A program made the position numbers and the translations under genes. Under the pieces are notes generated by a model. That model had not been told where the DNA came from and searched no databases. It saw only the letters and a list, made by a program, of their open reading frames with translations. A DNA stretch of 64,000 nt from Limnohabitans sp. Jir72 (GTDB lineage Bacteria > Pseudomonadota > Gammaproteobacteria > Burkholderiales > Burkholderiaceae_C): positions 62,001 to 126,000 of the forward strand of contig NZ_NESC01000003.1 of the NCBI RefSeq assembly GCF_003063575.1. The letters are read 5' to 3'. This document shows positions 1 through 64,000 of this stretch, piece after piece. The first letter of the stretch is position 1. The number at the start of each line of letters is the position of its first letter.

Positions 1-72
1 CGCGACGAGCAGCAAGCCTTCAAGGCAGGTCGGGTGCCGCAAAAGCCGTACGTCTACCAAACTCTGGCCTGA
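1..72 (+). CDS. 3' end of a small protein, probably DUF3460 family (partial)
   Basis: An open frame enters from the left edge and stops with TGA at 70-72. The last residues read ...ARVPQKPYVYQTLA in style (here GRVPQKPYVYQTLA). That QKPYVYQ tail is what I recall from the short DUF3460 proteins that lie just upstream of scpA in Comamonadaceae. Only 23 codons are visible, so the family call rests on the tail and on position. The function of DUF3460 is not known to me. Confidence 0.45.
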   Translation, partial: RDEQQAFKAGRVPQKPYVYQTLA

Positions 73-106
73 TGACGCAACCACAGGCGCTTGAGCCCGT
101 GGCACT

Positions 107-973
107 TTGACATCGACACCCGTGAGCGCCGAAATCAACGAACTTCCTCAACCCTTGGACAGCACGACTGCGCCCATGCCGCAGGTGGTGGACCAAGTGG
201 CCTTGGCCCGCCTGTATGGTGAGCCCTTGTTTTCGATGCCCACAGACCTGTACATCCCCCCGGATGCACTGGAGGTGTTTCTGGAGGCCTTTGAGGGCCC
301 GCTGGACTTGCTGCTGTATTTGATCCGCAAGCAGAACTTCAACATCCTCGACATCCCCATGGCGGGCGTGACACGCCAATATTTGAACTATGTCGATGAA
401 ATCCGCCAGCACAACCTGGAGCTGGCTGCCGAATACCTGCTGATGGCGGCCATGCTGATCGAGATCAAATCGCGCATGCTGCTGCCCCCTAAGAAAGTGG
501 CCGAAGGCGAAGAAGCCGAAGACCCACGTGCCGAACTGGTGCGCCGCCTGCTCGAATACGAGCAGATGAAACTGGCCTCCATGCAGCTCAATGCCATCCC
601 GCAATACGGGCGTGACTTCATCAAGGCCGAGGTCTACATCGAGCAAAGCCTGCAGCCACGCTTTCCAGATGTCAGCCTGAACGAATTGCAATCGGCCTGG
701 CGCGACATCATCCAACGCGCCAAGCTGGTCCAGCACCACAAGATCAGCCGCGAAGAACTCAGCGTGCGTGAACACATGAGCATGGTGCTCAAGCACCTGC
801 AAGGCCGCAAGTTCGTGGAGTTTGAAAACCTGTTCGACCCCACCTTGGGCGTGCCCGTGCTGGTGGTGACCTTCATCGCCTTGCTGGAACTGGCCAAGGA
901 AACCTTGATCGAGATCACCCAAGCCGAGGCTTTTGCACCGATCTACGTGCGGCTGGCTTACACACCCAACTGA
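107..973 (+). CDS. scpA: Segregation and condensation protein A (kleisin)
   Basis: ScpA is the kleisin subunit of the bacterial Smc-ScpAB condensin. It bridges Smc heads and ScpB and acts in chromosome compaction and segregation in the cytoplasm. The recognisable family core begins near residue 55 with FEGPLDLLLYLIRKQNFNIL, followed by a helix rich in leucine and arginine (LELAAEYLLMAAMLIEIKSR), and it ends in a winged-helix-like C terminus. The start is uncertain. TTG at 107 gives 288 residues, GTG at 122 and ATG at 176 are alternatives, and none has a clear ribosome binding site. The first ~50 residues are poorly conserved, so ATG 176 is plausible. An ATG at 72 overlaps the upstream stop but is out of frame and ends at 110. 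Confidence 0.9.
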   Translation: MTSTPVSAEINELPQPLDSTTAPMPQVVDQVALARLYGEPLFSMPTDLYIPPDALEVFLEAFEGPLDLLLYLIRKQNFNILDIPMAGVTRQYLNYVDEIRQHNLELAAEYLLMAAMLIEIKSRMLLPPKKVAEGEEAEDPRAELVRRLLEYEQMKLASMQLNAIPQYGRDFIKAEVYIEQSLQPRFPDVSLNELQSAWRDIIQRAKLVQHHKISREELSVREHMSMVLKHLQGRKFVEFENLFDPTLGVPVLVVTFIALLELAKETLIEITQAEAFAPIYVRLAYTPN

Positions 974-980
974 GGCGGGC

Positions 981-1979
981 TCAGACCGATTCGCCGCGTG
1001 GGCCGCGGCCCATCAGCACTTGCACGGCTTCGCGGGCTTGCAGGCGGCCGTCCAGCAAAGCCACCACCGCTTCGGTGATCGGCATGTCCACACCCAAGCT
1101 TTGCGCCCGTTGCCAGACGGTGCGGGCGCTGTAAACGCCTTCGGCCACATGACCCAGCGAGGCCACGGCCTGCTCCAGGCTCAGGCCCTGGGCCAACAAG
1201 AGACCCACTTTGCGGTTGCGGCTCAAATCGCCCGTGGCGGTCAGCACCAAGTCACCCAGACCCGACAAACCCATGAAAGTCTCGGCCTTGGCACCCAGGG
1301 TCAGGCCCAGACGGGTCATCTCGGCCAGGCCGCGTGTGATGAGGGCGGCACGGGCGTTCAAACCCAGGTCCAGGCCATCGCACAGGCCAGTGGCAATCGC
1401 CAGCACGTTTTTGACGGCTCCGCCCACTTCCACGCCCACGATGTCGTCGTTGGCATACACCCGCAGAGCCGAGCCATGGAAGGCTTGCACCAGCGCATCA
1501 CGCACAGCGGCATGGCTGCTGGCGGCGACCAGGGCGGTGGGCTGGCTGCGCGCCACCTCCAGAGCAAAGCTCGGACCGCTCAAGGCACCGGCTTGCAAAT
1601 GGGGGGCTATTTGGGCTTGCACCTCGTGCGGCATGAGGCCGCTGCCGGACTCAAAGCCTTTGCACAGCCAAGCCACAGGACCGGGCACAGCATGCAAGGC
1701 CTGCAAGGTGCCGCGCAGGCCCGACATGGGCGTGGCGACAATGAAAAGGTCTTGTGCCTGGGCCTGCGCCACCAGCGGCGCCAAAGGGCCACTGAGGATG
1801 TTCAGGCTGGATGGCAAGTCCACGCCCGGCAGGTACCGGGCGTTTTGGCCCTGATCACGCAGGGCTGCGGCTTGCGCCTCATCGCGGGCATGCAGCCGCA
1901 CCTCGTGGCCAGGGATGCGGCAAGCCGCCATCGCAATGGCGGTGCCCCAGGCGCCTGCGCCAATGACCGTGATGCGCAT
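981..1979 (-). CDS. gpsA: NAD(P)-dependent glycerol-3-phosphate dehydrogenase
   Basis: GpsA reduces dihydroxyacetone phosphate to sn-glycerol 3-phosphate, the backbone precursor of phospholipids, in the cytoplasm. The N terminus carries the Rossmann motif [10 protein letters not shown] (residues 7-16). The family signatures [16 protein letters not shown] and [13 protein letters not shown] follow, the last holding the catalytic lysine. Its 332 residues match the usual length. It is the last gene of a leftward run: rhodanese, grxC, secB, gpsA. Only 18 bases separate it from secB, so co-transcription is likely. Confidence 0.96.
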
Positions 1980-1997
1980 CCGCCAATGCCCTGCAGA

Positions 1998-2459
1998 TTA
2001 CTGCTGGGTCGCAGCGGCTTGGGCTTGCTGCTGCTCGTACATGGCCTGGAAATTGATCTCGGCCAGGTGCACAGGTGGGAAGCCCGCACGGGTGATCAGG
2101 TCCGCCACGTTGCCGCGCAAGTAGGGGTACACGATCTGAGGGCAAGCGATGCCCATGATGGCGCCCATCTGGTCTTCGGGCACGTTGCGGATTTCAAAGA
2201 TGCCGCCTTGCTTGCACTCGGCCAGGAACACGGTCTTGTCGGCAATCTTGGTGTGCACGGTGGCGGTCACGCACACTTCAAACACGCCATCGGCCACGGG
2301 TGTGGCTTCCACGCCCAACTGAATGTCCACGCTGGGTTGTTGCTGTTCGATCAAGATGGCGGGCGAATTGGGTTGCTCCAGCGAAGCTTCCTTCAGGTAC
2401 ACGCGTTGGATCTGGAAAACAGGCTCTTGGGCTTCAGTGGTGTTGGTGATGTCGGTCAT
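1998..2459 (-). CDS. secB: Protein-export chaperone SecB
   Basis: SecB is a tetrameric cytoplasmic chaperone that keeps preproteins unfolded and hands them to SecA. The sequence has the family pattern [19 protein letters not shown] at the N terminus and [19 protein letters not shown] toward the C terminus, which is the SecA-contact face. The ATG at 2459 gives 153 residues, close to the 155 of E. coli, and an AGGGAGC sequence precedes it. The frame stays open further upstream, but the extra residues do not resemble SecB. Its partner secA is at 58-61 kb in this window. Confidence 0.96.
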
Positions 2460-2582
2460 GGTGGCTCCCTTGATGAAAAATAGAGCAGACCAAGAGGGAC
2501 TGCCCAAAATGAGACAGCGGAATTATCCGCGATCGGCAGACCCTCTTTTTTGAGGAGCCCGCCTGTGAAAACCCCTAGGGTT

Positions 2583-2843
2583 TCAGGCGCCTTGCAGCAA
2601 AGGCACCAGTCCACCCTTGGCGTCCAGCGCCATCAGGTCGTCGCAGCCACCCACATGGGTGTCGCCCACATAAATTTGCGGCACCGTGCGGCGGCCGGTG
2701 GTTTGCATCATGTGATCACGCTGGGCAGGGTCCAGGTCGATGCGGATTTCTTCGATCTGCTCGACCCCCTTGGCCTTGAGCACCTGTTTGGCGCGAATGC
2801 AGTAGGGGCAAACAGCGGTGGTGTACATCTTGACGGCTTGCAT
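2583..2843 (-). CDS. grxC: Glutaredoxin 3 (GrxC)
   Basis: This is a small dithiol oxidoreductase that reduces disulfides and glutathionylated proteins using glutathione. The redox motif CPYC is at residues 12-15, with the cis-proline segment TVPQIYVG and the GG-C-DDL glutathione-binding turn near residues 65-70. Starting at the ATG at 2843 (MQAVKMYT) gives 86 residues, typical for GrxC. An open frame continues upstream but overlaps the rhodanese gene and is not conserved in style. It sits 11 bases downstream of the rhodanese gene and upstream of secB, a common order in Burkholderiales. Confidence 0.94.
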   Translation of the reverse strand: MQAVKMYTTAVCPYCIRAKQVLKAKGVEQIEEIRIDLDPAQRDHMMQTTGRRTVPQIYVGDTHVGGCDDLMALDAKGGLVPLLQGA

Positions 2844-2854
2844 CAGAAACTCCT

Positions 2855-3256
2855 TCAGGCTTTTTCGACAGGCATGTTGGCCGCTTGCCAGGCCTTGAGG
2901 CCACCGGCGAGCGACTGCGCGTTGTCGTAACCGAGCTTTTGCGCTGTGGCAGCGGCGCGGGCCGAGCGGGCACCCACTTGGCAAACCATCACCACGGGGG
3001 TGGCTTTGTTCTTGACCACTTGGGCCAACTTGGCTTCCAAGTCACCCAAAGGCAAGTTTTTGGCCCCGATCACATGGCCTTGGGCAAATTCGCCGGGCTC
3101 GCACACATCGATGACCACAGCTTTTTCACGGTTCATCAGCTGCACCATGTCTTGCGGGCTCAGGCCAGAGCCTTTGCCCAGCACGGGCACGATCAAGGCC
3201 ACACCAGAGGCCAGGGCCACGGCGATCAACATCCAGTTATCGAGGAGAAATTTCAC
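2855..3256 (-). CDS. Membrane-anchored rhodanese-like protein
   Basis: A single rhodanese domain follows one N-terminal membrane segment (about residues 5-26, WMLIAVALASGVALIVPVL). The active-site loop is CQVGARS with the sulfur-carrying cysteine at residue 92, preceded by the DVCEPGEFAQGHVIGAKNLP motif. Rhodaneses of this kind transfer sulfane sulfur; the acceptor is unknown. It is the first gene of the leftward grxC-secB-gpsA run. The likely promoter lies in the 114-base gap shared with the divergent gpmA. Confidence 0.88.
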   Translation of the reverse strand: MKFLLDNWMLIAVALASGVALIVPVLGKGSGLSPQDMVQLMNREKAVVIDVCEPGEFAQGHVIGAKNLPLGDLEAKLAQVVKNKATPVVMVCQVGARSARAAATAQKLGYDNAQSLAGGLKAWQAANMPVEKA

Positions 3257-3370
3257 GAAATAAACCTTTGTAAGGCATCCAAAACACCGGCCCGTCAGCG
3301 GGCCGCCAAGCCTCGATTCTAAAATGGCGGCCTTGTCCCTTGTTTTTCACAGCCTCTGCTGCCACTCACC

Positions 3371-4108
3371 ATGTACAAACTTGTCTTGATCCGCCACGGC
3401 GAATCCACCTGGAACCTCGAAAACCGCTTCACCGGCTGGACCGATGTGGACCTGACCCCCACTGGCGTGAGCCAGGCCATGTCGGCCGGCAAGCTGCTCA
3501 AGGCCGAAGGCTGGGATTTCGACCTGTGCTACACCTCCGTGCTCAAGCGCGCCATCCGCACCCTGTGGCTGACCTTGGACGAAATGGACCGCACCTGGCT
3601 GCCCGTGGTCAAGGACTACCGCTTGAACGAGCGCCACTACGGCGGCCTGCAAGGCCTGAACAAAGCCGACATGGCCAAGCAGTACGGCGACGAGCAGGTC
3701 TTGGTCTGGCGCCGCAGCTACGACACGCCGCCACCGGCACTGGAAGACACCGACCCCCGCAGCGAGCGCAGCGACCGCCGCTACCCCAATGCCGACGCAG
3801 TGCCTTTGACCGAGTGCCTCAAAGACACCGTGGCGCGCGTGCTGCCCGCCTGGAACGACAGCATCGCCCCGAGCATCAAAGCGGGCAAGCGCGTACTGAT
3901 CGCAGCGCACGGCAACTCGATCCGCGCTTTGATCAAGTACCTGGACGGCATTTCCGACAGCGACATCGTGGGCCTGAACATCCCCAACGGCATCCCTCTG
4001 GTGTACGAGCTGGACGAGAACCTCAAACCCATCCGCCACTACTACCTGGGCGATGCCGCCGCAGCAGCGGCAGCAGCAGCGGCTGTGGGCAACCAAGGCA
4101 AGGCCTGA
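3371..4108 (+). CDS. gpmA: 2,3-bisphosphoglycerate-dependent phosphoglycerate mutase
   Basis: GpmA interconverts 3- and 2-phosphoglycerate in glycolysis and gluconeogenesis. The phosphohistidine motif RHGES is at residues 8-12 (His9). The Arg/Glu active-site segment [14 protein letters not shown] and the second catalytic histidine in [10 protein letters not shown] (near residue 180) are present. The length of 245 residues is normal. The C-terminal tail contains ten consecutive alanines (DAAAAA...VGNQGKA); relatives also have an alanine-rich tail, so this looks like a mild expansion of a flexible end rather than damage. Confidence 0.96.
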
Positions 4109-4232
4109 GTCACACGGGGTGACTCTGGACCGTCGCCTTGGATCTTTACCTGAAATTACAGGCCTACCCCTGCAGGGGTTGGGCCTGCGGTGTATATTGA
4201 CCCGAATCTCCTACAGGGAACAGACAAGCAAT

Positions 4233-5687
4233 ATGGGACAAAAACTCAAGATCATCGGTTGGCTCAGCGTGGGTGCGTTGGCGGGTGCACTGACCACCGT
4301 GTCGCTGCAAACCGTGGCGCGCGGCAACATGGCGCCATTGCCGCTCGAAGAGTTGCAACAACTGGCCGCCGTTTTTGGCATGGTCAAAAGCGACTACGTT
4401 GAGCCGGTCGACGAGAAAAAGCTCATCACCGAAGCCATCTCCGGCATGGTCGCGAGTCTGGACCCTCATTCCCAATACTTTGACAAAAAAAGCTTCAAGG
4501 AATTTTCCGAAGGCACCTCCGGCAAGTTCGTCGGCGTGGGCATTGAGATCAGCCAAGAAGACGGCCTGATCAAGATCGTCTCGCCCATAGAAGGGTCGCC
4601 TGCGGACCGCGCAGGCCTCAAAACCAATGACCTGATCACCAAGATTGACAGCACCGCTGTCAAAGGCCTGTCGCTGAACGACGCCGTCAAGCGCATGCGT
4701 GGTGAACCCAACACCAAAGTGGTTTTGACCGTCTTCCGCAAGGAAGACAGCCGCACCTTCCCGGTGACCATCGTTCGTGAAGAAATCAAGACGCAATCGG
4801 TCAAGGCCAAGCTCGTTGAGCCCGACTACGGTTGGGTGCGCGTGTCCCAATTCCAGGAGCGCACCGTGGAAGACTTTGCCCGCAAGGTCGAGGACATGGT
4901 CAAGCAATCTCCCCAACTCAAAGGCTTGGTGCTGGACCTGCGCAACGACCCCGGTGGCCTGCTCGACGCTGCCGTGGCTTTGTCGGCCGCGTTCCTGCCT
5001 GAGAACGTCACCGTGGTGACCACCAACGGCCAACTCGAAGAAAGCAAATTCACCTACAAGGCTTCGCCTCAGTTTTGGCGTCGCAACGCAAGCAATGACC
5101 CGATCCAACGCTTGACACAAGCCACAGGCGGCGTGCTCAAGAATGTGCCTCTGGTGGTGTTGGTCAACGAAGGCTCTGCTTCGGCCAGCGAAATCGTCGC
5201 CGGTGCCCTGCAAGACTACAAACGCGGCACCTTGATGGGCAGCCAGACCTTTGGCAAGGGCTCGGTGCAGACGGTGCGCCAACTGGGCCCTGACACGGCG
5301 CTCAAGATCACCACCGCCCGCTACTACACGCCCAATGGCCGCGCCATCCAGGCCAAAGGCATCGTGCCGGAAGTGATGCTGGATGAGACCGAAAACGGCA
5401 ACCTGTTTGCCGCCTTGCGCACCCGCGAAGCCGATCTGCAAAAACACCTGTCCAACGGCAAAGGCAAAGAAGACGAAAAGCTGGACCCCGAGCGTGAAAA
5501 AGCACGCGAAGAGGCCCTGAAAAAACTCGAAGAAGATGCCAAAAAATCACCGGCTGAGCGCCGCCTTCCCGAATTTGGCTCGGACAAAGATTTCCAGCTC
5601 CAACAGGCTCTGAACCAGCTCAAGGGCTTGCCCGTTAAAGCCAGCACCACATTGGCAGAGCGAAAAGTCGAGAAGAAAGAAAACTGA
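4233..5687 (+). CDS. ctpA: Carboxyl-terminal processing protease (S41 family)
   Basis: This is a periplasmic serine protease of the Tsp/CtpA family that trims C termini of envelope proteins. An N-terminal signal or anchor segment (about residues 5-28) is followed by a PDZ domain (about 85-170, with GVGIEI and the SPADRAGLKTND turn). The S41 catalytic core follows: LDLRNDPGG, then GSASASEIVAGAL holding the serine near residue 317 and FGKGSVQT holding the lysine near 342. The tail is rich in lysine and glutamate. The ATG at 4233 begins MGQKLKI; an upstream in-frame ATG at 4053 lies inside gpmA and is rejected. moeB follows after 5 bases, so the two are probably co-transcribed. Confidence 0.93.
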   Translation: MGQKLKIIGWLSVGALAGALTTVSLQTVARGNMAPLPLEELQQLAAVFGMVKSDYVEPVDEKKLITEAISGMVASLDPHSQYFDKKSFKEFSEGTSGKFVGVGIEISQEDGLIKIVSPIEGSPADRAGLKTNDLITKIDSTAVKGLSLNDAVKRMRGEPNTKVVLTVFRKEDSRTFPVTIVREEIKTQSVKAKLVEPDYGWVRVSQFQERTVEDFARKVEDMVKQSPQLKGLVLDLRNDPGGLLDAAVALSAAFLPENVTVVTTNGQLEESKFTYKASPQFWRRNASNDPIQRLTQATGGVLKNVPLVVLVNEGSASASEIVAGALQDYKRGTLMGSQTFGKGSVQTVRQLGPDTALKITTARYYTPNGRAIQAKGIVPEVMLDETENGNLFAALRTREADLQKHLSNGKGKEDEKLDPEREKAREEALKKLEEDAKKSPAERRLPEFGSDKDFQLQQALNQLKGLPVKASTTLAERKVEKKEN

Positions 5688-5692
5688 TCGCG

Positions 5693-6448
5693 ATGGATGA
5701 CGCCCAGCTGCTGCGTTACTCGCGGCACATCCTGCTCAATGAACTGGGCATAGACGGCCAGGAAAAACTGCTGGCCTCGCACGCCCTGATCATTGGCGCA
5801 GGCGGCCTCGGGTCCCCGGTTAGCCTGTACCTGGGCAGTGCAGGTGTGGGCCACATCACCGTGATCGACCATGACCAGGTGGACGCCACCAACTTGCAGC
5901 GCCAGATCGCCCACACCCTCGACCGCGTTGGCCAATACAAGGCCGACTCCGTGCGCACGGCGATTGCCCAGATCAATCCCGATGTGCAAGTCCGACCCAT
6001 CACACAACGCGCCAATGCCGCCTTGCTGGACACGCTGGTGGCACAAGCCGATGTGGTGATCGATTGCTGCGACAACTTTGAAACCCGCCACGCCGTCAAC
6101 CTCGCTTGCGTGCAACACGGCAAACCGCTGGTGTCGGGCGCGGCCATCCGCATGGACGGCCAAGTCTCGGTGTTTGACAGCACCCGCCCCGAGGCACCTT
6201 GTTATGCCTGCATCTTCCCGCCCGACCAAGCGCCAGAAGAAACCCGCTGCGCCACGATGGGGGTGTTCGCGCCGCTGGTGGGCATCATCGGCAGCGTGCA
6301 AGCGGCCGAAGCGCTCAAAATCTTGAGCGGCATGGGCAGCCATATGGCTGGGCGCCTGTTGATGCTGGACGGCCGGGACCTGTCCTGGACCGACATCCGC
6401 ATGGGCCGCAACGAGCAGTGCCCGGTCTGCGCAGCGCACCGGGCATAA
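5693..6448 (+). CDS. moeB: HesA/MoeB/ThiF family adenylyltransferase
   Basis: This E1-like enzyme adenylates the C-terminal glycine of a ubiquitin-like sulfur carrier (MoaD or ThiS) in molybdopterin or thiamine synthesis. The nucleotide-binding loop GAGGLGSP is at residues 35-42. The adenylation motifs DHDQVDATNLQRQ and VIDCCDNFETR follow. Two structural zinc pairs are visible: CYAC at 170-173 and CPVC at 243-246. At 251 residues it lacks the C-terminal rhodanese domain found in MOCS3-type proteins. MoeB and ThiF cannot be separated from sequence alone, but MoeB is the usual call for this ctpA-linked gene. Confidence 0.85.
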   Translation: MDDAQLLRYSRHILLNELGIDGQEKLLASHALIIGAGGLGSPVSLYLGSAGVGHITVIDHDQVDATNLQRQIAHTLDRVGQYKADSVRTAIAQINPDVQVRPITQRANAALLDTLVAQADVVIDCCDNFETRHAVNLACVQHGKPLVSGAAIRMDGQVSVFDSTRPEAPCYACIFPPDQAPEETRCATMGVFAPLVGIIGSVQAAEALKILSGMGSHMAGRLLMLDGRDLSWTDIRMGRNEQCPVCAAHRA

Positions 6449-6520
6449 ACCCTCTCGATCGCGACGCTTGGCTCGTGGTGACGTCCAGGCCTTGTCTCAA
6501 CAAGGTGCTGTTTTCATTTT

Positions 6521-7018
6521 TCAGTTGACGTGGCAAGTGCCATGGAACTTTCGAAACACGGGCGGTGCCATCGCGGCGTCGGCTGCGCCGAACAAGCCTC
6601 GTCTGTCTTTTTGGGCGAGCTTTTGCAACTTGGCATAAGGCCCGGCCCCCACCCGGTAGCGGTAAGCCCAGGCCATGCCACTGCGCACCATCTCGGCCCC
6701 CAGATCCACCCCGTCCACGCGCACTTGCGCCACCTGGCGTCCATAGTGGTCTTGCCCGAATGCTTGCACTTGCACGGTTTTGCGCAGGGCCAGGCGAACC
6801 ATGGCGTCGCGTGATGCTTCCCCGCCGGGCTGACAGGTCTCGGGTGCGTCGATGCCATCGATGCGCACGGTGACGGGCTCCTTGTGGCCTTGTGGCACCA
6901 AGAGCAAGGTGTCGCCATCCATGACCCAACTCACCCAGGCCGTCCAAGGCGCTTCCTGCGCCCAAAGGTGCCAGGGCCAGACCAGGCACAGCAGGCCCAC
7001 CCCATGCCAGCGCTTCAC
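6521..7018 (-). CDS. Secreted thermonuclease-like protein (SNase fold)
   Basis: The N terminus (MKRWHGVGLLCLVWPWHLWAQ) reads as a Sec signal peptide, so the product should be periplasmic or secreted. The SNase fold motifs are in order: VMDGDTL with the calcium aspartate, RIDGIDAPE with arginine and glutamate, YGRQVAQV, and GMAWAYRY. These match calcium-dependent nucleases that cut DNA and RNA. At 165 residues the length fits. Its ATG overlaps the stop of the broken MarR gene by 4 bases, so both lie on one transcript. Confidence 0.85.
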   Translation of the reverse strand: MKRWHGVGLLCLVWPWHLWAQEAPWTAWVSWVMDGDTLLLVPQGHKEPVTVRIDGIDAPETCQPGGEASRDAMVRLALRKTVQVQAFGQDHYGRQVAQVRVDGVDLGAEMVRSGMAWAYRYRVGAGPYAKLQKLAQKDRRGLFGAADAAMAPPVFRKFHGTCHVN

Positions 7019-7538
7019 ACCGCGTCCTTGCCGGATCGGCCACGGCGGCGATTGGCCTTGGGCAAAGCAGGGCTCAACTCGGTCAACAAGGCCAACGCAC
7101 GGGCTTGCAGGCGCTCCAGCGCCTCGTCAAACTGCTGCGCTTGCTCAGGCTTCAGGGCCATGAGGATCTGGCTGTTGATGGCCTGCACCTGCGGCATCAG
7201 CCGCTCGTACAACTGCCGCCCTTCAGGTGTCAGCCCCACGATGGCGCTGCGCCTGTCGTTGGCCGGGGTGGTGCGCAACACCAGTTTTTTTGAATCAAGC
7301 TGGTCAAGGCCCGCGATGTGCGCGCCCGGTCGCGGTGCATGCGCTCGGCCAGGACCGAGGGCGGCTGGTCATGGTGTTCGTACAGTTGGGCCACCACCGC
7401 CCATTCGCGCCGGGTGATGCCGTGACCGCCTTCGCACAAACGCACCACCATGCCGCCAGCCACTGCCGACAAGCGGCCCAGACGGTAAAGGAGAAGATCA
7501 TCGATCGAAGCCAGGCGTTGGGAGGGGGACAGCGGCAT
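7015..7538 (-). pseudogene. MarR-family regulator split by a single-base frameshift
   Basis: Two adjacent leftward frames together make one MarR repressor. The first, from ATG 7538, holds the dimerisation helix and winged helix (TRREWAVVAQLYEH, DRARTSRALTSLIQK). The second continues with the beta wing and C-terminal helices (LVLRTTPANDRRSAIVGLT, GRQLYERLMPQVQAIN). The break falls in a run of seven T on the plus strand at 7285-7291; one more base would restore LIQKKLVLRTTPAND. Candidate explanations are a real loss of function, slippage-based switching, or a sequencing error in the homopolymer. The thermonuclease gene follows with a 4-base overlap. Confidence 0.85.
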
Positions 7539-7558
7539 CAGGGTTTTCCGGGGGGACG

Positions 7559-7573
7559 ATTGATTAGATCAAT
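7559..7573. promoter_or_regulatory. Candidate MarR operator (ATTGAT-TAG-ATCAAT)
   Basis: A perfect 6-base inverted repeat with a 3-base spacer lies 20 bases upstream of the MarR start and 86 bases upstream of the divergent Bug remnant. MarR regulators commonly bind short AT-rich palindromes in the gap between their own gene and a divergent target, so this is a reasonable autoregulatory site. No binding has been shown. Confidence 0.5.
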
Positions 7574-7659
7574 TGTCGGTCATCACACTACATTGGCGTG
7601 TTCGAACGTGAATTCGCGCCAAACGCGGACCACACTCTCATTCACAGCCCAGAGACACC

Positions 7660-8073
7660 ATGCCCATCACGACCCGCATCGCACGCCACATCGGCCTGCT
7701 GACCGCACTGGCCCTGACCGTGCTGTCACCCCTCGTTCATGCACATGACAAACCGCCCCTCAAGATCTTGGTGGGCTTTCCGCCAGGCGGCTCGGCCGAT
7801 GTGATGGCGCGCCTGGTGGCCGATGCGCTGCGCGACGACTTCAGCCCCATCTCGCAGATTGCACGTTTTCAGTTCGGCGTGGTGGCGGGCCCCGCTTCTG
7901 GCGTGAAAAACGTGGGCGAGATGATCGCCAAAGCCAACCCCGGTGCCAACAGTTACGGCACGCCTGGCGCAGGCACCCTGCCCCACTTCATGGGGGTGCT
8001 GATGGAACAGTCGACCGGTGTGCAACTGAACCACGTGCCCTTTCAAGGGGGTGCGCCCGCCAACAATGCCTGA
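7660..8073 (+). pseudogene. Decayed Bug/TctC-type solute-binding protein
   Basis: The frame starts like an intact Bug protein: a signal peptide (MPITTRIARHIGLLTALAL...) and the conserved KILVGFPPGGSADVMARL strand. It then jumps from VADALRDD straight to FSPISQIA, missing the ~65-residue stretch that normally carries the VVENKPGAGGNIG motif. It ends after HVPFQGGAPANNA, about 170 residues short of the usual C terminus. At 137 residues it cannot form both lobes. An intact Bug gene follows 49 bases later. This looks like the remnant of an older paralogue with an in-frame internal deletion and a lost 3' half. Confidence 0.85.
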
Positions 8074-8122
8074 GCCCCTTCACACCCACTCAACCATCTC
8101 TTGCTCAGCGCAAAAAATTGTC

Positions 8123-9097
8123 ATGAAACTCTTCCGCCAACCTTTGTGCGCCAGCCTGTGCCTGGCCCTCGCCGCCTGGACCGCCAGCACGGCTGCATGG
8201 GCACAAAGCTACCCCACCAAGCCCATCAAATTCATCACCAACTTCCCTGCTGGCGGCCCCGCCGACTACCTGGCCCGCAGCGTGGGTGAAGCCATCACCA
8301 CCCAATACAAGCAGCCCGTGGTCGTGGAGAACAAGCCCGGCGCGGGCGGCAACATCGGGGCCGACTTCGTCGCCAAAAGCCCCGCCGATGGTTACACCGT
8401 GCTGTTTGGCATCGACACCACCTTCACGGTCAACCCCTACATCTACAAGGGCATGGCCTTCAAGGCGGCGGACCTCAAACCCATCATGGTCATGGTGTCG
8501 TCGGGTTTGCTGGTGGGCGCGCATCCCAGCACCGGCTTCAAAACGCTCAAAGACCTGATCACCCAAGGCAAAGGCAAGGGCCTGAATTTCAGCAGTGCAG
8601 GCAGCGGCAGCCCCGGTCACCTGGCCGCTGAAATCTTCATGGACGCCGCGAACATCAAGATCCAGCATGTGCCCTACAAAGGCAACACACCGGCCGTGAC
8701 CGCTGTGCTGGCAGGTGAAGTCGATGCAGGCGTGCTGGCCACGCCCGGCATGCTGCCTTATGTGAAGACCGGCAAGGTCACTGCCCTGGCCGTGACCAGC
8801 CGCCAACGCTCGCGCGCGGCCGCCGACATCCCCACGGTGGCCGAATTGGGCCTGAAAGATCTGGAGCTGGAAGTGCTCTACATCGCCATGGTGCCGGCAG
8901 CCACGCCCGAGCCGGTGGTGCAGTTGCTGCAAAAATCTTTCACCGACGCCTTGAAACGCCCCGACACCCAGACCCAACTGGCCAGCATGGACCTGTTTTA
9001 TGAAGGCCTGACCGGCCCCGATGCGGTCAAGCGCCTGAGCGATCAATCCCAACGCTACGGCCGCGTGGTCAAATCCACCGGCATGAAAGTGGAATAA
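8123..9097 (+). CDS. Bug/TctC-family tripartite tricarboxylate transporter binding protein
   Basis: This is a periplasmic solute receptor that captures a carboxylated substrate and presents it to a TctAB-type permease. A signal peptide (about residues 1-28, ending AAWAQ) is followed by YPTKPIKFITNFPAGGPADY and the family-defining VVENKPGAGGNIGADFVAK, both forming the ligand pocket. HVPYKGNTPAVTAVLAGEVD and the IPTVAELGL strand lie in the C-terminal lobe. The 324 residues match the family. No permease is nearby, as is usual for expanded Bug families in Burkholderiales. The sulfatase gene follows after 4 bases, so the ligand may be a sulfate ester or a product of it. Confidence 0.9.
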   Translation: MKLFRQPLCASLCLALAAWTASTAAWAQSYPTKPIKFITNFPAGGPADYLARSVGEAITTQYKQPVVVENKPGAGGNIGADFVAKSPADGYTVLFGIDTTFTVNPYIYKGMAFKAADLKPIMVMVSSGLLVGAHPSTGFKTLKDLITQGKGKGLNFSSAGSGSPGHLAAEIFMDAANIKIQHVPYKGNTPAVTAVLAGEVDAGVLATPGMLPYVKTGKVTALAVTSRQRSRAAADIPTVAELGLKDLELEVLYIAMVPAATPEPVVQLLQKSFTDALKRPDTQTQLASMDLFYEGLTGPDAVKRLSDQSQRYGRVVKSTGMKVE

Positions 9098-9101
9098 GCC
9101 A

Positions 9102-10445
9102 ATGTCCAACACCCCCACACCACAACGCCCCAACATCATCTTTATCGTCGCCGACGACCTCGGCTTTGCAGACCTCGGCTGCTACGGCGGCCGCGACGCC
9201 AAGTTCGGCAAGGTCTCGCCTGTTCTGGATCAGTTGGCAGCCAACGGCCTCAAGTTCACACAGGGCTACTCCAACTCGCCCGTGTGCTCGCCCACCCGCT
9301 TTGCGCTCATGACAGCCCGCTACCAGTACCGCCTGCGCGGCGGTGCCGACGAGCCCATCAACAGCCGCAGCCGGGGCAGCGCCGTGCTGGGCCTGCCGCC
9401 CGAACACCCCACAGTGCCGTCCCTGCTCAAGGCCAGCGGCTACCGCACCGCCTTGATCGGCAAGTGGCACCTGGGCTACCCACCGCACTTCAGTCCGCTC
9501 AAGTCGGGTTACGAAGAATTTTTTGGCCCCATGTCGGGCGGGGTGGACTACTTCACGCATTGCGCCTCCAACGGTGCGCACGACCTGTTCACCGGCGAAG
9601 AAGAAACCCCCGAAGACGGCTACCTGACCGACATGCTGTCCAAGCGTGCGGTCGATTATGTTGAACGCATGGCCCCAGGCGCCGCACAGGGCACGCCCTT
9701 CTTTTTGAGCCTGCACTACACCGCGCCGCATTGGCCCTGGGAAACCCGAGAAGACCATGCGTTGGCAGCTGAAGTGAAAGACAACATCTTTCACCTGCAC
9801 GGCGGCAACATCCACACCTACCACCGCATGATCCACCACATGGACGAAGGCATTGGTTGGGTGGTGGATGCGCTCAAAAAAACCGGGCAGCTCGACAACA
9901 CCCTGATCGTCTTCACCAGCGACAACGGCGGCGAGCGCTTTTCTGACAACTGGCCTCTGGTGGGTGGCAAGATGGACCTGACCGAAGGCGGCATCCGCGT
10001 GCCGTGGATCGCGCACTGGCCAGCCGTCATCGCGCCCGGCAGCACCTCAGCGCAGCACTGCATGACCATGGACTGGTCAGCCACACTGGTCGAGTTGGCA
10101 GGTGCCAAGGCCCAAGACGACTTGCCGTTTGACGGCGTGTCTTTGGCTCCCGTGCTGCGCGACGCCAAACACCAATTTGACCGCCCCCTGTACTGGCGCA
10201 TGAACCACCGGGGCCAGCGCGCCTTGCGCATGGGCGACTACAAATACCTGCGGGTGGATGGCAACGATTACCTGTTCAACATCCCAGCCGACGAACGCGA
10301 ACGCGCCAACCTGGGCGGGCGCCAGCCCGAGCGCCTGCAAGCCATGCGGGCCGCCTGGGAAGCCTGGGACGCCACCGTGCCTGCCATTCCCGAAGACGCC
10401 ACCGTCAGCCTGGGCTACTCGGTCAAGGACATGCCGCAGCGCTGA
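9102..10445 (+). CDS. Sulfatase (arylsulfatase family)
   Basis: The active-site signature CSPTR is at residues 62-66; its cysteine would be converted to formylglycine. Metal ligands are visible in IVADDLG (Asp18, Asp19) and FTSDNGGE (Asp274, Asn275). GKWHLG carries the conserved lysine and histidine. The enzyme hydrolyses a sulfate ester; the substrate is not evident. There is no signal peptide, so it should act in the cytoplasm, unlike many secreted arylsulfatases. It sits between a Bug receptor (4-base gap) and a SulP anion transporter (23-base gap) on the same strand, which suggests import of a sulfated compound and handling of released sulfate. Confidence 0.88.
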   Translation: MSNTPTPQRPNIIFIVADDLGFADLGCYGGRDAKFGKVSPVLDQLAANGLKFTQGYSNSPVCSPTRFALMTARYQYRLRGGADEPINSRSRGSAVLGLPPEHPTVPSLLKASGYRTALIGKWHLGYPPHFSPLKSGYEEFFGPMSGGVDYFTHCASNGAHDLFTGEEETPEDGYLTDMLSKRAVDYVERMAPGAAQGTPFFLSLHYTAPHWPWETREDHALAAEVKDNIFHLHGGNIHTYHRMIHHMDEGIGWVVDALKKTGQLDNTLIVFTSDNGGERFSDNWPLVGGKMDLTEGGIRVPWIAHWPAVIAPGSTSAQHCMTMDWSATLVELAGAKAQDDLPFDGVSLAPVLRDAKHQFDRPLYWRMNHRGQRALRMGDYKYLRVDGNDYLFNIPADERERANLGGRQPERLQAMRAAWEAWDATVPAIPEDATVSLGYSVKDMPQR

Positions 10446-10468
10446 GGCGCAGGCGGCTAAGATCAAAC

Positions 10469-12154
10469 ATGGCTTCAATCCAACGCTTTCTGACCTTTCG
10501 CCAATGGCCGCGCTTGAGCGCTGATCTGGCACGCACCGAAGTGCTGGCTGGCCTGACGGTCGCGCTGGTGATGGTGCCCCAGGCGGTGGCCTATGCGGGC
10601 TTGGCGGGCATGCCCTTGGTCACCGGGCTCTACACCTGCCTGGTGCCCGCTTTGCTGGCCGCTTTGCTGGGCAGTGCCAACCGCTTGTCGGTCGGCCCTG
10701 CTGCGCTGACCTGCGTGCTGATTGGCGCATCGCTCACAGGCATGGCCGAGGCAGGCTCGCCTGAATGGGTCTCACTGGCCGTGTGGTTGTCATTGTTGTC
10801 GGGCGGTATCCAGCTGCTGCTGGGTCTGGGCAAGTATGGCTGGCTCATCAACCTGGTCAGCTCCCCGGTGATGATGGGCTTCACGCAAGCGGCGTCCTTG
10901 CTGATCATGGCTTCGCAAGTGCCTGCCCTTCTGGGCGTGAAAGCTTGGAGCTGGGACGTGCAGACCTGGGCTGCTTGGATGACCGGATGGCCGGCCTGGT
11001 TTGGCTTGGTGAGCCTGGTGGTGCTGCTCTTGATGCGCAAATTCAAGCCACGCTGGCCCAGCGTGATGCTGGTGATGGCCTGCGCCTCGGCCCTCGGCTA
11101 TGCCAGCGGATATGAACAACACGGCACCGTGGTCGGCCTGCTGCCCGCTGGGTTGCCCGACTTTTACTGGCCACACTGGCCTGGCCTGGACATGCTCAAC
11201 CAGCTGTGGGTGCCCGCCATGGTGATCGCCTTGGTGAGCTTTCTGGAGACCGCATCGAGCGCCCGCATCGAATGCCAGCGCGATGGCAAACGCTGGGACG
11301 ACAGCACCGAGTTGTTTGCACAAGGCCTGGCCAAACTGGCCTCAGCTTTTTCGGGCAGTTTCCCGACCAGCACCTCGTTTTCACGCTCGGCCCTGATGTT
11401 GTACGCAGGCGCCCGGTCAGGCTGGGCTTTGGTGGCCTCCATCGGTTTCGTCCTTTTGGCCTTGCTCTTGCTCATGCCCGCACTGCAATACGTACCGCGC
11501 TCGGTCATGGCGGCGGCCGTGATCGTCGCCGTACTCAATCTGTTCCAACCCCGGCAGTTCCTCAAACTCTGGCGCATTGACCGGGTCGAAACCATGACGG
11601 CGGCTGTGACTTTTGCGATCACCCTGGCCACGGCACCGCGCATCTATTGGGGCGTGATGGCGGGCGTGCTGGTGGGCCTGAGCCACTTCTTGCACACACG
11701 GCTGCACCCCCGCATCATCGAAGTGGGCCTGCACCCGGATGGCAGCTTGCGTGACCGGCACCTGTGGAAACTCCCGCCCCTGGCGCCTCAGCTGTATGCC
11801 TTGCGCATGGACGCCGAGCTGGACTTTGCCGCCGCCAGCGGCTTTGAACGCGCCATCACCGAACACCTGGCCTTGCACCCCGATGTGCAACACGTGTGCC
11901 TGTTTGCACAACCCATCAACCGGGTCGATGCCACCGGCGTGGAAACCTTTGGTCAACTGCAAAGACAATTGTCGAGTCGGGGCATCACGCTGCACATCAG
12001 CGGCATCAAACTGCCGGTGGAGACCGCCCTCAAACGGGCGGGCGAATTGCCCCAAAGCCCACTGCTCAAGATGTACCGCACCGATGCCGATGCGCTGCAC
12101 GCCCTGCGCCAACTGGCGCCACTGCCCGACGACATGGCCGCCGCGGCGATTTGA
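10469..12154 (+). CDS. SulP family inorganic anion transporter with STAS domain
   Basis: This is a multi-spanning membrane transporter of sulfate, bicarbonate or a related anion. The family entry motif is near the N terminus (VALVMVPQAVAYAGLAGMP). About ten hydrophobic segments follow to roughly residue 400, including FPTSTSFSRSALMLYAGAR. A cytoplasmic STAS domain occupies about residues 440-550 (LDFAAASGFERAI, RVDATGVETFGQL). The length of 561 residues is typical. It directly follows the sulfatase, which favours sulfate as cargo, but SulP proteins of this group also carry bicarbonate. Confidence 0.9.
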   Translation: MASIQRFLTFRQWPRLSADLARTEVLAGLTVALVMVPQAVAYAGLAGMPLVTGLYTCLVPALLAALLGSANRLSVGPAALTCVLIGASLTGMAEAGSPEWVSLAVWLSLLSGGIQLLLGLGKYGWLINLVSSPVMMGFTQAASLLIMASQVPALLGVKAWSWDVQTWAAWMTGWPAWFGLVSLVVLLLMRKFKPRWPSVMLVMACASALGYASGYEQHGTVVGLLPAGLPDFYWPHWPGLDMLNQLWVPAMVIALVSFLETASSARIECQRDGKRWDDSTELFAQGLAKLASAFSGSFPTSTSFSRSALMLYAGARSGWALVASIGFVLLALLLLMPALQYVPRSVMAAAVIVAVLNLFQPRQFLKLWRIDRVETMTAAVTFAITLATAPRIYWGVMAGVLVGLSHFLHTRLHPRIIEVGLHPDGSLRDRHLWKLPPLAPQLYALRMDAELDFAAASGFERAITEHLALHPDVQHVCLFAQPINRVDATGVETFGQLQRQLSSRGITLHISGIKLPVETALKRAGELPQSPLLKMYRTDADALHALRQLAPLPDDMAAAAI

Positions 12155-12166
12155 AGCGCAACGACG

Positions 12167-13150
12167 TCAATCGATGGTCACGCCACCGTTTTTGATGACC
12201 TGACGCCAACGCTCGGTGTCTTCCTTCATCCATTGCGCCATCTCTTCGGGCGTATTGCCCACAGGCTCGGCACCCACCTCGGCAAAACGGCGCACCATCT
12301 CGGGGGTGCGCAAAATGTCGCTGATCAAGCTGGACAAACGGTGTGCAATGGCCATGGGTGTTTTGGGCGGTGCCACCAAGGCAAACCAGGCCACCGCCAC
12401 CACGCCGGGAACAATTTCCTGCAAGGCAGGCGTCTGCGGCATGCTGGGGATGCGCTTGGCGCTGGTGACGGCCAGAACCTTGAGCTTGCCACTGCGCAAA
12501 TGGGCAGAGGCTTGCGCCACATTGCCGAACATCACATTCACATGCCCGGCCAGCAAATCGGCCATGGCTGGCGCATCGCCTTTGTAGGGCACATGGACCA
12601 GCTTGGTGCCGGTTTTTTGCTTGAACAACTCGGCCGTCAGGTGCGCAGTGGAGCCGTTGCCCTGCGAGGCATAGCTGAGCTTGTCCGGGTTGGCCTTGGC
12701 ATAAGCGATCAACTCTTGAACCGAATTGGCGGGCACCGAGGGGTGCACCATCAAAGCATTGGGCACCAAAGAGAACACGGTGATCGGCACGAACTTGGCC
12801 GGGTCGTAATTGAGCTTGGGGTACAAGCTCACGTTGATCGACAAGGGCGGCGGTGGCGCGGCCATCAAGGTGTAGCCATCGGGCTCGGCATTGAAGAGCA
12901 TTTCGGCTGCGATGTTGCCTGCTGCGCCCGGTTTGTTTTCAATCACGATCGTTTGCCCCAGCTTGCTGGACAGGGCTTCCGAGACCAGTCGGGGGAACAA
13001 ATCAGCGCTGCCGCCTGCAGGGTTGGGCACCAAAATCTTGATGGTTTTTTGCGGCCAGGCCGCAGGGCTTTGCGCCCCCGCCGTAGCGACCCACGCAGGC
13101 AGACTCAGCGCCAAAGAAGCACTTAGAAATTCACGGCGGCGGTGTGTCAT
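12167..13150 (-). CDS. Bug/TctC-family binding protein linked to a dioxygenase
   Basis: This periplasmic solute receptor starts with a leader containing two arginines (THRRREFLSASLALSLPAW), so export by the Tat route is possible. The mature part has KTIKILVPNPAGGSADLF, the VIENKPGAAGNIAAEML pocket motif and LVHVPYKGDAPAMADLLAG, all standard for the family. It is 327 residues long. It is the third gene of a leftward operon after the alpha and beta subunits of a ring-hydroxylating dioxygenase, only 17 bases downstream. The natural reading is that it captures the aromatic acid that the dioxygenase attacks, as Bug proteins do for phthalate-type compounds. Confidence 0.9.
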   Translation of the reverse strand: MTHRRREFLSASLALSLPAWVATAGAQSPAAWPQKTIKILVPNPAGGSADLFPRLVSEALSSKLGQTIVIENKPGAAGNIAAEMLFNAEPDGYTLMAAPPPPLSINVSLYPKLNYDPAKFVPITVFSLVPNALMVHPSVPANSVQELIAYAKANPDKLSYASQGNGSTAHLTAELFKQKTGTKLVHVPYKGDAPAMADLLAGHVNVMFGNVAQASAHLRSGKLKVLAVTSAKRIPSMPQTPALQEIVPGVVAVAWFALVAPPKTPMAIAHRLSSLISDILRTPEMVRRFAEVGAEPVGNTPEEMAQWMKEDTERWRQVIKNGGVTID

Positions 13151-13167
13151 GGCACGCTTTCAGGGAT

Positions 13168-13650
13168 TCAAAGGGGAATGACCAACAAGGTCTCGATGAT
13201 GCGCGAGTCGTACAAGAACAAGCGCCGCTTGAAGCGCGGCCCCTCGGACGTGATGACGACCTCGTCCCGACATTGGCCGGTCGAAAAAATGGCCATGTCC
13301 CCATCCAACGACATGGTGCGCACCACCAAATAATTGGATCGCACCAGCAGCGCGCCATCGGCCTCGCCCACGATTTGCACACCGGACAGGATGTGCCGGT
13401 AATGGTGCGGCTCGTAAATATTGGCCACGCGCATGGACTTGATGCGGTCACGCAGTTGCGCAGCACTGCGGGCGTCGATGATGGCCATCGGCAAACCACG
13501 GTCGTGGTTGAACCGTGACTGCACGGTGTAGCGGCCATCGGGCAGTAGCAACTCAGAAATGGCCTCAACCCGGTCCTCGTCGATGGCGCGGGCCCATTCG
13601 TAAATCAGGTTTTCAACCGCCCGGTGATGTTGATCGTGTTGCGCGCTCAT
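13168..13650 (-). CDS. Aromatic-ring-hydroxylating dioxygenase, beta subunit
   Basis: This small subunit has an NTF2-like fold and packs in an alpha3beta3 hexamer. The 160 residues include ENLIYEWARAIDEDRVEAIS near the N terminus and YEPHHYRHILSGVQIVGE and FLYDSRIIETLLVIPL at the C terminus, as in the benzoate/anthranilate/salicylate branch. It mainly stabilises the alpha subunit and carries no cofactor. Its start overlaps the alpha subunit stop by 4 bases (ATGA), a sign of translational coupling. Confidence 0.9.
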   Translation of the reverse strand: MSAQHDQHHRAVENLIYEWARAIDEDRVEAISELLLPDGRYTVQSRFNHDRGLPMAIIDARSAAQLRDRIKSMRVANIYEPHHYRHILSGVQIVGEADGALLVRSNYLVVRTMSLDGDMAIFSTGQCRDEVVITSEGPRFKRRLFLYDSRIIETLLVIPL

Positions 13651-14951
13651 GCCAAATCCATGTCTGATCGGTAGTTGTGCCAGAAGTTGCGAATCGCACG
13701 CTCCGAGAGTTTGCTGGTGCCACCGCTTTCCAGGGTTTTGCCGCCCATCTCGATGAAGCTTTCACCGCTTTGCCCATCGGCCATGGCTTTTTGCATCATC
13801 TCGCAAACGGCCGCGTCTTCTACCGAAATCATGCCGGCCGATCCGGCCAGATTGGCCTGCACCAAGCGGCTTTGCGTGGTGGCCTCATCGTCGTCGGCGA
13901 AACCAAAATAAGTCCACACCAGGTCCGACTCGCCCACCCCGCGCGGAATGAGTTGGCGTGTCGCCAGACTGTTGGCAATTTGGTGCAGCACAAAGCTGGG
14001 GTAGGTCGTGAGGATCTGCACGCTGACCCCATCGCCGAACTCATCGCGCCACTTCAAGATGCTGGGGTCTTCCAGCTTCATGTCGTCGTTGACGGAACGC
14101 AAGGCGGCGCTGGTCTTGTCAAAGTCTTCTGACTTTTTCTCGGTGCCGGCCTTGGTGTAGAAATAGACATGCCGGCCGTTTTGGTCGAGTGTCATGCCCG
14201 ACTCTTGAGACTGGCGCGACAAGCCAAAGGTGCCGTAAAAAGTGTGCAGGATGTTGGCGTGGTAAGAGTCCCGAGGGTTCTCGTGGTACGTCTTCCAGTT
14301 GGCATGGATGCGCTGGGTGTCGTAGCCCAGCACCTTCAGGGGCTTGTGCAGCACACGGCGAATGCCTGCGGCCACATCACCAAGCCAAGCTTCGAGAGGT
14401 TCAACTTCATGAGAGAAGGTGGCAAAGACCAGACCGCAAATCGTGGCCACGCGCAATTTTTGCAGGCCATGCTCAGACAGTTGAAAGTCTTTGGGCAATC
14501 CGCCCTCACCGCGCAAACCGTGGCTGAAAGCCGCATGCGTGAGGTCGCCCTTGAGGTTGTAATTCCAGGCGTGGTAGACGCAGTACAGCTTCTTGGCCTG
14601 CCCAAACGCATCGCGGCACAGCATATTGCCCCGGTGCGCGCAGCGGTTGACCACCGCATGCAGTGAGCCGTCTTCGGCCCGGGTCAGCACCACGGATTGG
14701 TCGCCGATGTAGGTGGTTTTGAAACTGCCCACCTCCGGCACCTCGGACTCCAAGCCCAGATAGTTCCAGGTCTTGCCCCGGAAAATCTTGACTTGCTCTT
14801 GGGCGTAAATGTCCGGGTCGGTGTAGGCCCAATAAGGGGCTCTGGTGTAGCCCTCGGCCGGCCATGGACGGGCCGTCTTTTCTCGCGAGCTGGTGGGGCC
14901 GCGCACCACGGCCTCGTGGCTGGCTTGGGCAGGGGTGTTCATGTCGGTCAA
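13647..14951 (-). CDS. Rieske aromatic-ring-hydroxylating dioxygenase, alpha subunit
   Basis: This catalytic subunit inserts oxygen into an aromatic ring, using electrons from a separate reductase. The Rieske [2Fe-2S] ligands are in NRCAHRGN and YCVYHAWNY (Cys-X-His, then Cys-X2-His). The mononuclear iron site is in NPRDSYHANILHTFYG, with two histidines. The 434 residues and overall style resemble anthranilate, salicylate 5-hydroxylase or halobenzoate types, but the ring substrate cannot be fixed. No ferredoxin or reductase gene is adjacent, so electrons must come from elsewhere. It is the first gene of the alpha-beta-Bug operon. Confidence 0.93.
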   Translation of the reverse strand: MTDMNTPAQASHEAVVRGPTSSREKTARPWPAEGYTRAPYWAYTDPDIYAQEQVKIFRGKTWNYLGLESEVPEVGSFKTTYIGDQSVVLTRAEDGSLHAVVNRCAHRGNMLCRDAFGQAKKLYCVYHAWNYNLKGDLTHAAFSHGLRGEGGLPKDFQLSEHGLQKLRVATICGLVFATFSHEVEPLEAWLGDVAAGIRRVLHKPLKVLGYDTQRIHANWKTYHENPRDSYHANILHTFYGTFGLSRQSQESGMTLDQNGRHVYFYTKAGTEKKSEDFDKTSAALRSVNDDMKLEDPSILKWRDEFGDGVSVQILTTYPSFVLHQIANSLATRQLIPRGVGESDLVWTYFGFADDDEATTQSRLVQANLAGSAGMISVEDAAVCEMMQKAMADGQSGESFIEMGGKTLESGGTSKLSERAIRNFWHNYRSDMDLA

Positions 14952-15107
14952 GCTGGGCCTTCACGTTGAGAGAATATTCGGCCCAAACATAAGGCCAAGT
15001 CCTCAGTGCACTTGTCATGCAGATGACTGAGCCAGCTTGCGTGCACAGCCGCATTTTCCCAATGAGCCTACAGGCTTGCGCAGGCGCAGGCGCAGTAACT
15101 CAAAAGT

Positions 15108-15551
15108 TCAACTTGGAATCTCCGCCTCGACCAGCAGCGCCAGCAACGTCAAAGACTCTTGCCAACCCAGACAGCACATTTCCGGCGGGATCATCTCCGG
15201 GATGCCGGACTGCTCGATGTTCACCTCGGTGCCCACCAGCACGGGTTTGAAAGTCACCGTCGTGGTCATCTGCCCTGTCAAATTCGGGTCATCAAAGGTG
15301 TCGGTGTGGCTCAAGCGCTCGCCCGGGACCAGCTCCAAAAAAGTACCGCCAAAACTGTGCGACTGACCATTGCCCAGGTTGGTGAAGGACATGCGATAGC
15401 CCCCGCCCACACGCGCATCCATCTCGTGCACCCGACCGGTGAAGCCATGCGGGGGCAACCATTTGGCCATCGCATCGGGGTCGATGAACGCACGGAAGAT
15501 GCGATCAGCAGGGGCACGCAGGACGCGTTGAAAACGGACGGTGTGGGTCAT
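15108..15551 (-). CDS. SRPBCC family protein (AHSA1/polyketide-cyclase-like)
   Basis: A 147-residue START-like fold opens with VRFQRVLRAPADRIFRAFID, followed by the PHGFTGRVHEMDARVGGGYR strand pair and TTVTFKPVLVGTEVNIEQSG. These are typical of the AHSA1/DUF899-like ligand-binding proteins found across soil and water bacteria. The ligand and role are unknown. It stands alone: 29 bases separate it from the downstream racemase gene, and 156 bases without a visible gene lie upstream. Confidence 0.8.
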   Translation of the reverse strand: MTHTVRFQRVLRAPADRIFRAFIDPDAMAKWLPPHGFTGRVHEMDARVGGGYRMSFTNLGNGQSHSFGGTFLELVPGERLSHTDTFDDPNLTGQMTTTVTFKPVLVGTEVNIEQSGIPEMIPPEMCCLGWQESLTLLALLVEAEIPS

Positions 15552-15580
15552 GGGGAATCCTTCAAAACATCAAGCGAAGC

Positions 15581-16276
15581 TTAATCGGTCAAAGCCCAAT
15601 CAACAGCGGCTTGTGCATGCAAGGTGGTGGTGTCAAACAAAGGCACCGGACTGTCTTGGGCACCAATCAGCATACCGATTTCGGTACAGCCCAAGATGAT
15701 GGCCTGTGCGCCCTGCGCGACCAGCTCATGAATGACACGACGGTAAACATCGCGCGACGCGTCGCAAACATGGCCAAGGCACAGTTCTTCGTAAATGATG
15801 CGATTCACATCGGCGCGATCATCTGTGTTGGGCACCATCACTTCAAGGCCATGTGCGTCACGCAGACGTGATTTGTAAAAGTCCTGCTCCATTGTGAATC
15901 GGGTTCCCAGCAGCCCAACGCAGTGCAAGCCCTGAGTCACAATGGCCTCAGCCGTTGCGTCGGCGATATGAAGCAAAGGAACATCAACAGCCGCTTCAAT
16001 GGCTGGCGCGACCTTATGCATGGTGTTGGTGCACAACACCAAGGCTTGAGCGCCAGCTGTCTGCAAGGCCTGCGCGGCCTTGGCCAGCAAGCCCCCTGCG
16101 GCAGCCCAATCACCCGCCCGCTGCAGTTGCTCCATCTCTGCAAAATCCACGCTGTACAGAACAAGCCGCGCCGAGTGCAAACCACCCAAGCGCGCCTTCA
16201 CGCCTTCATTGATGAGCCTGTAGTACGGCATGGTTGACTCCCAACTCATACCGCCTAGCAAACCTATGGTTTTCAT
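15581..16276 (-). CDS. Aspartate/glutamate racemase family protein
   Basis: This is a two-domain, cofactor-independent racemase. It starts MKTIGLLGGMSWEST, and both catalytic cysteines are visible: LCTNTMHK in the first half and ILGCTEIG in the second. It should interconvert L and D forms of aspartate or glutamate, or a related acid. Starting at the ATG at 16276 gives 231 residues, the family norm. The frame is open further to 16315, but those residues do not fit the fold. It belongs to a row of leftward small-enzyme genes. Confidence 0.88.
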   Translation of the reverse strand: MKTIGLLGGMSWESTMPYYRLINEGVKARLGGLHSARLVLYSVDFAEMEQLQRAGDWAAAGGLLAKAAQALQTAGAQALVLCTNTMHKVAPAIEAAVDVPLLHIADATAEAIVTQGLHCVGLLGTRFTMEQDFYKSRLRDAHGLEVMVPNTDDRADVNRIIYEELCLGHVCDASRDVYRRVIHELVAQGAQAIILGCTEIGMLIGAQDSPVPLFDTTTLHAQAAVDWALTD

Positions 16277-16307
16277 GTGTAGTCCCTTTGGATGTCCGTG
16301 CTCAAGC

Positions 16308-16682
16308 TCAGTCAATCAAACTTCTCATTAATGGCCCCATGCTGAACGAGGCCGTTTGAATCAAACCATTTTCTACTTGGTACACACACACCAATTCAAT
16401 ACGCATGGCTTGACCCTCAATCGTTCGAGTGACATCTTCATGGTCAACGACCACGGAGCCAAAAACCTCTCGACGGATCAAACGAGCCTGAAGATGATCT
16501 TCTGTGAATCTGCTCTCTGTACGTGCGCGAATGGCTGTGTGACCCTCGGCAAGCAATGCACCTCCCAATTCGAACTGTTTGGCATCGGCTGCGTAGGTTG
16601 CCAACCAAGCATCCATGTTCTTGGAGTTGTAGGCCTCCAACTGTCTCTGAACCACGACTTCTGGCGATGTATGCAATGACAT
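16308..16682 (-). CDS. SnoaL/NTF2-like protein
   Basis: The 124-residue product has the cone-shaped NTF2 pattern: an N-terminal helix (VVQRQLEAYNSKNMDAWLAT), YAADAKQFELGG, and C-terminal strands (RIELVCVYQVENGLIQTASF). Such proteins are ligand-binding or small isomerase/hydrolase folds, and the function here cannot be told. The ATG at 16682 has a good GGGAGA ribosome site 6 bases upstream; an earlier ATG at 16694 is weaker. It precedes the racemase by 31 bases. Confidence 0.8.
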   Translation of the reverse strand: MSLHTSPEVVVQRQLEAYNSKNMDAWLATYAADAKQFELGGALLAEGHTAIRARTESRFTEDHLQARLIRREVFGSVVVDHEDVTRTIEGQAMRIELVCVYQVENGLIQTASFSMGPLMRSLID

Positions 16683-16733
16683 TTTTTCTCCCATTTATGA
16701 ATAAACACGCTCACTTTTGAGTTGTGCAGCCGC

Positions 16734-17186
16734 TCATGTCAAAGCCAAGTGATAGGTATAAAACTTTTGATCACGCCCCCAGCCCTCTGATTCGTACAAA
16801 GCTTGAGCAGACTGGTTATCCACTGCCGTGGTCAATGACAGACGAACTGCACCCAATTGTCTCGCGTGGACAGCTGCCGCATTCAACAGTGATTGCCCCA
16901 CCCCCAGACGTCTGGCCGTTGGGATCACGTACAAATCATTGAGCACAAACACCCGCGCCACCGATACCGATGAAAAACTGGGATAGAGCTGGGTAAACCC
17001 GAGCGCTTGGCCTTCAGACTCGGCCAGAAAAATGGTCGACTCGCCGTGTTCAAAACGCGCTTTCAAGAATGCCCTGGCTGCGGCCAAATCACTGGCTTGG
17101 CCGTAAAACTGACGATAGTAGTCGAACAGGTCTGCTAAAGCATCGAGGTCAGCAAGTACAGCTTGCCTGACATGACTCGCATTCAT
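16734..17186 (-). CDS. GNAT family N-acetyltransferase
   Basis: This is a 150-residue acetyl-CoA-dependent acetyltransferase. The GNAT core is visible as VFVLNDLYVIPTARRLGVGQ (beta 4 and the pyrophosphate-binding loop R-R-L-G-V-G), followed by LLNAAAVHARQLGAVRLSL and the tail LYESEGWGRDQKFYTYHLAL. The acceptor is unknown. Its start overlaps the end of the PPOX-fold gene by 4 bases, so the two are coupled. Confidence 0.88.
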   Translation of the reverse strand: MNASHVRQAVLADLDALADLFDYYRQFYGQASDLAAARAFLKARFEHGESTIFLAESEGQALGFTQLYPSFSSVSVARVFVLNDLYVIPTARRLGVGQSLLNAAAVHARQLGAVRLSLTTAVDNQSAQALYESEGWGRDQKFYTYHLALT

Positions 17187-17674
17187 CTCTCAACTCCTTT
17201 TTGTTGAACACCATACGCTCGAAGCGCGGCATCCACTTGTGACGACTCCGTGGTCTCGTCCGGGTAAAACCGGTAACTGGGTGCCACGATCGGTGCCACC
17301 GAGGTCACGCGAATGACCAACACGCTCTGAATGGTGAAGCGCTGCCCCACCATGGCCTGCAGCGGTACAGCCCAATCAGAAAATTCCGGATCGTTGGCAG
17401 GCACCTCACGGGCCACGCCCTTGAGCTTGAAGCCTTTTTGCACAAACACATCGACAAAGCTCAGACAAACCTGCGGCTGCCGCGCAATGTTTCGTGCCGT
17501 CACGGGCGAGGCAATGTTGGCGACCACAACATGCCGGTCATCGGCAATGGTCCAAACCTCTTTGGGCGAGACATTGGGTTGACCGTCTGTGTCAACCGTG
17601 GCCAGCCAGCACAGCACGCTGCGGCGTGCGCTGCCGCGCACTGCGGGGGTGAGCGGTCCTGAGAAATCACTCAT
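17183..17674 (-). CDS. Pyridoxamine 5'-phosphate oxidase-fold flavoprotein
   Basis: The split-barrel fold is indicated by VLCWLATVDTDGQPNVSPKE and HVVVANIASPVTARNIARQP, followed by VCLSFVDVFVQKGFKLKG. Relatives bind FMN or F420 and reduce small molecules, or are uncharacterised. The ATG at 17674 (MSDFSGPL) gives 163 residues. A longer open frame to 17749 overlaps the DUF4287 gene and is rejected. It is coupled to the downstream GNAT gene. Confidence 0.83.
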   Translation of the reverse strand: MSDFSGPLTPAVRGSARRSVLCWLATVDTDGQPNVSPKEVWTIADDRHVVVANIASPVTARNIARQPQVCLSFVDVFVQKGFKLKGVAREVPANDPEFSDWAVPLQAMVGQRFTIQSVLVIRVTSVAPIVAPSYRFYPDETTESSQVDAALRAYGVQQKGVER

Positions 17675-17687
17675 GATGAAATTGATT

Positions 17688-17894
17688 TCAGCGTGACTTG
17701 TGGAACGCCACCAGCGCATTGGCATGGCCGTGGCCCAGTTGGTGCTCACTCTTGAGCAAGGCTACTTGCTCCATGTGCTTCTTGTCCTTCATGCCGTCCA
17801 GAATGGCCAACCAATGCGCGATGGGCTGGCCATAGGTTTTCTCGATGGACGGGAAGTAAGACGCGGGGCCTTTGGGTTTGTCGACATTCGGCAT
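17688..17894 (-). CDS. DUF4287-domain protein
   Basis: This is a 68-residue protein with the DUF4287 signature SYFPSIEKTYGQPIAHWLAI, followed by a basic helix (KDKKHMEQVALLKSEHQLGHGHANALVAFHK). The family is a small helical domain of unknown function that often occurs next to SRPBCC or GNAT genes, as here. It lies 13 bases upstream of the PPOX-fold gene and probably starts the PPOX-GNAT transcript. Confidence 0.8.
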   Translation of the reverse strand: MPNVDKPKGPASYFPSIEKTYGQPIAHWLAILDGMKDKKHMEQVALLKSEHQLGHGHANALVAFHKSR

Positions 17895-17951
17895 GACAAC
17901 TCCTGTGAAAAGAAAGATTCAGACACCCGCAGGCGCGGGGTAAAGATCGGG

Positions 17952-19190
17952 CTATGTGCCCCATAGCGTAGCCAAAGGAGCAGCCCAAATGTTGCCCCCT
18001 AAAGGCATGGTCTCATCTCCGTCGTAAAGCAAGATTCCCATTTTGAATTGGTCACCGGCCAAAGTGGCCAGTTTTCTCAAACCCCTCAGATCACTTTCTT
18101 TCACAGTGGCAGAGGCTTTGACTTCAACGCCAACCAATTGCCCAGCCGCGTTCTCAATGACCACATCGACCTCGACCTTGTCTGCATCACGGTAGTACAT
18201 CAGCGCATACTCCCCCTCTGCCGTGGTGGTCGCCTTGAGCAGTTCGCCATAGACAAACGATTCCAGCACATGGCCGAATCGGGTTCGGTCGCGCTCAACC
18301 TCTTGAGCAGTCAACTCAATCAAGGTTGCCAGCAAACCAGAATCGATGAACTGCAACTTGGGCGTCTTGACGACCCGGTTCAGCCTGTTGCGAGCCCAGA
18401 CATCCACACGCCTGAGCAAGTACATCTGCTCAAAAACGCCGACGTACTTCGCTGCGGTTTTGCTGTCCAGGCCCACCTGTCCACCCAGTTGGCTGTAGTT
18501 GCACATCTGACCCGCAGTCTGCGCCAAAGCACGTAAAAAACGCGGCAGCTGATCAAGCTTTTCAATGCCCGAAACATCGCGCACATCGCGTTGAATGAGG
18601 GCATCGATGTATTGCCGCGCCCAGACTATCCGGCGCCTTGGGCTGGATCTGGAAATGGCTTCGGGGTATCCGCCGCTCAATACGCGATCGACCAAGCCCA
18701 TTCCCAAGGCTTTCGTACCCGGCTTGGGAATCCGTCCAGCGAATACGCTGTCAAGCCAGTTCGTTGACTGCCTCTCGATCTCGCTTTGGGACAATGGCAG
18801 CAGTAACAAAGTCTCCATCCGACCTGCCAAGGAGTCTGCAACGGTCGGCAAAGCCATCAGGTTGGCCGAGCCCGTGAGCAAAAACCGCCCGGGGCGCCGG
18901 TCTTCGTCAACGCTCTTCTTGATGGCCAACAACAAGGAAGGTGCCCGCTGAATTTCGTCAATGACTGCACGATCCAAGCTGCGGATCATCCCGACGGGGT
19001 CTTCTCTGGCAGACATCAGGGTGAGCTCATCGTCCAGCGTCAGATAGCGTGCCCGGTTGCCAGCGATTTGGCGAACCAGCGTCGTTTTGCCGGCCTGACG
19101 TGGTCCAGCCAGCAAAACCACCGGTGTATCCTCCATGGCTTCTGCGATACGTGACCCGATCAGGCGCGGGTAAAGAGATGGCTCAGGCAT
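17952..19190 (-). CDS. AAA ATPase with DUF4143 domain
   Basis: The 412-residue product has a Walker A loop GPRQAGKTT at residues 29-37 and a Walker B-like DRAVIDEIQRAP, then a sensor-style TGSANLM. The C-terminal half (from about residue 200) is the DUF4143 nuclease-like region, with YKLLD-type features such as DKVEVDVVIENAAGQLVGVEVKA that resemble a PD-(D/E)XK core (D...E.K). These genes are common singletons in accessory DNA and their cellular role is unsettled; a link to toxin-antitoxin or defence islands has been suggested by context in other genomes. The gene borders an AT-rich stretch, which fits transfer. Confidence 0.87.
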   Translation of the reverse strand: MPEPSLYPRLIGSRIAEAMEDTPVVLLAGPRQAGKTTLVRQIAGNRARYLTLDDELTLMSAREDPVGMIRSLDRAVIDEIQRAPSLLLAIKKSVDEDRRPGRFLLTGSANLMALPTVADSLAGRMETLLLLPLSQSEIERQSTNWLDSVFAGRIPKPGTKALGMGLVDRVLSGGYPEAISRSSPRRRIVWARQYIDALIQRDVRDVSGIEKLDQLPRFLRALAQTAGQMCNYSQLGGQVGLDSKTAAKYVGVFEQMYLLRRVDVWARNRLNRVVKTPKLQFIDSGLLATLIELTAQEVERDRTRFGHVLESFVYGELLKATTTAEGEYALMYYRDADKVEVDVVIENAAGQLVGVEVKASATVKESDLRGLRKLATLAGDQFKMGILLYDGDETMPLGGNIWAAPLATLWGT

Positions 19191-19448
19191 GCGTTACATG
19201 ATATCGTGAATTTTGGATTTTACGGGCATAAATTATGGAATTAACTAACCGAAATTTTGGATATTTTGTCTTTTTTAAACACCCACAAGCATCTCGATCA
19301 ACTCAGTCCACATGCGTTCGAGCGGCAGCGTCAAACCGCGCTATAAAAAGTGTCTACAGGTTTGGGGGAATGCCGCTAACGACTCGAAGAGAATACGAAA
19401 TCAAGCATTTCCATATTTTTGATTGAATTTTTCATCGCTCATGGTGAG

Positions 19449-19748
19449 CTACAGAATGAACTCAATGAACGCAACAATTGCGGGAATAAATGTGCAACAA
19501 AAAAGCAGATATGCAATTCCAATTTCAATTTGTCCTAAATAAAATTTATGCCCACCTAGACCACCAAGGAAAAAAGCAAACAGTGCCGCAGCGATGCGAC
19601 TTTTTCCATTAGCAGTTGTTGGCCCGAGGTTGAGGGAAGCTGGACTTGCAAGTTGCCGCACCCCACATTTGGGACAAATTTCAGCTTTGGCTTTGATGAC
19701 AGCACCGCATTCACTGCAATATTTTTCATCGGCAGCTTTGGTAACAAT
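19449..19748 (-). CDS. TM2-domain membrane protein with N-terminal zinc ribbon; no standard start codon
   Basis: The frame encodes a zinc ribbon (YCSECG ... ICPKCG), a short linker, then a TM2 domain with two hydrophobic helices (ALFAFFLGGLGGHKFYLGQ and YLLFCCTFIPAIVAFIEF). The TM2 pair with its GGLGGHKFYLG motif is unmistakable; function is unknown, though TM2 proteins with ribbons are widespread. The zinc ribbon reads back to an in-frame TAA at 19749-19751 with no ATG, GTG or TTG in between. Only an ATT at 19748-19746 is available near the stop; using it gives 99 residues. A GTG at 19661 would keep TM2 but lose the ribbon. The gene is AT-rich compared with its neighbours. Confidence 0.65.
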   Translation of the reverse strand: MVTKAADEKYCSECGAVIKAKAEICPKCGVRQLASPASLNLGPTTANGKSRIAAALFAFFLGGLGGHKFYLGQIEIGIAYLLFCCTFIPAIVAFIEFIL

Positions 19749-20055
19749 TTAGCTCTTAAACACACTCTTTTAGTAAAAATTTAGACATCACCCGCTGCAT
19801 TCGCCGTCAGCTAGCCAGTCCATCTGAATCTCACCCAAGGATCAGACAAGGCTGGGCGCAAAGTCATGTTAGATCTCTTGGAAAATGCTGAGAGCTGTAT
19901 AAAATACCAGCATCACTCAAGCACATCGATTGCAGCCTAGGATGTTTTTCAGCGAGGCACTATAGCCTGAATATTCAAAAAATTAAATCTAAAGAATCAA
20001 TTTTATTGAAACTGATCTTTCATCTCATACGCTGATCTTTCGCCCCACAAGTCAC
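19749..20055. other. AT-rich intergenic region upstream of the Y-family polymerase
   Basis: No credible coding frame is seen on either strand here. The base composition is clearly more AT-rich than the flanks. It holds a LexA-like box (19895-19910) and a 10-base direct repeat CTGATCTTTC at 20012-20021 and 20032-20041, two helical turns apart and just ahead of the polymerase start. Confidence 0.5.
19895..19910 (+). promoter_or_regulatory. LexA-like box (one mismatch)
   Basis: The sequence CTGTATAAAATACCAG fits CTGT-N8-ACAG except for one base in the right arm. It lies about 145 bases upstream of a Y-family DNA polymerase, a class often under SOS control. The distance is longer than usual for an operator and the arm mismatch weakens it. 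Confidence 0.35.
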
Positions 20056-21333
20056 ATGCTCCGCACCCTCTTCGTTGACTTCAACAGCTACTTCGCCTCG
20101 GTCGAACAGCACCTGAACCCTGCCCTGCGCGGTCGGCCGGTGGGGGTGGTACCGGTCATGGCCGATTCGTCGTGTTGCATTGCGGCCAGCATCGAAGCCA
20201 AGGCGTTCGGAGTCAAAACGGGTACGGGTGTGGCCGAGGCGAAACGTTTGTGTCCGGGCATCGCCATCGTGCTGGCAGACCACGCCAAGTACGTTGAAAT
20301 TCATCAGCAAGCGGTGGCGGCGGTGGACCGGATCGTGCCGGTGCGGCAGGTGTTGTCGATCGATGAGATGGAGTGCGAATTGACGGGCCGTTGGCGCGAG
20401 CGTGACCGGGCGATCGCATTGGCGCACCAAGTCAAGACCGAGGTGCAGCGCAGCGTGGGCGAATGCCTGCGCAGCTCGATTGGCATCGCGCCCAACACCA
20501 TGCTGGGCAAACTGGCAAGCGACATGCACAAGCCCGATGGGCTGACGGTGATCGAACAACACGAGTTGCCTGAGCGGCTGTTCCATTTGAAGCTGTCCGA
20601 CATTCAGGGCATCGGGCCGCGCATGCGTGAGCGCTTGTCGCGTTGCGGCATCGAAACCATGGCGCAGTTGTATGCCGCGCCCCGTGATTTGCTGCACACG
20701 GCTTGGGGCGGTCTGGCGGGGGCTGACATGTACGACAAGCTGCGCGGCCAGTGGTACGGACCACGCGCCACGGTGGCAAGGTCGCTGGGACATTCGCATG
20801 TGTTGCCACCCGACTTGCGCCACCCCGAAGGGGCCAGGCAAGTGCTGCACCGGCTGACGCAAAAGGCAGGCATGCGGCTGCGCAAGCAAGGCTTTTACTC
20901 CACGGCCATGCAGGTGTTTGTGCATTGCGCACACCGCTGGGAGCGCGAGGCCGGTGGCGAGCGCTATGTGCATGTGGGCGAGACGCAGGACACCGGCTAT
21001 TTGCTGCAAACGCTAGACCAGCTGTGGTTCAGCGGGCTGCACTTGCTGCAGCACCCGAAGGCCGTGGGCGTGCAGTTGTGCGGTCTGGTGCTGACCAGTC
21101 AGCACACGCCCGATTTGTTTGATGCGCTCGGAGAAGCACCGCCGCCGTCTGTGCAGACGAAACAAAACCACGAAGTCCACCGCGACCGCGCTCGGTTGAT
21201 GTCGGCCATGGACGCGCTCAACCGCAAGCAGGGCAAGAACACGGTTTACTTTGCCAGCGCGCACCACACGCTGGACGCCGCACCGATGCGCATCGCATTC
21301 AACCGGATTCCGGATCTGGAGACAGAGCGCTGA
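20056..21333 (+). CDS. Y-family DNA polymerase (DinB/ImuB-like)
   Basis: This is a translesion polymerase or pseudo-polymerase of the UmuC/DinB superfamily. The first metal-binding motif LFVDFNSYFASVE has Asp8, and the second metal site SIDEME has Asp103 and Glu104, so the catalytic triad is intact. The thumb helix-hairpin-helix (DIQGIGPRMRERL) follows and the little-finger region extends to residue ~420. At 425 residues it is longer than DinB (~350). No imuA, dnaE2 or umuD is adjacent, so it appears to be a stand-alone gene. The ATG at 20056 is the only good start. Confidence 0.87.
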   Translation: MLRTLFVDFNSYFASVEQHLNPALRGRPVGVVPVMADSSCCIAASIEAKAFGVKTGTGVAEAKRLCPGIAIVLADHAKYVEIHQQAVAAVDRIVPVRQVLSIDEMECELTGRWRERDRAIALAHQVKTEVQRSVGECLRSSIGIAPNTMLGKLASDMHKPDGLTVIEQHELPERLFHLKLSDIQGIGPRMRERLSRCGIETMAQLYAAPRDLLHTAWGGLAGADMYDKLRGQWYGPRATVARSLGHSHVLPPDLRHPEGARQVLHRLTQKAGMRLRKQGFYSTAMQVFVHCAHRWEREAGGERYVHVGETQDTGYLLQTLDQLWFSGLHLLQHPKAVGVQLCGLVLTSQHTPDLFDALGEAPPPSVQTKQNHEVHRDRARLMSAMDALNRKQGKNTVYFASAHHTLDAAPMRIAFNRIPDLETER

Positions 21334-21391
21334 AACCTGGTGGCCACGGGCCTTGGCATGCGGTAGAGGCACCAGATTGCACCGGCTTCAA

Positions 21392-21415
21392 ATCGCCCAC
21401 AGGGTGGGCTCCTAC
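21392..21415. repeat. Single REP-like element
   Basis: ATCGCCCACAGGGTGGGCTCCTAC matches one arm of the palindromic unit that makes up the tandem array at 35.5-36.2 kb. Here it occurs as a half unit between the Y-family polymerase and DUF429 genes. It shows that the family is dispersed on this chromosome. Confidence 0.75.
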
Positions 21416-21453
21416 TCGGCATACGTTTAGCCGCGATACACGGGCTGCATTGA

Positions 21454-22269
21454 TCAGGCCGTGACGATCCAGCCTTCGAGGGGGTCGCACGGCGGCAAGC
21501 CGTATTGCGGGTGACCGGCTTCGTGTTGCTGCTGCGCCCAAGCCGCTTGCATCAGGCACAAGGCGGCGTCGAGGGCGTCGCCGCTGGCGTCATCGGCCAA
21601 GCGACCAAGCAAGGCATTGCTGGCCACCAGACGCAAACCAAGACGGGTTTGCCCACGCTCGAGTGCGCCCAACAGTTCGCGCCGGGCCAGCAGGCGCTCG
21701 GGCGTTTGTTTGGCTTTGTCGTCGCTTTTGTAGCTGGTGTTGCCCAGCACCTCGCGCGCCAGCAAGCCGGGGTAGGCTTCCAGCGCTACACGGCGCACAT
21801 CGCCCGCGTGCAGGCCGGGCAGCTGCACACCTGCTTGGCGCAACAGGGGCACGCCCGCGTGCAGCATGTAAGCCACAGGCGGGTTGACCCACTTCATGGA
21901 CGGGCTTGAGCCTGCGGGTTTGTCGGCAGCGCGGTGCGCAAACTTGGCCCCCACTGGGCGGTCGTTGCAAAACGCTGCAAACTGCTCGCGAATTTGAGGG
22001 CGCTCCAAGGCGCAATAGTGATCCATGCAGGCGGCCCACTCGTTGGGCCAACCCAAGGTCTCGACCAGCTCACGCGGCAGGCCAAAGGGCAAGTCAAAAC
22101 CGCCCACCCAATCGGCAGGCTGCGCCAGCCAGTCGCCAAACGCGCTCAGGGTGTCAAAGGTCTGCAGGGCTTGCAGCTGCACCCTGCCCTGCCGGGCTTG
22201 GCCCAGCGCCAGCACGATGGGTTTGCGCTTGCTGGGGCGGCTGGAAAAATCGCAGCCTATGAGGTTCAT
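21454..22269 (-). CDS. DUF429 domain protein
   Basis: The 271-residue product starts MNLIGCDFSSRPSKRKPIVL, the typical N-terminal strand of DUF429, which belongs to an RNase-H-like superfamily with an early aspartate. A second block (WVGGFDLPFGLPRELVETLG), VALEAYPGLLAREVLG and a late ASGDALDAALCLMQAAW carry acidic residues that could complete a metal site. Function is unknown. It is flanked by REP-like repeats on both sides, so its transcription unit is probably its own. Confidence 0.82.
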   Translation of the reverse strand: MNLIGCDFSSRPSKRKPIVLALGQARQGRVQLQALQTFDTLSAFGDWLAQPADWVGGFDLPFGLPRELVETLGWPNEWAACMDHYCALERPQIREQFAAFCNDRPVGAKFAHRAADKPAGSSPSMKWVNPPVAYMLHAGVPLLRQAGVQLPGLHAGDVRRVALEAYPGLLAREVLGNTSYKSDDKAKQTPERLLARRELLGALERGQTRLGLRLVASNALLGRLADDASGDALDAALCLMQAAWAQQQHEAGHPQYGLPPCDPLEGWIVTA

Positions 22270-22276
22270 GATTCAC

Positions 22277-22327
22277 ATCGCGACGAGGGCGTCGCTCCTA
22301 CAAAACAATGGGGATCTGACCCCAATT
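22277..22327. repeat. REP-like half element and GGGG/CCCC hairpin downstream of the BLUF gene
   Basis: Positions 22277-22301 hold an ATCGCGACGAGGGCGTCGCTCCTAC-type element that resembles dispersed REP sequences ending in CTCCTAC. The adjoining 22305-22327 is a hairpin CAATGGGG-atctga-CCCCAATTG which, read leftward, is followed by TTGTTTT. It could terminate the folE-BLUF transcript. Confidence 0.5.
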
Positions 22328-22335
22328 GAATGGGT

Positions 22336-22758
22336 TCAGGCGCGGCCGATGATAGACGCCGTGGCCATCAGCTCTTCGAGCAGGGCCAGTGAAACTTTGC
22401 CCGACACGCTGTAGGGGTCCAGCTCGGCGCGTTCGGAGTATTTGAGCAAGATGTTGGTGTTCACGCGCGAGGCATCGACCTGGCCCATGGTCCAGCCACC
22501 AAAGCGGCGCTCGCTGATTTCTTCGTAGTGCAGCAAGACCACGTCTTTGTGGCGTGGGTCTTTTTGGATGTGACCATACAAATCGCTCACCGCGTTGCGA
22601 CCGCCTTCGATGGCTTGCAAAAAGATGCCGCCGCCGTAGCACAGGATGCCAGTGATGCCACTGGACGGGTTGAACTGGCGGGAATGGGACAAGATAGATT
22701 CGATGGTCTCTGCGCGGGTGTCCTCCGCGCGGCTGGCGTAAAGCAGGCGTACCAACAT
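22336..22758 (-). CDS. BLUF-domain blue-light sensor
   Basis: This is a short, single-domain FAD photoreceptor. All hallmark positions are present: Tyr7 (LLYASR), Asn30 (FNPSSGITG), Gln48 (IFLQAIEG), Trp89 and Met91 (FGGWTMG). Light changes the Tyr-Gln-flavin hydrogen bonds and alters a partner contact. At 140 residues there is no fused output domain, so it must signal through another protein. Its start lies 2 bases after the folE stop, so it is co-translated with GTP cyclohydrolase I. The cytoplasmic partner is not identifiable. Confidence 0.93.
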   Translation of the reverse strand: MLVRLLYASRAEDTRAETIESILSHSRQFNPSSGITGILCYGGGIFLQAIEGGRNAVSDLYGHIQKDPRHKDVVLLHYEEISERRFGGWTMGQVDASRVNTNILLKYSERAELDPYSVSGKVSLALLEELMATASIIGRA

Positions 22759-22760
22759 GG

Positions 22761-23495
22761 TCAGTTCTTTCCAGGAATCAGGGACAGGAATTCACGACGC
22801 AGATTTGGATCCTTCAGGAAGGCACCGCGCATGACCGAGTTGATCATCTTGCTGTCCATGTCTTTCACACCGCGCCAGCCCATGCAGAAGTGGCTGGCCT
22901 CCATGACGATGGCCAGGCCATCGGGCTGGGTTTTGCGCTGGATCAGGTCGGCCAGTTGCACCACGGCTTCTTCCTGAATCTGGGGGCGGCCCATGATCCA
23001 CTCGGCCAGGCGAGCGTATTTGGACAGGCCAATCACGTTGGTGTGTTCGTTGGGCAGCACACCGATCCAGATCTTGCCGATCACGGGACACAAGTGGTGG
23101 CTGCAGGCGCTGCGCACGGTGATGGGGCCGACAATCATCAGCTCATTGAGGTGCTCGGCATTGGGAAATTCGGTGATCTCGGGGCCTTCGACATAGCGGC
23201 CTTTGAAGACTTCTTTCAAATACATCTTGGCCACGCGGCGAGCGGTGTCGCCGGTGTTGTGGTCATTGACGGTGTCAATCACCAAGCTGTCGAGCACACC
23301 AGACATCTTGCTGGTGACTTCGTCCAGCAACTTGTCCAGCTCGCCGGGTTCGATGAATTCCGCAATGTTGTCGTTGGCGTGGAAGCGCTTGCGGGCAGCG
23401 TGGATGCGCTCGCGGATCTTGACGGAAACAGGTACGCCATCGTCTTCGGGCGTGGCGGCAGAAGCAGTCATGGCGTCTGGGGCTTTCATTAACAT
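22761..23495 (-). CDS. folE: GTP cyclohydrolase I
   Basis: FolE converts GTP to 7,8-dihydroneopterin triphosphate, the first step of tetrahydrofolate (and pterin) synthesis. The zinc ligands are in RSACSHHLCPVIGKIWIG and in HFCMGWRGVKD. The substrate-binding stretch LSKYARLAEWIMGRPQIQE is intact. The start is not certain: ATG at 23495, 23489 and 23471 are all in frame, and 23495 gives 244 residues. nudB, which acts on the FolE product, lies three genes upstream in the same operon, and the BLUF gene follows after 2 bases. Confidence 0.95.
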   Translation of the reverse strand: MLMKAPDAMTASAATPEDDGVPVSVKIRERIHAARKRFHANDNIAEFIEPGELDKLLDEVTSKMSGVLDSLVIDTVNDHNTGDTARRVAKMYLKEVFKGRYVEGPEITEFPNAEHLNELMIVGPITVRSACSHHLCPVIGKIWIGVLPNEHTNVIGLSKYARLAEWIMGRPQIQEEAVVQLADLIQRKTQPDGLAIVMEASHFCMGWRGVKDMDSKMINSVMRGAFLKDPNLRREFLSLIPGKN

Positions 23496-23574
23496 GGTGA
23501 GGATCGTAACAGCGATTACACAGGCTGGCCCGACCGCCCGGTCAACGCCCATGCACGGGCCAAGGACTACAGCT

Positions 23575-24804
23575 TCAGTAGCGGTTGCCACTCAGGAACA
23601 AGGCCAAGCGCATCAGGCCAAAGGCCACCCGGTCGCGCAGCCTTTGCGGCCACGGTCTTTGGGTGTAAGCATCGGCCACCACAGGGCTGCTTTGCGCATC
23701 AATGGCGCGGCTCAAGCGCTGGTGCAATTGCCGCGCAAACAGCTTGTCGGCAACCACCACATTGGCCTCGCGGGCCAGCAGCAAACTCAAAGGGTCCAGG
23801 TTGGACGACCCGACAGTGGCCCAAGGGCGGTCGTGATCAGGGTCCACAACAGCCACTTTGGCGTGCAGGAAACTGGCTTCGTACTCGTAAATCTCTACCC
23901 CTGCGGCCAACAACACGCCATAGACGGGCCGGGTCGCGTGGTACTGCATGAAATATTCGTAGCGCCCCTGCAGCAGCAAGCGCACCCGCACGCCCCGCTG
24001 CGCTGCATGGATCAAAGCCTTGCGCAAGCGTCGTCCGGGCAAAAAGTAGGCATTGGCGATGACAATTTCATGGCGCGCCGCGCCAATGGCCCGCAAATAG
24101 GCTTTCTCGATCTGCGTGCGGTGCAGGACGTTGTCACGCAAGAGCAAGCCGGCTTTGGCCACGACATGGGTGCCCTGAGCGCCATCGGCCTCGTGCGACC
24201 AGGGCAAGTACAAACCCGCCGCCCGAAAGGAGCTGAAGGCCTCGGGAAATTTTTGTTGGCGGACATGGCGTACACCCTGAATGCGCCACCACAGCTGCGA
24301 CATGGTCTCTTGCATCTGCTGCACCAAGGCCCCTCGAGCGCACACGGCAAAATCAAAGCGAGGCTCGGGCAAGGTGCCATAACGCGGGTCATACCAATCG
24401 TCCAGGATGTTGATGCCGCCGCAAAACGCCAAGTGCCCATCGATCACGCACAGCTTGCGGTGCAGCCTGCGCCAACGGCTGGGTATCAACAGCCCCAAAG
24501 TGCCCAAGGGCGAATAAATGTGCCAGGCCACACCGGCCCGCTCAAAACGCTCACGCCACTGCACGGGCAACTGCGGTGTCCCCACACCGTCCACCACCAG
24601 CCAAACCCGCACGCCTCGCAAGGCGGCGCGCTCCAGCGCTTGGGCCACCATCAAGGCCGCGCCGTGGAAATCAAAAATATAGGTTTCCACGTGCACCTGC
24701 GAGCGGGCTTGCTCAAGCGCCAACACCAGCGACTCGAAGTAGGCCTGGCCGCCCTCAATCAACTCGATCTGGTGGCCGTCGAGCAAGGGTGGGCTGTGGC
24801 GCAT
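23575..24804 (-). CDS. clsB: Cardiolipin synthase B-type phospholipase D family protein
   Basis: This is a membrane-associated enzyme that joins phosphatidylglycerol with another phospholipid to make cardiolipin. Two HKD motifs are present: HRKLCVIDGHLAFCGG (about residue 135) and HAKVAVVDPDHDRP with GSSNLDPLS (about residue 310). The 409 residues and the start HQIELIEGGQAYFESLVLAL match ClsB, which lacks the N-terminal membrane segments of ClsA. It is preceded by an EEP-family gene 2 bases away, the same pairing as in the E. coli ybhP-clsB locus. Confidence 0.9.
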   Translation of the reverse strand: MRHSPPLLDGHQIELIEGGQAYFESLVLALEQARSQVHVETYIFDFHGAALMVAQALERAALRGVRVWLVVDGVGTPQLPVQWRERFERAGVAWHIYSPLGTLGLLIPSRWRRLHRKLCVIDGHLAFCGGINILDDWYDPRYGTLPEPRFDFAVCARGALVQQMQETMSQLWWRIQGVRHVRQQKFPEAFSSFRAAGLYLPWSHEADGAQGTHVVAKAGLLLRDNVLHRTQIEKAYLRAIGAARHEIVIANAYFLPGRRLRKALIHAAQRGVRVRLLLQGRYEYFMQYHATRPVYGVLLAAGVEIYEYEASFLHAKVAVVDPDHDRPWATVGSSNLDPLSLLLAREANVVVADKLFARQLHQRLSRAIDAQSSPVVADAYTQRPWPQRLRDRVAFGLMRLALFLSGNRY

Positions 24805-24806
24805 GG

Positions 24807-25559
24807 TCAGTCCGCCCAGGCCAGCTCGGCCACCAGCGGCAAGTGGTCAGACATGCGTGGCCAGATGCGCCCGGCGGGCACCATGGCGCGCACCGGGCGC
24901 AAGCCACGGGCATAGACATGGTCGAGCTGGTTCAATGGCAGGCGCGAGGGGTAAGTGGGAGTGGGCTGCTCGCGCCACTCGGCAAAGCCCGAGGACGCCA
25001 TGCGCCGCCCCAGTCCTGTGCCCCAGTCGTTGAAATCCCCGGCGACCAACACCGGCGCATGGGCCGGAATATGGCCTGCAATGTAATCCAGCAAAGCCTG
25101 CGTCTGACGCACGCGGCTGGCAGGCACCAGCCCAAGATGCACCACGATCACATGCACCACGCGGTCGACCACCTGCACCTCGGTGTGCAAAAAGCCGCGC
25201 TGCTCAAACCGATGGTCCGAGATGTCATGGTGCTGGTGCGACAGCACGGGCCAACGCGACAGCATGGCGTTGCCATGTTCACCGTGGCGCGTGGTGGCGT
25301 TGGTGCGGTAAACCGCTTCGTAGCCTTCGGGTGCCAAATAGTCGGCCTGCGGCTGGGCAGGCCAATGGGCAAAGTGAAGTGCTTCACGCCGATTCATGCG
25401 CCGCACCTCCTGCAGGCAAACGATGTCGGCATCGAGCTGCTCCACCGCATGGCCAATGTTGTGAATCTCTAGCCGCCGCGCAGGCCCCAGGCCCTGCACG
25501 CCTTTGTGGATATTCCAGGTGGCCACCCGCAACGTGGGGTGTTCGTGGCGCTGGGGCAT
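24807..25559 (-). CDS. Endonuclease/exonuclease/phosphatase family protein (YbhP-like)
   Basis: The 250-residue product has the EEP fold: LRVATWNIHKGVQG near the start, DIVCLQEVRRMN with the metal glutamate, HLGLVPASRVRQ, VLVAGDFNDWG, and the terminal MSDHLPLVAEL with the catalytic histidine. It resembles YbhP, the gene that sits with clsB in E. coli, and probably acts on a phosphodiester lipid or nucleic acid; its substrate is not settled. The ATG at 25559 shares one base with the nudB stop (TGATG), a coupling arrangement. Confidence 0.88.
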   Translation of the reverse strand: MPQRHEHPTLRVATWNIHKGVQGLGPARRLEIHNIGHAVEQLDADIVCLQEVRRMNRREALHFAHWPAQPQADYLAPEGYEAVYRTNATTRHGEHGNAMLSRWPVLSHQHHDISDHRFEQRGFLHTEVQVVDRVVHVIVVHLGLVPASRVRQTQALLDYIAGHIPAHAPVLVAGDFNDWGTGLGRRMASSGFAEWREQPTPTYPSRLPLNQLDHVYARGLRPVRAMVPAGRIWPRMSDHLPLVAELAWAD

Positions 25560-26026
25560 CAGGCGCAATCCAAAAAGCGCGGCAGCATCAGAATCGCCTC
25601 AGCGTTCGAAGGTGAAAAACAGGTATCCGCCGCCTGTTGCCAATGCAGCCACTGCCAATCGGTGTGTTCCCGTGGACTCAGCGTCACCGGTGTGCCCTCG
25701 GGCACCAAGAGGCCAAACACGCGTTCGGTGTTGCGGCTGACTTCAGGCGCGTAACGCCAGCGCCAGGCCGGGTAAATGTCATAAGTATTTTCCAGTTGCC
25801 AATCCTGCAACTGACACTGTGGGTGCAGCGCATCGATGCCGGTTTCTTCCTGCACCTCCCGCACGGCGGTCTCGGCCCAGTCTTCGTGCGGGTGGTCCTT
25901 GCTGCCGGTGACCGACTGCCACGTGCCCGCATCCACACGGCGGATCAGCAGCACATGGTGGCTGGGGGTGTAGATCACCACCAGCACGGATTCGGGGATT
26001 TTGTAAACGGGTAACGCAGCGTCCAT
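25559..26026 (-). CDS. nudB: Dihydroneopterin triphosphate pyrophosphatase
   Basis: NudB removes pyrophosphate from dihydroneopterin triphosphate, the second step of folate synthesis. The Nudix box reads GSKDHPHEDWAETAVREV then QEETGI, with the REVQEE core. The C-terminal segment WRYAPEVSRNTERVFGLL and REHTDWQWLHWQQA match NudB rather than a general MutT. The 155 residues are normal. It is the first gene of the leftward nudB-EEP-clsB-folE-BLUF operon. Confidence 0.92.
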   Translation of the reverse strand: MDAALPVYKIPESVLVVIYTPSHHVLLIRRVDAGTWQSVTGSKDHPHEDWAETAVREVQEETGIDALHPQCQLQDWQLENTYDIYPAWRWRYAPEVSRNTERVFGLLVPEGTPVTLSPREHTDWQWLHWQQAADTCFSPSNAEAILMLPRFLDCA

Positions 26027-26050
26027 GCGGTCATTCTAGGACGCTGCGTT

Positions 26051-26065
26051 CAGCCCGCCGGGCTG
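26051..26065 (-). terminator. Possible weak terminator of the TonB receptor gene
   Basis: A perfect palindrome (CAGCCC-GCC-GGGCTG) sits 5 bases beyond the receptor stop and before nudB. No run of T follows on the leftward transcript, so it may only stabilise the 3' end. Confidence 0.3.
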
Positions 26066-26070
26066 TCAGA

Positions 26071-28221
26071 TCACAAAGGCACAGACAGTTTGATCCCGGT
26101 CATCCAATTGCGGGGCAGCCCTGGCTCGAAATATTGGGCAGTAGCTTGATTGACAATTACGGAACCGACATATGGACGATCCATCAGATTGTCCACCCCG
26201 GCCCACGCCTCCAAGCGCACGGTGCCCCATTGGCTGCGGTGACGGACCCGAAGGTTCACCACGTCGTAGCCCGCCACGCGTGAAACAGCATCGTTCATGT
26301 CGCTGGCCCACATGGCCGAACGGGACACCCAGTCTGCTGATGCCGAGAACCCCAAGGCCTTAGGTGCAAAGCCCTGATCAGCCCATTGCAGCGATGCATA
26401 CATTTGCCGCTGAGGAATACCAGGCATCCGGTTGCCCGCAGCAATTGACTTGTCTAGCAGGGGTATGGGTGATGGTGGGGACGTTTTATATGTATCAAAT
26501 TTGCTGTCATAGGTGGCGTCTAGCCAAGCCATGGAAAAGAGACTTTTCCAATGTTCGGACCACATTGAATTCCATCCCAGCTCGGCACCTTGCCTCAAAG
26601 TCTGGGCTGCATTGACATACGCTGTTTTACCGGAATCCGAAAGAGCGGTGACGATTTCATTTTCGGTCGAAATTTTGAACAGCGAGGCGCTCAGGCGCTG
26701 GCCAGAACTGGGTGTCCATTTGGCACCGATCTCACTGTGTTGACTTTTAGACGCCGTCAAAGCCTGGTTGAATCTCGGAATCACAGAATTCAAGTTGTCT
26801 GCTTTGGAATAGGCTGCCTCTGCCAAAGTAGGCGTTTCAAAACCACGCCCCCAATTGGCGTACAGATTCAATTGATCCGTTGTGTGCCAGGTGACACCCA
26901 AAACTGGCGATGCGGCCTTGCTGTTCAGATTGCCGATGCCACTGTCCCCCGAGGCGGGGTTGTAGTTCACACTGTCCAGCTGAACATTGCTGTAACGCAG
27001 TCCGGAAGTGACCGTGAAAGGGTTGTGACCGGCTGCATCCACCCAGTGCCAATTCATTTGCATGAAGGCATCCGTGTTGCGTGCCTTGCTCAACTCGTCT
27101 CTGTAAACCTTTGAAGTGCTGAGCGTCGCGATTTTTTCTCCACTGGATGTTTCACCGCCGTTGCGCCGCTCTGAGGACTGGTCCAAATCAAAACCCAAAA
27201 CCCAGTCCATCGAACCAAATTTCAAATTCGATTCCTTGCCCTTGAGCTGCCCCCCCAAGCCAACGTAGTCACGCTGCAAATCAACCCAACTCGCAGGATT
27301 CGAAGTCTTGGCTTGATATTGCAAATTGCTGCGTGTACCGCCATACAAGCGCCACTGCATTTCAAGCGAAGGGCTGAATTGGTGCAACAAAACAGCCCCT
27401 AACTGGTTTTGCTGCACGCTCTTGCGGGTCCGGTCCGATTCTGCTTTGTTTCCGGCCTGCCGTGGATCTGCCTTCAACTGATCAGCCGTCAAGCCCAATG
27501 GATCCTGTGCCTGGGGCATGTCAAACAGGTTGGCCACCAGCTTGAGTTTGGTGTCGTCTTGCAACTGGGAAGTCAACACACCGTTGAATTGTTTGCGTTC
27601 TGCTGCACTGTTTTTGCGATAACCGTCGATCTGGAACGTGCTGTAGTCGGCCACGATACCAACGCTGCCCGTGCGGCCGCTGAACTGCGCATCATGGCGG
27701 CGCAGACCGTAGCTGCCAAAGGTGGTGGAGAGATCCAACTGCGGCTGGTCACCGGCTTCACGGGTGAAGGTCTGGATCACACCGCCGGCAGAATTACCAT
27801 ACAGCTGCGCCAGTGGGCCGGTCAGCACTTCAATGCGATCAGCCGATGTCAGGCTCACCGTGGAGGCTTGGCCTTGCCCATCGGGCGTTGTGGCGGGAAT
27901 GCCGTCGGTGATCAGGCGGATACCGCGCAGACCAAATGCCGCCCGAGAGCCAAAGCCGCGAATTGAAATTTGCACGTCTTGGGCATAGTTGTTTCGGTTG
28001 AGCGCCACCACACCGGGGGTTTGTGCCAGAGCCTCGGACAAGTTCACTTGCGCGCCTGCGTTGCGAATGGCGTCGCCATCGATCACGCGCACAGAAGCCG
28101 GGGCATCGAACTGTTTTTGCGCCAATCGACCACTTTGCACAGTGACTTCGTCCGCATTTTGTGCACAAACAGCGGTGCTCAGCAGCCCGAGAACGCTTCC
28201 CCAATGAATTCGATTTTTCAT
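26071..28221 (-). CDS. TonB-dependent outer membrane receptor, PqqU/YncD-like
   Basis: A signal peptide (to about residue 20, ending VCAQ) leads into a plug domain and a 22-strand barrel, 716 residues in all. Several blocks match my recollection of E. coli YncD, which is the PQQ importer PqqU: NNYAQDVQISIRGFGSR, GIRLITDGIPATTPDGQG, NWGRGFETPTLAEAAY, and the closing YVGSVIVNQATAQYFEPG. The gene heads toward nudB and lies 52 bases downstream of a cytochrome c gene and a PQQ-type sugar dehydrogenase, which fits uptake of PQQ. The final residue is leucine rather than an aromatic; this is unusual for barrel assembly but occurs. Confidence 0.85.
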   Translation of the reverse strand: MKNRIHWGSVLGLLSTAVCAQNADEVTVQSGRLAQKQFDAPASVRVIDGDAIRNAGAQVNLSEALAQTPGVVALNRNNYAQDVQISIRGFGSRAAFGLRGIRLITDGIPATTPDGQGQASTVSLTSADRIEVLTGPLAQLYGNSAGGVIQTFTREAGDQPQLDLSTTFGSYGLRRHDAQFSGRTGSVGIVADYSTFQIDGYRKNSAAERKQFNGVLTSQLQDDTKLKLVANLFDMPQAQDPLGLTADQLKADPRQAGNKAESDRTRKSVQQNQLGAVLLHQFSPSLEMQWRLYGGTRSNLQYQAKTSNPASWVDLQRDYVGLGGQLKGKESNLKFGSMDWVLGFDLDQSSERRNGGETSSGEKIATLSTSKVYRDELSKARNTDAFMQMNWHWVDAAGHNPFTVTSGLRYSNVQLDSVNYNPASGDSGIGNLNSKAASPVLGVTWHTTDQLNLYANWGRGFETPTLAEAAYSKADNLNSVIPRFNQALTASKSQHSEIGAKWTPSSGQRLSASLFKISTENEIVTALSDSGKTAYVNAAQTLRQGAELGWNSMWSEHWKSLFSMAWLDATYDSKFDTYKTSPPSPIPLLDKSIAAGNRMPGIPQRQMYASLQWADQGFAPKALGFSASADWVSRSAMWASDMNDAVSRVAGYDVVNLRVRHRSQWGTVRLEAWAGVDNLMDRPYVGSVIVNQATAQYFEPGLPRNWMTGIKLSVPL

Positions 28222-28273
28222 TTTCTGACTTCCCTATGCATTTGTTGATTCGACGACATTCCAATTCCTTGCG

Positions 28274-28588
28274 TCAAGGCAGTTCAACCGTGACCTTGAT
28301 GGCACTGTACCAAGCTGCAAGCTGGGAAATTTCAGCATCTGTCAGTGGTTTGGCAATCACACCCATCACGGCATTTTGACGTTGACCACTGCGGTAACTC
28401 TTGAGTTGTTCACTCACGTAAAAGGCCTGCTGCCCCGCGAGATTGGGCGCATTGGGTAGCGTCGCTACCCCATTGGGGCCATGACACAAAGCGCAAGCCA
28501 CATCGGCTTTGGCACGACCTGCACTCACGTCATCGGCATAGCTGCTGGACATCACAGCCATCAAACCGATCAATAAGATATTTTTCAT
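28274..28588 (-). CDS. Small c-type cytochrome
   Basis: A 104-residue periplasmic electron carrier. The signal peptide is MKNILLIGLMAVMSSSYA. The heme site CALCH is at residues 32-36, followed by GPNGVATLPNAPNLAGQ and a C-terminal methionine (NAVMGVIAKPLTDAE) as sixth ligand, a class I pattern. It lies between the PQQ-type sugar dehydrogenase and the TonB receptor and is the obvious electron acceptor for the dehydrogenase. The frame is open to 28636, but the upstream part has no signal peptide character. Confidence 0.88.
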   Translation of the reverse strand: MKNILLIGLMAVMSSSYADDVSAGRAKADVACALCHGPNGVATLPNAPNLAGQQAFYVSEQLKSYRSGQRQNAVMGVIAKPLTDAEISQLAAWYSAIKVTVELP

Positions 28589-28607
28589 AGCATAGGACTT
28601 CAATAAA

Positions 28608-28676
28608 CGGGGCCTCGCGCAGAGGCCCCGAAGCACAAACGATACAGGCTTGCGGCTGGCAGCCTGGGCCTGTATC
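28608..28676 (-). terminator. Two stem-loops between the sugar dehydrogenase and cytochrome c genes
   Basis: Leftward, the first hairpin pairs GATACAGGC with GCCTGTATC (28641-28649 and 28668-28676). The second pairs CGGGGCCTC with GAGGCCCCG (28608-28616 and 28622-28630) and is followed by TTTATTG. They lie between the dehydrogenase stop and the cytochrome start, so they may give partial termination or mRNA protection and set a higher level for the dehydrogenase than for the cytochrome and receptor. Confidence 0.5.
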
Positions 28677-28684
28677 TAGACCGA

Positions 28685-29962
28685 TCAGTTACCCACGTAG
28701 CTGATGCGGTAGATGGCACCAGCGTAGTCGTCAGACACCAAGATCGAGCCGTCAGGCAAGTTGGCCACGTCCACTGGGCGAGCCAAAGCGCGACCGGTGG
28801 TCTTGTCCAAGAAGCCATCGGCAAAGACTTCTGAAGCACCGGCTGAGCCATCGGCCTTGATAGGCACGTAGTTGATCAGGTAGCCGCTCGGTGTGGTGCG
28901 GTTCCATGAACCGTGCGAAGCCACAAACAGACCGCCTTGGTACTTCGCAGGGAAGGCCTTGCCGGTGTAGTGGGTCAGGCCGAGCTGCGCCTGGTGCGCT
29001 GGGAACTCGACTTGAGGATAGATCGCGCCGGCAGGCTCTTTCATGTCCTTGAGGTCAGCTGCAGCAGCGGAACCTGCGACTTTGAAGTGGCCGTTGTAGT
29101 AAGGGAAGCCAAAGTGTTCGCCTGCCTTGGTGAGTTTGTTCAACTCGCCTGGTGGGATGTCGTCGCCCAAACCGTCGACCTGGTTGTCTGTGGTCCAGAT
29201 GTCACCCTTTGGTCCGATGGAAATACCGGCTGGGTTGCGCATGCCCTTGGAGTACACGGTGCGGCCGGAACCATCGAGGCCATTGAAGCGCAGAACGCCG
29301 CCAATGCCCAGTTGCTCAAACAACTCGACTTTGTCTTTGGGCTGCACGTTGTAAGGCTGGCCCATGGTGACATAGATCTTGCCATCGTTGGCGACCTTGC
29401 AAACACGGCCTGTGTGGTTGAAAGATTGCTCTTCCACAGGAATCAACTTGCCTTCTGGCACCACCAAATCGACGGCCACGTCCGGACCTTCGTAGAAGTA
29501 TTCGGCCGCAGGGAAATGCAAGATGCGGTTGGATTCAGCCACGACCAAGAAACCGTCTTTGGTGAAACACACACCGTTGGGGTTGCTGAATTTGATGGAA
29601 GGTGCGAATGCCTTGACTTCGGTCGCAGCGTCACCGTTGTTGCGGTTGGTCACAGCCCACACGGTGGTCTTGCGAGTGCCGACAAACAGCATGTTGGTTG
29701 AAGGCGCAACGGCCATGTAGCGCGCATCGGGCACCACGGCGTACAAGTCAATCTTGAAGCCATCTGGCAGTTTGACTTTTTTCAGGTTGGCACGAATGGC
29801 GTCCGCATTCTTGCCCTCTTGGGGCACAGACGGAATATTCATGTTGGTGGACGTGTTGCCCATGCGCTGAAGCGTGGACAAATTTTTGTCTTGAGCGGAG
29901 GCATTGGTCGCAGCCAAGGCTGCAACAGCCAGGGTCAGCGCGGAGAGTTTGATCAAGTTCAC
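28685..29962 (-). CDS. PQQ-type sugar/sorbosone dehydrogenase (secreted)
   Basis: A signal peptide (to about residue 23, ending NASAQ) precedes a six-bladed propeller of 400 residues in the glucose/sorbosone dehydrogenase family. Typical strands include FKIDLYAVVPDARYMAVAP, NPNGVCFTKDGFLVVAESN, FNHTGRVCKV with the likely catalytic histidine, MRNPAGISIGPKGDIWTTDN, ASHGSWNRTTPSGY and RPVDVANLPDGSILVSDDYA. These enzymes use PQQ to oxidise an aldose or similar sugar in the periplasm and pass electrons to a cytochrome. The actual sugar is unknown. The cytochrome c and PqqU-like receptor genes follow on the same strand. Confidence 0.88.
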   Translation of the reverse strand: MNLIKLSALTLAVAALAATNASAQDKNLSTLQRMGNTSTNMNIPSVPQEGKNADAIRANLKKVKLPDGFKIDLYAVVPDARYMAVAPSTNMLFVGTRKTTVWAVTNRNNGDAATEVKAFAPSIKFSNPNGVCFTKDGFLVVAESNRILHFPAAEYFYEGPDVAVDLVVPEGKLIPVEEQSFNHTGRVCKVANDGKIYVTMGQPYNVQPKDKVELFEQLGIGGVLRFNGLDGSGRTVYSKGMRNPAGISIGPKGDIWTTDNQVDGLGDDIPPGELNKLTKAGEHFGFPYYNGHFKVAGSAAAADLKDMKEPAGAIYPQVEFPAHQAQLGLTHYTGKAFPAKYQGGLFVASHGSWNRTTPSGYLINYVPIKADGSAGASEVFADGFLDKTTGRALARPVDVANLPDGSILVSDDYAGAIYRISYVGN

Positions 29963-30241
29963 AAGGCACCTTTAATCAGTTGAAGGGAACATTCCCTGCA
30001 CGCATCGTAAGTTTGGGTATGCGCATCAAATACCTAGCAGTAACCCTAGCAAACCGGGCAAAACAGACACGCATGTGACTGTTTGAAATCAAAACTGAAA
30101 TAAATTAATAAAACTCTGATAAAAAATTTCATACCTCTTTTTTTTATACTCAAATTCTAAGAAGAATTCCCCAGGCCCCCCGAAAAGCAGCAAGGTTTGT
30201 CACCTCAGCTTTGGGCCGGGACGAACAATACCCTGCCTGCA
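29963..30241. other. AT-rich upstream region of the sugar dehydrogenase operon
   Basis: No coding frame is supported. The stretch is markedly AT-rich (long A and T runs around 30100-30160) and probably holds the leftward promoter of the dehydrogenase operon. I see no clear operator. Confidence 0.4.
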
Positions 30242-30325
30242 TCAATAGACCGGTTGGTATTTTTTCAAGATCGCAAGCACTTCCGCCGTCAACACAAAGG
30301 ACACGCCAATCAATCCAAAGCAAAC
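30242..30325 (-). pseudogene. Remnant of the 3' end of a second beta-oxidation multifunctional gene
   Basis: The leftward frame ends FVLTAEVLAILKKYQPVY and stops. The intact neighbour at 30860-33019 ends FALTAEVISSLKQHQPVY. The DNA also matches at ACCGGTTGGT and CACTTCCGCCGTCA. Only about 25 codons of the homologous tail remain, and upstream sequence is unrelated. It is either a partial duplication or the last trace of a deleted paralogue. Confidence 0.75.
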
Positions 30326-30446
30326 CTTGCTTCTTGGCGTGGGCACAACCGTCAAGCCTTGCTGCAACTGTTCAACGAAAAGCCATCGGCCTTGAAGTGG
30401 TGGCGACCATTTAATTTGACTTGCCATGCGAGCCACCCAGCGCTGC

Positions 30447-30750
30447 TCAACGCTTCAAATCCCTTTAGAAATTTTCGTGCGGCCCCATGGCTTCCAGTTA
30501 GACCAAGCGCACGGTGTCTTCTCGGGTGTAGCCCAGCAGGTACAACTGGCCCTGGCTGCAAAACTTGTACACCCACAGCTGGGCCTAGTCGCCTTTTTTG
30601 CGCTCACCCACGTCGGGGTTGTCGGCCACCACCACCACCACCACCACCACAGCGGCATCGGCTCGGCATCGGTGCGGTGTCGGCAATCAAACTGGCCTGG
30701 GTCAACTTTTTGTACACGCGGGCAAAACGCCGCGTTTGCTGACCCGCTTT
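30447..30750 (-). pseudogene. Decayed RelE/ParE-type toxin gene with an expanded GTG tract
   Basis: Reading leftward, FARVYKKL, then (after a frame change) ADNPDVGERKKGD, WVYKFCSQGQLYLLGYTRED and LEAMGPHENF-stop-RDLKR can be assembled. These are the landmarks of a RelE/ParE-family toxin (VGERKKGDLAGVWVYKF...GPHENFYRDLKR in relatives). The copy is interrupted by stops (TAG, TAA, TAA) and at least two frameshifts. A run of eight GTG codons, CAC repeats on the plus strand at 30627-30650, sits in the helix region. No antitoxin gene is recognisable beside it. Confidence 0.72.
30627..30650. repeat. (CAC)8 trinucleotide microsatellite
   Basis: Eight perfect CAC units lie within the decayed toxin gene. 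In the toxin frame they read as a run of valines. Slippage expansion in a gene no longer under selection is the simplest explanation. Confidence 0.85.
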
Positions 30751-30859
30751 ATGTTGAGAAGCAAAGGAAAGCGCAGTTCTAGCAGTCAATGAAAACGCAG
30801 CACCCCGGTCACCCGGACGCTGCGTTGATTCTTGAAGGCCCATATCCTGGGCCAAGCCT

Positions 30860-33019
30860 TCAATACACCGGTTGGTGCTGCTTCAAGCTCGAGATCACTT
30901 CCGCCGTCAGCGCAAAGCCCGCCCCATACAAGGCTGCCAATTCAGCACACCGCTTGGCAAACGCATCCACACCCTGGCCATAGATGAACTGCAGCGCACC
31001 ACCGGTCCAAGCCGGAAAGCCAATACCGAAGATCGAGCCGATGTTGCCGTCGTGCACCGAGGTCAGCACGCCTTCTTGCAGGCAGCGGGCGGTTTCCACG
31101 GCCTGGCGGTACAGCAGGCGGTCTTTGATGTCTTGCTGGCTGTAGGCCACATCGGCTTTTTCAAAGCGGGTTTTGAGTTCGGGCCACAGCACTTTTTTCT
31201 GGCCTACAGGGTAGTCGTAAAAACCACCGCCTGCGGCGCGGCCGGGGCGCTTGAGTTCTTTGACCATGCGCTCGACCAGCAGCTCGCCTGGCGTGGCAGT
31301 GTGGATTTTGCCTGCTTTGGCAAAGTCCTCGCGGGTCTGGTCCAGCACATGCACCGAGAGCGACAGCGCGGTTTCGTCCAGCACGGCCAACGGGCCAACG
31401 GGCATGCCCACTTGCATGGCCAGGTTCTCGATCACGGGGGCGGGGATGCCCTCGCCCAGCATGGCCGCGCCTTCCATCACAAAGGTGCCAAAAGTGCGGC
31501 TGGTGTAGAAGCCGCGCGAGTCGTTCACCACGATGGGCAGCTTGCCCAGCGCCTGCACGTAGTCGTATGCGCGGGCGATGGTTTCGTCGTCGGTCTGTGC
31601 GCCGCGAATGATTTCCACCAGCTGCATCTTGTCGACGGGGCTAAAGAAATGGATGCCCACGAATTTGTTGGCATTGGCGCTGGCCGTGGCCAGGCCGCTG
31701 ATGGGCAAGGTGGAGGTGTTGCTTGCAAAGAAGCCGCCTTCTGCGAGCATCGGCTCGGCCTCTTGCGTGACACGGGCCTTGAGCTCGCGGTTTTCAAACA
31801 CGGCTTCGATGATCAGATCGCAGCCCTTCAGGTCTGCGGCGCTGGCCGTGGGCTGGATGAGTGACAACAGGGCCGCTTGTTTGTCAGCGGCCATGCGGCC
31901 TTTGTCCACGCGCTTTTGCGTGAGCTTGTGGCTGTAGGCCTTGCCTTTTTCGGCAGCTTCCACGCTCACATCTTTGAGCACCGTGGCGATGCCCCGGCTG
32001 GCTTGTGAATACGCAATGCCCGAGCCCATCATGCCCGCACCCAAAATGCCCACCTTTTGTGGCTTGTAGCGCGGCGCAGCCTTGGGGCGACTTTGGCCGC
32101 CCTTGATGCTGTTCATGTTGAAGAAGAAGGTGTTGATCATGTTGCGCGCCACCTGGCTGGTCATGAGACCTGCGAGGTAACGGCTTTCGATGCGCATGGC
32201 GGTGTCAAAGTCCACCATCGCGCCTTCGACCATGGCAGCCAACGCCGCTTCGGGCGCAGGGTACAGGCCGCGTGTTTTTTGCTTGAGCACTGCAGGAGCC
32301 ACACTCAACATGCCCGCGATCTTGGGGTTGCTCGGCGTGCCGCCGGGCATTTTGTAGTCCTTGCGGTCCCACAGGTGTTGGGCTGCTTCGGGCTGGCCTT
32401 GGCTTGCCGCAATGTGCGCCAAAGCGCGTGGGCGCAGCTCGTCGTCGCTGGCCACGATCTCGTGCACCAGGCCGAGCTTTTGCGCTTCTTCGGGGCCAAA
32501 GAGTTTGCTCTCCAGCACATAGGGCTGTGCGGCCAGCAAGCCCAGTTGGCGCGTCATCTTGGTGATGCCGCCGCCACCGGGAATCAAACCCAGCGTGACT
32601 TCGGGCAAACCAAATTGTGTTTTGGGGTTGGCCGTGGCGATGCGGTGATGGCCGATCAGCGCGACTTCCCAGCCGCCGCCAAGCGCCGTGCCATTCAGGC
32701 AGCTGACCACCGGCACGCCCAGGGTCTCGATGGTGCGAAAAGCTTTTTTGATGCCTTCAATCTCCACAAAGACACGCGGGCCGTCCGAGGCTTGCGAGCG
32801 CATCACGCCCTTGAGGTCAGCCCCTGCAAAAAAGGTGGACTTGGCCGAGGCCAGGATGACACCTTTCAAAGCCGCCTTGTCTTTGGCCACCTGCTCGGCC
32901 ACCTGGGTCAGGTCAGCCTGCCATTGCAGGCACATGGTGTTGACCGGCGAGCCCTGCTCGTCAAAGGTGATGGTGGCGATGCCGTCAGCCAGTTCGTAGC
33001 GCAGTGTTTTCAAAATCAT
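30860..33019 (-). CDS. Bifunctional enoyl-CoA hydratase/3-hydroxyacyl-CoA dehydrogenase (FadB/FadJ-like)
   Basis: This is a multifunctional beta-oxidation enzyme: hydration of trans-2-enoyl-CoA, then NAD-dependent oxidation to 3-ketoacyl-CoA. The N-terminal hydratase half has STFFAGADLKGV and NGTALGGGWEVALIGHHRIA (oxyanion hole). The dehydrogenase half starts near residue 325 with VGILGAGMMGSGIAYSQAS, then VGIHFFSPVDKM with the catalytic histidine, and VNDSRGFYTSR. The ATG at 33019 (MILKTLRY) has a GGGAGA ribosome site and gives 719 residues. It lies 15 bases after the thiolase gene, forming a FadA-FadB-type pair. Confidence 0.93.
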   Translation of the reverse strand: MILKTLRYELADGIATITFDEQGSPVNTMCLQWQADLTQVAEQVAKDKAALKGVILASAKSTFFAGADLKGVMRSQASDGPRVFVEIEGIKKAFRTIETLGVPVVSCLNGTALGGGWEVALIGHHRIATANPKTQFGLPEVTLGLIPGGGGITKMTRQLGLLAAQPYVLESKLFGPEEAQKLGLVHEIVASDDELRPRALAHIAASQGQPEAAQHLWDRKDYKMPGGTPSNPKIAGMLSVAPAVLKQKTRGLYPAPEAALAAMVEGAMVDFDTAMRIESRYLAGLMTSQVARNMINTFFFNMNSIKGGQSRPKAAPRYKPQKVGILGAGMMGSGIAYSQASRGIATVLKDVSVEAAEKGKAYSHKLTQKRVDKGRMAADKQAALLSLIQPTASAADLKGCDLIIEAVFENRELKARVTQEAEPMLAEGGFFASNTSTLPISGLATASANANKFVGIHFFSPVDKMQLVEIIRGAQTDDETIARAYDYVQALGKLPIVVNDSRGFYTSRTFGTFVMEGAAMLGEGIPAPVIENLAMQVGMPVGPLAVLDETALSLSVHVLDQTREDFAKAGKIHTATPGELLVERMVKELKRPGRAAGGGFYDYPVGQKKVLWPELKTRFEKADVAYSQQDIKDRLLYRQAVETARCLQEGVLTSVHDGNIGSIFGIGFPAWTGGALQFIYGQGVDAFAKRCAELAALYGAGFALTAEVISSLKQHQPVY

Positions 33020-33034
33020 TTTGGTGTCTCCCAA

Positions 33035-34240
33035 TCAAACCCGTTCAACGATGGTGGCGATGCCCATGCCACCGCCCACACACAAAGTGGCCATGCCGTA
33101 GCGCAGTTGGCGGCGGTGCAGTTCGTCGATCAGGATGCCAATGATCATCGCGCCCGTGGCCCCCAACGGATGGCCCATGGCGATCGCGCCGCCGTTCACG
33201 TTCACCTTGTCGTGCGGCACATGCATCTCTTGCATGAACTTCATGGGCACGGCAGCAAAGGCTTCGTTGATCTCGAACAAATCGATCTGGTCAATCGTCA
33301 GCCCCGCCTTGGCCAGCGCCTTGCGTGCGGCCGGCATGGGGCCTGTGAGCATGATGGTCGGGTCAGCGCCCGACAAGGCCACCGAAACGATGCGGGCACG
33401 CGGTGTGAGGCCATGGGTTTTGCCTGCGGCTTCCGAGCCGATCAACACCGCCGCTGCGCCGTCCACAATGCCGGACGAGTTGCCCGCGTGGTGCACATGG
33501 TGGATGCGTTCGACTTGCGGATAACGCTGCAAAGCCACCGCGTCAAAGCCCATGGCCCCCAGTTGCTCGAACGAAGCTTTGAGGCCGCCCAGCGTTTCCA
33601 CCGTGGTGCTGGGCTTGATGAATTCGTCTTGCGCCAAGATGACCTGGCCCAGCTTGTCTTTGACCGGCACCACCGAGCCATCGAAGTAACCCGCAGCACG
33701 CGCTGCCGTGGCGCGCTTTTGAGACTCCACCGCGAAGGCATCGACATCGTGGCGGCTGAAGCCACTCATGGTGGCGATCAAATCTGCGCCAATGCCTTGC
33801 GGCACAAACAGTGTGGCGCTGTTGGTTTCGGGGTCTTGCGCCCAAGCGCCGCCGTCCGAGCCAATCGGCACGCGGCTCATGCTTTCCAGGCCACCGGCCA
33901 CGACCAGGTCTTCCCAGCCGCTGCGCACTTTCATGGCGGCCATGTTGACCGCTTCCAGGCCCGAGGCGCAAAAGCGGTTGAGCTGCACGCCCGAGCAGCG
34001 CCAGTCCCAACCGGCCGCCAAGGCCGCCACTTTGGGGATCACCGAGCCCTGCTCGCCAATGGGCGAGACCACGCCCATGACCACGTCGTCCACCGCAGCG
34101 GTGTCCAGCTGGTTGCGGCTTTGCAGCTCGCGCAGCACGCCTGCCAGCAAGCTGATGGGTTTGACTTCGTGCAGGCTGCCGTCTTTTTTGCCCTTGCCAC
34201 GCGGTGTGCGTATGGCGTCATAAACAAATGCTTCGCTCAT
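33035..34240 (-). CDS. Acetyl-CoA C-acyltransferase (thiolase, FadA/FadI-like)
   Basis: This thiolase cleaves 3-ketoacyl-CoA with CoA, ending each beta-oxidation turn. The nucleophile Cys91 is in [11 protein letters not shown]. The catalytic histidine is in [15 protein letters not shown] (about residue 357) and the second cysteine in LCVGGGMG (about 388). It is 401 residues long. The start has a good AGGAGACAGC ribosome site. It is transcribed leftward with the multifunctional enzyme, divergent from an acyl-CoA dehydrogenase; the shared 122-base gap contains a palindrome that may control both. Confidence 0.93.
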
Positions 34241-34308
34241 GCTGTCTCCTGGGGGTCATCAGGGGGTTTGCCCTGTGTTGCGGGGGTTTTCAAACAGTAT
34301 AGACTTTT

Positions 34309-34326
34309 ACCAAGCAAACGCTTTGT
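34309..34326. promoter_or_regulatory. Candidate operator between thiolase and acyl-CoA dehydrogenase genes
   Basis: ACCAAGC-aaac-GCTTTGT is an inverted repeat with one mismatch in 7-base arms, centred in the divergent promoter region. The form suits a TetR-type regulator of fatty-acid genes. A TetR gene lies 1.9 kb to the right, but no link is shown. Confidence 0.45.
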
Positions 34327-34362
34327 ATAAATCTCAGAACCCCAGTCTTGAAGGTGACACCG

Positions 34363-35547
34363 ATGATTGAACGCACACTCTTTACCCCCGACCACGAAGC
34401 CTTTCGCGACAGCTTTCGCCGCTTCATGGACAAAGAAATCGCCCCCCACCACGAGGCATGGGAAGAGCAGGGCTACGTGGACCGCGCCGTCTGGAACAAG
34501 GCCGGTGACAACGGCTTTTTGTGCATGACCCTGCCCGAGGCCTATGGCGGCTCAGACGCGGACAAGCTGTATTCGGTGGTGCAGATGGAAGAACTTTCAC
34601 GCGCCGGTTTCAGCGGCATTGGCTACGGCCTGCACAGCGAGATCGTCGCGCCCTACATCCTGCATTACGGCACCGAAGCCCAAAAGCAAAAGTACCTGCC
34701 CAAGCTGGCCACTGGCGAGATGGTGGGAGCGATTGCCATGAGCGAACCCGCAGCGGGCTCGGACCTGCAGGGCGTCAAAACCACCGCCATATGGCAAGCA
34801 GGCCCCTCCGGTAGCGTGCCCGACGGTCACTACGTGATCAACGGCAGCAAGACCTTCATCACCAACGGCTGGCACGCCGATTTGGTGATTTTGGTGGCCA
34901 AGACCGACCCAGCTGCAGGTGCCAAAGGCACCAGCTTGTTCCTGATCGAACGTGGCACGCCTGGCTTTGAAAAAGGCAAGCGCTTGAAGAAGCTGGGCCT
35001 CAAAGCACAAGACACTTCCGAGCTGTTTTTTGACAACGTCAAGGTCAGTGCCGACCAGCTGCTGGGCGGCACCGCCATGCAGGGCAAGGGCTTCATTTGC
35101 CTCATGGAGCAGCTGCCTTGGGAGCGCCTGCAAATCGCGATTGGCGGCATTGCCGCTGCGCAAGCGGCCATCGACTGGACGGTGCAGTACGTGAAAGACC
35201 GCAAGGTGTTTGGCCAGGCCGTGGGCAACTACCAAAACACCCGCTACACCCTGGCCGAGCTGCAGACCGAAGTGCAGGTGGCGCGTGTGTTCGTGGACAA
35301 GTGCTCTGAACTGCTGCTGCAAGACAAGCTGGACACCGCCACCGCCAGCATGGCCAAGTACTGGTGCTCGGATTTGCAGTGCAAGGTGATGGACGAGTGC
35401 GTGCAGCTGCACGGCGGCTATGGCTACATGTGGGAATACCCCATCACCCGCGCCTATGCCGACGCCCGCGTGCAACGCATCTACGGCGGCACCAACGAGA
35501 TCATGAAAGAAGTGATCTCCCGCAGCATGGGTTTGGCGGGGCGATGA
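34363..35547 (+). CDS. Acyl-CoA dehydrogenase (LCAD/IVD-like)
   Basis: This FAD enzyme introduces the 2,3 double bond into an acyl-CoA and passes electrons to ETF. The flavin signatures are GAIAMSEPAAGSDLQG and YVINGSKTFITNGWHAD. In the C-terminal domain the loop reads RIYGGTNEIM; the glutamate of medium-chain enzymes (RIYEGT) is absent, and the base is probably in helix G (LPWERLQIA), as in long-chain and isovaleryl-CoA types. The ATG at 34363 has AAGGTGAC upstream; a TTG at 34348 is less likely. It is 394 residues and divergent from the thiolase operon. Confidence 0.92.
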   Translation: MIERTLFTPDHEAFRDSFRRFMDKEIAPHHEAWEEQGYVDRAVWNKAGDNGFLCMTLPEAYGGSDADKLYSVVQMEELSRAGFSGIGYGLHSEIVAPYILHYGTEAQKQKYLPKLATGEMVGAIAMSEPAAGSDLQGVKTTAIWQAGPSGSVPDGHYVINGSKTFITNGWHADLVILVAKTDPAAGAKGTSLFLIERGTPGFEKGKRLKKLGLKAQDTSELFFDNVKVSADQLLGGTAMQGKGFICLMEQLPWERLQIAIGGIAAAQAAIDWTVQYVKDRKVFGQAVGNYQNTRYTLAELQTEVQVARVFVDKCSELLLQDKLDTATASMAKYWCSDLQCKVMDECVQLHGGYGYMWEYPITRAYADARVQRIYGGTNEIMKEVISRSMGLAGR

Positions 35548-35556
35548 GCACACCAC

Positions 35557-36224
35557 TGCCCCCCCCCCGCAGGAGCCCACCCCTGTGGGCGATTGACCTC
35601 ACAAGGCCGTGTGCCACGCCCATCGCCCACGGGGTGGGCTCCTACACCAATACAAGCCGTTGAGCGAAGGGGCAGAGCGGCCATGAGGCCTGCTTCACCG
35701 CTGCCCTCCCCCGCAGGAGCCCACCCCTGTGGGCGATTGACCTCACAAGGCCGTGTGCCACGCCCATCGCCCACGGGGTGGGTTCCTACACCAATGCAAG
35801 CCGTTGAGCGAAGGGGCAGAGCGGCCATGAGGCCTGCTTCACCACTGCCCTCCCCCGTAGGAGCCCACCCCTGTGGGCAATTGACCTCACAAGGCCGTGT
35901 GCCACGCCCATCGCCCACGGGGTGGGCTCCTACACCAATGCAAGCCGTTGAGCGAAGGGGCAGAGGAACCTTGGGGTCTGCATCACTTCTGCCCTTCCCT
36001 GTAGGAACCCACCCCTGTGGGCGATTGACCTCACAAAGGCGTGTGCCTCGCCTATCGCCCACGGGATGGGCTCCTACACCAATACAAGCCGTTGAGCGAA
36101 GGGGCAGAGCGGCCATGAGGCCTGCTTCACCACTGCCCTCCCCCGTAGGAGCCCACCCCTGTGGGCGATTGACCTCACAAGGGCGCGTTCTACGCCCATC
36201 GCCCACGGGGTGGGCTCCTACAAA
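35557..36224. repeat. Tandem array of a 144-bp palindromic (REPIN-like) unit, 4.5 copies
   Basis: The start motif AGGAGCCCAC recurs at 35571, 35715, 35859, about 36003 (as AGGAACCCAC) and 36147, exactly 144 bases apart. Each unit contains a long inverted repeat: GTAGGAGCCCACCCC with GTGGGCGAT on one side, and ATCGCCCACG with GGGTGGGCTCCTAC on the other, around a ~28-base loop. A ~70-base spacer with AAGCCGTTGAGCGAAGGGGC follows. The last unit lacks the spacer. Copies differ by a few bases, the fourth most. Because 144 is divisible by three, both strands stay open, giving false reading frames. It lies between the acyl-CoA dehydrogenase and TetR genes. Confidence 0.93.
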
Positions 36225-36235
36225 TGTGAGTGCGC

Positions 36236-36958
36236 ATGTCTGAGTTGACCGAACCCAAACGCGCACGCGGCCGCCCCCGCAAGACCGAGGGCGAACGCGA
36301 CGATGGCAACCGGCGTCAGGCGCTCATCTCGGCTGCGGCGCAGCTGTTTCACCGCAAGGGCTACGACGCCACCAGCACCCGCGAAATCGCGGCGCAAGTG
36401 GGCATGCAGCCGGGCTCGCCGTTTTATCACTTCGGCAACAAACAAGACCTGTTGCTGGCCGTGATGGTCGAGGGCATGAAGCAAGCCAGCCATCGGCAAA
36501 CGGCCGCTTGCGCTGACCTGCCGGATGACCTGCCCCCACGCGAACAACTGCGCGTACTGATCCGCAACCAGTTCGATGTGCTGCTGGGACCGGACAGCGA
36601 CTTCATCCCGGTGATGCTTTACGAATGGCGCTCGCTGAGCGCCGAACAGCGCCAAACCATCACGCAAATCAAGGACGACTACGAAGCCGCCTGGACGCCC
36701 GTGTTGCAAACGCTGTATGACAGCGGGCAACTGCAAGCCCCCGTGGGTTTGGCCCGGCTGATGATTTTTGGCGCTTTGAACTGGGCGGTGCAGTGGTACC
36801 AGCCGACCGGCCAGAACTTGGCGACAAATGCGGCCAAGCATTCGGTTACACGCTCAAGCCAAACGGCGGCGAAAGCAACAGAGCCCAGTGCCCCACGCGC
36901 CTCCCTGGACGATTTGACCGAGGCCGCTCTGGCCTTGTTTTTGAGAGACCCCGCATGA
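36236..36958 (+). CDS. TetR/AcrR family regulator (AtuR-like position)
   Basis: This is a 240-residue repressor. The helix-turn-helix is at about residues 25-70 (LISAAAQLFHRKGYDATST, REIAAQVGMQPGSPFYHFGN, KQDLLLAVM). An N-terminal arm of basic residues (KRARGRPRK) may bind the minor groove. The ligand domain is typical of fatty-acid and acyl-CoA responsive types. The ATG at 36236 lies just after the REPIN array; no ribosome site is obvious. Its stop overlaps the SDR start (ATGA), so it leads the carboxylase operon, as AtuR does in Pseudomonas. The final ~40 residues are low-complexity. Confidence 0.88.
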   Translation: MSELTEPKRARGRPRKTEGERDDGNRRQALISAAAQLFHRKGYDATSTREIAAQVGMQPGSPFYHFGNKQDLLLAVMVEGMKQASHRQTAACADLPDDLPPREQLRVLIRNQFDVLLGPDSDFIPVMLYEWRSLSAEQRQTITQIKDDYEAAWTPVLQTLYDSGQLQAPVGLARLMIFGALNWAVQWYQPTGQNLATNAAKHSVTRSSQTAAKATEPSAPRASLDDLTEAALALFLRDPA

Positions 36959-37848
36959 ACCCCGCCACAACTTACCAATCCGTCTTTGCCCCCGACCTGC
37001 TGAGCGGACAAGTCATCCTGGTCACCGGCGGCGGCTCGGGCATTGGCCGCTGCACCGCGCACGAGCTGGCCAGCCTGGGCGCACATGTGGTGCTGGTGGG
37101 CCGCAACCCCGACAAGCTGAGCGCCACAGCGCAAGAGATCGTGGGTGACGGTGGTCAGGCGAGCTGGCACAGCACCGACATCCGGCGCGAGGACGATGTC
37201 AAAGCCATGGTCGCGCAGGTGGTGCAGCAGCACGGCCGCATTCATGGCGTGGTCAACAACGCGGGCGGGCAATACATCTCGCCCCTGGCCAGCACCAGCG
37301 CCAAGGGCTGGCAAGCGGTCATCGACACCAACTTGACGGGCGGCTTTTTGGTGGCGCGTGAGTGCTTCAACCAAAGCATGCAACAGCATGGCGGCGCGGT
37401 GGTCAACATCGTGGCCGACATGTGGGGCTCCATGCCCGGCATGGGCCACAGTGGCGCAGCGCGCGCGGGCATGGTCAGCTTCACCGAAACCGCCGCACTG
37501 GAATGGGCGGCGCACGGTGTGCGCGTCAACGCCGTGGCCCCAGGCTACATCGCCAGCAGCGGCATGGACCATTACCCGCCCGAGGCGGGAGACATGCTGC
37601 GCGCCATGCGCAACACCGTGCCACAAGGCCGCTTTGGCACCGAGGCCGAGACCTCAGCAGCGATTGTGTTTTTGCTGTCACCCGCAGCGAGTTTCATCAG
37701 CGGCACAGTGCTGCGCGTAGACGGTGCCCGCCCGCAAATGCGCATGGGCTGGCAGCAAGGTGTGGCCCAAGCCGATGTGCAAACACGCGATGCGGTCAAA
37801 CCGTTTAATGGCTTTCACCGTGCCGTGACCCCCAAGGTATTCCAATGA
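36955..37848 (+). CDS. SDR family oxidoreductase, PECR-like, lacking the usual Tyr-X3-Lys
   Basis: The product is a 297-residue NAD(P) oxidoreductase with the TGGGSGIG nucleotide loop (about residue 25) and the NNAGG motif. Where most SDRs have Tyr-X3-Lys, this one reads HSGAARAGMVSFTETAALEW. This is the style of peroxisomal trans-2-enoyl-CoA reductase (PECR) and 2,4-dienoyl-CoA reductases, but even their Tyr and Lys positions are Met and Glu here. The exact reaction is thus unclear; position suggests AtuB or AtuG, which act on terpene alcohol or acyl-CoA intermediates. ATGA overlaps on both sides couple it to tetR and to the carboxyltransferase. Confidence 0.8.
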   Translation: MNPATTYQSVFAPDLLSGQVILVTGGGSGIGRCTAHELASLGAHVVLVGRNPDKLSATAQEIVGDGGQASWHSTDIRREDDVKAMVAQVVQQHGRIHGVVNNAGGQYISPLASTSAKGWQAVIDTNLTGGFLVARECFNQSMQQHGGAVVNIVADMWGSMPGMGHSGAARAGMVSFTETAALEWAAHGVRVNAVAPGYIASSGMDHYPPEAGDMLRAMRNTVPQGRFGTEAETSAAIVFLLSPAASFISGTVLRVDGARPQMRMGWQQGVAQADVQTRDAVKPFNGFHRAVTPKVFQ

Positions 37849-39455
37849 ATTTCGAATCCACCTGGAACCCACACAGCCCCGTGGCGCAGCAAAGGCGTGA
37901 GGCCGCGCTGGCCCGCATGGCGCAGTGGCATGCCCTGCAAGACCGCGCAGCCCTTGCCTCTGCCCAGTCCAAACCGGTGTTCGACAAACGCGGGCAGTTG
38001 TTGCCGCGTGAGCGCGTGGCCTTGTTGCTGGACCCTGGCGCACCTTTCTTGCCACTGTGTGCTTTGGCAGGCTTCATGCAGGACACGCCGGACCCGACCA
38101 AATCGGTGCCCGGCGGCGGCATGATCACGGGCATTGGTTTCATCAGCGGTGTGCGCTGCATGGTGGTGGCCAGCGACTCGGGCATCGAGGCCGGAGCGAT
38201 TCAGGCACGCGGCCTTGAAAAGATTTTGCGCGTGCAAGAAGTCGCACTCGAAAACAAACTGCCTTTTGTGCACCTGGTCGAAAGCGCCGGGGCCAACCTG
38301 ATGCAATACAAGGTCGAGGGTTTTGTGTTGGGGGGCAGCCTGTTCCGCAACCTCGCCCGCCTGTCGGCGGCGGGCTTGCCGGTGCTCACGGTGCAACACG
38401 GCTCGGGCACCGCAGGCGGGGCCTACATGCCGGGCCTGAGTGACACCGTGATCATGGTACGTGGCAGGTCGCGCGCCTTTCTGGCCGGGCCACCTTTGCT
38501 CAAAGCCGCGACGGGCGAAGTGGCGACCGAAGAAGAACTGGGCGGGGCCGAGATGCACACCAGCGTGTCGGGCCTGGGCGAGTACCTGTGCGAAGACGAC
38601 CGCCACGCGCTGGGCACCGCACGCGATGTGGTGGCGCGTTGGGACTGGGCTGCGCGCAGTAACCGACGGGATGCCAAGCCCCCGCGCCTGGACGCCGAAG
38701 AACTGCTGGGCCTGATGCCCGCGCACCACCGCGAACCGATCGACATGCGCGAAGTCATCTTGCGCTTGGTGGACGACTCGGATTTTCTGGAATTCAAACC
38801 GCTGTTTGGCGCGGCCACGGTGTGCGCGCAAGCGCGCATCGGCGGGCATGCGGTGGGCATCATCAGCAACAACGGTCCGATCGATGTGGCCGGGGCCAAC
38901 AAGGCCACGCACTTCATCCAGTGGATGTGCCAGCTGGGCCACCCCATCATTTACTTGCAAAACACCACCGGCTACATGGTGGGCAAAGACAGCGAGCAAG
39001 GCGGCATGATCAAGCACGGCTCCAAGATGATCCAGGCCGTGACCAGCGCCACCGTGCCGCAGATCACCATCCAGTGCGGGGCCTCGTTTGGTGCGGGCAA
39101 CTACGGCATGTGCGGGCGGGGTTATGCACCGCGCTTTTTGTTCAGCTGGCCCGGCGCCAAAACGGCGGTCATGGGCGGCGAGCAAGCGGCCCGCACCATG
39201 CAGATCGTGGCCGAAGCCGGTATGGCCCGCAAAGGCATCACGCCCGACCCCGAGAAAATGCAAGCCCAGTTCGACAAGATCGTGGCCCTGTTTGAAGCGC
39301 AAGCCGATGCCTTCTACACCAGTGGCCTGGTGCTGGACGACGGCGTGATCGACCCGCGCGACACCCGCAGCGTGCTGAGCTTTTGCCTCGACACCTGTGC
39401 CGAGAGTGCAGCCCGCCAACTCCGCGCCACAAGCTTTGGCGTGGCCCGGATGTGA
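37845..39455 (+). CDS. atuC: Acyl-CoA carboxylase, carboxyltransferase (beta) subunit, AtuC-like
   Basis: This 536-residue subunit transfers CO2 from carboxybiotin to a 2-enoyl-CoA gamma-carbon. The family motifs are GGGMITGIGFISGVRC, the oxyanion GSGTAGGAYMPGLSD, the AGPPLLKAATGEVATEEELG block, and GASFGAGNYGMCGRGY with QAARTMQIV. The AGPPLLKAATGEVAT...GGAEMH wording matches geranyl-CoA carboxylase (AtuC) better than methylcrotonyl-CoA carboxylase. The order TetR, SDR, beta, ACAD, hydratase, alpha is the Pseudomonas atu order. The true substrate is not proven and another beta-methyl-branched enoyl-CoA is possible. Confidence 0.85.
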   Translation: MNFESTWNPHSPVAQQRREAALARMAQWHALQDRAALASAQSKPVFDKRGQLLPRERVALLLDPGAPFLPLCALAGFMQDTPDPTKSVPGGGMITGIGFISGVRCMVVASDSGIEAGAIQARGLEKILRVQEVALENKLPFVHLVESAGANLMQYKVEGFVLGGSLFRNLARLSAAGLPVLTVQHGSGTAGGAYMPGLSDTVIMVRGRSRAFLAGPPLLKAATGEVATEEELGGAEMHTSVSGLGEYLCEDDRHALGTARDVVARWDWAARSNRRDAKPPRLDAEELLGLMPAHHREPIDMREVILRLVDDSDFLEFKPLFGAATVCAQARIGGHAVGIISNNGPIDVAGANKATHFIQWMCQLGHPIIYLQNTTGYMVGKDSEQGGMIKHGSKMIQAVTSATVPQITIQCGASFGAGNYGMCGRGYAPRFLFSWPGAKTAVMGGEQAARTMQIVAEAGMARKGITPDPEKMQAQFDKIVALFEAQADAFYTSGLVLDDGVIDPRDTRSVLSFCLDTCAESAARQLRATSFGVARM

Positions 39456-39506
39456 GTTGTCCGTCATGACATCCACCTGCACATCTTTGAAATCGCTGCG
39501 TGACTT

Positions 39507-39606
39507 GTCATTGCGAGCGAAGCCTGACTTGTCATTGCGAGCAAAGCGTGGCAATCCAGCTTCGCGCCTGTGCAGGCACTGGATCGCCGCGCTTCGCTCG
39601 CGATGA
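39507..39606. repeat. Interspersed palindromic repeat (GTCATTGCGAGC type)
   Basis: A 76-base imperfect palindrome (39531-39606) pairs GTCATTGCGAGCAAAGCGTG with its complement ending CGCGATGAC. A further half copy begins at 39507. It lies in the 222-base gap between the carboxyltransferase and acyl-CoA dehydrogenase genes and is the only break in the coupled operon. Elements with this GTCATTGCGAGCGAAGC core are common dispersed repeats in many bacteria. Confidence 0.85.
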
Positions 39607-39677
39607 CGGACTTCATTTTCACGATTGAACGCTGTCACAGCCATTGAAACCCACTATGACGCAAAAGGAGACACACC

Positions 39678-40850
39678 ATGCAATACACCCACGAGCACCG
39701 CGAGATCCAGAACACGCTCAAGCGCTTCATCGAAGCCGAGATCAACCCCCATGTGGACGAGTGGGAAGCGGCCGAGATTTTCCCGGCGCACGAGGTCTTC
39801 AAGAAAATGGGCAATTTGGGTCTTTTGGGCCTGACCAAGCCCGAAGCCTTTGGCGGCGCGGGCTTGGATTATTCGTACAGCATGGCCATGGCCGAGGCAC
39901 TGGGCCACATCGACTGCGGCGGCATCCCCATGGCCATTGGTGTGCAGACCGACATGGCCACGCCCGCCTTGGCACGCTTTGGCAGTGACGAATTGCGCGC
40001 ACAATTTTTGGCCCCGGCGATTGCGGGCGACATGGTGGGCTGCATTGGCGTGAGCGAGCCCGGTGCGGGCAGCGATGTGGCGGGCATCAAAACCGTGGCC
40101 CGCAAGGACGGCGACGACTACGTGATCAGCGGCCAAAAAATGTGGATCACCAACAGCCTGCAGGCCGATTGGATGTGCATGCTGGTCAACACGGGGGAAG
40201 GCCCGATCCATAAAAACAAAAGCCTGGTCATGGTGCCCATGCGCGAAAACGGCAAGTTGCTGCCCGGCATCGAGGTGGGCAAAAAGATCAAAAAGATCGG
40301 CATGAACAGCAGCGACACGGGCTTGATTTATTTCGACGAGGTGCGTGTGCCGCAGCGCTACCGCATTGGGGCCGAGGGCCAGGGCTTCATCTACCAGATG
40401 CAGCAGTTTCAGGAAGAGCGCCTGTGGTGCGCGGCCAGCACGCTGCAATCCCTGACCAACTGCATCCAGTGGACGGTGGAATGGGCACAAGAGCGCAAGC
40501 TCTTTGGCAGCACCCTGGCCGACCAGCAGTGGGTGCAGTTCAAGCTGGCCGAACTCAAAGCCGATGTGGAGTGCCTGCGTGCCCTGACCTACCAGGCCTG
40601 CGAGCACTACATCGCAGGCGAAGACGTGACCGAATGGGCCACCATGGCCAAGCTCAAAGCGGGCCGTTTGAACCGCACGGTGCCCGATACCTGCTTGCAG
40701 TTTTGGGGCGGCATGGGCTTCACTTGGGAGAACAAGGTCTCGCGCATGTACCGCGACGGGCGTTTGGCCTCGATTGGTGGCGGTGCGGACGAGGTGATGT
40801 TGGGCATCTTGGCCAAGATGATGGGCATTGCCAAACGGCCTCAGAAATGA
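39678..40850 (+). CDS. Acyl-CoA dehydrogenase, AtuD-like
   Basis: This 390-residue FAD dehydrogenase desaturates an acyl-CoA. The flavin-site motifs are GCIGVSEPGAGSDVAG and YVISGQKMWITNSLQADW. The C-terminal loop reads SIGGGADEVM, so the medium-chain glutamate is replaced; a helix-G glutamate in QEERLWCA is the probable base. Citronellyl-CoA dehydrogenase AtuD has this pattern and this place between the carboxylase beta gene and the hydratase gene. A repeat-bearing gap upstream suggests it may have its own promoter. It overlaps the hydratase start by 4 bases. Confidence 0.88.
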   Translation: MQYTHEHREIQNTLKRFIEAEINPHVDEWEAAEIFPAHEVFKKMGNLGLLGLTKPEAFGGAGLDYSYSMAMAEALGHIDCGGIPMAIGVQTDMATPALARFGSDELRAQFLAPAIAGDMVGCIGVSEPGAGSDVAGIKTVARKDGDDYVISGQKMWITNSLQADWMCMLVNTGEGPIHKNKSLVMVPMRENGKLLPGIEVGKKIKKIGMNSSDTGLIYFDEVRVPQRYRIGAEGQGFIYQMQQFQEERLWCAASTLQSLTNCIQWTVEWAQERKLFGSTLADQQWVQFKLAELKADVECLRALTYQACEHYIAGEDVTEWATMAKLKAGRLNRTVPDTCLQFWGGMGFTWENKVSRMYRDGRLASIGGGADEVMLGILAKMMGIAKRPQK

Positions 40851-41677
40851 ACACAACCATCAACATGACAGTGAGCAACGCGTTGCAGATCACGCGCGAA
40901 GGTTCTGTCGAGACTTGGACCATGAACGACCCGGCCACACGCAACGCACTGAGCGACGCGGTGGTGGACGGCTTACTGCAAGCCTGTGCGCGAGCCGCAG
41001 CCGACAACACGCTGCGCATCGTGGTGCTGACCGGCGCAGGCGGTGCCTTTTGCGCGGGTGGCAGTTTGGGCGGCTTTGCCAGCCTGATTGGCCAGCCCTT
41101 GCAAGACGGGCAAACCGACCCGTTGCTGGCGATGAACCGGGGATTTGGTGACCTGCTGCACGCTCTGAGCGCCCTGCCCCAGCTGCTGGTGTGCCGGGTG
41201 GATGGCGCGGCCATGGGCGGCGGTTTTGGCCTGGTGTGCTGCGCCGACCATGTGGTGGCCACAGCACGCTCGGTATTGGGCACACCCGAAGTCACCCTGG
41301 GCTTGACACCGGCGCAGATCGCGCCTTTTGTGTGGCAACGCCTGGGCGAGAGTGCTGCACGCCAGTGCCTGCTGCAAGGGCTGAGCTACACCGCCGCCCA
41401 AGCACTGCAAGTGGGTCTGGTCCATGAAGTGGTTGAGCAGCACAGCGACGAAGCCTGGCAGGCCATTTTGCAGCGCCTCATCCGTGCTGCGCCCGGCGCA
41501 GTGGCCAGCACCAAACAACTGCTGCGGCAACTGCGTGGCCCTGTGCCTGATTTGCGCGATGCCGCTGCACAAGCTTTTGCACAAGGCTTGCGCAGCGCCG
41601 AAGCCGCGCAAGGTCTGGCCGCGTTTGCACGCAAACAGCCTGCGCCTTGGACACTTTCTGGCAAGGACCCTGCATGA
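40847..41677 (+). CDS. Enoyl-CoA hydratase/isomerase family protein, AtuE-like
   Basis: A 276-residue crotonase-fold enzyme. The oxyanion residues are in AFCAGGSLGGFA and in RVDGAAMGGGFGLVCCADHV. In the first block the usual aspartate of CAGGDLK is a serine, which AtuE-type (isohexenylglutaconyl-CoA) hydratases also tend to alter. ARSVLGTPEVTLGLTPAQIA holds the second conserved glutamate region. The ATG at 40847 overlaps the previous stop (ATGA) and the alpha-subunit start overlaps its end, so it is tightly coupled. It should hydrate the carboxylated enoyl-CoA. Confidence 0.83.
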   Translation: MNTTINMTVSNALQITREGSVETWTMNDPATRNALSDAVVDGLLQACARAAADNTLRIVVLTGAGGAFCAGGSLGGFASLIGQPLQDGQTDPLLAMNRGFGDLLHALSALPQLLVCRVDGAAMGGGFGLVCCADHVVATARSVLGTPEVTLGLTPAQIAPFVWQRLGESAARQCLLQGLSYTAAQALQVGLVHEVVEQHSDEAWQAILQRLIRAAPGAVASTKQLLRQLRGPVPDLRDAAAQAFAQGLRSAEAAQGLAAFARKQPAPWTLSGKDPA

Positions 41678-43680
41678 CATCCACTTTGCCCACCACTGTG
41701 CCCAACACCGTAAACGCCCAAGTCACCCGCCTGCTGATTGCCAACCGGGGCGAGATCGCCCGCCGCGTGATCCGCACGGCCCGCCGCATGGGCATCCAGA
41801 CGGTGGCCGTTTATTCAGACGCCGACCGCGACGCCTTGCATGTGCAAGAAGCCGACACCGCGTTCGCTTTGGGCGGCACCTTGTCGGCCGACTCGTATTT
41901 GCGCATCGACAAACTGCTGGCGGCAGCGCAGGCCACCGGAGCTGATGCGGTGCACCCGGGTTATGGCTTCCTGAGTGAAAACGCCGAGTTCGCTCAGGCC
42001 GTGATCGACGCGGGCCTGACCTGGGTCGGCCCACCGCCCGAGGCCATCCGCGCCCTGGGCAGCAAGTCGGCCGCCAAAGCACTGGCCCTGCAGCACGGCG
42101 TGCCTTGCTTGCCTGGCTACTTTGGCGCGGACCAAAGCGATGCCACCTTCACCGCACAGGCTGAGCAATTGGGTTTGCCGCTGATGGTCAAGGCCGTGGC
42201 CGGAGGCGGCGGACGCGGCATGCGCTTGGTGACCGACATGGCGCAGCTGCTGTCCGCGCTGCACAGCGCTCGCTCGGAAGCACTGGCCGGTTTTGGCAAC
42301 GGCGACTTGCTGATGGAGCGCGCCTTGCTGCGCCCCCGCCACATCGAGGTGCAAATCATGGCCGACCAGGATGGCCACTGCATCCACCTGGGTGAGCGCG
42401 ACTGCTCAGTGCAGCGGCGTCACCAAAAGATCATCGAAGAATCGCCAAGCCCGGCCGTGAGCGCTGCGCTGCGCGAGCAACTCGGGCAAGCGGCCATTGC
42501 CCTCGCACAATCGGCGGGCTATGTGGGTGCGGGCACGGTGGAGTTTTTGCTGGACGAGGCCCAAGCCGACAAACCGTTTTATCTCATGGAGATGAACACC
42601 CGGCTGCAGGTGGAACACCCGGTGACCGAGATGCTCACGGGGCTCGACTTGGTCGAGTGGCAGCTGCGCATTGCACGCGGTGAAGCGCTGCCCCTGGCGC
42701 AAGCCGATGTGCGCCTGCAAGGCCACGCCATCGAGGTGCGCCTGTGCGCCGAAGACGAACACTTCACGCCGCAGACTGGCACGGTGCAAGCTTTTGCAGC
42801 GCCAAAGGGCTTGCGCTTTGACCATGCGCTGCACGCGGGTGCAGTGGTCACGCCCCACTACGACGCCATGCTGGGCAAGCTGATTGCCCACGCGCCCACC
42901 CGCGCTGAAGCCATCGACCGCCTGCGCACGGGCTTGGACCAGACCGCTGTGCTGGGCCTGCCCACCAACCGCGCCTTTTTGGCCGCGTGCTTGCAGCACC
43001 CGGTGTTCCGTGCGGGTGAAGCCTTGATCCCTTTCCTGGCCGAACAGGCCGATGCGGTGCGCCAAAGCTTGCAAGCCACGAACGAAGCCCGCACCGTGGC
43101 CGTGCTGGCTGTGCTCTTCGCCGATCAAGCACCCGCAGCCGCGATGCCCAGCCCGTTCATGCGACCCGTGCGCATGGGCCTGGGTGAAGAGGTCTTGGCG
43201 CTGAACCTGCAGGAACTGGGGCAAGGCCGAGTGCGCATTCAAACAGGCGAGGCCACACACGAGGCCAGCGTGCAGCGCATCGCTGAACAACTGCACATCG
43301 ACTTGAACGGCTGCCGCTGGCAAGCCCGCGTTGTGGCATGCCGGAGCACCACCAACGCTGTGCAGTGGCATGTGCAGCTGCAAGGCCACGAATGTTTTGA
43401 GCTGTGGCTCACCGACCAAAGCCACAGCGCGCCCAGCACAGGCGCCAGCGCACAAGCCGCGCAGTCGTTGCGCGCACCTTTCAACGGCAAGCTGATCGCA
43501 CTGCATGTGCAAGAAGGCCAATCGGTCCAACAAGGCGACGCCGTGCTGGTGATCGAATCGATGAAGCTGGAACACATTTTGTGCGCCCCACGCGATGCGG
43601 TGGTGCACAGCCTCTCGGCCATCGTGGGCCAGCAAGTGGGCCCAGGCCAAGTGCTGGTGCAATGGAAGGACGCCGCATGA
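41674..43680 (+). CDS. atuF: Acyl-CoA carboxylase alpha subunit (biotin carboxylase + biotin carrier), AtuF-like
   Basis: The 668 residues hold an ATP-grasp biotin carboxylase (residues ~10-455) and a C-terminal biotinyl domain (~600-668). Carboxylase motifs include LLIANRGEIARRVIRTAR, HPGYGFLSENAEFA, GGGGRGMRLV, RRHQKIIEE and EMNTRLQVEHPVTEM. The biotin lysine is in VIESMKLEH. It charges biotin with bicarbonate using ATP and supplies the AtuC-like subunit. It is preceded and followed by ATGA overlaps. Placing the alpha gene after the hydratase is as in atuE-atuF. Confidence 0.93.
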   Translation: MTSTLPTTVPNTVNAQVTRLLIANRGEIARRVIRTARRMGIQTVAVYSDADRDALHVQEADTAFALGGTLSADSYLRIDKLLAAAQATGADAVHPGYGFLSENAEFAQAVIDAGLTWVGPPPEAIRALGSKSAAKALALQHGVPCLPGYFGADQSDATFTAQAEQLGLPLMVKAVAGGGGRGMRLVTDMAQLLSALHSARSEALAGFGNGDLLMERALLRPRHIEVQIMADQDGHCIHLGERDCSVQRRHQKIIEESPSPAVSAALREQLGQAAIALAQSAGYVGAGTVEFLLDEAQADKPFYLMEMNTRLQVEHPVTEMLTGLDLVEWQLRIARGEALPLAQADVRLQGHAIEVRLCAEDEHFTPQTGTVQAFAAPKGLRFDHALHAGAVVTPHYDAMLGKLIAHAPTRAEAIDRLRTGLDQTAVLGLPTNRAFLAACLQHPVFRAGEALIPFLAEQADAVRQSLQATNEARTVAVLAVLFADQAPAAAMPSPFMRPVRMGLGEEVLALNLQELGQGRVRIQTGEATHEASVQRIAEQLHIDLNGCRWQARVVACRSTTNAVQWHVQLQGHECFELWLTDQSHSAPSTGASAQAAQSLRAPFNGKLIALHVQEGQSVQQGDAVLVIESMKLEHILCAPRDAVVHSLSAIVGQQVGPGQVLVQWKDAA

Positions 43681-44846
43681 ACAACGCTGGACTCACCACC
43701 GATTTCACCACCGAAGATCTGCAAAGCCTGCAGGCCACGGTGGAGCGCTTTGCCCGTCAGGCCATCGCCCCGCAGGTGCCCGCGTGGGAAGAAGCCGGTC
43801 AGTTCGACCGATCGCTTTACACACGAGCCGCTGAGCTGGGCCTGCTGGGCCTGGGCTACCCCGAGCATTTGGGCGGCACGCCAGCCCCTTGGCGAGCGCG
43901 CAACCTGCTGTCGCAAACCCTGGCCCGCTACGGCGGCAGCGGCGGCGTGATGGCCAGCCTGTTCTCGCTCAACATCGGCCTGCCCCCGGTCATGGCGCAC
44001 GGCAGTGCCGAGCTGCAGACCGAAGTCGTGCCCCCGGTGCTGCGCGGCGAGCGCATCGCCGCACTGGCCATCACCGAGCCCGGTGGTGGCTCCGACGTGG
44101 CCGGCCTGCGCACCACCGCACGCGCAGACGGCAGCGACTATGTCATCGACGGCGAAAAAGTCTTCATCACCTCGGGCCTGCGCGCCGACTGGATCACACT
44201 GGCCGTGCGCACCGATCCGGCCAGCAAGGGGGCCAGCGGCATCTCGATGGTCGTGGTGCCCGGCGACACACCCGGCATTTCGCGCACACGGCTGCACAAA
44301 ATGGGCTGGCACAGCTCGGACACGGCGCAGCTGCGCTTTGAGGGCGTGCGCGTTCCCCAACGTTACCGAATCGGCGACGAAGGCGCGGGCTTCAAGATGA
44401 TCATGGGCAACTTCAATGGCGAGCGCCTGGCCATGTCGGCCATGGCGCTGGGCTTTGCCCAGGCTTGTTTTGATGAAGCCCTGGCCTGGAGCCGCCAGCG
44501 CCAGACCTTTGGCGCGGCCCTGATCGAGCGCCAGGCGATTCGCCACAAACTGATGGACATGCACATGCGCATCTCGTCCACCCAAGCCTGGGTGGATGCC
44601 GTGACGCAGCAAGCCGATGCGGGCCAGACGGGTGCCGAGTGGGTGGCGCAGGTGTGCCTGCTCAAAAACCACGCCACCCAAACCATGCAGTTTTGCGCCG
44701 ATGCCGCGGTGCAAATGCTGGGCGGCATGGGCTACATGCGCGGCACGGTGAGCGAGCGGGTTTACCGCGAAGTCAAGGTGATGATGATCGGCGGCGGGGC
44801 CGAAGAGATCATGAAAGAGTTGGCGGCCAAGCAGTTGGGCATTTGA
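43677..44846 (+). CDS. Acyl-CoA dehydrogenase (second paralogue of the carboxylase operon)
   Basis: This 389-residue FAD dehydrogenase has LAITEPGGGSDVAG and YVIDGEKVFITSGLRADW. The C-terminal loop reads MIGGGAEEIMKEL and the helix-G glutamate lies in FNGERLAMSA, the same non-medium-chain type as the gene at 39678. Two dehydrogenases in one operon suggests that at least two saturated intermediates are oxidised. It overlaps the alpha gene by 4 bases and ends the operon 10 bases before a strong bidirectional terminator. Confidence 0.9.
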   Translation: MNNAGLTTDFTTEDLQSLQATVERFARQAIAPQVPAWEEAGQFDRSLYTRAAELGLLGLGYPEHLGGTPAPWRARNLLSQTLARYGGSGGVMASLFSLNIGLPPVMAHGSAELQTEVVPPVLRGERIAALAITEPGGGSDVAGLRTTARADGSDYVIDGEKVFITSGLRADWITLAVRTDPASKGASGISMVVVPGDTPGISRTRLHKMGWHSSDTAQLRFEGVRVPQRYRIGDEGAGFKMIMGNFNGERLAMSAMALGFAQACFDEALAWSRQRQTFGAALIERQAIRHKLMDMHMRISSTQAWVDAVTQQADAGQTGAEWVAQVCLLKNHATQTMQFCADAAVQMLGGMGYMRGTVSERVYREVKVMMIGGGAEEIMKELAAKQLGI

Positions 44847-44856
44847 TCCCATCCAA

Positions 44857-44897
44857 GAAAAAACCGCCAGGCCCTTGCGGGCACTGGCGGTTTTTTT
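44857..44897. terminator. Bidirectional rho-independent terminator
   Basis: AAAACCGCCAG and CTGGCGGTTTT form an 11-base stem around a short loop, flanked by A and T runs on both sides. It lies between the convergent carboxylase operon and the transporter operon and can stop both. Confidence 0.9.
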
Positions 44898-44918
44898 GTG
44901 CAGCCGAAGCTGCATCGA

Positions 44919-46085
44919 TCACTTGGCTTTGGGGTAGTCGGAGACGACTTTCCAGCGACCGTCCTGGATCTGCGACATGCGCGAAATGTTGTTGCCCAAA
45001 CGCTTGGTGGGGCTGAATGTCATCTCGGGGCTGCCGAAGATGTCCGAGGGAATCTTCATGGTGTCCATGGCTTTGATGAAGGTTTCGGTGGTCAGATTGG
45101 CACCGGCTTTTTCAACCGCACGCAAATACGAATCCACGGCACCATAACCATAGGCCGAGAAGACGGTGGGGTCTTCGTTGAACATGGTTTTGTACTTGTT
45201 GGCCCAGAAGCGAATCGGCTGCGAGGCCTCGTCCAGGTAGGGCTGCTGCGAGGTCATGGTGGCATAGAAACCGTTCATCGCCGCACCACCCAACTTGTGA
45301 ATCAGGTCGGTGTAGGCTGCGCTCGAACCGACGAAGGTGGGGTTAAAGCCCAGGCGACGTGCGGTGGCGATGCCGCCAATGGTTTCACGGATGATGGTGC
45401 CCATGACCACAAAGTCGCACTTGGCCGAAGCCAACTTTTGCATCTGCGATGCGAAGTCGGTCGCGCCGCGCTTGTAGGTGGTGACTTCAGCGAACTGCAG
45501 GCCCGCATCCTTCAAACCCGCTTCCGCACCACGGAAGACTTCCAAGCCGAATTCATCGTCTTGGTACATGGTGCAAATCTGCTTGGCGCCTTTTTCCTTG
45601 ACCAGCGCAGGCACCGCCTGGCGCATCTGGTCGTAATAAGTGGCGGCGAAAGAATACTTGAGCTTGTGGAAGGGCTCGTACATTTCGCGCGCTGCGGTCA
45701 CAGGGAAAAAGTTGACCACGTTCTTTTGGAACTGCACTGGCATGGCGGCCATGTTCTGCGCGGTGCCGATGTGGGCCACCATGGCAAAGATCTTGTCTTG
45801 GTTGACCAGTTTTTGTGCGGCCAGAACGGCGCGGCGTGGGTCATAGCCCGAGTCTTCGATCAGGAGCTTGACCTTGCGGCCGTTGACGCCGCCTTGCTCG
45901 TTGACCTCGTCCACGCGCAGCATCATGCCCAGGCGAACTTGCTTGCCAAAGCCCGCCAAGGGGCCCGACAAGTCCTGGATGGAGCCGATGACGATTTCAT
46001 TTTTGCTCACGCCCTGGGTTTGGGCCATGGCGCTGCCTGCGGTCAGCGCCATCGCCGCGGCGATCAGACTGAGTTGGATTTTCAT
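44919..46085 (-). CDS. Liv-type ABC transporter substrate-binding protein
   Basis: A periplasmic receptor for an ABC importer of the branched-chain amino acid type (HAAT). A signal peptide (to about residue 21, ending GSAMAQ) precedes two periplasmic lobes, with EIVIGSIQDLSGPLAGFGKQ and AVLAAQKLVNQDKIFAMVAH. HAAT receptors next to acyl-CoA genes often bind short-chain or aromatic acids rather than amino acids, and the neighbouring ligase and carboxylase point the same way. It is the last gene of the leftward transporter operon, 388 residues. Confidence 0.9.
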   Translation of the reverse strand: MKIQLSLIAAAMALTAGSAMAQTQGVSKNEIVIGSIQDLSGPLAGFGKQVRLGMMLRVDEVNEQGGVNGRKVKLLIEDSGYDPRRAVLAAQKLVNQDKIFAMVAHIGTAQNMAAMPVQFQKNVVNFFPVTAAREMYEPFHKLKYSFAATYYDQMRQAVPALVKEKGAKQICTMYQDDEFGLEVFRGAEAGLKDAGLQFAEVTTYKRGATDFASQMQKLASAKCDFVVMGTIIRETIGGIATARRLGFNPTFVGSSAAYTDLIHKLGGAAMNGFYATMTSQQPYLDEASQPIRFWANKYKTMFNEDPTVFSAYGYGAVDSYLRAVEKAGANLTTETFIKAMDTMKIPSDIFGSPEMTFSPTKRLGNNISRMSQIQDGRWKVVSDYPKAK

Positions 46086-46122
46086 GGGGCTTGTCTCCTG
46101 TTGAAAGTGAAAAGTGAATCGG

Positions 46123-47979
46123 TCAGCGGTACATCGCCTCGATCTGAGGGGCGTATTTTTTCTCCACCAGTTTGCGCTTGAGCTTCATGGTGGGGGTCAA
46201 CTCTTCGTCTTCGGCCGAGAGTTGGGTGTCGAGCAACCAGAATTTCTTGAGCTGTTCAACGCGGGCAAACTTCTTGTTCACACGCTCCATCTCGCCCTGA
46301 ATGAGGGCCTGCACCTCGGCAGCATGGGTCAGGCTGGCGTAGTTGGAGAAGGGCACATCGTTGTCTTGTGCGTATTTCTCCACGTTTTCCTGATCGATCA
46401 TGATGATCACAGTGAGGTAGGCCCGTTTGTCGCCAATGACCACGGCATCGGTGATGTACGGCGAGAATTTCAATTCGTTTTCCAGTTCGCTCGGGGTGAT
46501 GTTCTTGCCCCCTGCCGTGATGATGATGTCTTTCATGCGGTCGGTGATGCGGAAAAACCCTTCCTCATCGACCACACCCACATCGCCCGTGTGCAGCCAG
46601 CCTTCGGCGTCGATGCTCTCGGCGGTTTTCTCGGGCAGGTTCAGGTAGCCCATGAACACATTGGGGCCGCGCACCAAGATCTCGCTGGTGACCGGGTCCA
46701 AGCGCACTTCGTTGAAGTCAGCGGCCGGGCCAATCGAGCCGGGCTTGATGTGGTTGGCTGGCACGCCAGTGGCAGCGCCACAGGTTTCGGTCATGCCCCA
46801 GACTTCCAACATGGGCAGACCCAAGGCCAAATACCAGCGCACCAGATCGGGCGAGATGGGGGCCGCACCTGTGACCAAAAAGCGGGCTTTGTGGATGCCG
46901 ATCATCTTGCGCACATTGTTCAGTGCCAGCAAGCGCGCCACATGAAAGCGCGCCTTCAGGTGAGCAGGTACAGGCTTGCGCGACAACACCAACTCGGCCA
47001 CCTGCTGGCCCACACCGATGGCCCAGCCATACACGGCTTGTTGAAAGCCGCCGGCTTCCTTGAGCGCGATCATCACGCCGGAATAAAACTTTTCCCACAC
47101 ACGCGGCACGCCGGTGAACACGGTGGGGGCAATTTCGCGCACGTTTTCGGGCACGGTTTCCGGGTTCTCGACAAAGTTGAGTTTGGCACCGGTGTAGAGC
47201 GAGAAATACTCGCCGCCCATGCGCTCGGCGATGTGGCACAGCGGCAAAAAGCACATGCACTCGTCGGTCTCATCGCGAGCGATCAGGGTGTTGTAGCCGC
47301 GCACGCTGTAGACCAAACCACGGTGGCTGTGCATGCCGCCTTTGGGTTTGCCAGTGGTGCCCGAGGTGTAGACCAAAATCGCCAAATCTTCGGGGCGGCA
47401 AGCGGCTGTGCGTTGCGCCAGCAGGTCGGGGTGGGCCGCCAGATGCTCGCGGCCCAAAGCGCGCAAGTCAGCGAGACTGATCACTTGCGGGTCTTTGAAC
47501 TCGCGCAGACCGTCCATGTCGAACACAACGATTTTTTTGAGCAGCGGCAATTTGTCGCGCACGGCCAAGGCTTTGTCGAGTTGCTCGTCGTCTTCGACAA
47601 ACAACACGGACGTGCCCGAGTCTTCGCTCAGGTAATGCACCTGATCGGCCGCGTCGGTGGGGTAGATGCCATTGGCCACGCCACCGGCACTGAGCACCGC
47701 CAGATCACACAGCACCCATTCGATGTTGGTGTTCGACAGGATGGACGCGGTGTGGTGGGCCTCAAAGCCCAGTGACATGAGGCCATGGCCGATCTCGCGC
47801 ACGGCCTGTGCGGTTTCGTTCCAAGTCCAGCTGCGCCAGATGCCCAGCTCTTTTTGGCGCATCCACACATTGGGGCCGCGTGCGGCCACAGCGTTCCAGA
47901 AAATGGCGGGGATGGTCTCGCCCGCCATGACGATGTTTTTGTTAGGCGCAATGCGCGAGGCGTCCCAGAGGTTGCTCAT
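46123..47979 (-). CDS. AMP-dependent acyl-CoA synthetase/ligase
   Basis: The 618-residue ligase activates a carboxylic acid to its CoA ester through an acyl-adenylate. Signature motifs are LVYTSGTTGKPKGGMHSH (ATP/AMP-binding P loop), LEVWGMTETCG (substrate side), and GWLHTGDVGVVDEEGFFRIT, then DRMKDIIITAGGKNITPSEL with the hinge and catalytic lysine. The length fits long-chain (FadD15/Faa-type) ligases rather than the 540-residue class. It lies between livF and the binding-protein gene in the transporter operon, so the imported acid is probably activated on entry. Confidence 0.9.
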   Translation of the reverse strand: MSNLWDASRIAPNKNIVMAGETIPAIFWNAVAARGPNVWMRQKELGIWRSWTWNETAQAVREIGHGLMSLGFEAHHTASILSNTNIEWVLCDLAVLSAGGVANGIYPTDAADQVHYLSEDSGTSVLFVEDDEQLDKALAVRDKLPLLKKIVVFDMDGLREFKDPQVISLADLRALGREHLAAHPDLLAQRTAACRPEDLAILVYTSGTTGKPKGGMHSHRGLVYSVRGYNTLIARDETDECMCFLPLCHIAERMGGEYFSLYTGAKLNFVENPETVPENVREIAPTVFTGVPRVWEKFYSGVMIALKEAGGFQQAVYGWAIGVGQQVAELVLSRKPVPAHLKARFHVARLLALNNVRKMIGIHKARFLVTGAAPISPDLVRWYLALGLPMLEVWGMTETCGAATGVPANHIKPGSIGPAADFNEVRLDPVTSEILVRGPNVFMGYLNLPEKTAESIDAEGWLHTGDVGVVDEEGFFRITDRMKDIIITAGGKNITPSELENELKFSPYITDAVVIGDKRAYLTVIIMIDQENVEKYAQDNDVPFSNYASLTHAAEVQALIQGEMERVNKKFARVEQLKKFWLLDTQLSAEDEELTPTMKLKRKLVEKKYAPQIEAMYR

Positions 47980-47982
47980 CTC

Positions 47983-48771
47983 TTATCTCCAGGTTTTCTT
48001 CTTTTTCCAGCGGCGGTCGGCGCGCACGCCCTCTTCCTTCATGCCCAGATAGAACTCCTTGATGTCGTCCTTTTCACGCAAGCGGGCACAGCTGTCTTCC
48101 ATCACGATGCGGCCGTTTTCCAGCACATAGCCGTAGTCCGAGGCATTGAGCGCCATGTTGGCGTTTTGCTCCACCAGCAAGATGGTGGTGCCGCGTTCGC
48201 GGTTGATGCGCACGACGATCTCAAAAATCTCTTTGGTCAGCTTCGGACTCAAACCCAAGCTGGGTTCGTCGAGCAAGATCAGATCGGGGTTGGCCATGAG
48301 GGCACGGCTGATCGCCAGCATCTGCTGCTGACCGCCCGAGAGCAAGCCTGCATCTTGCGCGGCACGCTCACGCAGGATCGGAAAGTAGTTGAACACCGCT
48401 TCCATGTCGCGGGCCACACCATCGCGGTCGTTGCGGGTGAAAGCCCCCATGAGCAGGTTGTCGCGGATCGACAGCAGAGGGAACACCTCGCGCCCTTCGG
48501 GCACATGCATCAGGCCGCGCTGCACGATGAGCGCCGGGTCCATGGCGGTGATGCTTTGGCCCTTGAATTCAACCGAGCCTTTGCGCGGGTCGATGATGCC
48601 GCTGATGGTTTTGAGGATGGTGGTCTTGCCCGCCCCGTTGGAGCCCAGCACGGTGGCGATTTCGCCTTTTTTGACCTGCAAGCTCACGCCCCGGATGGCC
48701 TTGATCGGGCCATAGGCGCTTTCCACGTTGAGCAGTTTGAGGACGATGTCCTCGGTCACGACGTCGTTCAT
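47983..48771 (-). CDS. livF: LivF-type ABC transporter ATPase
   Basis: This is one of the two ATPases that power the importer. Walker A is GSNGAGKTT (about residue 40), the signature is LLSGGQQQMLAIS, Walker B is ILLDEPSLGLSP, and the switch histidine lies in LLVEQNANMA, all in LivF style. At 262 residues it carries a slightly longer C-terminal tail than average. Its start overlaps the livG stop by 4 bases. Confidence 0.93.
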   Translation of the reverse strand: MNDVVTEDIVLKLLNVESAYGPIKAIRGVSLQVKKGEIATVLGSNGAGKTTILKTISGIIDPRKGSVEFKGQSITAMDPALIVQRGLMHVPEGREVFPLLSIRDNLLMGAFTRNDRDGVARDMEAVFNYFPILRERAAQDAGLLSGGQQQMLAISRALMANPDLILLDEPSLGLSPKLTKEIFEIVVRINRERGTTILLVEQNANMALNASDYGYVLENGRIVMEDSCARLREKDDIKEFYLGMKEEGVRADRRWKKKKTWR

Positions 48772-49598
48772 GCGGCCTCCGCTTTGTAATTTTCGCGGCG
48801 CAGCGCAGACACATCGTCCACCGAACCCAGATACGCCTCGATGACGCCGGGATCGCTTTGCACCTGGCTGGGCGTGCCGGTGGCCAGCTCCTGGCCTTGG
48901 CTCATGGCCAGCACGCGGTCAGACACTTTGGACACCAGGCCCATGTCGTGTTCGACCATGAGCACCGAAATGCCCAACTCGTGTTGGATGTCGGAAATCC
49001 AGAAGGCCATGTCTTCGGTTTCTTCGACGTTCAAGCCCGAAGAAGGCTCGTCCAACAAAAGCAGCTTGGGCTCGGTGCACAGGGCGCGGGCCAGCTCGAC
49101 CACCTTGCGCACGCCATAGGGCAAGCCCGCCACCATCGAATCGCGGTGGTGTTGCAGGTCCAGGAAGTCGATGACTTCTTCGACTTTCTCACGCGCTTCG
49201 ACCTCGGCCGCACGGGTTTTGCTGCTGAAAAACATCTCGCGCCACAGCCCGGTTTTGCGGTGCGTGTGGCGACCGATCAACAGGTTTTGCAGCACGGTGG
49301 CGTGTTCGAACAGCTCGATGTTTTGAAACGTGCGGGCAATGCCCAGCCCGGCAATGTTGTGTGGCGGCTGGTCGGTCAGGCGCAGCGTGCCATCAGGCCC
49401 CGCATAGTCGATCGTGCCCGTGGTGGGCGTGTAGATGCGGCTGATCAGGTTAAAGACCGTGGTCTTGCCTGCGCCGTTGGGGCCGATCAGGGTGAACACT
49501 TCGCCGCGCTTGACGTCAAAGCTGACGTTGTTGACGGCCAACACACCGCCAAAGCGGACGCTCAGGTTTTGAGCTGATAAAAGGATGTCGTCGTTCAT
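48768..49598 (-). CDS. livG: LivG-type ABC transporter ATPase
   Basis: This is the second ATPase of the importer. Walker A is GPNGAGKTT, followed by the LivG insertion TIDYAGPDGTLRLTDQPPH and IARTFQNIELFEHATVLQN. PYGVRKVVELARAL replaces the strict LSGGQ signature, as is usual in LivG. Walker B is LLLLDEPSSGLN, with switch MVEHDMGLV. The ATG at 49598 (MNDDILLS) overlaps the livM stop; the longer open frame is not needed. It has 276 residues. Confidence 0.93.
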   Translation of the reverse strand: MNDDILLSAQNLSVRFGGVLAVNNVSFDVKRGEVFTLIGPNGAGKTTVFNLISRIYTPTTGTIDYAGPDGTLRLTDQPPHNIAGLGIARTFQNIELFEHATVLQNLLIGRHTHRKTGLWREMFFSSKTRAAEVEAREKVEEVIDFLDLQHHRDSMVAGLPYGVRKVVELARALCTEPKLLLLDEPSSGLNVEETEDMAFWISDIQHELGISVLMVEHDMGLVSKVSDRVLAMSQGQELATGTPSQVQSDPGVIEAYLGSVDDVSALRRENYKAEAA

Positions 49599-50671
49599 TT
49601 GAGGCGGTCCGACTTCTGGAAGGATTTCTGGCGCTTGAACATGCCACGGCGGTAAAACGGAAACAGCTGGAACCAGGTGCGTACCTTGAGCCAACGGCCG
49701 TACAGACCCAGCGGTTCAAACAACACAAAGGCGATCAGCACCATGCCATACACCGTGCCTTGCAAGCCGGTGGCACCGCCAATGGCAGCAGGCAAAAAGT
49801 CTTTGCCCATGGCAATCAGCTGGGGCATGACGATCAAAAAGATCGCGCCCAAAAATGCGCCATGCACCGAACCCAAACCACCGATCACCACCATCAGCAG
49901 CAAGTCGATCGACTGGATGATGTTGAACTGGTCGGGCGACAGGAACTGGATCTTGTGCGCATACAAAGCGCCGCCAATGCCGGCCAGCGCGGCCGACAAG
50001 GCAAAGGACAAGGTCTTGTAGCGGGCCAAGTGGATGCCCATGCTTTGCGCCGAAATTTCAGAATCGCGGATGGCGACAAAGGCGCGGCCGGTGGAAGAGC
50101 GCAGCAAGTTGAGGATGGCCAGCGTGGCCCCTACCGCCACCACCAGGCACAGGAAATAAAACGCTTCGGTGCTGTCCAACGTCCAGCCCAACATGGCCGG
50201 AGGATTGACGCTCAGACCTGCGTTGCCGCCGGTCATGTGTTCCCAACGCGCAATGCCTTCTTCGACGATGAAGCCAAAGGACAAAGTGGCCATGCCCAGG
50301 TAAATGCCTTTGACACGCAGCGCGGGCAAACCCACCACCACACCGGCGATGGCTGAGAACAGTCCCGCGCAAATCAGCGCCAGCGGAAAGGGCACACCGG
50401 CATTGACCATCACCGCTTCGGTGTAGGCACCCACCCCCAAAAAGGCCGCGTGCCCCATGGAAAACAGGCCGGTGAAGCCCGCCAACAGCATGAGGCCCAG
50501 GCCCACCACCGCGTAGATCAGCACAAAGGTCAATTGCGCCAGCCAGTATTCGGCCAGCACCCAGGGTGCGGCTACAAGAAACACAGCCAGCAGGCTGTAC
50601 CAAAAGACATGGCCGCCATGCTTGGCCAGCGTGATGTCCTGGTTGTATTGGGTTTTGAAAATGAATCGCAT
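49595..50671 (-). CDS. livM: LivM-type ABC transporter permease
   Basis: This 358-residue integral membrane permease has about ten hydrophobic segments, including GLGLMLLAGFTGLFSMGHAAF and LPALRVKGIYLGMATLSFGF, both typical of LivM (G-L-x-SFG-H-A motif and the coupling loop). SRRSTGRAF-like cytoplasmic loop residues (LLRSSTGRAFVAIRD, with EISAQSMGI) and LSAALAGIGGALYAHKI complete the picture. It pairs with LivH, 9 bases downstream of it. Confidence 0.92.
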   Translation of the reverse strand: MRFIFKTQYNQDITLAKHGGHVFWYSLLAVFLVAAPWVLAEYWLAQLTFVLIYAVVGLGLMLLAGFTGLFSMGHAAFLGVGAYTEAVMVNAGVPFPLALICAGLFSAIAGVVVGLPALRVKGIYLGMATLSFGFIVEEGIARWEHMTGGNAGLSVNPPAMLGWTLDSTEAFYFLCLVVAVGATLAILNLLRSSTGRAFVAIRDSEISAQSMGIHLARYKTLSFALSAALAGIGGALYAHKIQFLSPDQFNIIQSIDLLLMVVIGGLGSVHGAFLGAIFLIVMPQLIAMGKDFLPAAIGGATGLQGTVYGMVLIAFVLFEPLGLYGRWLKVRTWFQLFPFYRRGMFKRQKSFQKSDRLK

Positions 50672-50680
50672 GCGAGGGCC

Positions 50681-51556
50681 TCAGACTTTCTTGCGCAGTT
50701 TTTCGCCAAACAAGCCATTGGGCTTGAGCACCAGCATGAGCAAGACCACGATGTAGGGCGCGATGTCTTTCACGCCCTCGGGCAAATAGAAGCCGGACAA
50801 GGACTCGACGATGCCGATCACCAAGCCACCGACAATGGCACCGGGCAAACTGCCAAAGCCGCCGACCACCGCTGCGGGGAAGGCTTTGAGGCCAATGAAG
50901 CCCATGTTGGCGTGCACAAAGGTGATGGGCGCGAGCAGCAAACCCGCCACCGCCGCCACACCTGCGGCCAGGCCCCAAACCAAGCCGTTCAGGCTTTGCA
51001 CCGGGATGCCCATGTAATAAGCCGCCAACTGGTTCTGCGAAGAAGCCTGCATGGCGATGCCCAGCTTGCTGTACTTGAACATGGCAAATAGCCCCAAGCA
51101 AAGCACAGAAGTGAAAGCGATCACCACCAGCTGCTCGGCCGCCACCACCAGCGCGCCCATCTGCAAAACCTGCCCGGCATAGGGCACAGGCATGGTGTGG
51201 GTGTCGGTGCCCACATCGGGGATCATGGTGATCAGGCCGCGCAGCACATAACCCACGCCGATGGTCAGCATGACGATGGAGAAAGCCGGTTGACCCAGGA
51301 TTGGGCGGATGACCAAGCGTTCGAGCAAGACGCCAAACACGCCCATGGCCACGATGGCGGCAGGCACCGAGACCCAAAACGGGAAACCCAGCCACGTCAT
51401 GGCGCCCAAGCCCGCAAAGGCCCCGACCATCATCAGGTCGCCCTGGGCAAAGCTCACCGTTTCGGTGGCCTTGTAAATCAGCACGAAACCCAGGGCAATG
51501 AGTCCATAGATACAGCCCTGAGCCACGCCGCTGATGAGCAGTTGCAGCACTTGCAC
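50681..51556 (-). CDS. livH: LivH-type ABC transporter permease (GTG start)
   Basis: This 291-residue permease is the first gene of the transporter operon. It has eight to nine membrane segments, with SGVAQGCIYGLIALGFVLIY at the N terminus and SQNQLAAYYMGIPVQSLN, then the QxGxxAxxAxxxG-like VVGGFGSLPGAIVGGLVIG loop. The GTG at 51556 is preceded at 7 bases by AAGGAGA; the frame is open further upstream, but without a ribosome site. It is divergent from atuA; the 169-base gap holds a candidate operator. Confidence 0.92.
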   Translation of the reverse strand: MQVLQLLISGVAQGCIYGLIALGFVLIYKATETVSFAQGDLMMVGAFAGLGAMTWLGFPFWVSVPAAIVAMGVFGVLLERLVIRPILGQPAFSIVMLTIGVGYVLRGLITMIPDVGTDTHTMPVPYAGQVLQMGALVVAAEQLVVIAFTSVLCLGLFAMFKYSKLGIAMQASSQNQLAAYYMGIPVQSLNGLVWGLAAGVAAVAGLLLAPITFVHANMGFIGLKAFPAAVVGGFGSLPGAIVGGLVIGIVESLSGFYLPEGVKDIAPYIVVLLMLVLKPNGLFGEKLRKKV

Positions 51557-51632
51557 GCTTGTCTCCTTTTTTGTACTTCTGTCGTCCTGCACCAGTCCGG
51601 ATGGAACCTGTGGTTCATGCCCTGACCATTTG

Positions 51633-51646
51633 CGAACGGTCGTGCG
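51633..51646. promoter_or_regulatory. Candidate operator between livH and atuA
   Basis: CGAACG-GT-CGTGCG is an imperfect palindrome (CG-N-ACG-NN-CGT-N-CG), centrally placed in the divergent promoter gap. Its ACG-NN-CGT core resembles sites of TetR-type repressors of acyl-CoA catabolism. It could coordinate transporter and AtuA expression. Confidence 0.4.
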
Positions 51647-51725
51647 ATTGTGTATGTCTTTCACGAGACTGACCCTAGGGGTTGTCCCCCATCCACAGTC
51701 ACGTGCGGGGCATCAAGATGGCCCC

Positions 51726-53117
51726 ATGACGCAATCCATACGCATTGGCTCAGGACTCGGTTTTTATGGTGACAACTGGGAGCCTGTGGTCGCCAGCATT
51801 GAACGCGGCGAGGTGCAGTACATCGCCAGCGACCACCTGGCCGAATTGACCTTGGCCATCTTGCACAAAGACCGGCAACGCGACCCCACGCTGGGCTATA
51901 CCCGCGATGTGGTGCCCATGCTCATGCGCCTGTGGCCCTTGATGCAAGCGCGCGGTGTGAAGTTTGTGTGCAATGCCGGAGGCCTGAACCCCATGGGCGC
52001 GGCACAAGCGGTGCAAACAGCGCTGGCGGGCAAAGGTTGGCACCCGCGCATTGCGGTGGTGTCGGGCGACGATGTGCTCGGTCTCTTGCAAGACGAACAA
52101 ACACGCTTTGACCACCTGATGAATGGCAGCGACGTGGGCACGGTGCGTGAGCGCTTGGTGTTTGGCAATGCCTACCTCGGGGCACAACCCATCGTGGATG
52201 CCTTGTCGCAAAGTGCGGACATCGTCATCACCGGCCGCGTGGCCGACGCGGCCTTGTTTCTGGGCCCCTTGGTGCACGGCCTGGGTTGGAGACTCAGCGA
52301 TGCCCAATCGCCCGAAGACTTCAAGCGCTTGGCACAAGGCCTGACCGTGGGGCATTTGCTGGAATGTTCGGGCCAGGGCAGCGGCGGCAATTTTGGCGAC
52401 CAAGGGCACTGGCAAAGCATTCCGGATCTGGGCCACATCGGCTACCCGATCGCCGAAGTTTTTGCCGACGGCACGGCCATCATCACCAAAGCACCCGGTA
52501 CAGGCGGGCTGGTGAACTTTGACACCGTGCGCCAGCAATTGCTCTACGAGGTGCACAACCCGCACGCGTATTTTTCACCCGATGTGGTGCTCGACATGGG
52601 GCAGATCCAGTTGCAAGACGAAGGCCACAACCGCGTGCGTTTGACCGGCGCACAAGGCAGCGCACCCACCCCACAACTGAAGGTGGTGGCAGGCTTCAAG
52701 GACGGCTACAAGGCCGACATCAGCTGGGGCTTTTCATGGCCCGATGCTTGGGACAAAGTGCAGGCGGCCGAGCGCATCGTCCGCGAGCAATTGCGCGAAC
52801 GGAAAATACCTTTCGATGAATTGTTTGTGGAGTACCCGGGTCTGAACTCCGCGCACGGGGCTTTGGCCCCTCTGCCGCCCGCCGCCGAACTCAATGAACG
52901 CCACGAAATCTGGGTGCGCATGGTGCTGCGCACGCCGAGCAAAGCCGCTGCCGATGGCTTTGGTCGACTGTTCCCGTGGATGGCTTTGAGCGGCCCGGCC
53001 TACACCTGCGGATTTCAGGGCCTGAACAACACCAGCGAGCTGCTGGGCATCTGGCCTACGCTGATCGACCGGCATCGGGTGCAGGCCCGCGTAGAACTGC
53101 TGGAGGTGCAAGCATGA
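51726..53117 (+). CDS. atuA: AtuA family protein (DUF1446)
   Basis: A 463-residue DUF1446 protein, beginning MTQSIRIGSGLGFYGDNWEP and continuing with YIASDHLAELTLAILHKDR, VKFVCNAGGLNPMGAAQAV, DIVITGRVADAALFLGPLVH and ECSGQGSGGNFGDQG. AtuA is needed for acyclic terpene (citronellol) growth in Pseudomonas, but its reaction is not established; a role in acyl-CoA chemistry is inferred. The ATG at 51726 follows a short ribosome region; an open extension to 51534 overlaps livH and is rejected. The stop overlaps the next gene (ATGA). Together with the small partner the length approximates that of long AtuA forms. Confidence 0.88.
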   Translation: MTQSIRIGSGLGFYGDNWEPVVASIERGEVQYIASDHLAELTLAILHKDRQRDPTLGYTRDVVPMLMRLWPLMQARGVKFVCNAGGLNPMGAAQAVQTALAGKGWHPRIAVVSGDDVLGLLQDEQTRFDHLMNGSDVGTVRERLVFGNAYLGAQPIVDALSQSADIVITGRVADAALFLGPLVHGLGWRLSDAQSPEDFKRLAQGLTVGHLLECSGQGSGGNFGDQGHWQSIPDLGHIGYPIAEVFADGTAIITKAPGTGGLVNFDTVRQQLLYEVHNPHAYFSPDVVLDMGQIQLQDEGHNRVRLTGAQGSAPTPQLKVVAGFKDGYKADISWGFSWPDAWDKVQAAERIVREQLRERKIPFDELFVEYPGLNSAHGALAPLPPAAELNERHEIWVRMVLRTPSKAAADGFGRLFPWMALSGPAYTCGFQGLNNTSELLGIWPTLIDRHRVQARVELLEVQA

Positions 53118-53509
53118 GCACGACACGGCGCATCCCCTTGGTGCAACTGGCCCACGCCCGCAGCGGCGACAAGGCCGACTGGGTCGACTTCGGCCTGTTT
53201 GCCTGGAACGAAGCGGGCTACCGCATCCTCGAGCGCGAAGTGACTGCGGCCAAAGTGCAGGCGCATTTTTCGCCCTGGCTGCCAGGCCAAGTTGATGTCT
53301 GGCAGTTGCCCCATATCCTGGCCATCAAGCTGGTGCTGCACGGCGCCTTGCAAGGCGGCGGTGCGCGCAATCTGCGCCTGGACAACCTGGGCAAAGCCAT
53401 GGGCGCAGCGCTGCTGCGCATGGAGATCGAAGTCAGCGACGAAGAATTCGAGCAAGCACAAAAAAGCCCCCGAAGGGGCTGGTGGCCCGGGGTGCCACCG
53501 CGGCCCTGA
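53114..53509 (+). CDS. AtuA C-terminal-domain-like small protein
   Basis: This 131-residue protein carries the small domain that follows DUF1446 in longer AtuA proteins: LAHARSGDKADWVDFGLFAW, then ILAIKLVLHGALQGGGARN and LGKAMGAALLRMEIEVSDEE. It overlaps the atuA-like stop by 4 bases, so the two parts are made together and likely bind each other. The last ~20 residues (after EFEQAQKS) are proline- and arginine-rich and run into a repeat, so the original stop may have been lost to an insertion. Confidence 0.8.
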   Translation: MSTTRRIPLVQLAHARSGDKADWVDFGLFAWNEAGYRILEREVTAAKVQAHFSPWLPGQVDVWQLPHILAIKLVLHGALQGGGARNLRLDNLGKAMGAALLRMEIEVSDEEFEQAQKSPRRGWWPGVPPRP

Positions 53510-53514
53510 AACAG

Positions 53515-53570
53515 CGGTCACGCCGGACTTGCAATCAATGGTCACCCCGGACTTGATCCGGGGTCCATCG
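53515..53570. repeat. Dispersed CCCCGGACTTGATCCGGGG-type repeat
   Basis: GGTCACGCCGGACTTG (53517-53532) and GGTCACCCCGGACTTG with GATCCGGGGTCC (53541-53568) form a partial direct repeat; the second copy contains a perfect CCCCGGA...TCCGGGG palindrome. Such GGTCACCCCGGACTTGATCC elements are common interspersed repeats in proteobacteria. It lies between the convergent AtuA partner and thiolase genes and may act as a terminator. Confidence 0.7.
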
Positions 53571-53571
53571 C

Positions 53572-54774
53572 TCAAACCCGCTCAATGATCAGCGCAATGC
53601 CCTGACCCACGCCAATGCACATGGTGCACAGCGCGTAGCGGCCGCCTGTGCTGTGCAGGCGGTTGATGGCGGTGGTGGCCAAGCGCGCACCCGAAGCACC
53701 CAGTGGGTGACCCAGCGCGATCGCGCCGCCCCAGGCGTTCACACGGGCGTCGTCGTCCTTCAAGCCCAACATGCGCAGCACGGCCAGGCCTTGTGCAGCA
53801 AAGGCTTCGTTCAGTTCGATCACGTCGATCTGGTCCAGCGTCAGGCCCGTTTGCGCCAGCACCTTGAGGGTGGCAGGTGCTGGGCCAATGCCCATGATGC
53901 GTGGGGCCACACCGGCAGTGGCCATGCCGACCACGCGCGCTTTGGGCGTCAGGCCGTTCTTGGCTGCGGTGGCTTCATCGGCCAGCAACAAGGCGCAAGC
54001 GCCGTCGTTCACGCCCGAAGCGTTGCCTGCGGTCACGGTGCCGTCTGGGCGCACCACACCTTTGAGCTTGGCCAGCGCTTCGAGGCTGGTTTCACGAGGA
54101 TGTTCGTCGGTGTCGACCAGAACAGCGTCGCCCTTTTTCTGGGGGATGCTCACGCCCACGATTTCACGGGCCAGGTGCCCGGCCTTGATCGCGGCTACAG
54201 CGCGCAGCTGGCTGTTGTAGGCCATCAGGTCTTGCGCTTCCCGCTCAATCTTGTAATCGGTGGCCACGTTTTCGGCCGTTTCGGGCATCGAATCGACGCC
54301 GTATTGCGCCTTCATCAGCTTGTTCACAAAGCGCCAGCCAATGGTGGTGTCGTACACGGCGTTGTTGCGGCTAAAGGCAGTCTCGGCCTTGGGCATGACA
54401 AACGGAGCGCGGCTCATGCTTTCAACGCCACCGGCAATCATCAAACCGGCTTCCCCGGCCTTGATGGCACGCGCTGCCGTGCCCACGGCGTCCAGTCCCG
54501 AGCCGCACAGGCGGTTGAGGGTGGCGCCAGGCACGTCGATGGGCAGACCGGCCAGCAAGCTGCTCATGTGGGCCACGTTGCGGTTGTCTTCACCGGCTTG
54601 ATTGGCGTTGCCGTAGAGTACGTCGGTCACAGCGGCCCAGTCCACGTTGGGGTTGCGGGCCATCAAGGCGCGCAGGGGCACAGCGCCCAGGTCATCGGTG
54701 CGGACGCTGGAGAGTGCGCCGCCGTAACGGCCAAAAGGGGTGCGGATGGCGTCGCAAATGTAGGCTTGGCTCAT
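53572..54774 (-). CDS. Thiolase, 3-oxoadipyl-CoA thiolase (PcaF)-like
   Basis: This 400-residue thiolase has the nucleophile Cys90 in TLNRLCGSGLDAVG, the catalytic histidine in GGAIALGHPLGASGA (about 356) and a second cysteine in LCTMCIGVGQG (about 386). The first block, AYICDAIRTPFGRYGGALSS, with DVLYGNANQAGEDNRNVAHM, is the wording of 3-oxoadipyl-CoA thiolases (PcaF/PaaJ). It may thiolyse the CoA products of this locus or act in aromatic degradation. It is transcribed alone, with a palindrome in its promoter. Confidence 0.88.
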   Translation of the reverse strand: MSQAYICDAIRTPFGRYGGALSSVRTDDLGAVPLRALMARNPNVDWAAVTDVLYGNANQAGEDNRNVAHMSSLLAGLPIDVPGATLNRLCGSGLDAVGTAARAIKAGEAGLMIAGGVESMSRAPFVMPKAETAFSRNNAVYDTTIGWRFVNKLMKAQYGVDSMPETAENVATDYKIEREAQDLMAYNSQLRAVAAIKAGHLAREIVGVSIPQKKGDAVLVDTDEHPRETSLEALAKLKGVVRPDGTVTAGNASGVNDGACALLLADEATAAKNGLTPKARVVGMATAGVAPRIMGIGPAPATLKVLAQTGLTLDQIDVIELNEAFAAQGLAVLRMLGLKDDDARVNAWGGAIALGHPLGASGARLATTAINRLHSTGGRYALCTMCIGVGQGIALIIERV

Positions 54775-54799
54775 GTTTTGTGTCTCCAGGTTAAGGTTG

Positions 54800-54817
54800 C
54801 ATGCATTTTATTGCATG
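54800..54817. promoter_or_regulatory. Candidate operator upstream of the PcaF-like thiolase
   Basis: CATGCA-ttttat-TGCATG is a perfect 6-base inverted repeat 26 bases upstream of the thiolase start, within its likely promoter. It is followed by a third GCATG-type half site (CATGCG). No regulator is adjacent. Confidence 0.4.
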
Positions 54818-54885
54818 TTTCATGCGCGTGCTGAAGTCATTCTAGGGCTTGAATCCGCAAGGGGCCTGTGCGGCGCTGCCCGGGC

Positions 54886-55028
54886 TCAGAGGCGCTTCGC
54901 TTTGCCACATCGCCCGAACAGCGCCGCACTGGCCCCTTGCTCGCTCGATGGACTTGAGGATCACAGCGCCCCCGCTGGTGTGTGGGGGTCAGGGGCCGGG
55001 GTGATGTGGCAAAGCGAAGCGCCTCTGA
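54886..55028. repeat. Long perfect inverted repeat (26-base arms) with a nested second palindrome
   Basis: The 26-base arm at 54886-54911 (TCAGAGGCGCTTCGC...) is exactly complementary to 55003-55028. Inside and overlapping it are GTGCGGCGCTG and CAGCGCCGCAC, which form another hairpin. The 91-base loop holds CCCCAC- and GGGGGTC-rich sequence. This has the form of a REP-like or small non-autonomous element rather than a terminator. Confidence 0.8.
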
Positions 55029-55090
55029 ACCCCGGCCCCTGACCCCCATACACCAGCCCACAGGGAGCAACATGAAGGACAATCCACCCC

Positions 55091-55528
55091 ATGCTGATCC
55101 AACCTTCACAAGCCGATGTGCGGCGATTTTTTTGTGGCGTTTACGCCAAAGCCAAAACCGCGGCCCCGCTGGAACCCATGGAAATGCTGGTGAGCCAATG
55201 GATTGACGAGCACCCCGAATACCACGCCGAACTGGCAGACGTCGACGCCGCCCTGGCCAGCATGCTCAAAGTCGACCCCAACAAGGACAACCCCTTTTTG
55301 CACTTGTCCATGCACCTGTCGATCAGCGAGCAATGCAGCATCGACCAGCCCCGAGGCATCCGCCAGGCGGTGGAATTGCTGACGCACAAACTCAACTCAC
55401 TGCATGACGCGCACCACCAGGCCATGGAATGCTTGGGCCGCATGGTCCATGAAAGCCAACGCTCAGGCCGCTTGCCCGATGGCGCGGCCTACATCGACTG
55501 CGTGCAAAGGCACGCGACCAAGGACTGA
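55091..55528 (+). CDS. DUF1841 family protein
   Basis: A 145-residue protein typical of Betaproteobacteria, beginning MLIQPSQADVRRFFCGVYAK and continuing with MEMLVSQWIDEHPEYHAEL, NPFLHLSMHLSISEQCSID and HHQAMECLGRMVHESQRSG. DUF1841 has no known role; it is a helical domain with conserved histidines. The gene reads toward the NUDIX gene and ends 5 bases from its stop. It stands alone. Confidence 0.88.
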   Translation: MLIQPSQADVRRFFCGVYAKAKTAAPLEPMEMLVSQWIDEHPEYHAELADVDAALASMLKVDPNKDNPFLHLSMHLSISEQCSIDQPRGIRQAVELLTHKLNSLHDAHHQAMECLGRMVHESQRSGRLPDGAAYIDCVQRHATKD

Positions 55529-55533
55529 TTTTT

Positions 55534-56001
55534 TCAGCGGTGCGTGGCGCCGCTGAACTGGCGCTCTTCGGCCAGCCAGGTCAACACGGGAACAGTGCCG
55601 GGCAACACCGGCACCACCGCCACCGGCAATTGCTGCCAAGCGTGGGTTTGCGCTTCGCGCATTTGCAAGTCGCCCTGCCAGTCCCACACCTTGCAAAAGT
55701 GCAGGCGCACAAGGGCGTGCGGGTAGTCCACCATCTGGGTTTTCCAGATCTGAGCTTGACCGATCACGATGCCCAGCTCTTCTTGCAACTCACGGCGCAA
55801 GGCCTGTTCCACCGTTTCACCGGCTTCGAGCTTGCCGCCCGGGAACTCCCAATAACCCGAATAGACCTTGCCCTCGGGGCGCGAGGTCAACAAGAAATGC
55901 CCATCGGCCTGCATCAACACGCCCACAGCCACGTCGACCACGGGGCGGTCTGCACCGCCTTCGCGCTGACGCTCGCCGTCGGCAACCAGCAGGCCACTCA
56001 T
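55534..56001 (-). CDS. NUDIX hydrolase (MutT-like)
   Basis: A 155-residue pyrophosphatase. The Nudix box reads FPGGKLEAGETVEQALRREL then QEELGI, with the catalytic REL..EE core. The N-terminal VDVAVGVLMQADGHFLLTSR and C-terminal LPVAVVPVLPGTVPVLTWLA match MutT-type 8-oxo-dGTP pyrophosphatases that clean the nucleotide pool. Its start overlaps the DUF815 stop by 4 bases (ATGA), so it lies in the secA-argJ-DUF815-NUDIX operon. Confidence 0.88.
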   Translation of the reverse strand: MSGLLVADGERQREGGADRPVVDVAVGVLMQADGHFLLTSRPEGKVYSGYWEFPGGKLEAGETVEQALRRELQEELGIVIGQAQIWKTQMVDYPHALVRLHFCKVWDWQGDLQMREAQTHAWQQLPVAVVPVLPGTVPVLTWLAEERQFSGATHR

Positions 56002-56885
56002 GCGGCAGCCTGACGGCCCATGAAATCACGGGCAAACTGGTAAGCCACGCGGCCGCTGCGCGAGCCACGCTCCAGGGCCCACAGCAAGGCATCGGGGCGG
56101 GCTGCTTCGATCTGCGCGGGCGAGGCGCCCAAGCTGCTGAGCCATTGGCCCGCAATGGTGAGGTATTCGTCTTGCGAGAAGGGGTAGAAGCTGATCCACA
56201 AACCGAAGCGCTCGGACAAGGAGATCTTCTCTTCCACGCCTTCACCGGGGTGCACTTCGCCGTCTTCGGTGTGTTTGTAGGTGAGGTTCTCGCTCATGTA
56301 CTCGGGCAACAAATGGCGGCGGTTGCTGGTGGCGCAGATCAGCACATTGGGGGTGGAAGCTGCCACAGTGCCGTCCAGGATGGACTTGAGCGCCTTGTAG
56401 CCGGGCTCGCCGTCTTCAAAGCTGAGGTCATCGCAATAGACCATGAACTTTTCAGGACGCGAAGCGACCACTTCGATGATGTCGGGCAAGTCGGTCAGAT
56501 CGGCCTTGTCCACTTCGATCAGGCGCAAGCCTTGCGATGCGTACGAGTTCAAACACGCCTTGATGAGCGAGGACTTGCCGGTACCGCGTGCGCCGGTCAG
56601 CAGCACATTGTTGGCCGGGCGACCGTGGACGAACTGCTCGGTGTTGCGTTGCAGCTTTTCCTTTTGTGGTTCGATTTCCTTCAGGTCATCGAGCGACATG
56701 GCCGCCACATGGCGCACGGGTTCGAGCACGCCATGACCCGATGAACGCTTGCGGTAACGCCAGGCGATGGCCTGAGCCCAGTCGGGCGCCGACAAGGGCT
56801 GGGGCAGGACGGATTCGATGCGGTCGACCAGCTGGCTGACTTTGGCCAGCAGTTGATCCAATGCAGAGCTTGCAGGTGAATTCAT
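55998..56885 (-). CDS. DUF815 family AAA ATPase
   Basis: A 295-residue ATPase. The Walker A loop is [12 protein letters not shown] (about residue 98), and Walker B-like residues are in [31 protein letters not shown] is the family sensor segment, with [16 protein letters not shown] following. The gene is widespread in proteobacteria near argJ; its role is unknown, and a helper or chaperone-like function is only an inference. The ATG at 56885 overlaps the argJ stop (ATGA). Confidence 0.88.
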
Positions 56886-58111
56886 GAACGGTAATCCGCG
56901 TTGATGGTGACGTAGTCGTGGCTGAGGTCGCAAGTCCAGACCGTGTCGCTGGCGGTGCCGCGGCCCAAGCCCACACGCACGGTGATCTCGCTGCCCTTCA
57001 TCACGCGTTGGCCGTCTTCCTCGCGGTACTCGGGGCGGCGACCGCCTTGCGAGACCACGTGCACATCGTCCAGGTGCAGCTCGATCAGGCCCTGGTCCAG
57101 ATCGGCGATGCCCGCATAGCCCACCGCCGCCAAGATGCGGCCCAGGTTGGGGTCGCTGGCAAAGAAAGCGGTTTTGACCAAGGGCGAATGCGCGATGGCG
57201 TAGGCCACCAGGCGGCACTCTTCAGAAGTGCGGCCGCCTTCGACCTGCACGGTGATGAACTTGGTGGCGCCTTCGCCATCGCGCACGATGGCGTGGGCCA
57301 ACTGGCGCGCCACCTGCATCAGGCCATTGAACAAGGCCTGACCGTCAGCGCTGTCCAGCGAGGTGATCTGCGCGTGGCCAGCCTGGTGGGTGGCGATCAT
57401 CATGAAGGAGTCGTTGGTCGAGGTGTCGCCGTCGATGGTGATGCGGTTAAAAGACCCATCGGCCAAGGCCTTGACCAAGGCGGGCAGCAAAGCCGGATCG
57501 ATGTTGGCATCGGTGGCCACAAAGCCGAGCATGGTCGCCATGTTCGGACGGATCATGCCCGCGCCTTTGCTGATGCCGGTGATGTTGACGGTCTTGCCGC
57601 CCAGGCTCAGCTGCACGCTGGCGGCCTTGGGCTGTGTGTCGGTGGTCATGATGCCTTCGGCGGCCTGGGCCCAATGGGCCGCTTGGGCATCGGCCAAAGC
57701 CGCGGGCAAAGCGGCCACGATGCGATCAACCGGCAAGGGCTCCATGATCACGCCGGTGGAGAACGGTAGGATCTGCTCAGGCGCGCATTGCAGCAGGCTG
57801 GCCAAGGCATCGCAAGTCTGGCGCGCATGGGCCAGGCCGGGCGCGCCCGTACCGGCGTTGGCATTGCCGGTGTTGATGACCAAGGCGCGCACAGCGCTGC
57901 CTTGCGCCAGATGCTCACGGCACAGCTGCACGGGGGCGGCGCAATAGCGGTTGCTGGTGAATACACCGGCCACGCTGGCACCCGCATCGAGCAACATGAC
58001 GCTGAGGTCTTTGCGATCGGCTTTGCGTACACCGGCTTCGGTGATGCCCCAACGCACACCGGCAACGGCATGCAACTGGGCGGGATCGATCAGGGGCAGA
58101 TTCACAGGCAT
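56882..58111 (-). CDS. argJ: Bifunctional glutamate N-acetyltransferase/amino-acid N-acetyltransferase
   Basis: ArgJ transfers the acetyl group from N-acetylornithine to glutamate, recycling acetate in arginine synthesis, and can also acetylate glutamate with acetyl-CoA. It is made as a precursor that cuts itself before Thr193 in the [12 protein letters not shown] motif, giving alpha and beta chains; this motif is intact. Other signatures are [28 protein letters not shown] and [19 protein letters not shown]. It is 409 residues. secA lies 80 bases upstream with a terminator between them. Confidence 0.95.
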
Positions 58112-58149
58112 GGTGATCTTTCAAAAATAAAGATGAATTCAAAGTCCAC

Positions 58150-58173
58150 AAACAAAACGGGCCGAAGCCCGTT
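58150..58173 (-). terminator. Terminator downstream of secA
   Basis: Reading leftward, AACGGGC-ttcg-GCCCGTT is a 7-base stem with a stable TTCG loop and is followed by TTTGTTTG. It lies between the secA stop and the argJ start, so argJ may have its own promoter. Confidence 0.8.
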
Positions 58174-58191
58174 GAGTGGATGGCGGCATGC

Positions 58192-60948
<2,757 letters not shown>

Positions 60949-61157
60949 CTTCAGCCTGGGGCCGAGGAACAGACCGTCTATCCTGTCAAGTTAAAAGGTT
61001 CATTTGAAGCCGGGCCCACAGAAAACAAGTCCTGCAGCACCCTGACGTGGCCCTGTCAGACCCACTTGCCATTTTAGCCTCTGACTGTGACGCTTATGCG
61101 CTGGACTCAGAGCCTGTGAGCTGGCGCTGCGTGATAATGCTTGGTCTTCGGTTCACC

Positions 61158-61466
61158 ATGCAAAGACGACACCACCCCATCCCCCTGCAACAAGCTGCAC
61201 AAGAATCACCCACTTTTGCGCTCCTGGCCAGCCGTGTACGCGAATCGTCCGCACGACTTCTTGCCATCCGCGGCCTGCTGCCTGCGCCTTTGCGCGCCAG
61301 TGTTCAAGCCGGGCCCATTGAGGAGGGCTCCTGGTGCTTGCTGGTCAGCTCCAACGCTGTCGCAGCCAAGCTACGTCAATTGACACCCGCACTGCAAGCG
61401 CATTTGAACCAGAAAGGACTGCAGGTCAACGCCATCCGCATCAAGGTTCAAAACCGCAGCCTTTGA
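61158..61466 (+). CDS. DciA/DUF721 family protein
   Basis: A 102-residue protein with the DUF721 pattern: LLASRVRESSARLLAIRGLLP, ASVQAGPIEEGSWCLLVSSN and KLRQLTPALQAHLNQKGLQV. DciA-type proteins help load the replicative helicase DnaB in bacteria that lack DnaC; many beta- and gammaproteobacteria have it divergent from secA, as here. The ATG at 61158 (MQRRHHPI) is preferred; an upstream in-frame ATG at 61047 adds unrelated residues. Loss of the longer C terminus is normal for the short form. Confidence 0.82.
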   Translation: MQRRHHPIPLQQAAQESPTFALLASRVRESSARLLAIRGLLPAPLRASVQAGPIEEGSWCLLVSSNAVAAKLRQLTPALQAHLNQKGLQVNAIRIKVQNRSL

Positions 61467-61482
61467 TCGGCCCACGCCAAAG

Positions 61483-61516
61483 AAAAAGCCCCTGATCTTG
61501 CGATCAGGGGCTTTTT
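61483..61516. terminator. Rho-independent terminator after dciA
   Basis: AAAAAGCCCCTGATC-ttgc-GATCAGGGGCTTTTT is a 15-base stem with flanking A and T runs. It lies between the DUF721 gene and the leftward tRNA gene and can serve both strands. Confidence 0.92.
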
Positions 61517-61521
61517 GATTT

Positions 61522-61597
61522 TGGTGCCGCTTGTCGGATTCGAACTGACGACCTACCGCTTACAAGGCGGGTGCTCTACCAACTGAGCTAAAGCGGC
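61522..61597 (-). tRNA. tRNA-Thr (anticodon TGT), CCA encoded
   Basis: Read on the minus strand, the acceptor stem GCCGCTT pairs with AAGCGGC, the D arm is GCTC-AGTTGGTA-GAGC, and the anticodon loop CTTGTAA gives anticodon TGT (reads ACA). The T loop is TTCGAAT. The 3' CCA is encoded. Two stem positions look imperfect: an A-C pair in the T stem (GTCAG with CCGAC) and a C-T at the outer anticodon pair. The fold is otherwise standard. Confidence 0.95.
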
Positions 61598-61653
61598 ACG
61601 GGCTAGATTCTAACTTGCCAATCGCATCATGAAGGCTGGTTCACAGTATTTTT

Positions 61654-62091
61654 TTATTTCACACGCGTGAGTGCGGGGCGGCCCGTTGCGGGCGGCGGCG
61701 TGGGCTCATCGTCAATGCTCTTCGACTCAGGACTATCCACCGCCGCCAAAGCCTGGGCAGCGCCATCGTCGCTCACGGGAAAGGCCATGCCCTGTCCGTT
61801 CTCTCGGGCATAAATGGCCATCACACGTTCAATGGGCACCATGATTTCGCGAGGCTTGCCACCAAAGCGGGCCTTGAATTCAATGAACTCATTGCCCAAT
61901 TTGAGTGAACTGGTAGCGTCCATGCTCACATTCAGGACGATCTCACCACCTTGCACATATTCACGCGGCACCTGCACCGTAGCATTGACCTTCACCGCCA
62001 CATAAGGGGTGAAGCCGTTTTCGGTGCACCACTCGTACAACGCACGGATGAGGTACGGTCGTGTGGAAGGCAGTTCGGTGTCACTGAACAT
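61654..62091 (-). CDS. sspB: ClpXP protease specificity-enhancing factor
   Basis: SspB delivers ssrA-tagged and other proteins to the ClpXP protease. The family core STRPYLIRALYEWCTENGFTP is at the N terminus, followed by VQVPREYVQGGEIVLNVS and FKARFGGKPREIMVPIERV. A flexible proline-rich tail leads to a short basic end, ALTRVK, which docks ClpX. The ATG at 62091 (MFSDTELP) gives 145 residues; ATGs at 62103 and 62109 are close. It follows sspA in the petB-petC-sspA-sspB operon. Confidence 0.93.
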   Translation of the reverse strand: MFSDTELPSTRPYLIRALYEWCTENGFTPYVAVKVNATVQVPREYVQGGEIVLNVSMDATSSLKLGNEFIEFKARFGGKPREIMVPIERVMAIYARENGQGMAFPVSDDGAAQALAAVDSPESKSIDDEPTPPPATGRPALTRVK

Positions 62092-62109
62092 GGCTTTGCA
62101 CATACGCAA

Positions 62110-62721
62110 TTACTTGCGCATGACCTTTTCAGAAGGTGTCAATGCTTCGATGTAGGCCGGACGCGAAAAAATGCGCTCGGCGTATTTGAGCAAAGGTGCG
62201 GCATTCTTGCTCAGCTCGATGCCGTAATAGTCCAGACGCCAAAGCAGCGGCGCGATGGCGACGTCCAGCATCGAGAAGCTGTCACCCAGCATGAACTTGT
62301 TCTTCAAGAACACGGGGGCCAACTGGGTCAGGCGATCACGGATGTGGGCGCGTGCCTTTTCCAATGCCTTGTCGTTGCCCTTGAGGGTGCGGTTCTCCAG
62401 CGTGACCACGTGGGCGAACAGTTCTTTTTCGAAGTTCAGCAAGAACAAGCGCACACGTGCACGGTCCACTGGGTCACCGGGCATCAACTGAGGATGCGGA
62501 AACCGCTCGTCGATGTATTCGTTGATGATGTTCGATTCGTACAAAATCAAATCACGCTCGACCAGGATAGGTACCTGACCGTAGGGGTTCATCACGTTGA
62601 TGTCTTCGGGCTTGTTGTAGAGGTCCACATCACGGATCTCGAAGTCCATTCCTTTTTCAAACAGCACAAAGCGGCAGCGGTGTGAAAAAGGGCAAGTGGT
62701 TCCGGAATAAAGCACCATCAT
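62110..62721 (-). CDS. sspA: Stringent starvation protein A
   Basis: SspA is a GST-fold protein that binds RNA polymerase and modifies transcription under starvation. The N-terminal MMVLYSGTTCPFSHRCRFVL and the second strand FEIRDVDLYNKPEDINVMN with PYGQVPILVERDLILYES are clear SspA features. The 203 residues are typical. GST catalytic residues are not relevant to its role. It lies between petC and sspB on the same strand. Confidence 0.93.
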   Translation of the reverse strand: MMVLYSGTTCPFSHRCRFVLFEKGMDFEIRDVDLYNKPEDINVMNPYGQVPILVERDLILYESNIINEYIDERFPHPQLMPGDPVDRARVRLFLLNFEKELFAHVVTLENRTLKGNDKALEKARAHIRDRLTQLAPVFLKNKFMLGDSFSMLDVAIAPLLWRLDYYGIELSKNAAPLLKYAERIFSRPAYIEALTPSEKVMRK

Positions 62722-62814
62722 GGCGGGAGGCTCCTCAAAAAATCAAAAAGAGTGGGAGGCCACAAAGGCCCACCACTCCACAAGACCCAGCTCAAAGACC
62801 GGGTGGAAGATCAA

Positions 62815-63582
62815 TTACTTGATGTCTTTCCAATAGGCTGCATTCAGTCGCCAAGCAACAAAGGTGAAGCAAACCAGGAACAACAACACCCACACACCAA
62901 TGCGCACGCGGCTGTTCTGGGCTGGCTCTGCCATCCATTGCATGTAGCTGACCAAATCGCCCACCGCAACATCGTACTGCTGAGGTGTCATGGTGCCGGG
63001 CGTGATCTGCTTCCAGCCTTTGAAAACTTGCACCGCATGACCGTGTTCTTCATGCTCTTCATAGACTGGCTCACGCTCGCCTTGCAATTGCCACAATACG
63101 TTGGGCATGCCCACGTTCGGGAAGGCCAGGTTGTTCCAACCTGTAGGTTTGGCGGCATCGCGGTGGTAGCTACGCAAATAGGTGTACAGGTAATCGGCAC
63201 CCGTGCCACCGTGACCGGAACGCGAACGGGCCATCAAGGTCAGGTCAGGCGGATTTTTGCCGAACCATTCCTTGGCTTGCTGGGGATCGATCGCAGCCTT
63301 CATGGTGTCGCCGACTTTGGTCGTTGCGAACAGCAGGTTGTCCTTGATTTGCTGCTCGGTCAGACCGATGTCTTTCAAGCGGTTGTAACGCATGAAAGCG
63401 GCGGAGTGGCAGTTCAAGCAGTAGTTGACGAACAACTTGGCGCCGTTTTGCAAAGCGGCCAGATCATTGGTCTTAGAGGGGGCCTTATCCCAGGCGATGC
63501 CACCGCCACTGGAGGCGTGTGCACCGGACAGGAGACCGAGGGCCATCACAAAGCCCATTGCGAGTTTCTTGAGGTTTTTCAT
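62815..63582 (-). CDS. petC: Ubiquinol-cytochrome c reductase, cytochrome c1 subunit
   Basis: Cytochrome c1 of the bc1 complex carries electrons from the Rieske centre to soluble cytochrome c. A signal peptide (to about residue 24) leads to the heme site CLNCH at residues 55-59 in YCLNCHSAAFMRYNRL. The methionine ligand is in FPNVGMPNVLWQL. One C-terminal membrane anchor (IGVWVLLFLVCFTFVAWRL) is followed by the tail AAYWKDIK. The 255 residues are normal for the short bacterial form. It is 19 bases downstream of petB. Confidence 0.95.
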   Translation of the reverse strand: MKNLKKLAMGFVMALGLLSGAHASSGGGIAWDKAPSKTNDLAALQNGAKLFVNYCLNCHSAAFMRYNRLKDIGLTEQQIKDNLLFATTKVGDTMKAAIDPQQAKEWFGKNPPDLTLMARSRSGHGGTGADYLYTYLRSYHRDAAKPTGWNNLAFPNVGMPNVLWQLQGEREPVYEEHEEHGHAVQVFKGWKQITPGTMTPQQYDVAVGDLVSYMQWMAEPAQNSRVRIGVWVLLFLVCFTFVAWRLNAAYWKDIK

Positions 63583-63601
63583 GTTCTTGAATCTCCGGAT
63601 C

Positions 63602-64000
63602 TCAGTGAGGCGTGAAAATCACACGGTCGGGAACCTGCTTGGGCGTGCCCAGCTTGCTCCACCAAGGCATCAACAGAAAGAAGCCAAAGTAGAACAGGGA
63701 ACCGACTTGGGAGACGCGCTCACCGATCGGGGAAGGAGGCTGCACACCCAGATAGCCCAGGATCAGGAAGTTGATCACGAACACGGCGTACAGGTACTTG
63801 TGCCAGTCAGGACGATAGCGGATCGACTTGACAGGGCTGTTGTCCAGCCAAGGCAGGAAGAACAGAATCACCACAGCACCACCCATGACGACCACGCCCC
63901 AGAACTTGGCATCAATGGCCAACATCATGGCGGAAACCACCACAGCTGCACCAATCACAGCAACCTTGATGAGCTGAGGCAGCTTGCCTTTGGCTACAGC
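63602..64000 (-). CDS. petB: Cytochrome b of the bc1 complex (C-terminal part, runs off the window)
   Basis: The visible 132 codons cover the last membrane helices of cytochrome b: WGVVVMGGAVVILFFLPWLD, the conserved SPVKSIRYRP loop, YLYAVFVINFLILGYLG and LFYFGFFLLMPWWSKLG. The rest, including heme-ligand histidines and the Qo PEWY motif, lies beyond the right edge. petC follows 19 bases later, as in other proteobacterial pet operons. Confidence 0.93.
   Translation of the reverse strand, partial: AVAKGKLPQLIKVAVIGAAVVVSAMMLAIDAKFWGVVVMGGAVVILFFLPWLDNSPVKSIRYRPDWHKYLYAVFVINFLILGYLGVQPPSPIGERVSQVGSLFYFGFFLLMPWWSKLGTPKQVPDRVIFTPH

Follow-up and report, generated by a model that had tools for sequence, protein, structure and literature searches.

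A putative Comamonad form of the Atu pathway for acyclic isoprenoids in a Limnohabitans-type genome, and BKACE as a possible alternative to AtuA among its relatives

Gene content and conservation of the locus

The window, by which we mean the whole 64-kb stretch of DNA analysed, lies in a Limnohabitans-type genome and carries, in order along the plus strand according to Pfam, genes for a TetR regulator, an SDR, a carboxyltransferase beta subunit, an acyl-CoA dehydrogenase, a crotonase, a biotin carboxylase/BCCP alpha subunit, and a second dehydrogenase. The minus strand follows with LivK, an AMP-ligase, LivF, LivG, LivM, and LivH (44919–51553), after which AtuA lies on the plus strand (51726–53117). 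The features are:

30860..33034, minus: FadB-like bifunctional enoyl-CoA hydratase/3-hydroxyacyl-CoA dehydrogenase (PF00378, PF02737, PF00725)
33035..34240, minus: thiolase, divergent from the operon (NF006090, 698.8 bits, cut-off 514)
34313..34325: predicted AtuR-type operator, AGCAAACGCTTTG, 2 mismatches to the strict published site
34366..35547, plus: acyl-CoA dehydrogenase ACAD0, which in many relatives stands immediately ahead of tetR
35551..36222: tandem repeat with a 144-bp unit in 4.7 copies, lying between ACAD0 and tetR
36230..36958, plus: TetR-family regulator, start probably 36236 (PF00440, PF17932)
36955..37848, plus: SDR dehydrogenase, AtuB position (Pfam)
37845..39455, plus: carboxyltransferase beta subunit, GCC-type, Gly163 at the MCC Phe191 position (Pfam, tree, alignment)
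39678..40850, plus: acyl-CoA dehydrogenase ACAD1, AtuD position (Pfam)
40841..41677, plus: crotonase/enoyl-CoA hydratase, AtuE position, start approximate (Pfam)
41674..43680, plus: biotin carboxylase-BCCP alpha subunit, AtuF position, start approximate (Pfam)
43680..44846, plus: second acyl-CoA dehydrogenase ACAD2, start approximate (Pfam)
44858..44896: perfect inverted repeat of 13 nt with a T-run at its end, likely the terminator of the convergent operons that it separates
44919..46085, minus: LivK-type periplasmic binding protein (PF13458)
46123..47979, minus: AMP-dependent acyl-CoA ligase inside the importer operon (PF00501)
47983..48771, minus: LivF ATPase (PF00005)
48768..49598, minus: LivG ATPase, start approximate (PF00005, PF12399)
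49595..50671, minus: LivM permease (PF02653)
50681..51553, minus: LivH permease, start approximate (PF02653)
51726..53117, plus: core of the split AtuA, its first half (PF07287, 434 bits; type-I clade)
53111..53509, plus: AtuA2, the AtuA_ferredoxin domain as its own gene (PF23544, 78 bits)
53572..54774, minus: PcaF-like thiolase after AtuA (3-oxoadipyl-CoA thiolase PcaF, 688 bits, cut-off 597)

An earlier note on this DNA had proposed the order from TetR to an AtuF-like subunit, the second dehydrogenase, and the Liv importer with its ligase, all of which the Pfam matches bore out. The locus it described is real, but its range was too narrow: the operon begins at ACAD0 (34366–35547), upstream of the span 36236–53509, and FadB, the thiolase, ACAD0, and the AtuR operator had been missed. 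Because the operator precedes the dehydrogenase directly before tetR in many relatives, the module was taken to start near 30860 and to include FadB, thiolase, and dehydrogenase. In 16 of 30 Limnohabitans loci, ACAD0 and tetR are −1 to 1 bp apart; the 30 include the window, where the gap is 683 bp.

All six genes of the series TetR-SDR-CT-ACAD1-BC-ACAD2 were found in the same order in 62 of the 80 loci compared, which exceeds chance; the remaining 18, many of them short contigs, hold two to five of the six. In 53 of the 62 full loci the crotonase stands between ACAD1 and BC, and in nine it is absent from that place; the window's copy scored 124 bits against the gamma-carboxygeranoyl-CoA hydratase model (cut-off 426). 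FadB accompanies the thiolase and the operon in those Limnohabitans loci long enough to show it and also in some more distant loci (L127, L175, L178, and L198); the divergent thiolase (33035–34240) is a candidate for thiolysis of a 3-oxoacyl-CoA.

The arrangement of Liv importer and ligase with AtuA and AtuA2 was present in all 10 Limnohabitans regions and in eight of 16 further genomes (20 regions, most of them chosen for having AtuA and the carboxylase near each other). These counts support the view of the importer and its embedded ligase as a conserved companion of the operon, in keeping with the module extension proposed earlier. The downstream thiolase (53572), likewise counted into the module by the earlier note, was rejected as a conserved part. 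It is PcaF-like; the Limnohabitans regions fetched besides the window have it in the adjacent place in seven of 10 cases, and none of the Hydrogenophaga loci examined showed it beside AtuA.

Carboxylase type and predicted operator

The beta subunit matched geranyl-CoA carboxylase (GCC; 5ikl) at 587 bits and methylcrotonyl-CoA carboxylase (MCC; 3u9r) at 451 bits, and in the tree it fell within a 29-row clade holding 5ikl (99/96), apart from MCC, in a subclade that is sister to the characterised GCC's own clade. At the position of MCC Phe191 the alignment places Gly, as in GCC, and the 3-residue MCC insertion is missing; Gly alone does not exclude propionyl-CoA carboxylase (PCC), rows of which likewise carry Gly in that column. 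In the same alignment Phe and the 3-residue insertion are found in the LiuB of the genome itself (the two Phe rows both stand for this gene, and a single PCC gene accounts for three rows). LiuB belongs to a liu (MCC) cluster with HMG-CoA lyase elsewhere in the genome (C23, about 252.8–259.2 kb), whose alpha subunit has the BT_MCC_alpha domain (PF21139) that is absent from the window's alpha subunit. GCC, MCC, and PCC have been described as specialisations of promiscuous acyl-CoA carboxylases (PMC3199775). The comparisons support a GCC-type enzyme, neither MCC nor PCC, as judged from sequence, and the Atu-like carboxylase of the earlier note thus stands after the tree and pocket-residue checks, which placed the beta subunit on the GCC side and not with MCC or PCC. 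That the locus is instead a second MCC locus, for leucine or isovalerate, is very improbable: the subunit architecture is the same and MCC alpha is the best PDB match of the alpha subunit among the matches listed, where no GCC alpha chain appears, but the tree, the pocket Gly, the missing insertion, and the missing BT_MCC_alpha match contradict it, and the genome already has a separate liu cluster with a Phe-bearing beta subunit.

The published AtuR site is AGCAAGCGCTTGG (PMC9973270), and positions 34313–34325, upstream of ACAD0, match it with two mismatches. A first scan of the window with a 10-base AtuR core missed this site, owing to two deviating bases within the core. Once locus L118 had been seen, position 6 of the motif was relaxed from G to R, and strict counts are therefore also given. 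In the single window the relaxed pattern is not significant (19 of 100 shuffles reach it). Across loci, a site within two mismatches of the relaxed motif was present in 25/25 intact Limnohabitans gaps and 45/66 tetR-upstream regions, against 0/74 in each of two control sets, both mostly coding DNA; the strict site gave 23/25 and 36/66. The shuffles run alongside these scans preserve base composition only. These counts are not independent, because the loci are related. They leave out six of 31 Limnohabitans loci with no usable thiolase-ACAD0 gap and loci with less than 200 bp upstream or no TetR match; L119 and L120 were omitted as repeats of L039 and L054, and L123, from the genome of L082, was retained. 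Support for the predicted operator is its conservation across loci, and the TetR protein is provisionally called AtuR-like by its place and operator. The operator was not found before AtuA in Limnohabitans and was found in three of 22 LivH-AtuA regions scanned. The tetR of Acidovorax in PMC4204640 was set aside as a different tetR, that of a pqi cluster.

AtuA and the BKACE genes of relatives

AtuA is encoded in the window by two ORFs, a PF07287 core and a separate AtuA_ferredoxin (PF23544) ORF, which diverge from the Liv operon with its embedded ligase. The earlier note had been right that AtuA is present and had overlooked the split, which recurs in every type-I row (17 of 17, representing 15 distinct genes); the window's AtuA is 34–43% identical to AtuA rows of other types. 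Its proposed membership of the operon despite the separation is upheld by locus L129, where AtuA is contiguous with the operon (TetR-AtuA-AtuA2-SDR-CT-ACAD1-ECH-BC-ACAD2). No PDB relatives of AtuA were found by phmmer at E up to 1, and a single-sequence AlphaFold model was useless (mean pLDDT 35). Accounts of the protein differ: its role is called speculated in PMC9973270, it is counted among enzymes characterised or tentatively identified in PMC4847356, and the review PMC4097962 gives LiuE for the lyase step after geranyl-CoA carboxylation, so that the literature disagrees on whether AtuA or LiuE serves this step.

BKACE is absent from the window; its occurrence among relatives, missed by the earlier note, bears on the same step. 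In a sample of 120 genomes of the family, 51 had a GCC-like carboxylase and 69 had none, and AtuA was scored present at a PF07287 match of at least 200 bits (weak matches in G035, G048, and G095 counted as absent). The 51 carboxylase genomes divide into 14 with BKACE and no AtuA, four with both, 32 with AtuA and no BKACE, and one with neither; AtuA is thus present in 32 of the 33 that lack BKACE (Fisher p 3e-8 for complementarity, on non-independent genomes), and BKACE occurs in 0/69 genomes without the carboxylase. In 17 of 18 BKACE genomes the gene lies at most about 6.5 kb from the carboxylase on the same strand, and in 13/13 of the group-C loci fetched the first same-strand gene matched beyond the alpha subunit is BKACE. 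L179 and L181 likewise have nothing separating the two. The operon-linked BKACE proteins of Comamonas and Acidovorax are full-length PF05853 matches (281 and 278 bits), and neither met an NCBIfam equivalog cut-off. In the C. testosteroni protein, the His-x-His and Arg/Glu positions align with those of Kce (2y7d), which we take to be functional residues. HMG-CoA lyase was present in 49/49 genomes tested, controls included, and therefore does not discriminate; in G056, which has BKACE and no AtuA, the homologue is only 39%.

We read AtuA and BKACE, on gene content and linkage, as putative alternative solutions to one late step, an unexpected enzyme swap that is new here; in the open-licence papers listed, judged by term counts or title, BKACE (also as Kce or DUF849) was not found linked to a geranyl-CoA-type carboxylase, to geranyl-CoA, to acyclic terpenes or to AtuA. 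That the two would be interchangeable for one step of isoprenoid degradation is held tentatively, at somewhat under an even chance. Phylogenetic independence of the swap is limited to 4–6 events, and with only four supported independent pairs on the tree a sign test cannot reach 0.05. A slightly less likely possibility, though a substantial one, is that BKACE marks operons with a different substrate and does not replace AtuA. Consistent with this, 14 of the 18 BKACE genomes belong to group C, a separate clade where the AtuR operator was not found (none at two or fewer mismatches in 11/11 SDR-upstream regions measured, although the SDR measured in L179 and L181 is not at the operon start), BKACE and AtuA occur together in four genomes, and no Liv or ligase genes were seen in the stretches fetched for L169 and L170. 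Against it, BKACE closes group-A operons that have the same carboxylase type, stands alongside retained LivK and ligase genes in L167 and L168, and differs between tree neighbours: G047 (BKACE, no AtuA) and G087 (unlinked AtuA; 100/95), and G013 (BKACE, no AtuA) and G101 (linked type-I AtuA; 86/91).

If the swap is real, an HMG-CoA-lyase-type enzyme may cleave the carboxylated, hydrated intermediate, releasing acetyl-CoA together with a free beta-keto acid that BKACE, or AtuA in other bacteria, would bring back into the CoA-bound pathway. In that case AtuA would not be the acetate lyase formerly assumed, and BKACE lineages would bypass a CoA-thiolase. A non-homologous enzyme of known reaction type in the AtuA slot would constrain the function of AtuA, a poorly understood enzyme, and make this step testable by complementation.

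Proposed pathway and comparison with known systems

The locus is probably a Comamonad form of the Atu pathway for acyclic isoprenoids, and its genes look like a complete set for taking up and degrading branched isoprenoid acids. The steps are assigned from the protein families, the order of the genes, and the conservation of the operator. LivKHMGF would import a methyl-branched isoprenoid acid, which the embedded ligase would convert to its CoA ester; the importer and ligase suggest uptake of an acid and not an alcohol. ACAD1 may then desaturate the ester to a 3-methyl-2-enoyl-CoA, the GCC-type carboxylase (beta 37845, alpha 41674) would carboxylate the 3-methyl group, and the crotonase would hydrate the product to a 3-hydroxy-3-alkylglutaryl-CoA. 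The two-part AtuA (51726, 53111) is placed at the next cleavage stage, where the two-carbon branch would be removed, with beta-oxidation presumably falling to FadB, the thiolase, and the remaining two dehydrogenases, and 3-methylcrotonyl-CoA passing to the separate liu cluster. TetR would repress the gene set via 34313. In AtuA-less relatives, HMG-CoA lyase could yield acetyl-CoA and a free beta-keto acid, from which BKACE, with acetyl-CoA, would produce the shortened acyl-CoA and acetoacetate.

The substrate could also be another methyl-branched acid handled by a GCC-type pathway, for example phytenic, farnesoic or another long isoprenoid acid, the side chain of a steroid, or a signal fatty acid of the DSF type. 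This reading is a serious contender that falls a little short of even probability. The carboxylase pocket is open, the window's clade differs from the characterised GCC, and an atu-like cluster has been tied to DSF degradation in Pseudomonas nitroreducens (PMC9973270); against this, the conserved AtuR operator is shared with the citronellate system, which suggests a similar inducer. The phytol and beta-decarboxymethylation literature yielded nothing usable among the papers listed. With the Atu pathway as the preferred reading, the locus suggests that Limnohabitans, a freshwater genus, may degrade isoprenoid acids, which are a plausible phytoplankton-derived carbon source.

The liu cluster (MCC, HMG-CoA lyase) shares homologous carboxylase chemistry with the window but has its own LiuB, with pocket Phe and 3-residue insertion, and an alpha subunit with BT_MCC_alpha. 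Thauera linaloolentis 47Lol is, according to PMC4847356, also a betaproteobacterium with atu genes outside the Pseudomonas operon arrangement and with separate liu genes; unlike the window, it has its atu genes with linalool isomerase and geraniol oxidation genes and an AtuA of 615 aa. The atuRABCDEFGH operon of Pseudomonas aeruginosa and P. citronellolis, whose gene order is taken from the literature, shares with the window the regulator, SDR, carboxylase, dehydrogenase, and crotonase in B-C-D-E-F order, together with AtuA, the operator sequence, and an acyl-CoA ligase. The window differs in its split AtuA, which belongs to a divergent clade and adjoins the importer, in its extra dehydrogenases, FadB, and thiolase, and in its Liv importer with its own ligase, a different one from that of Pseudomonas; it lacks atuG and atuH after atuF. 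In Comamonas, an SDR and ligases do come after the atuF position.

The GCC-type carboxylase and its relatives

The genes that the earlier note had claimed for this locus, in a genome of 3.69 Mb, were all recovered by Pfam, and its carboxylase proved to group apart from methylcrotonyl-CoA carboxylase (MCC), a placement that had been set as a check. In a beta-subunit tree of 35 rows (the window's family, the geranyl-CoA carboxylase (GCC) 5ikl, other references, and the genome's own LiuB), the window row fell with 28 others including 5ikl (support 99/96), while four references and LiuB formed a grouping apart (95/84). Within the 5ikl-containing group, 21 rows of the window's family made up their own clade (100/98), which stood beside, not within, a five-row branch of characterised GCC (97/88). 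The beta subunit also scored 587 bits against GCC (5ikl) versus 451 bits against MCC (3u9r).

As described in PMC4673880, MCC Phe191 corresponds to Gly162 of GCC, MCC carries a three-residue insertion there, and an exchange of this residue redirects activity to the substrate of the other enzyme. With Phe191 counted as the F of HFGR in the human MCC alignment row, the window beta subunit has Gly163 at this position and lacks the insertion, whereas LiuB (L002) has Phe plus the insertion; since the rows of PCC, a third carboxylase type, also have Gly in this column, the pocket residue alone is not decisive. Likewise, BT_MCC_alpha (PF21139) was matched by the alpha subunit of the genome's own MCC (liu) cluster but not, in the domain scan, by that of the window. 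The carboxylase is thus GCC-type by its grouping, its Gly, and its missing insertion, and differs from characterised GCC in belonging to a sister clade.

The group of acyl-CoA carboxylases that includes GCC is described as promiscuous (PMC3199775). A monoterpenoid acid is one possible substrate here, a longer compound another. The Atu pathway is described as ending in 3-methylcrotonyl-CoA (PMC4097962, PMC4847356), which could be received by the liu cluster (HMG-CoA lyase, alpha subunit, crotonase, beta subunit), located separately on the window's contig.

Of 223 confirmed matches to the beta subunit, the 80 best were retained as loci. Among these 80, identity was 91-97% in 30 loci (L008-L037), recorded mostly as Limnohabitans, Comamonadaceae, or Burkholderiales, with one MAG under Akkermansia that is probably mislabelled, and 76-83% in 50 loci from Hydrogenophaga, Comamonas, Ramlibacter, Ottowia, Acidovorax, and others. 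The order TetR, SDR, beta subunit, acyl-CoA dehydrogenase ACAD1, alpha subunit, dehydrogenase ACAD2 was complete in 62 of these best 80, and 53 of the 62 had a crotonase between ACAD1 and the alpha subunit; the nine without it there were L049, L063, L068, L069, and L076-L080. Between the beta-subunit gene and ACAD1, a short repeat at 39484-39607 contains an imperfect inverted repeat of 29 nt (86%) and by eye resembles a dispersed REP-like element.

The predicted operator and the proposed start of the operon

The following features lie before tetR in the window.

30860-33034: FadB, just upstream
33035-34240: thiolase, just upstream
34313-34325: predicted AtuR-type operator, a relaxed-site match in the thiolase-ACAD0 gap
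34366-35547: acyl-CoA dehydrogenase ACAD0, just upstream
35551-36222: 4.7 tandem copies of a 144-bp unit that contains 15-nt inverted repeats, immediately ahead of tetR

The AtuR site, given in PMC9973270 as AGCAAGCGCTTGG, was searched for with one position relaxed and up to two mismatches, and strict counts were also taken. Of 66 non-Limnohabitans loci, 45 carry a relaxed site within 200 bp upstream of tetR, against 0.65 predicted by shuffling, and the control regions carry none (0/74 before ACAD1, 0/74 before ACAD2). In Limnohabitans, the site occurred in the 100 bp before tetR in just one of 30 loci and in the thiolase-ACAD0 gap in all 25 with this gap intact. Strict sites numbered 36 in the 66 tetR-upstream regions and 23 in the 25 Limnohabitans gaps. 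ACAD0 is taken as the operon's first gene, since 16 of 30 Limnohabitans loci have it at most 1 bp from tetR.

The 683-bp ACAD0-tetR gap of the window is filled by the 144-bp repeat array. By eye, L019 has a similar unit at this position, and some other Limnohabitans loci have different repeat-like sequences there, so this interval resembles a hot spot for insertions. Thiolase-ACAD0 spacing is about 2.25 kb in L008, L009, and L020 versus about 125 bp in other Limnohabitans loci.

The Liv-ligase module and the types of AtuA

AtuA does lie beyond the Liv transporter operon, as the earlier note had it: LivK-ligase-LivFGMH was divergent from AtuA and AtuA2, a separate AtuA_ferredoxin gene, in 10 of 10 Limnohabitans regions examined. 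The module recurred in eight of 16 further genomes (20 regions), most of which were chosen for AtuA near a carboxylase and several of which hold other carboxylase groups. The AtuA assignment stands for its PF07287 core and is amended in that the protein is split in two, with the AtuA_ferredoxin domain (PF23544) in the small separate gene; the thiolase behind AtuA is dropped from the module, being PcaF-like by score and not kept in position among relatives. In the more distant loci L125 and L126, LivH and AtuA are separated by a TetR relative (39-46% identity) that directly precedes AtuA; in L129, the AtuA-AtuA2 pair follows TetR and precedes SDR, so that the order is atuR-A-B-C-D-E-F. The stretch examined for L128 ends before AtuA2, which was found in a separate comparison.

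A 48-row AtuA tree had three deep clades: type I, the window's type (18 rows), type II, mostly fused at about 600 aa (15), and type III, split (15). AtuA was split in all 17 type-I rows compared (15 distinct genes). AtuA of 36-38% identity adjoins group-A carboxylases, the group nearest to the window's own (72-87% identity), in L130, L131, and L171, so AtuA types also alternate; the 48-row tree, which covers the first two of these loci, places both in type II.

The predicted operator preceded AtuA in three of 22 LivH-AtuA regions (L118, and L121 and L174 with two mismatches), and the motif scan found none in the 11 Limnohabitans regions, window included. A block at about 51650-51725 in this intergenic region (CTAGGGGTTGTCCCCCAT and neighbours) looks shared by Limnohabitans and Hydrogenophaga, and is possibly a promoter or a regulator's operator.

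BKACE, an unexpected candidate substitute for AtuA in relatives of the locus

In nine of the 80 loci (best 80 of 223), a BKACE protein (PF05853) follows ACAD2: five Comamonas, three Acidovorax, and one MAG of Gammaproteobacteria. A genome search of one of the nine, C. testosteroni SWCO2, gave no AtuA match. Carboxylase, AtuA, and BKACE were then counted across a single 120-genome sample of the family (GCC-like carboxylase E <=1e-150; BKACE E <=1e-60; AtuA >=200 bits). The carboxylase occurred in 51 genomes, AtuA in 61, of which 36 also have the carboxylase, and BKACE (64-90% identity) in 18, every one of which has the carboxylase. Group C, a clade of 16 rows (99/99) at about 53-56% identity, accounts for 14 of these 18 and group A for four. 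Of the 51, 14 had BKACE without AtuA, four both, 32 AtuA without BKACE, and one neither (G095, its locus broken by a contig end and its AtuA match weak). Fisher's p was 3e-8 for genomes that are related and hence not independent; on the carboxylase tree there were at least six BKACE changes and four independent supported pairs, which averaged 2.5 in the expected direction, 0.1 opposite, and 1.4 without difference, with significance out of reach. Among 51 selected group-A genomes, 27 had type-I AtuA (>=64% identity), and it was absent from all 10 with BKACE.

In 17 of 18 genomes, BKACE shared the strand of the carboxylase and lay no more than about 6.5 kb from it, the exception (G103) having it on another contig. 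In group C, BKACE followed the alpha subunit with no other matched gene of that strand between them in 13 of 13 loci examined, with a partial alpha match in L178, L180, and L183. The BKACE operons L167 and L168, from AtuA-less genomes, have LivK and the ligase alongside; neither was found alongside in the stretches examined for L169 and L170.

BKACE is described as moving acetyl from a beta-keto acid onto acetyl-CoA, with an acyl-CoA and acetoacetate as products (PMC6365646). If HMG-CoA lyase cleaved 3-hydroxy-3-alkylglutaryl-CoA as it does HMG-CoA, it would yield, besides acetyl-CoA, a free beta-keto acid that could serve BKACE as substrate. P. aeruginosa LiuE is credited with this lyase activity in PMC4097962, including the title of its 2010 reference, and this review writes the products as acetate and 3-oxoacyl-CoA. 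HMG-CoA lyase homologues were found in 49 of 49 genomes tested (in G056 only a distant one), so the enzyme is available, yet not diagnostic. The His-x-His and Arg/Glu positions of Kce, residues with assigned roles, are conserved in C. testosteroni BKACE in the alignment; the linkage to a GCC-type carboxylase is a feature of these relatives, the window being without BKACE. AtuA may either carry out the cleavage itself or act on the beta-keto acid.

In C. testosteroni L083 and L061, a minus-strand gene set adjoins the operon at about 0.6-7.2 kb, in which crotonase-, ligase-, dehydrogenase-, and SDR-like genes occur together with a thiolase-like protein and two hydratase-like proteins of MaoC type.
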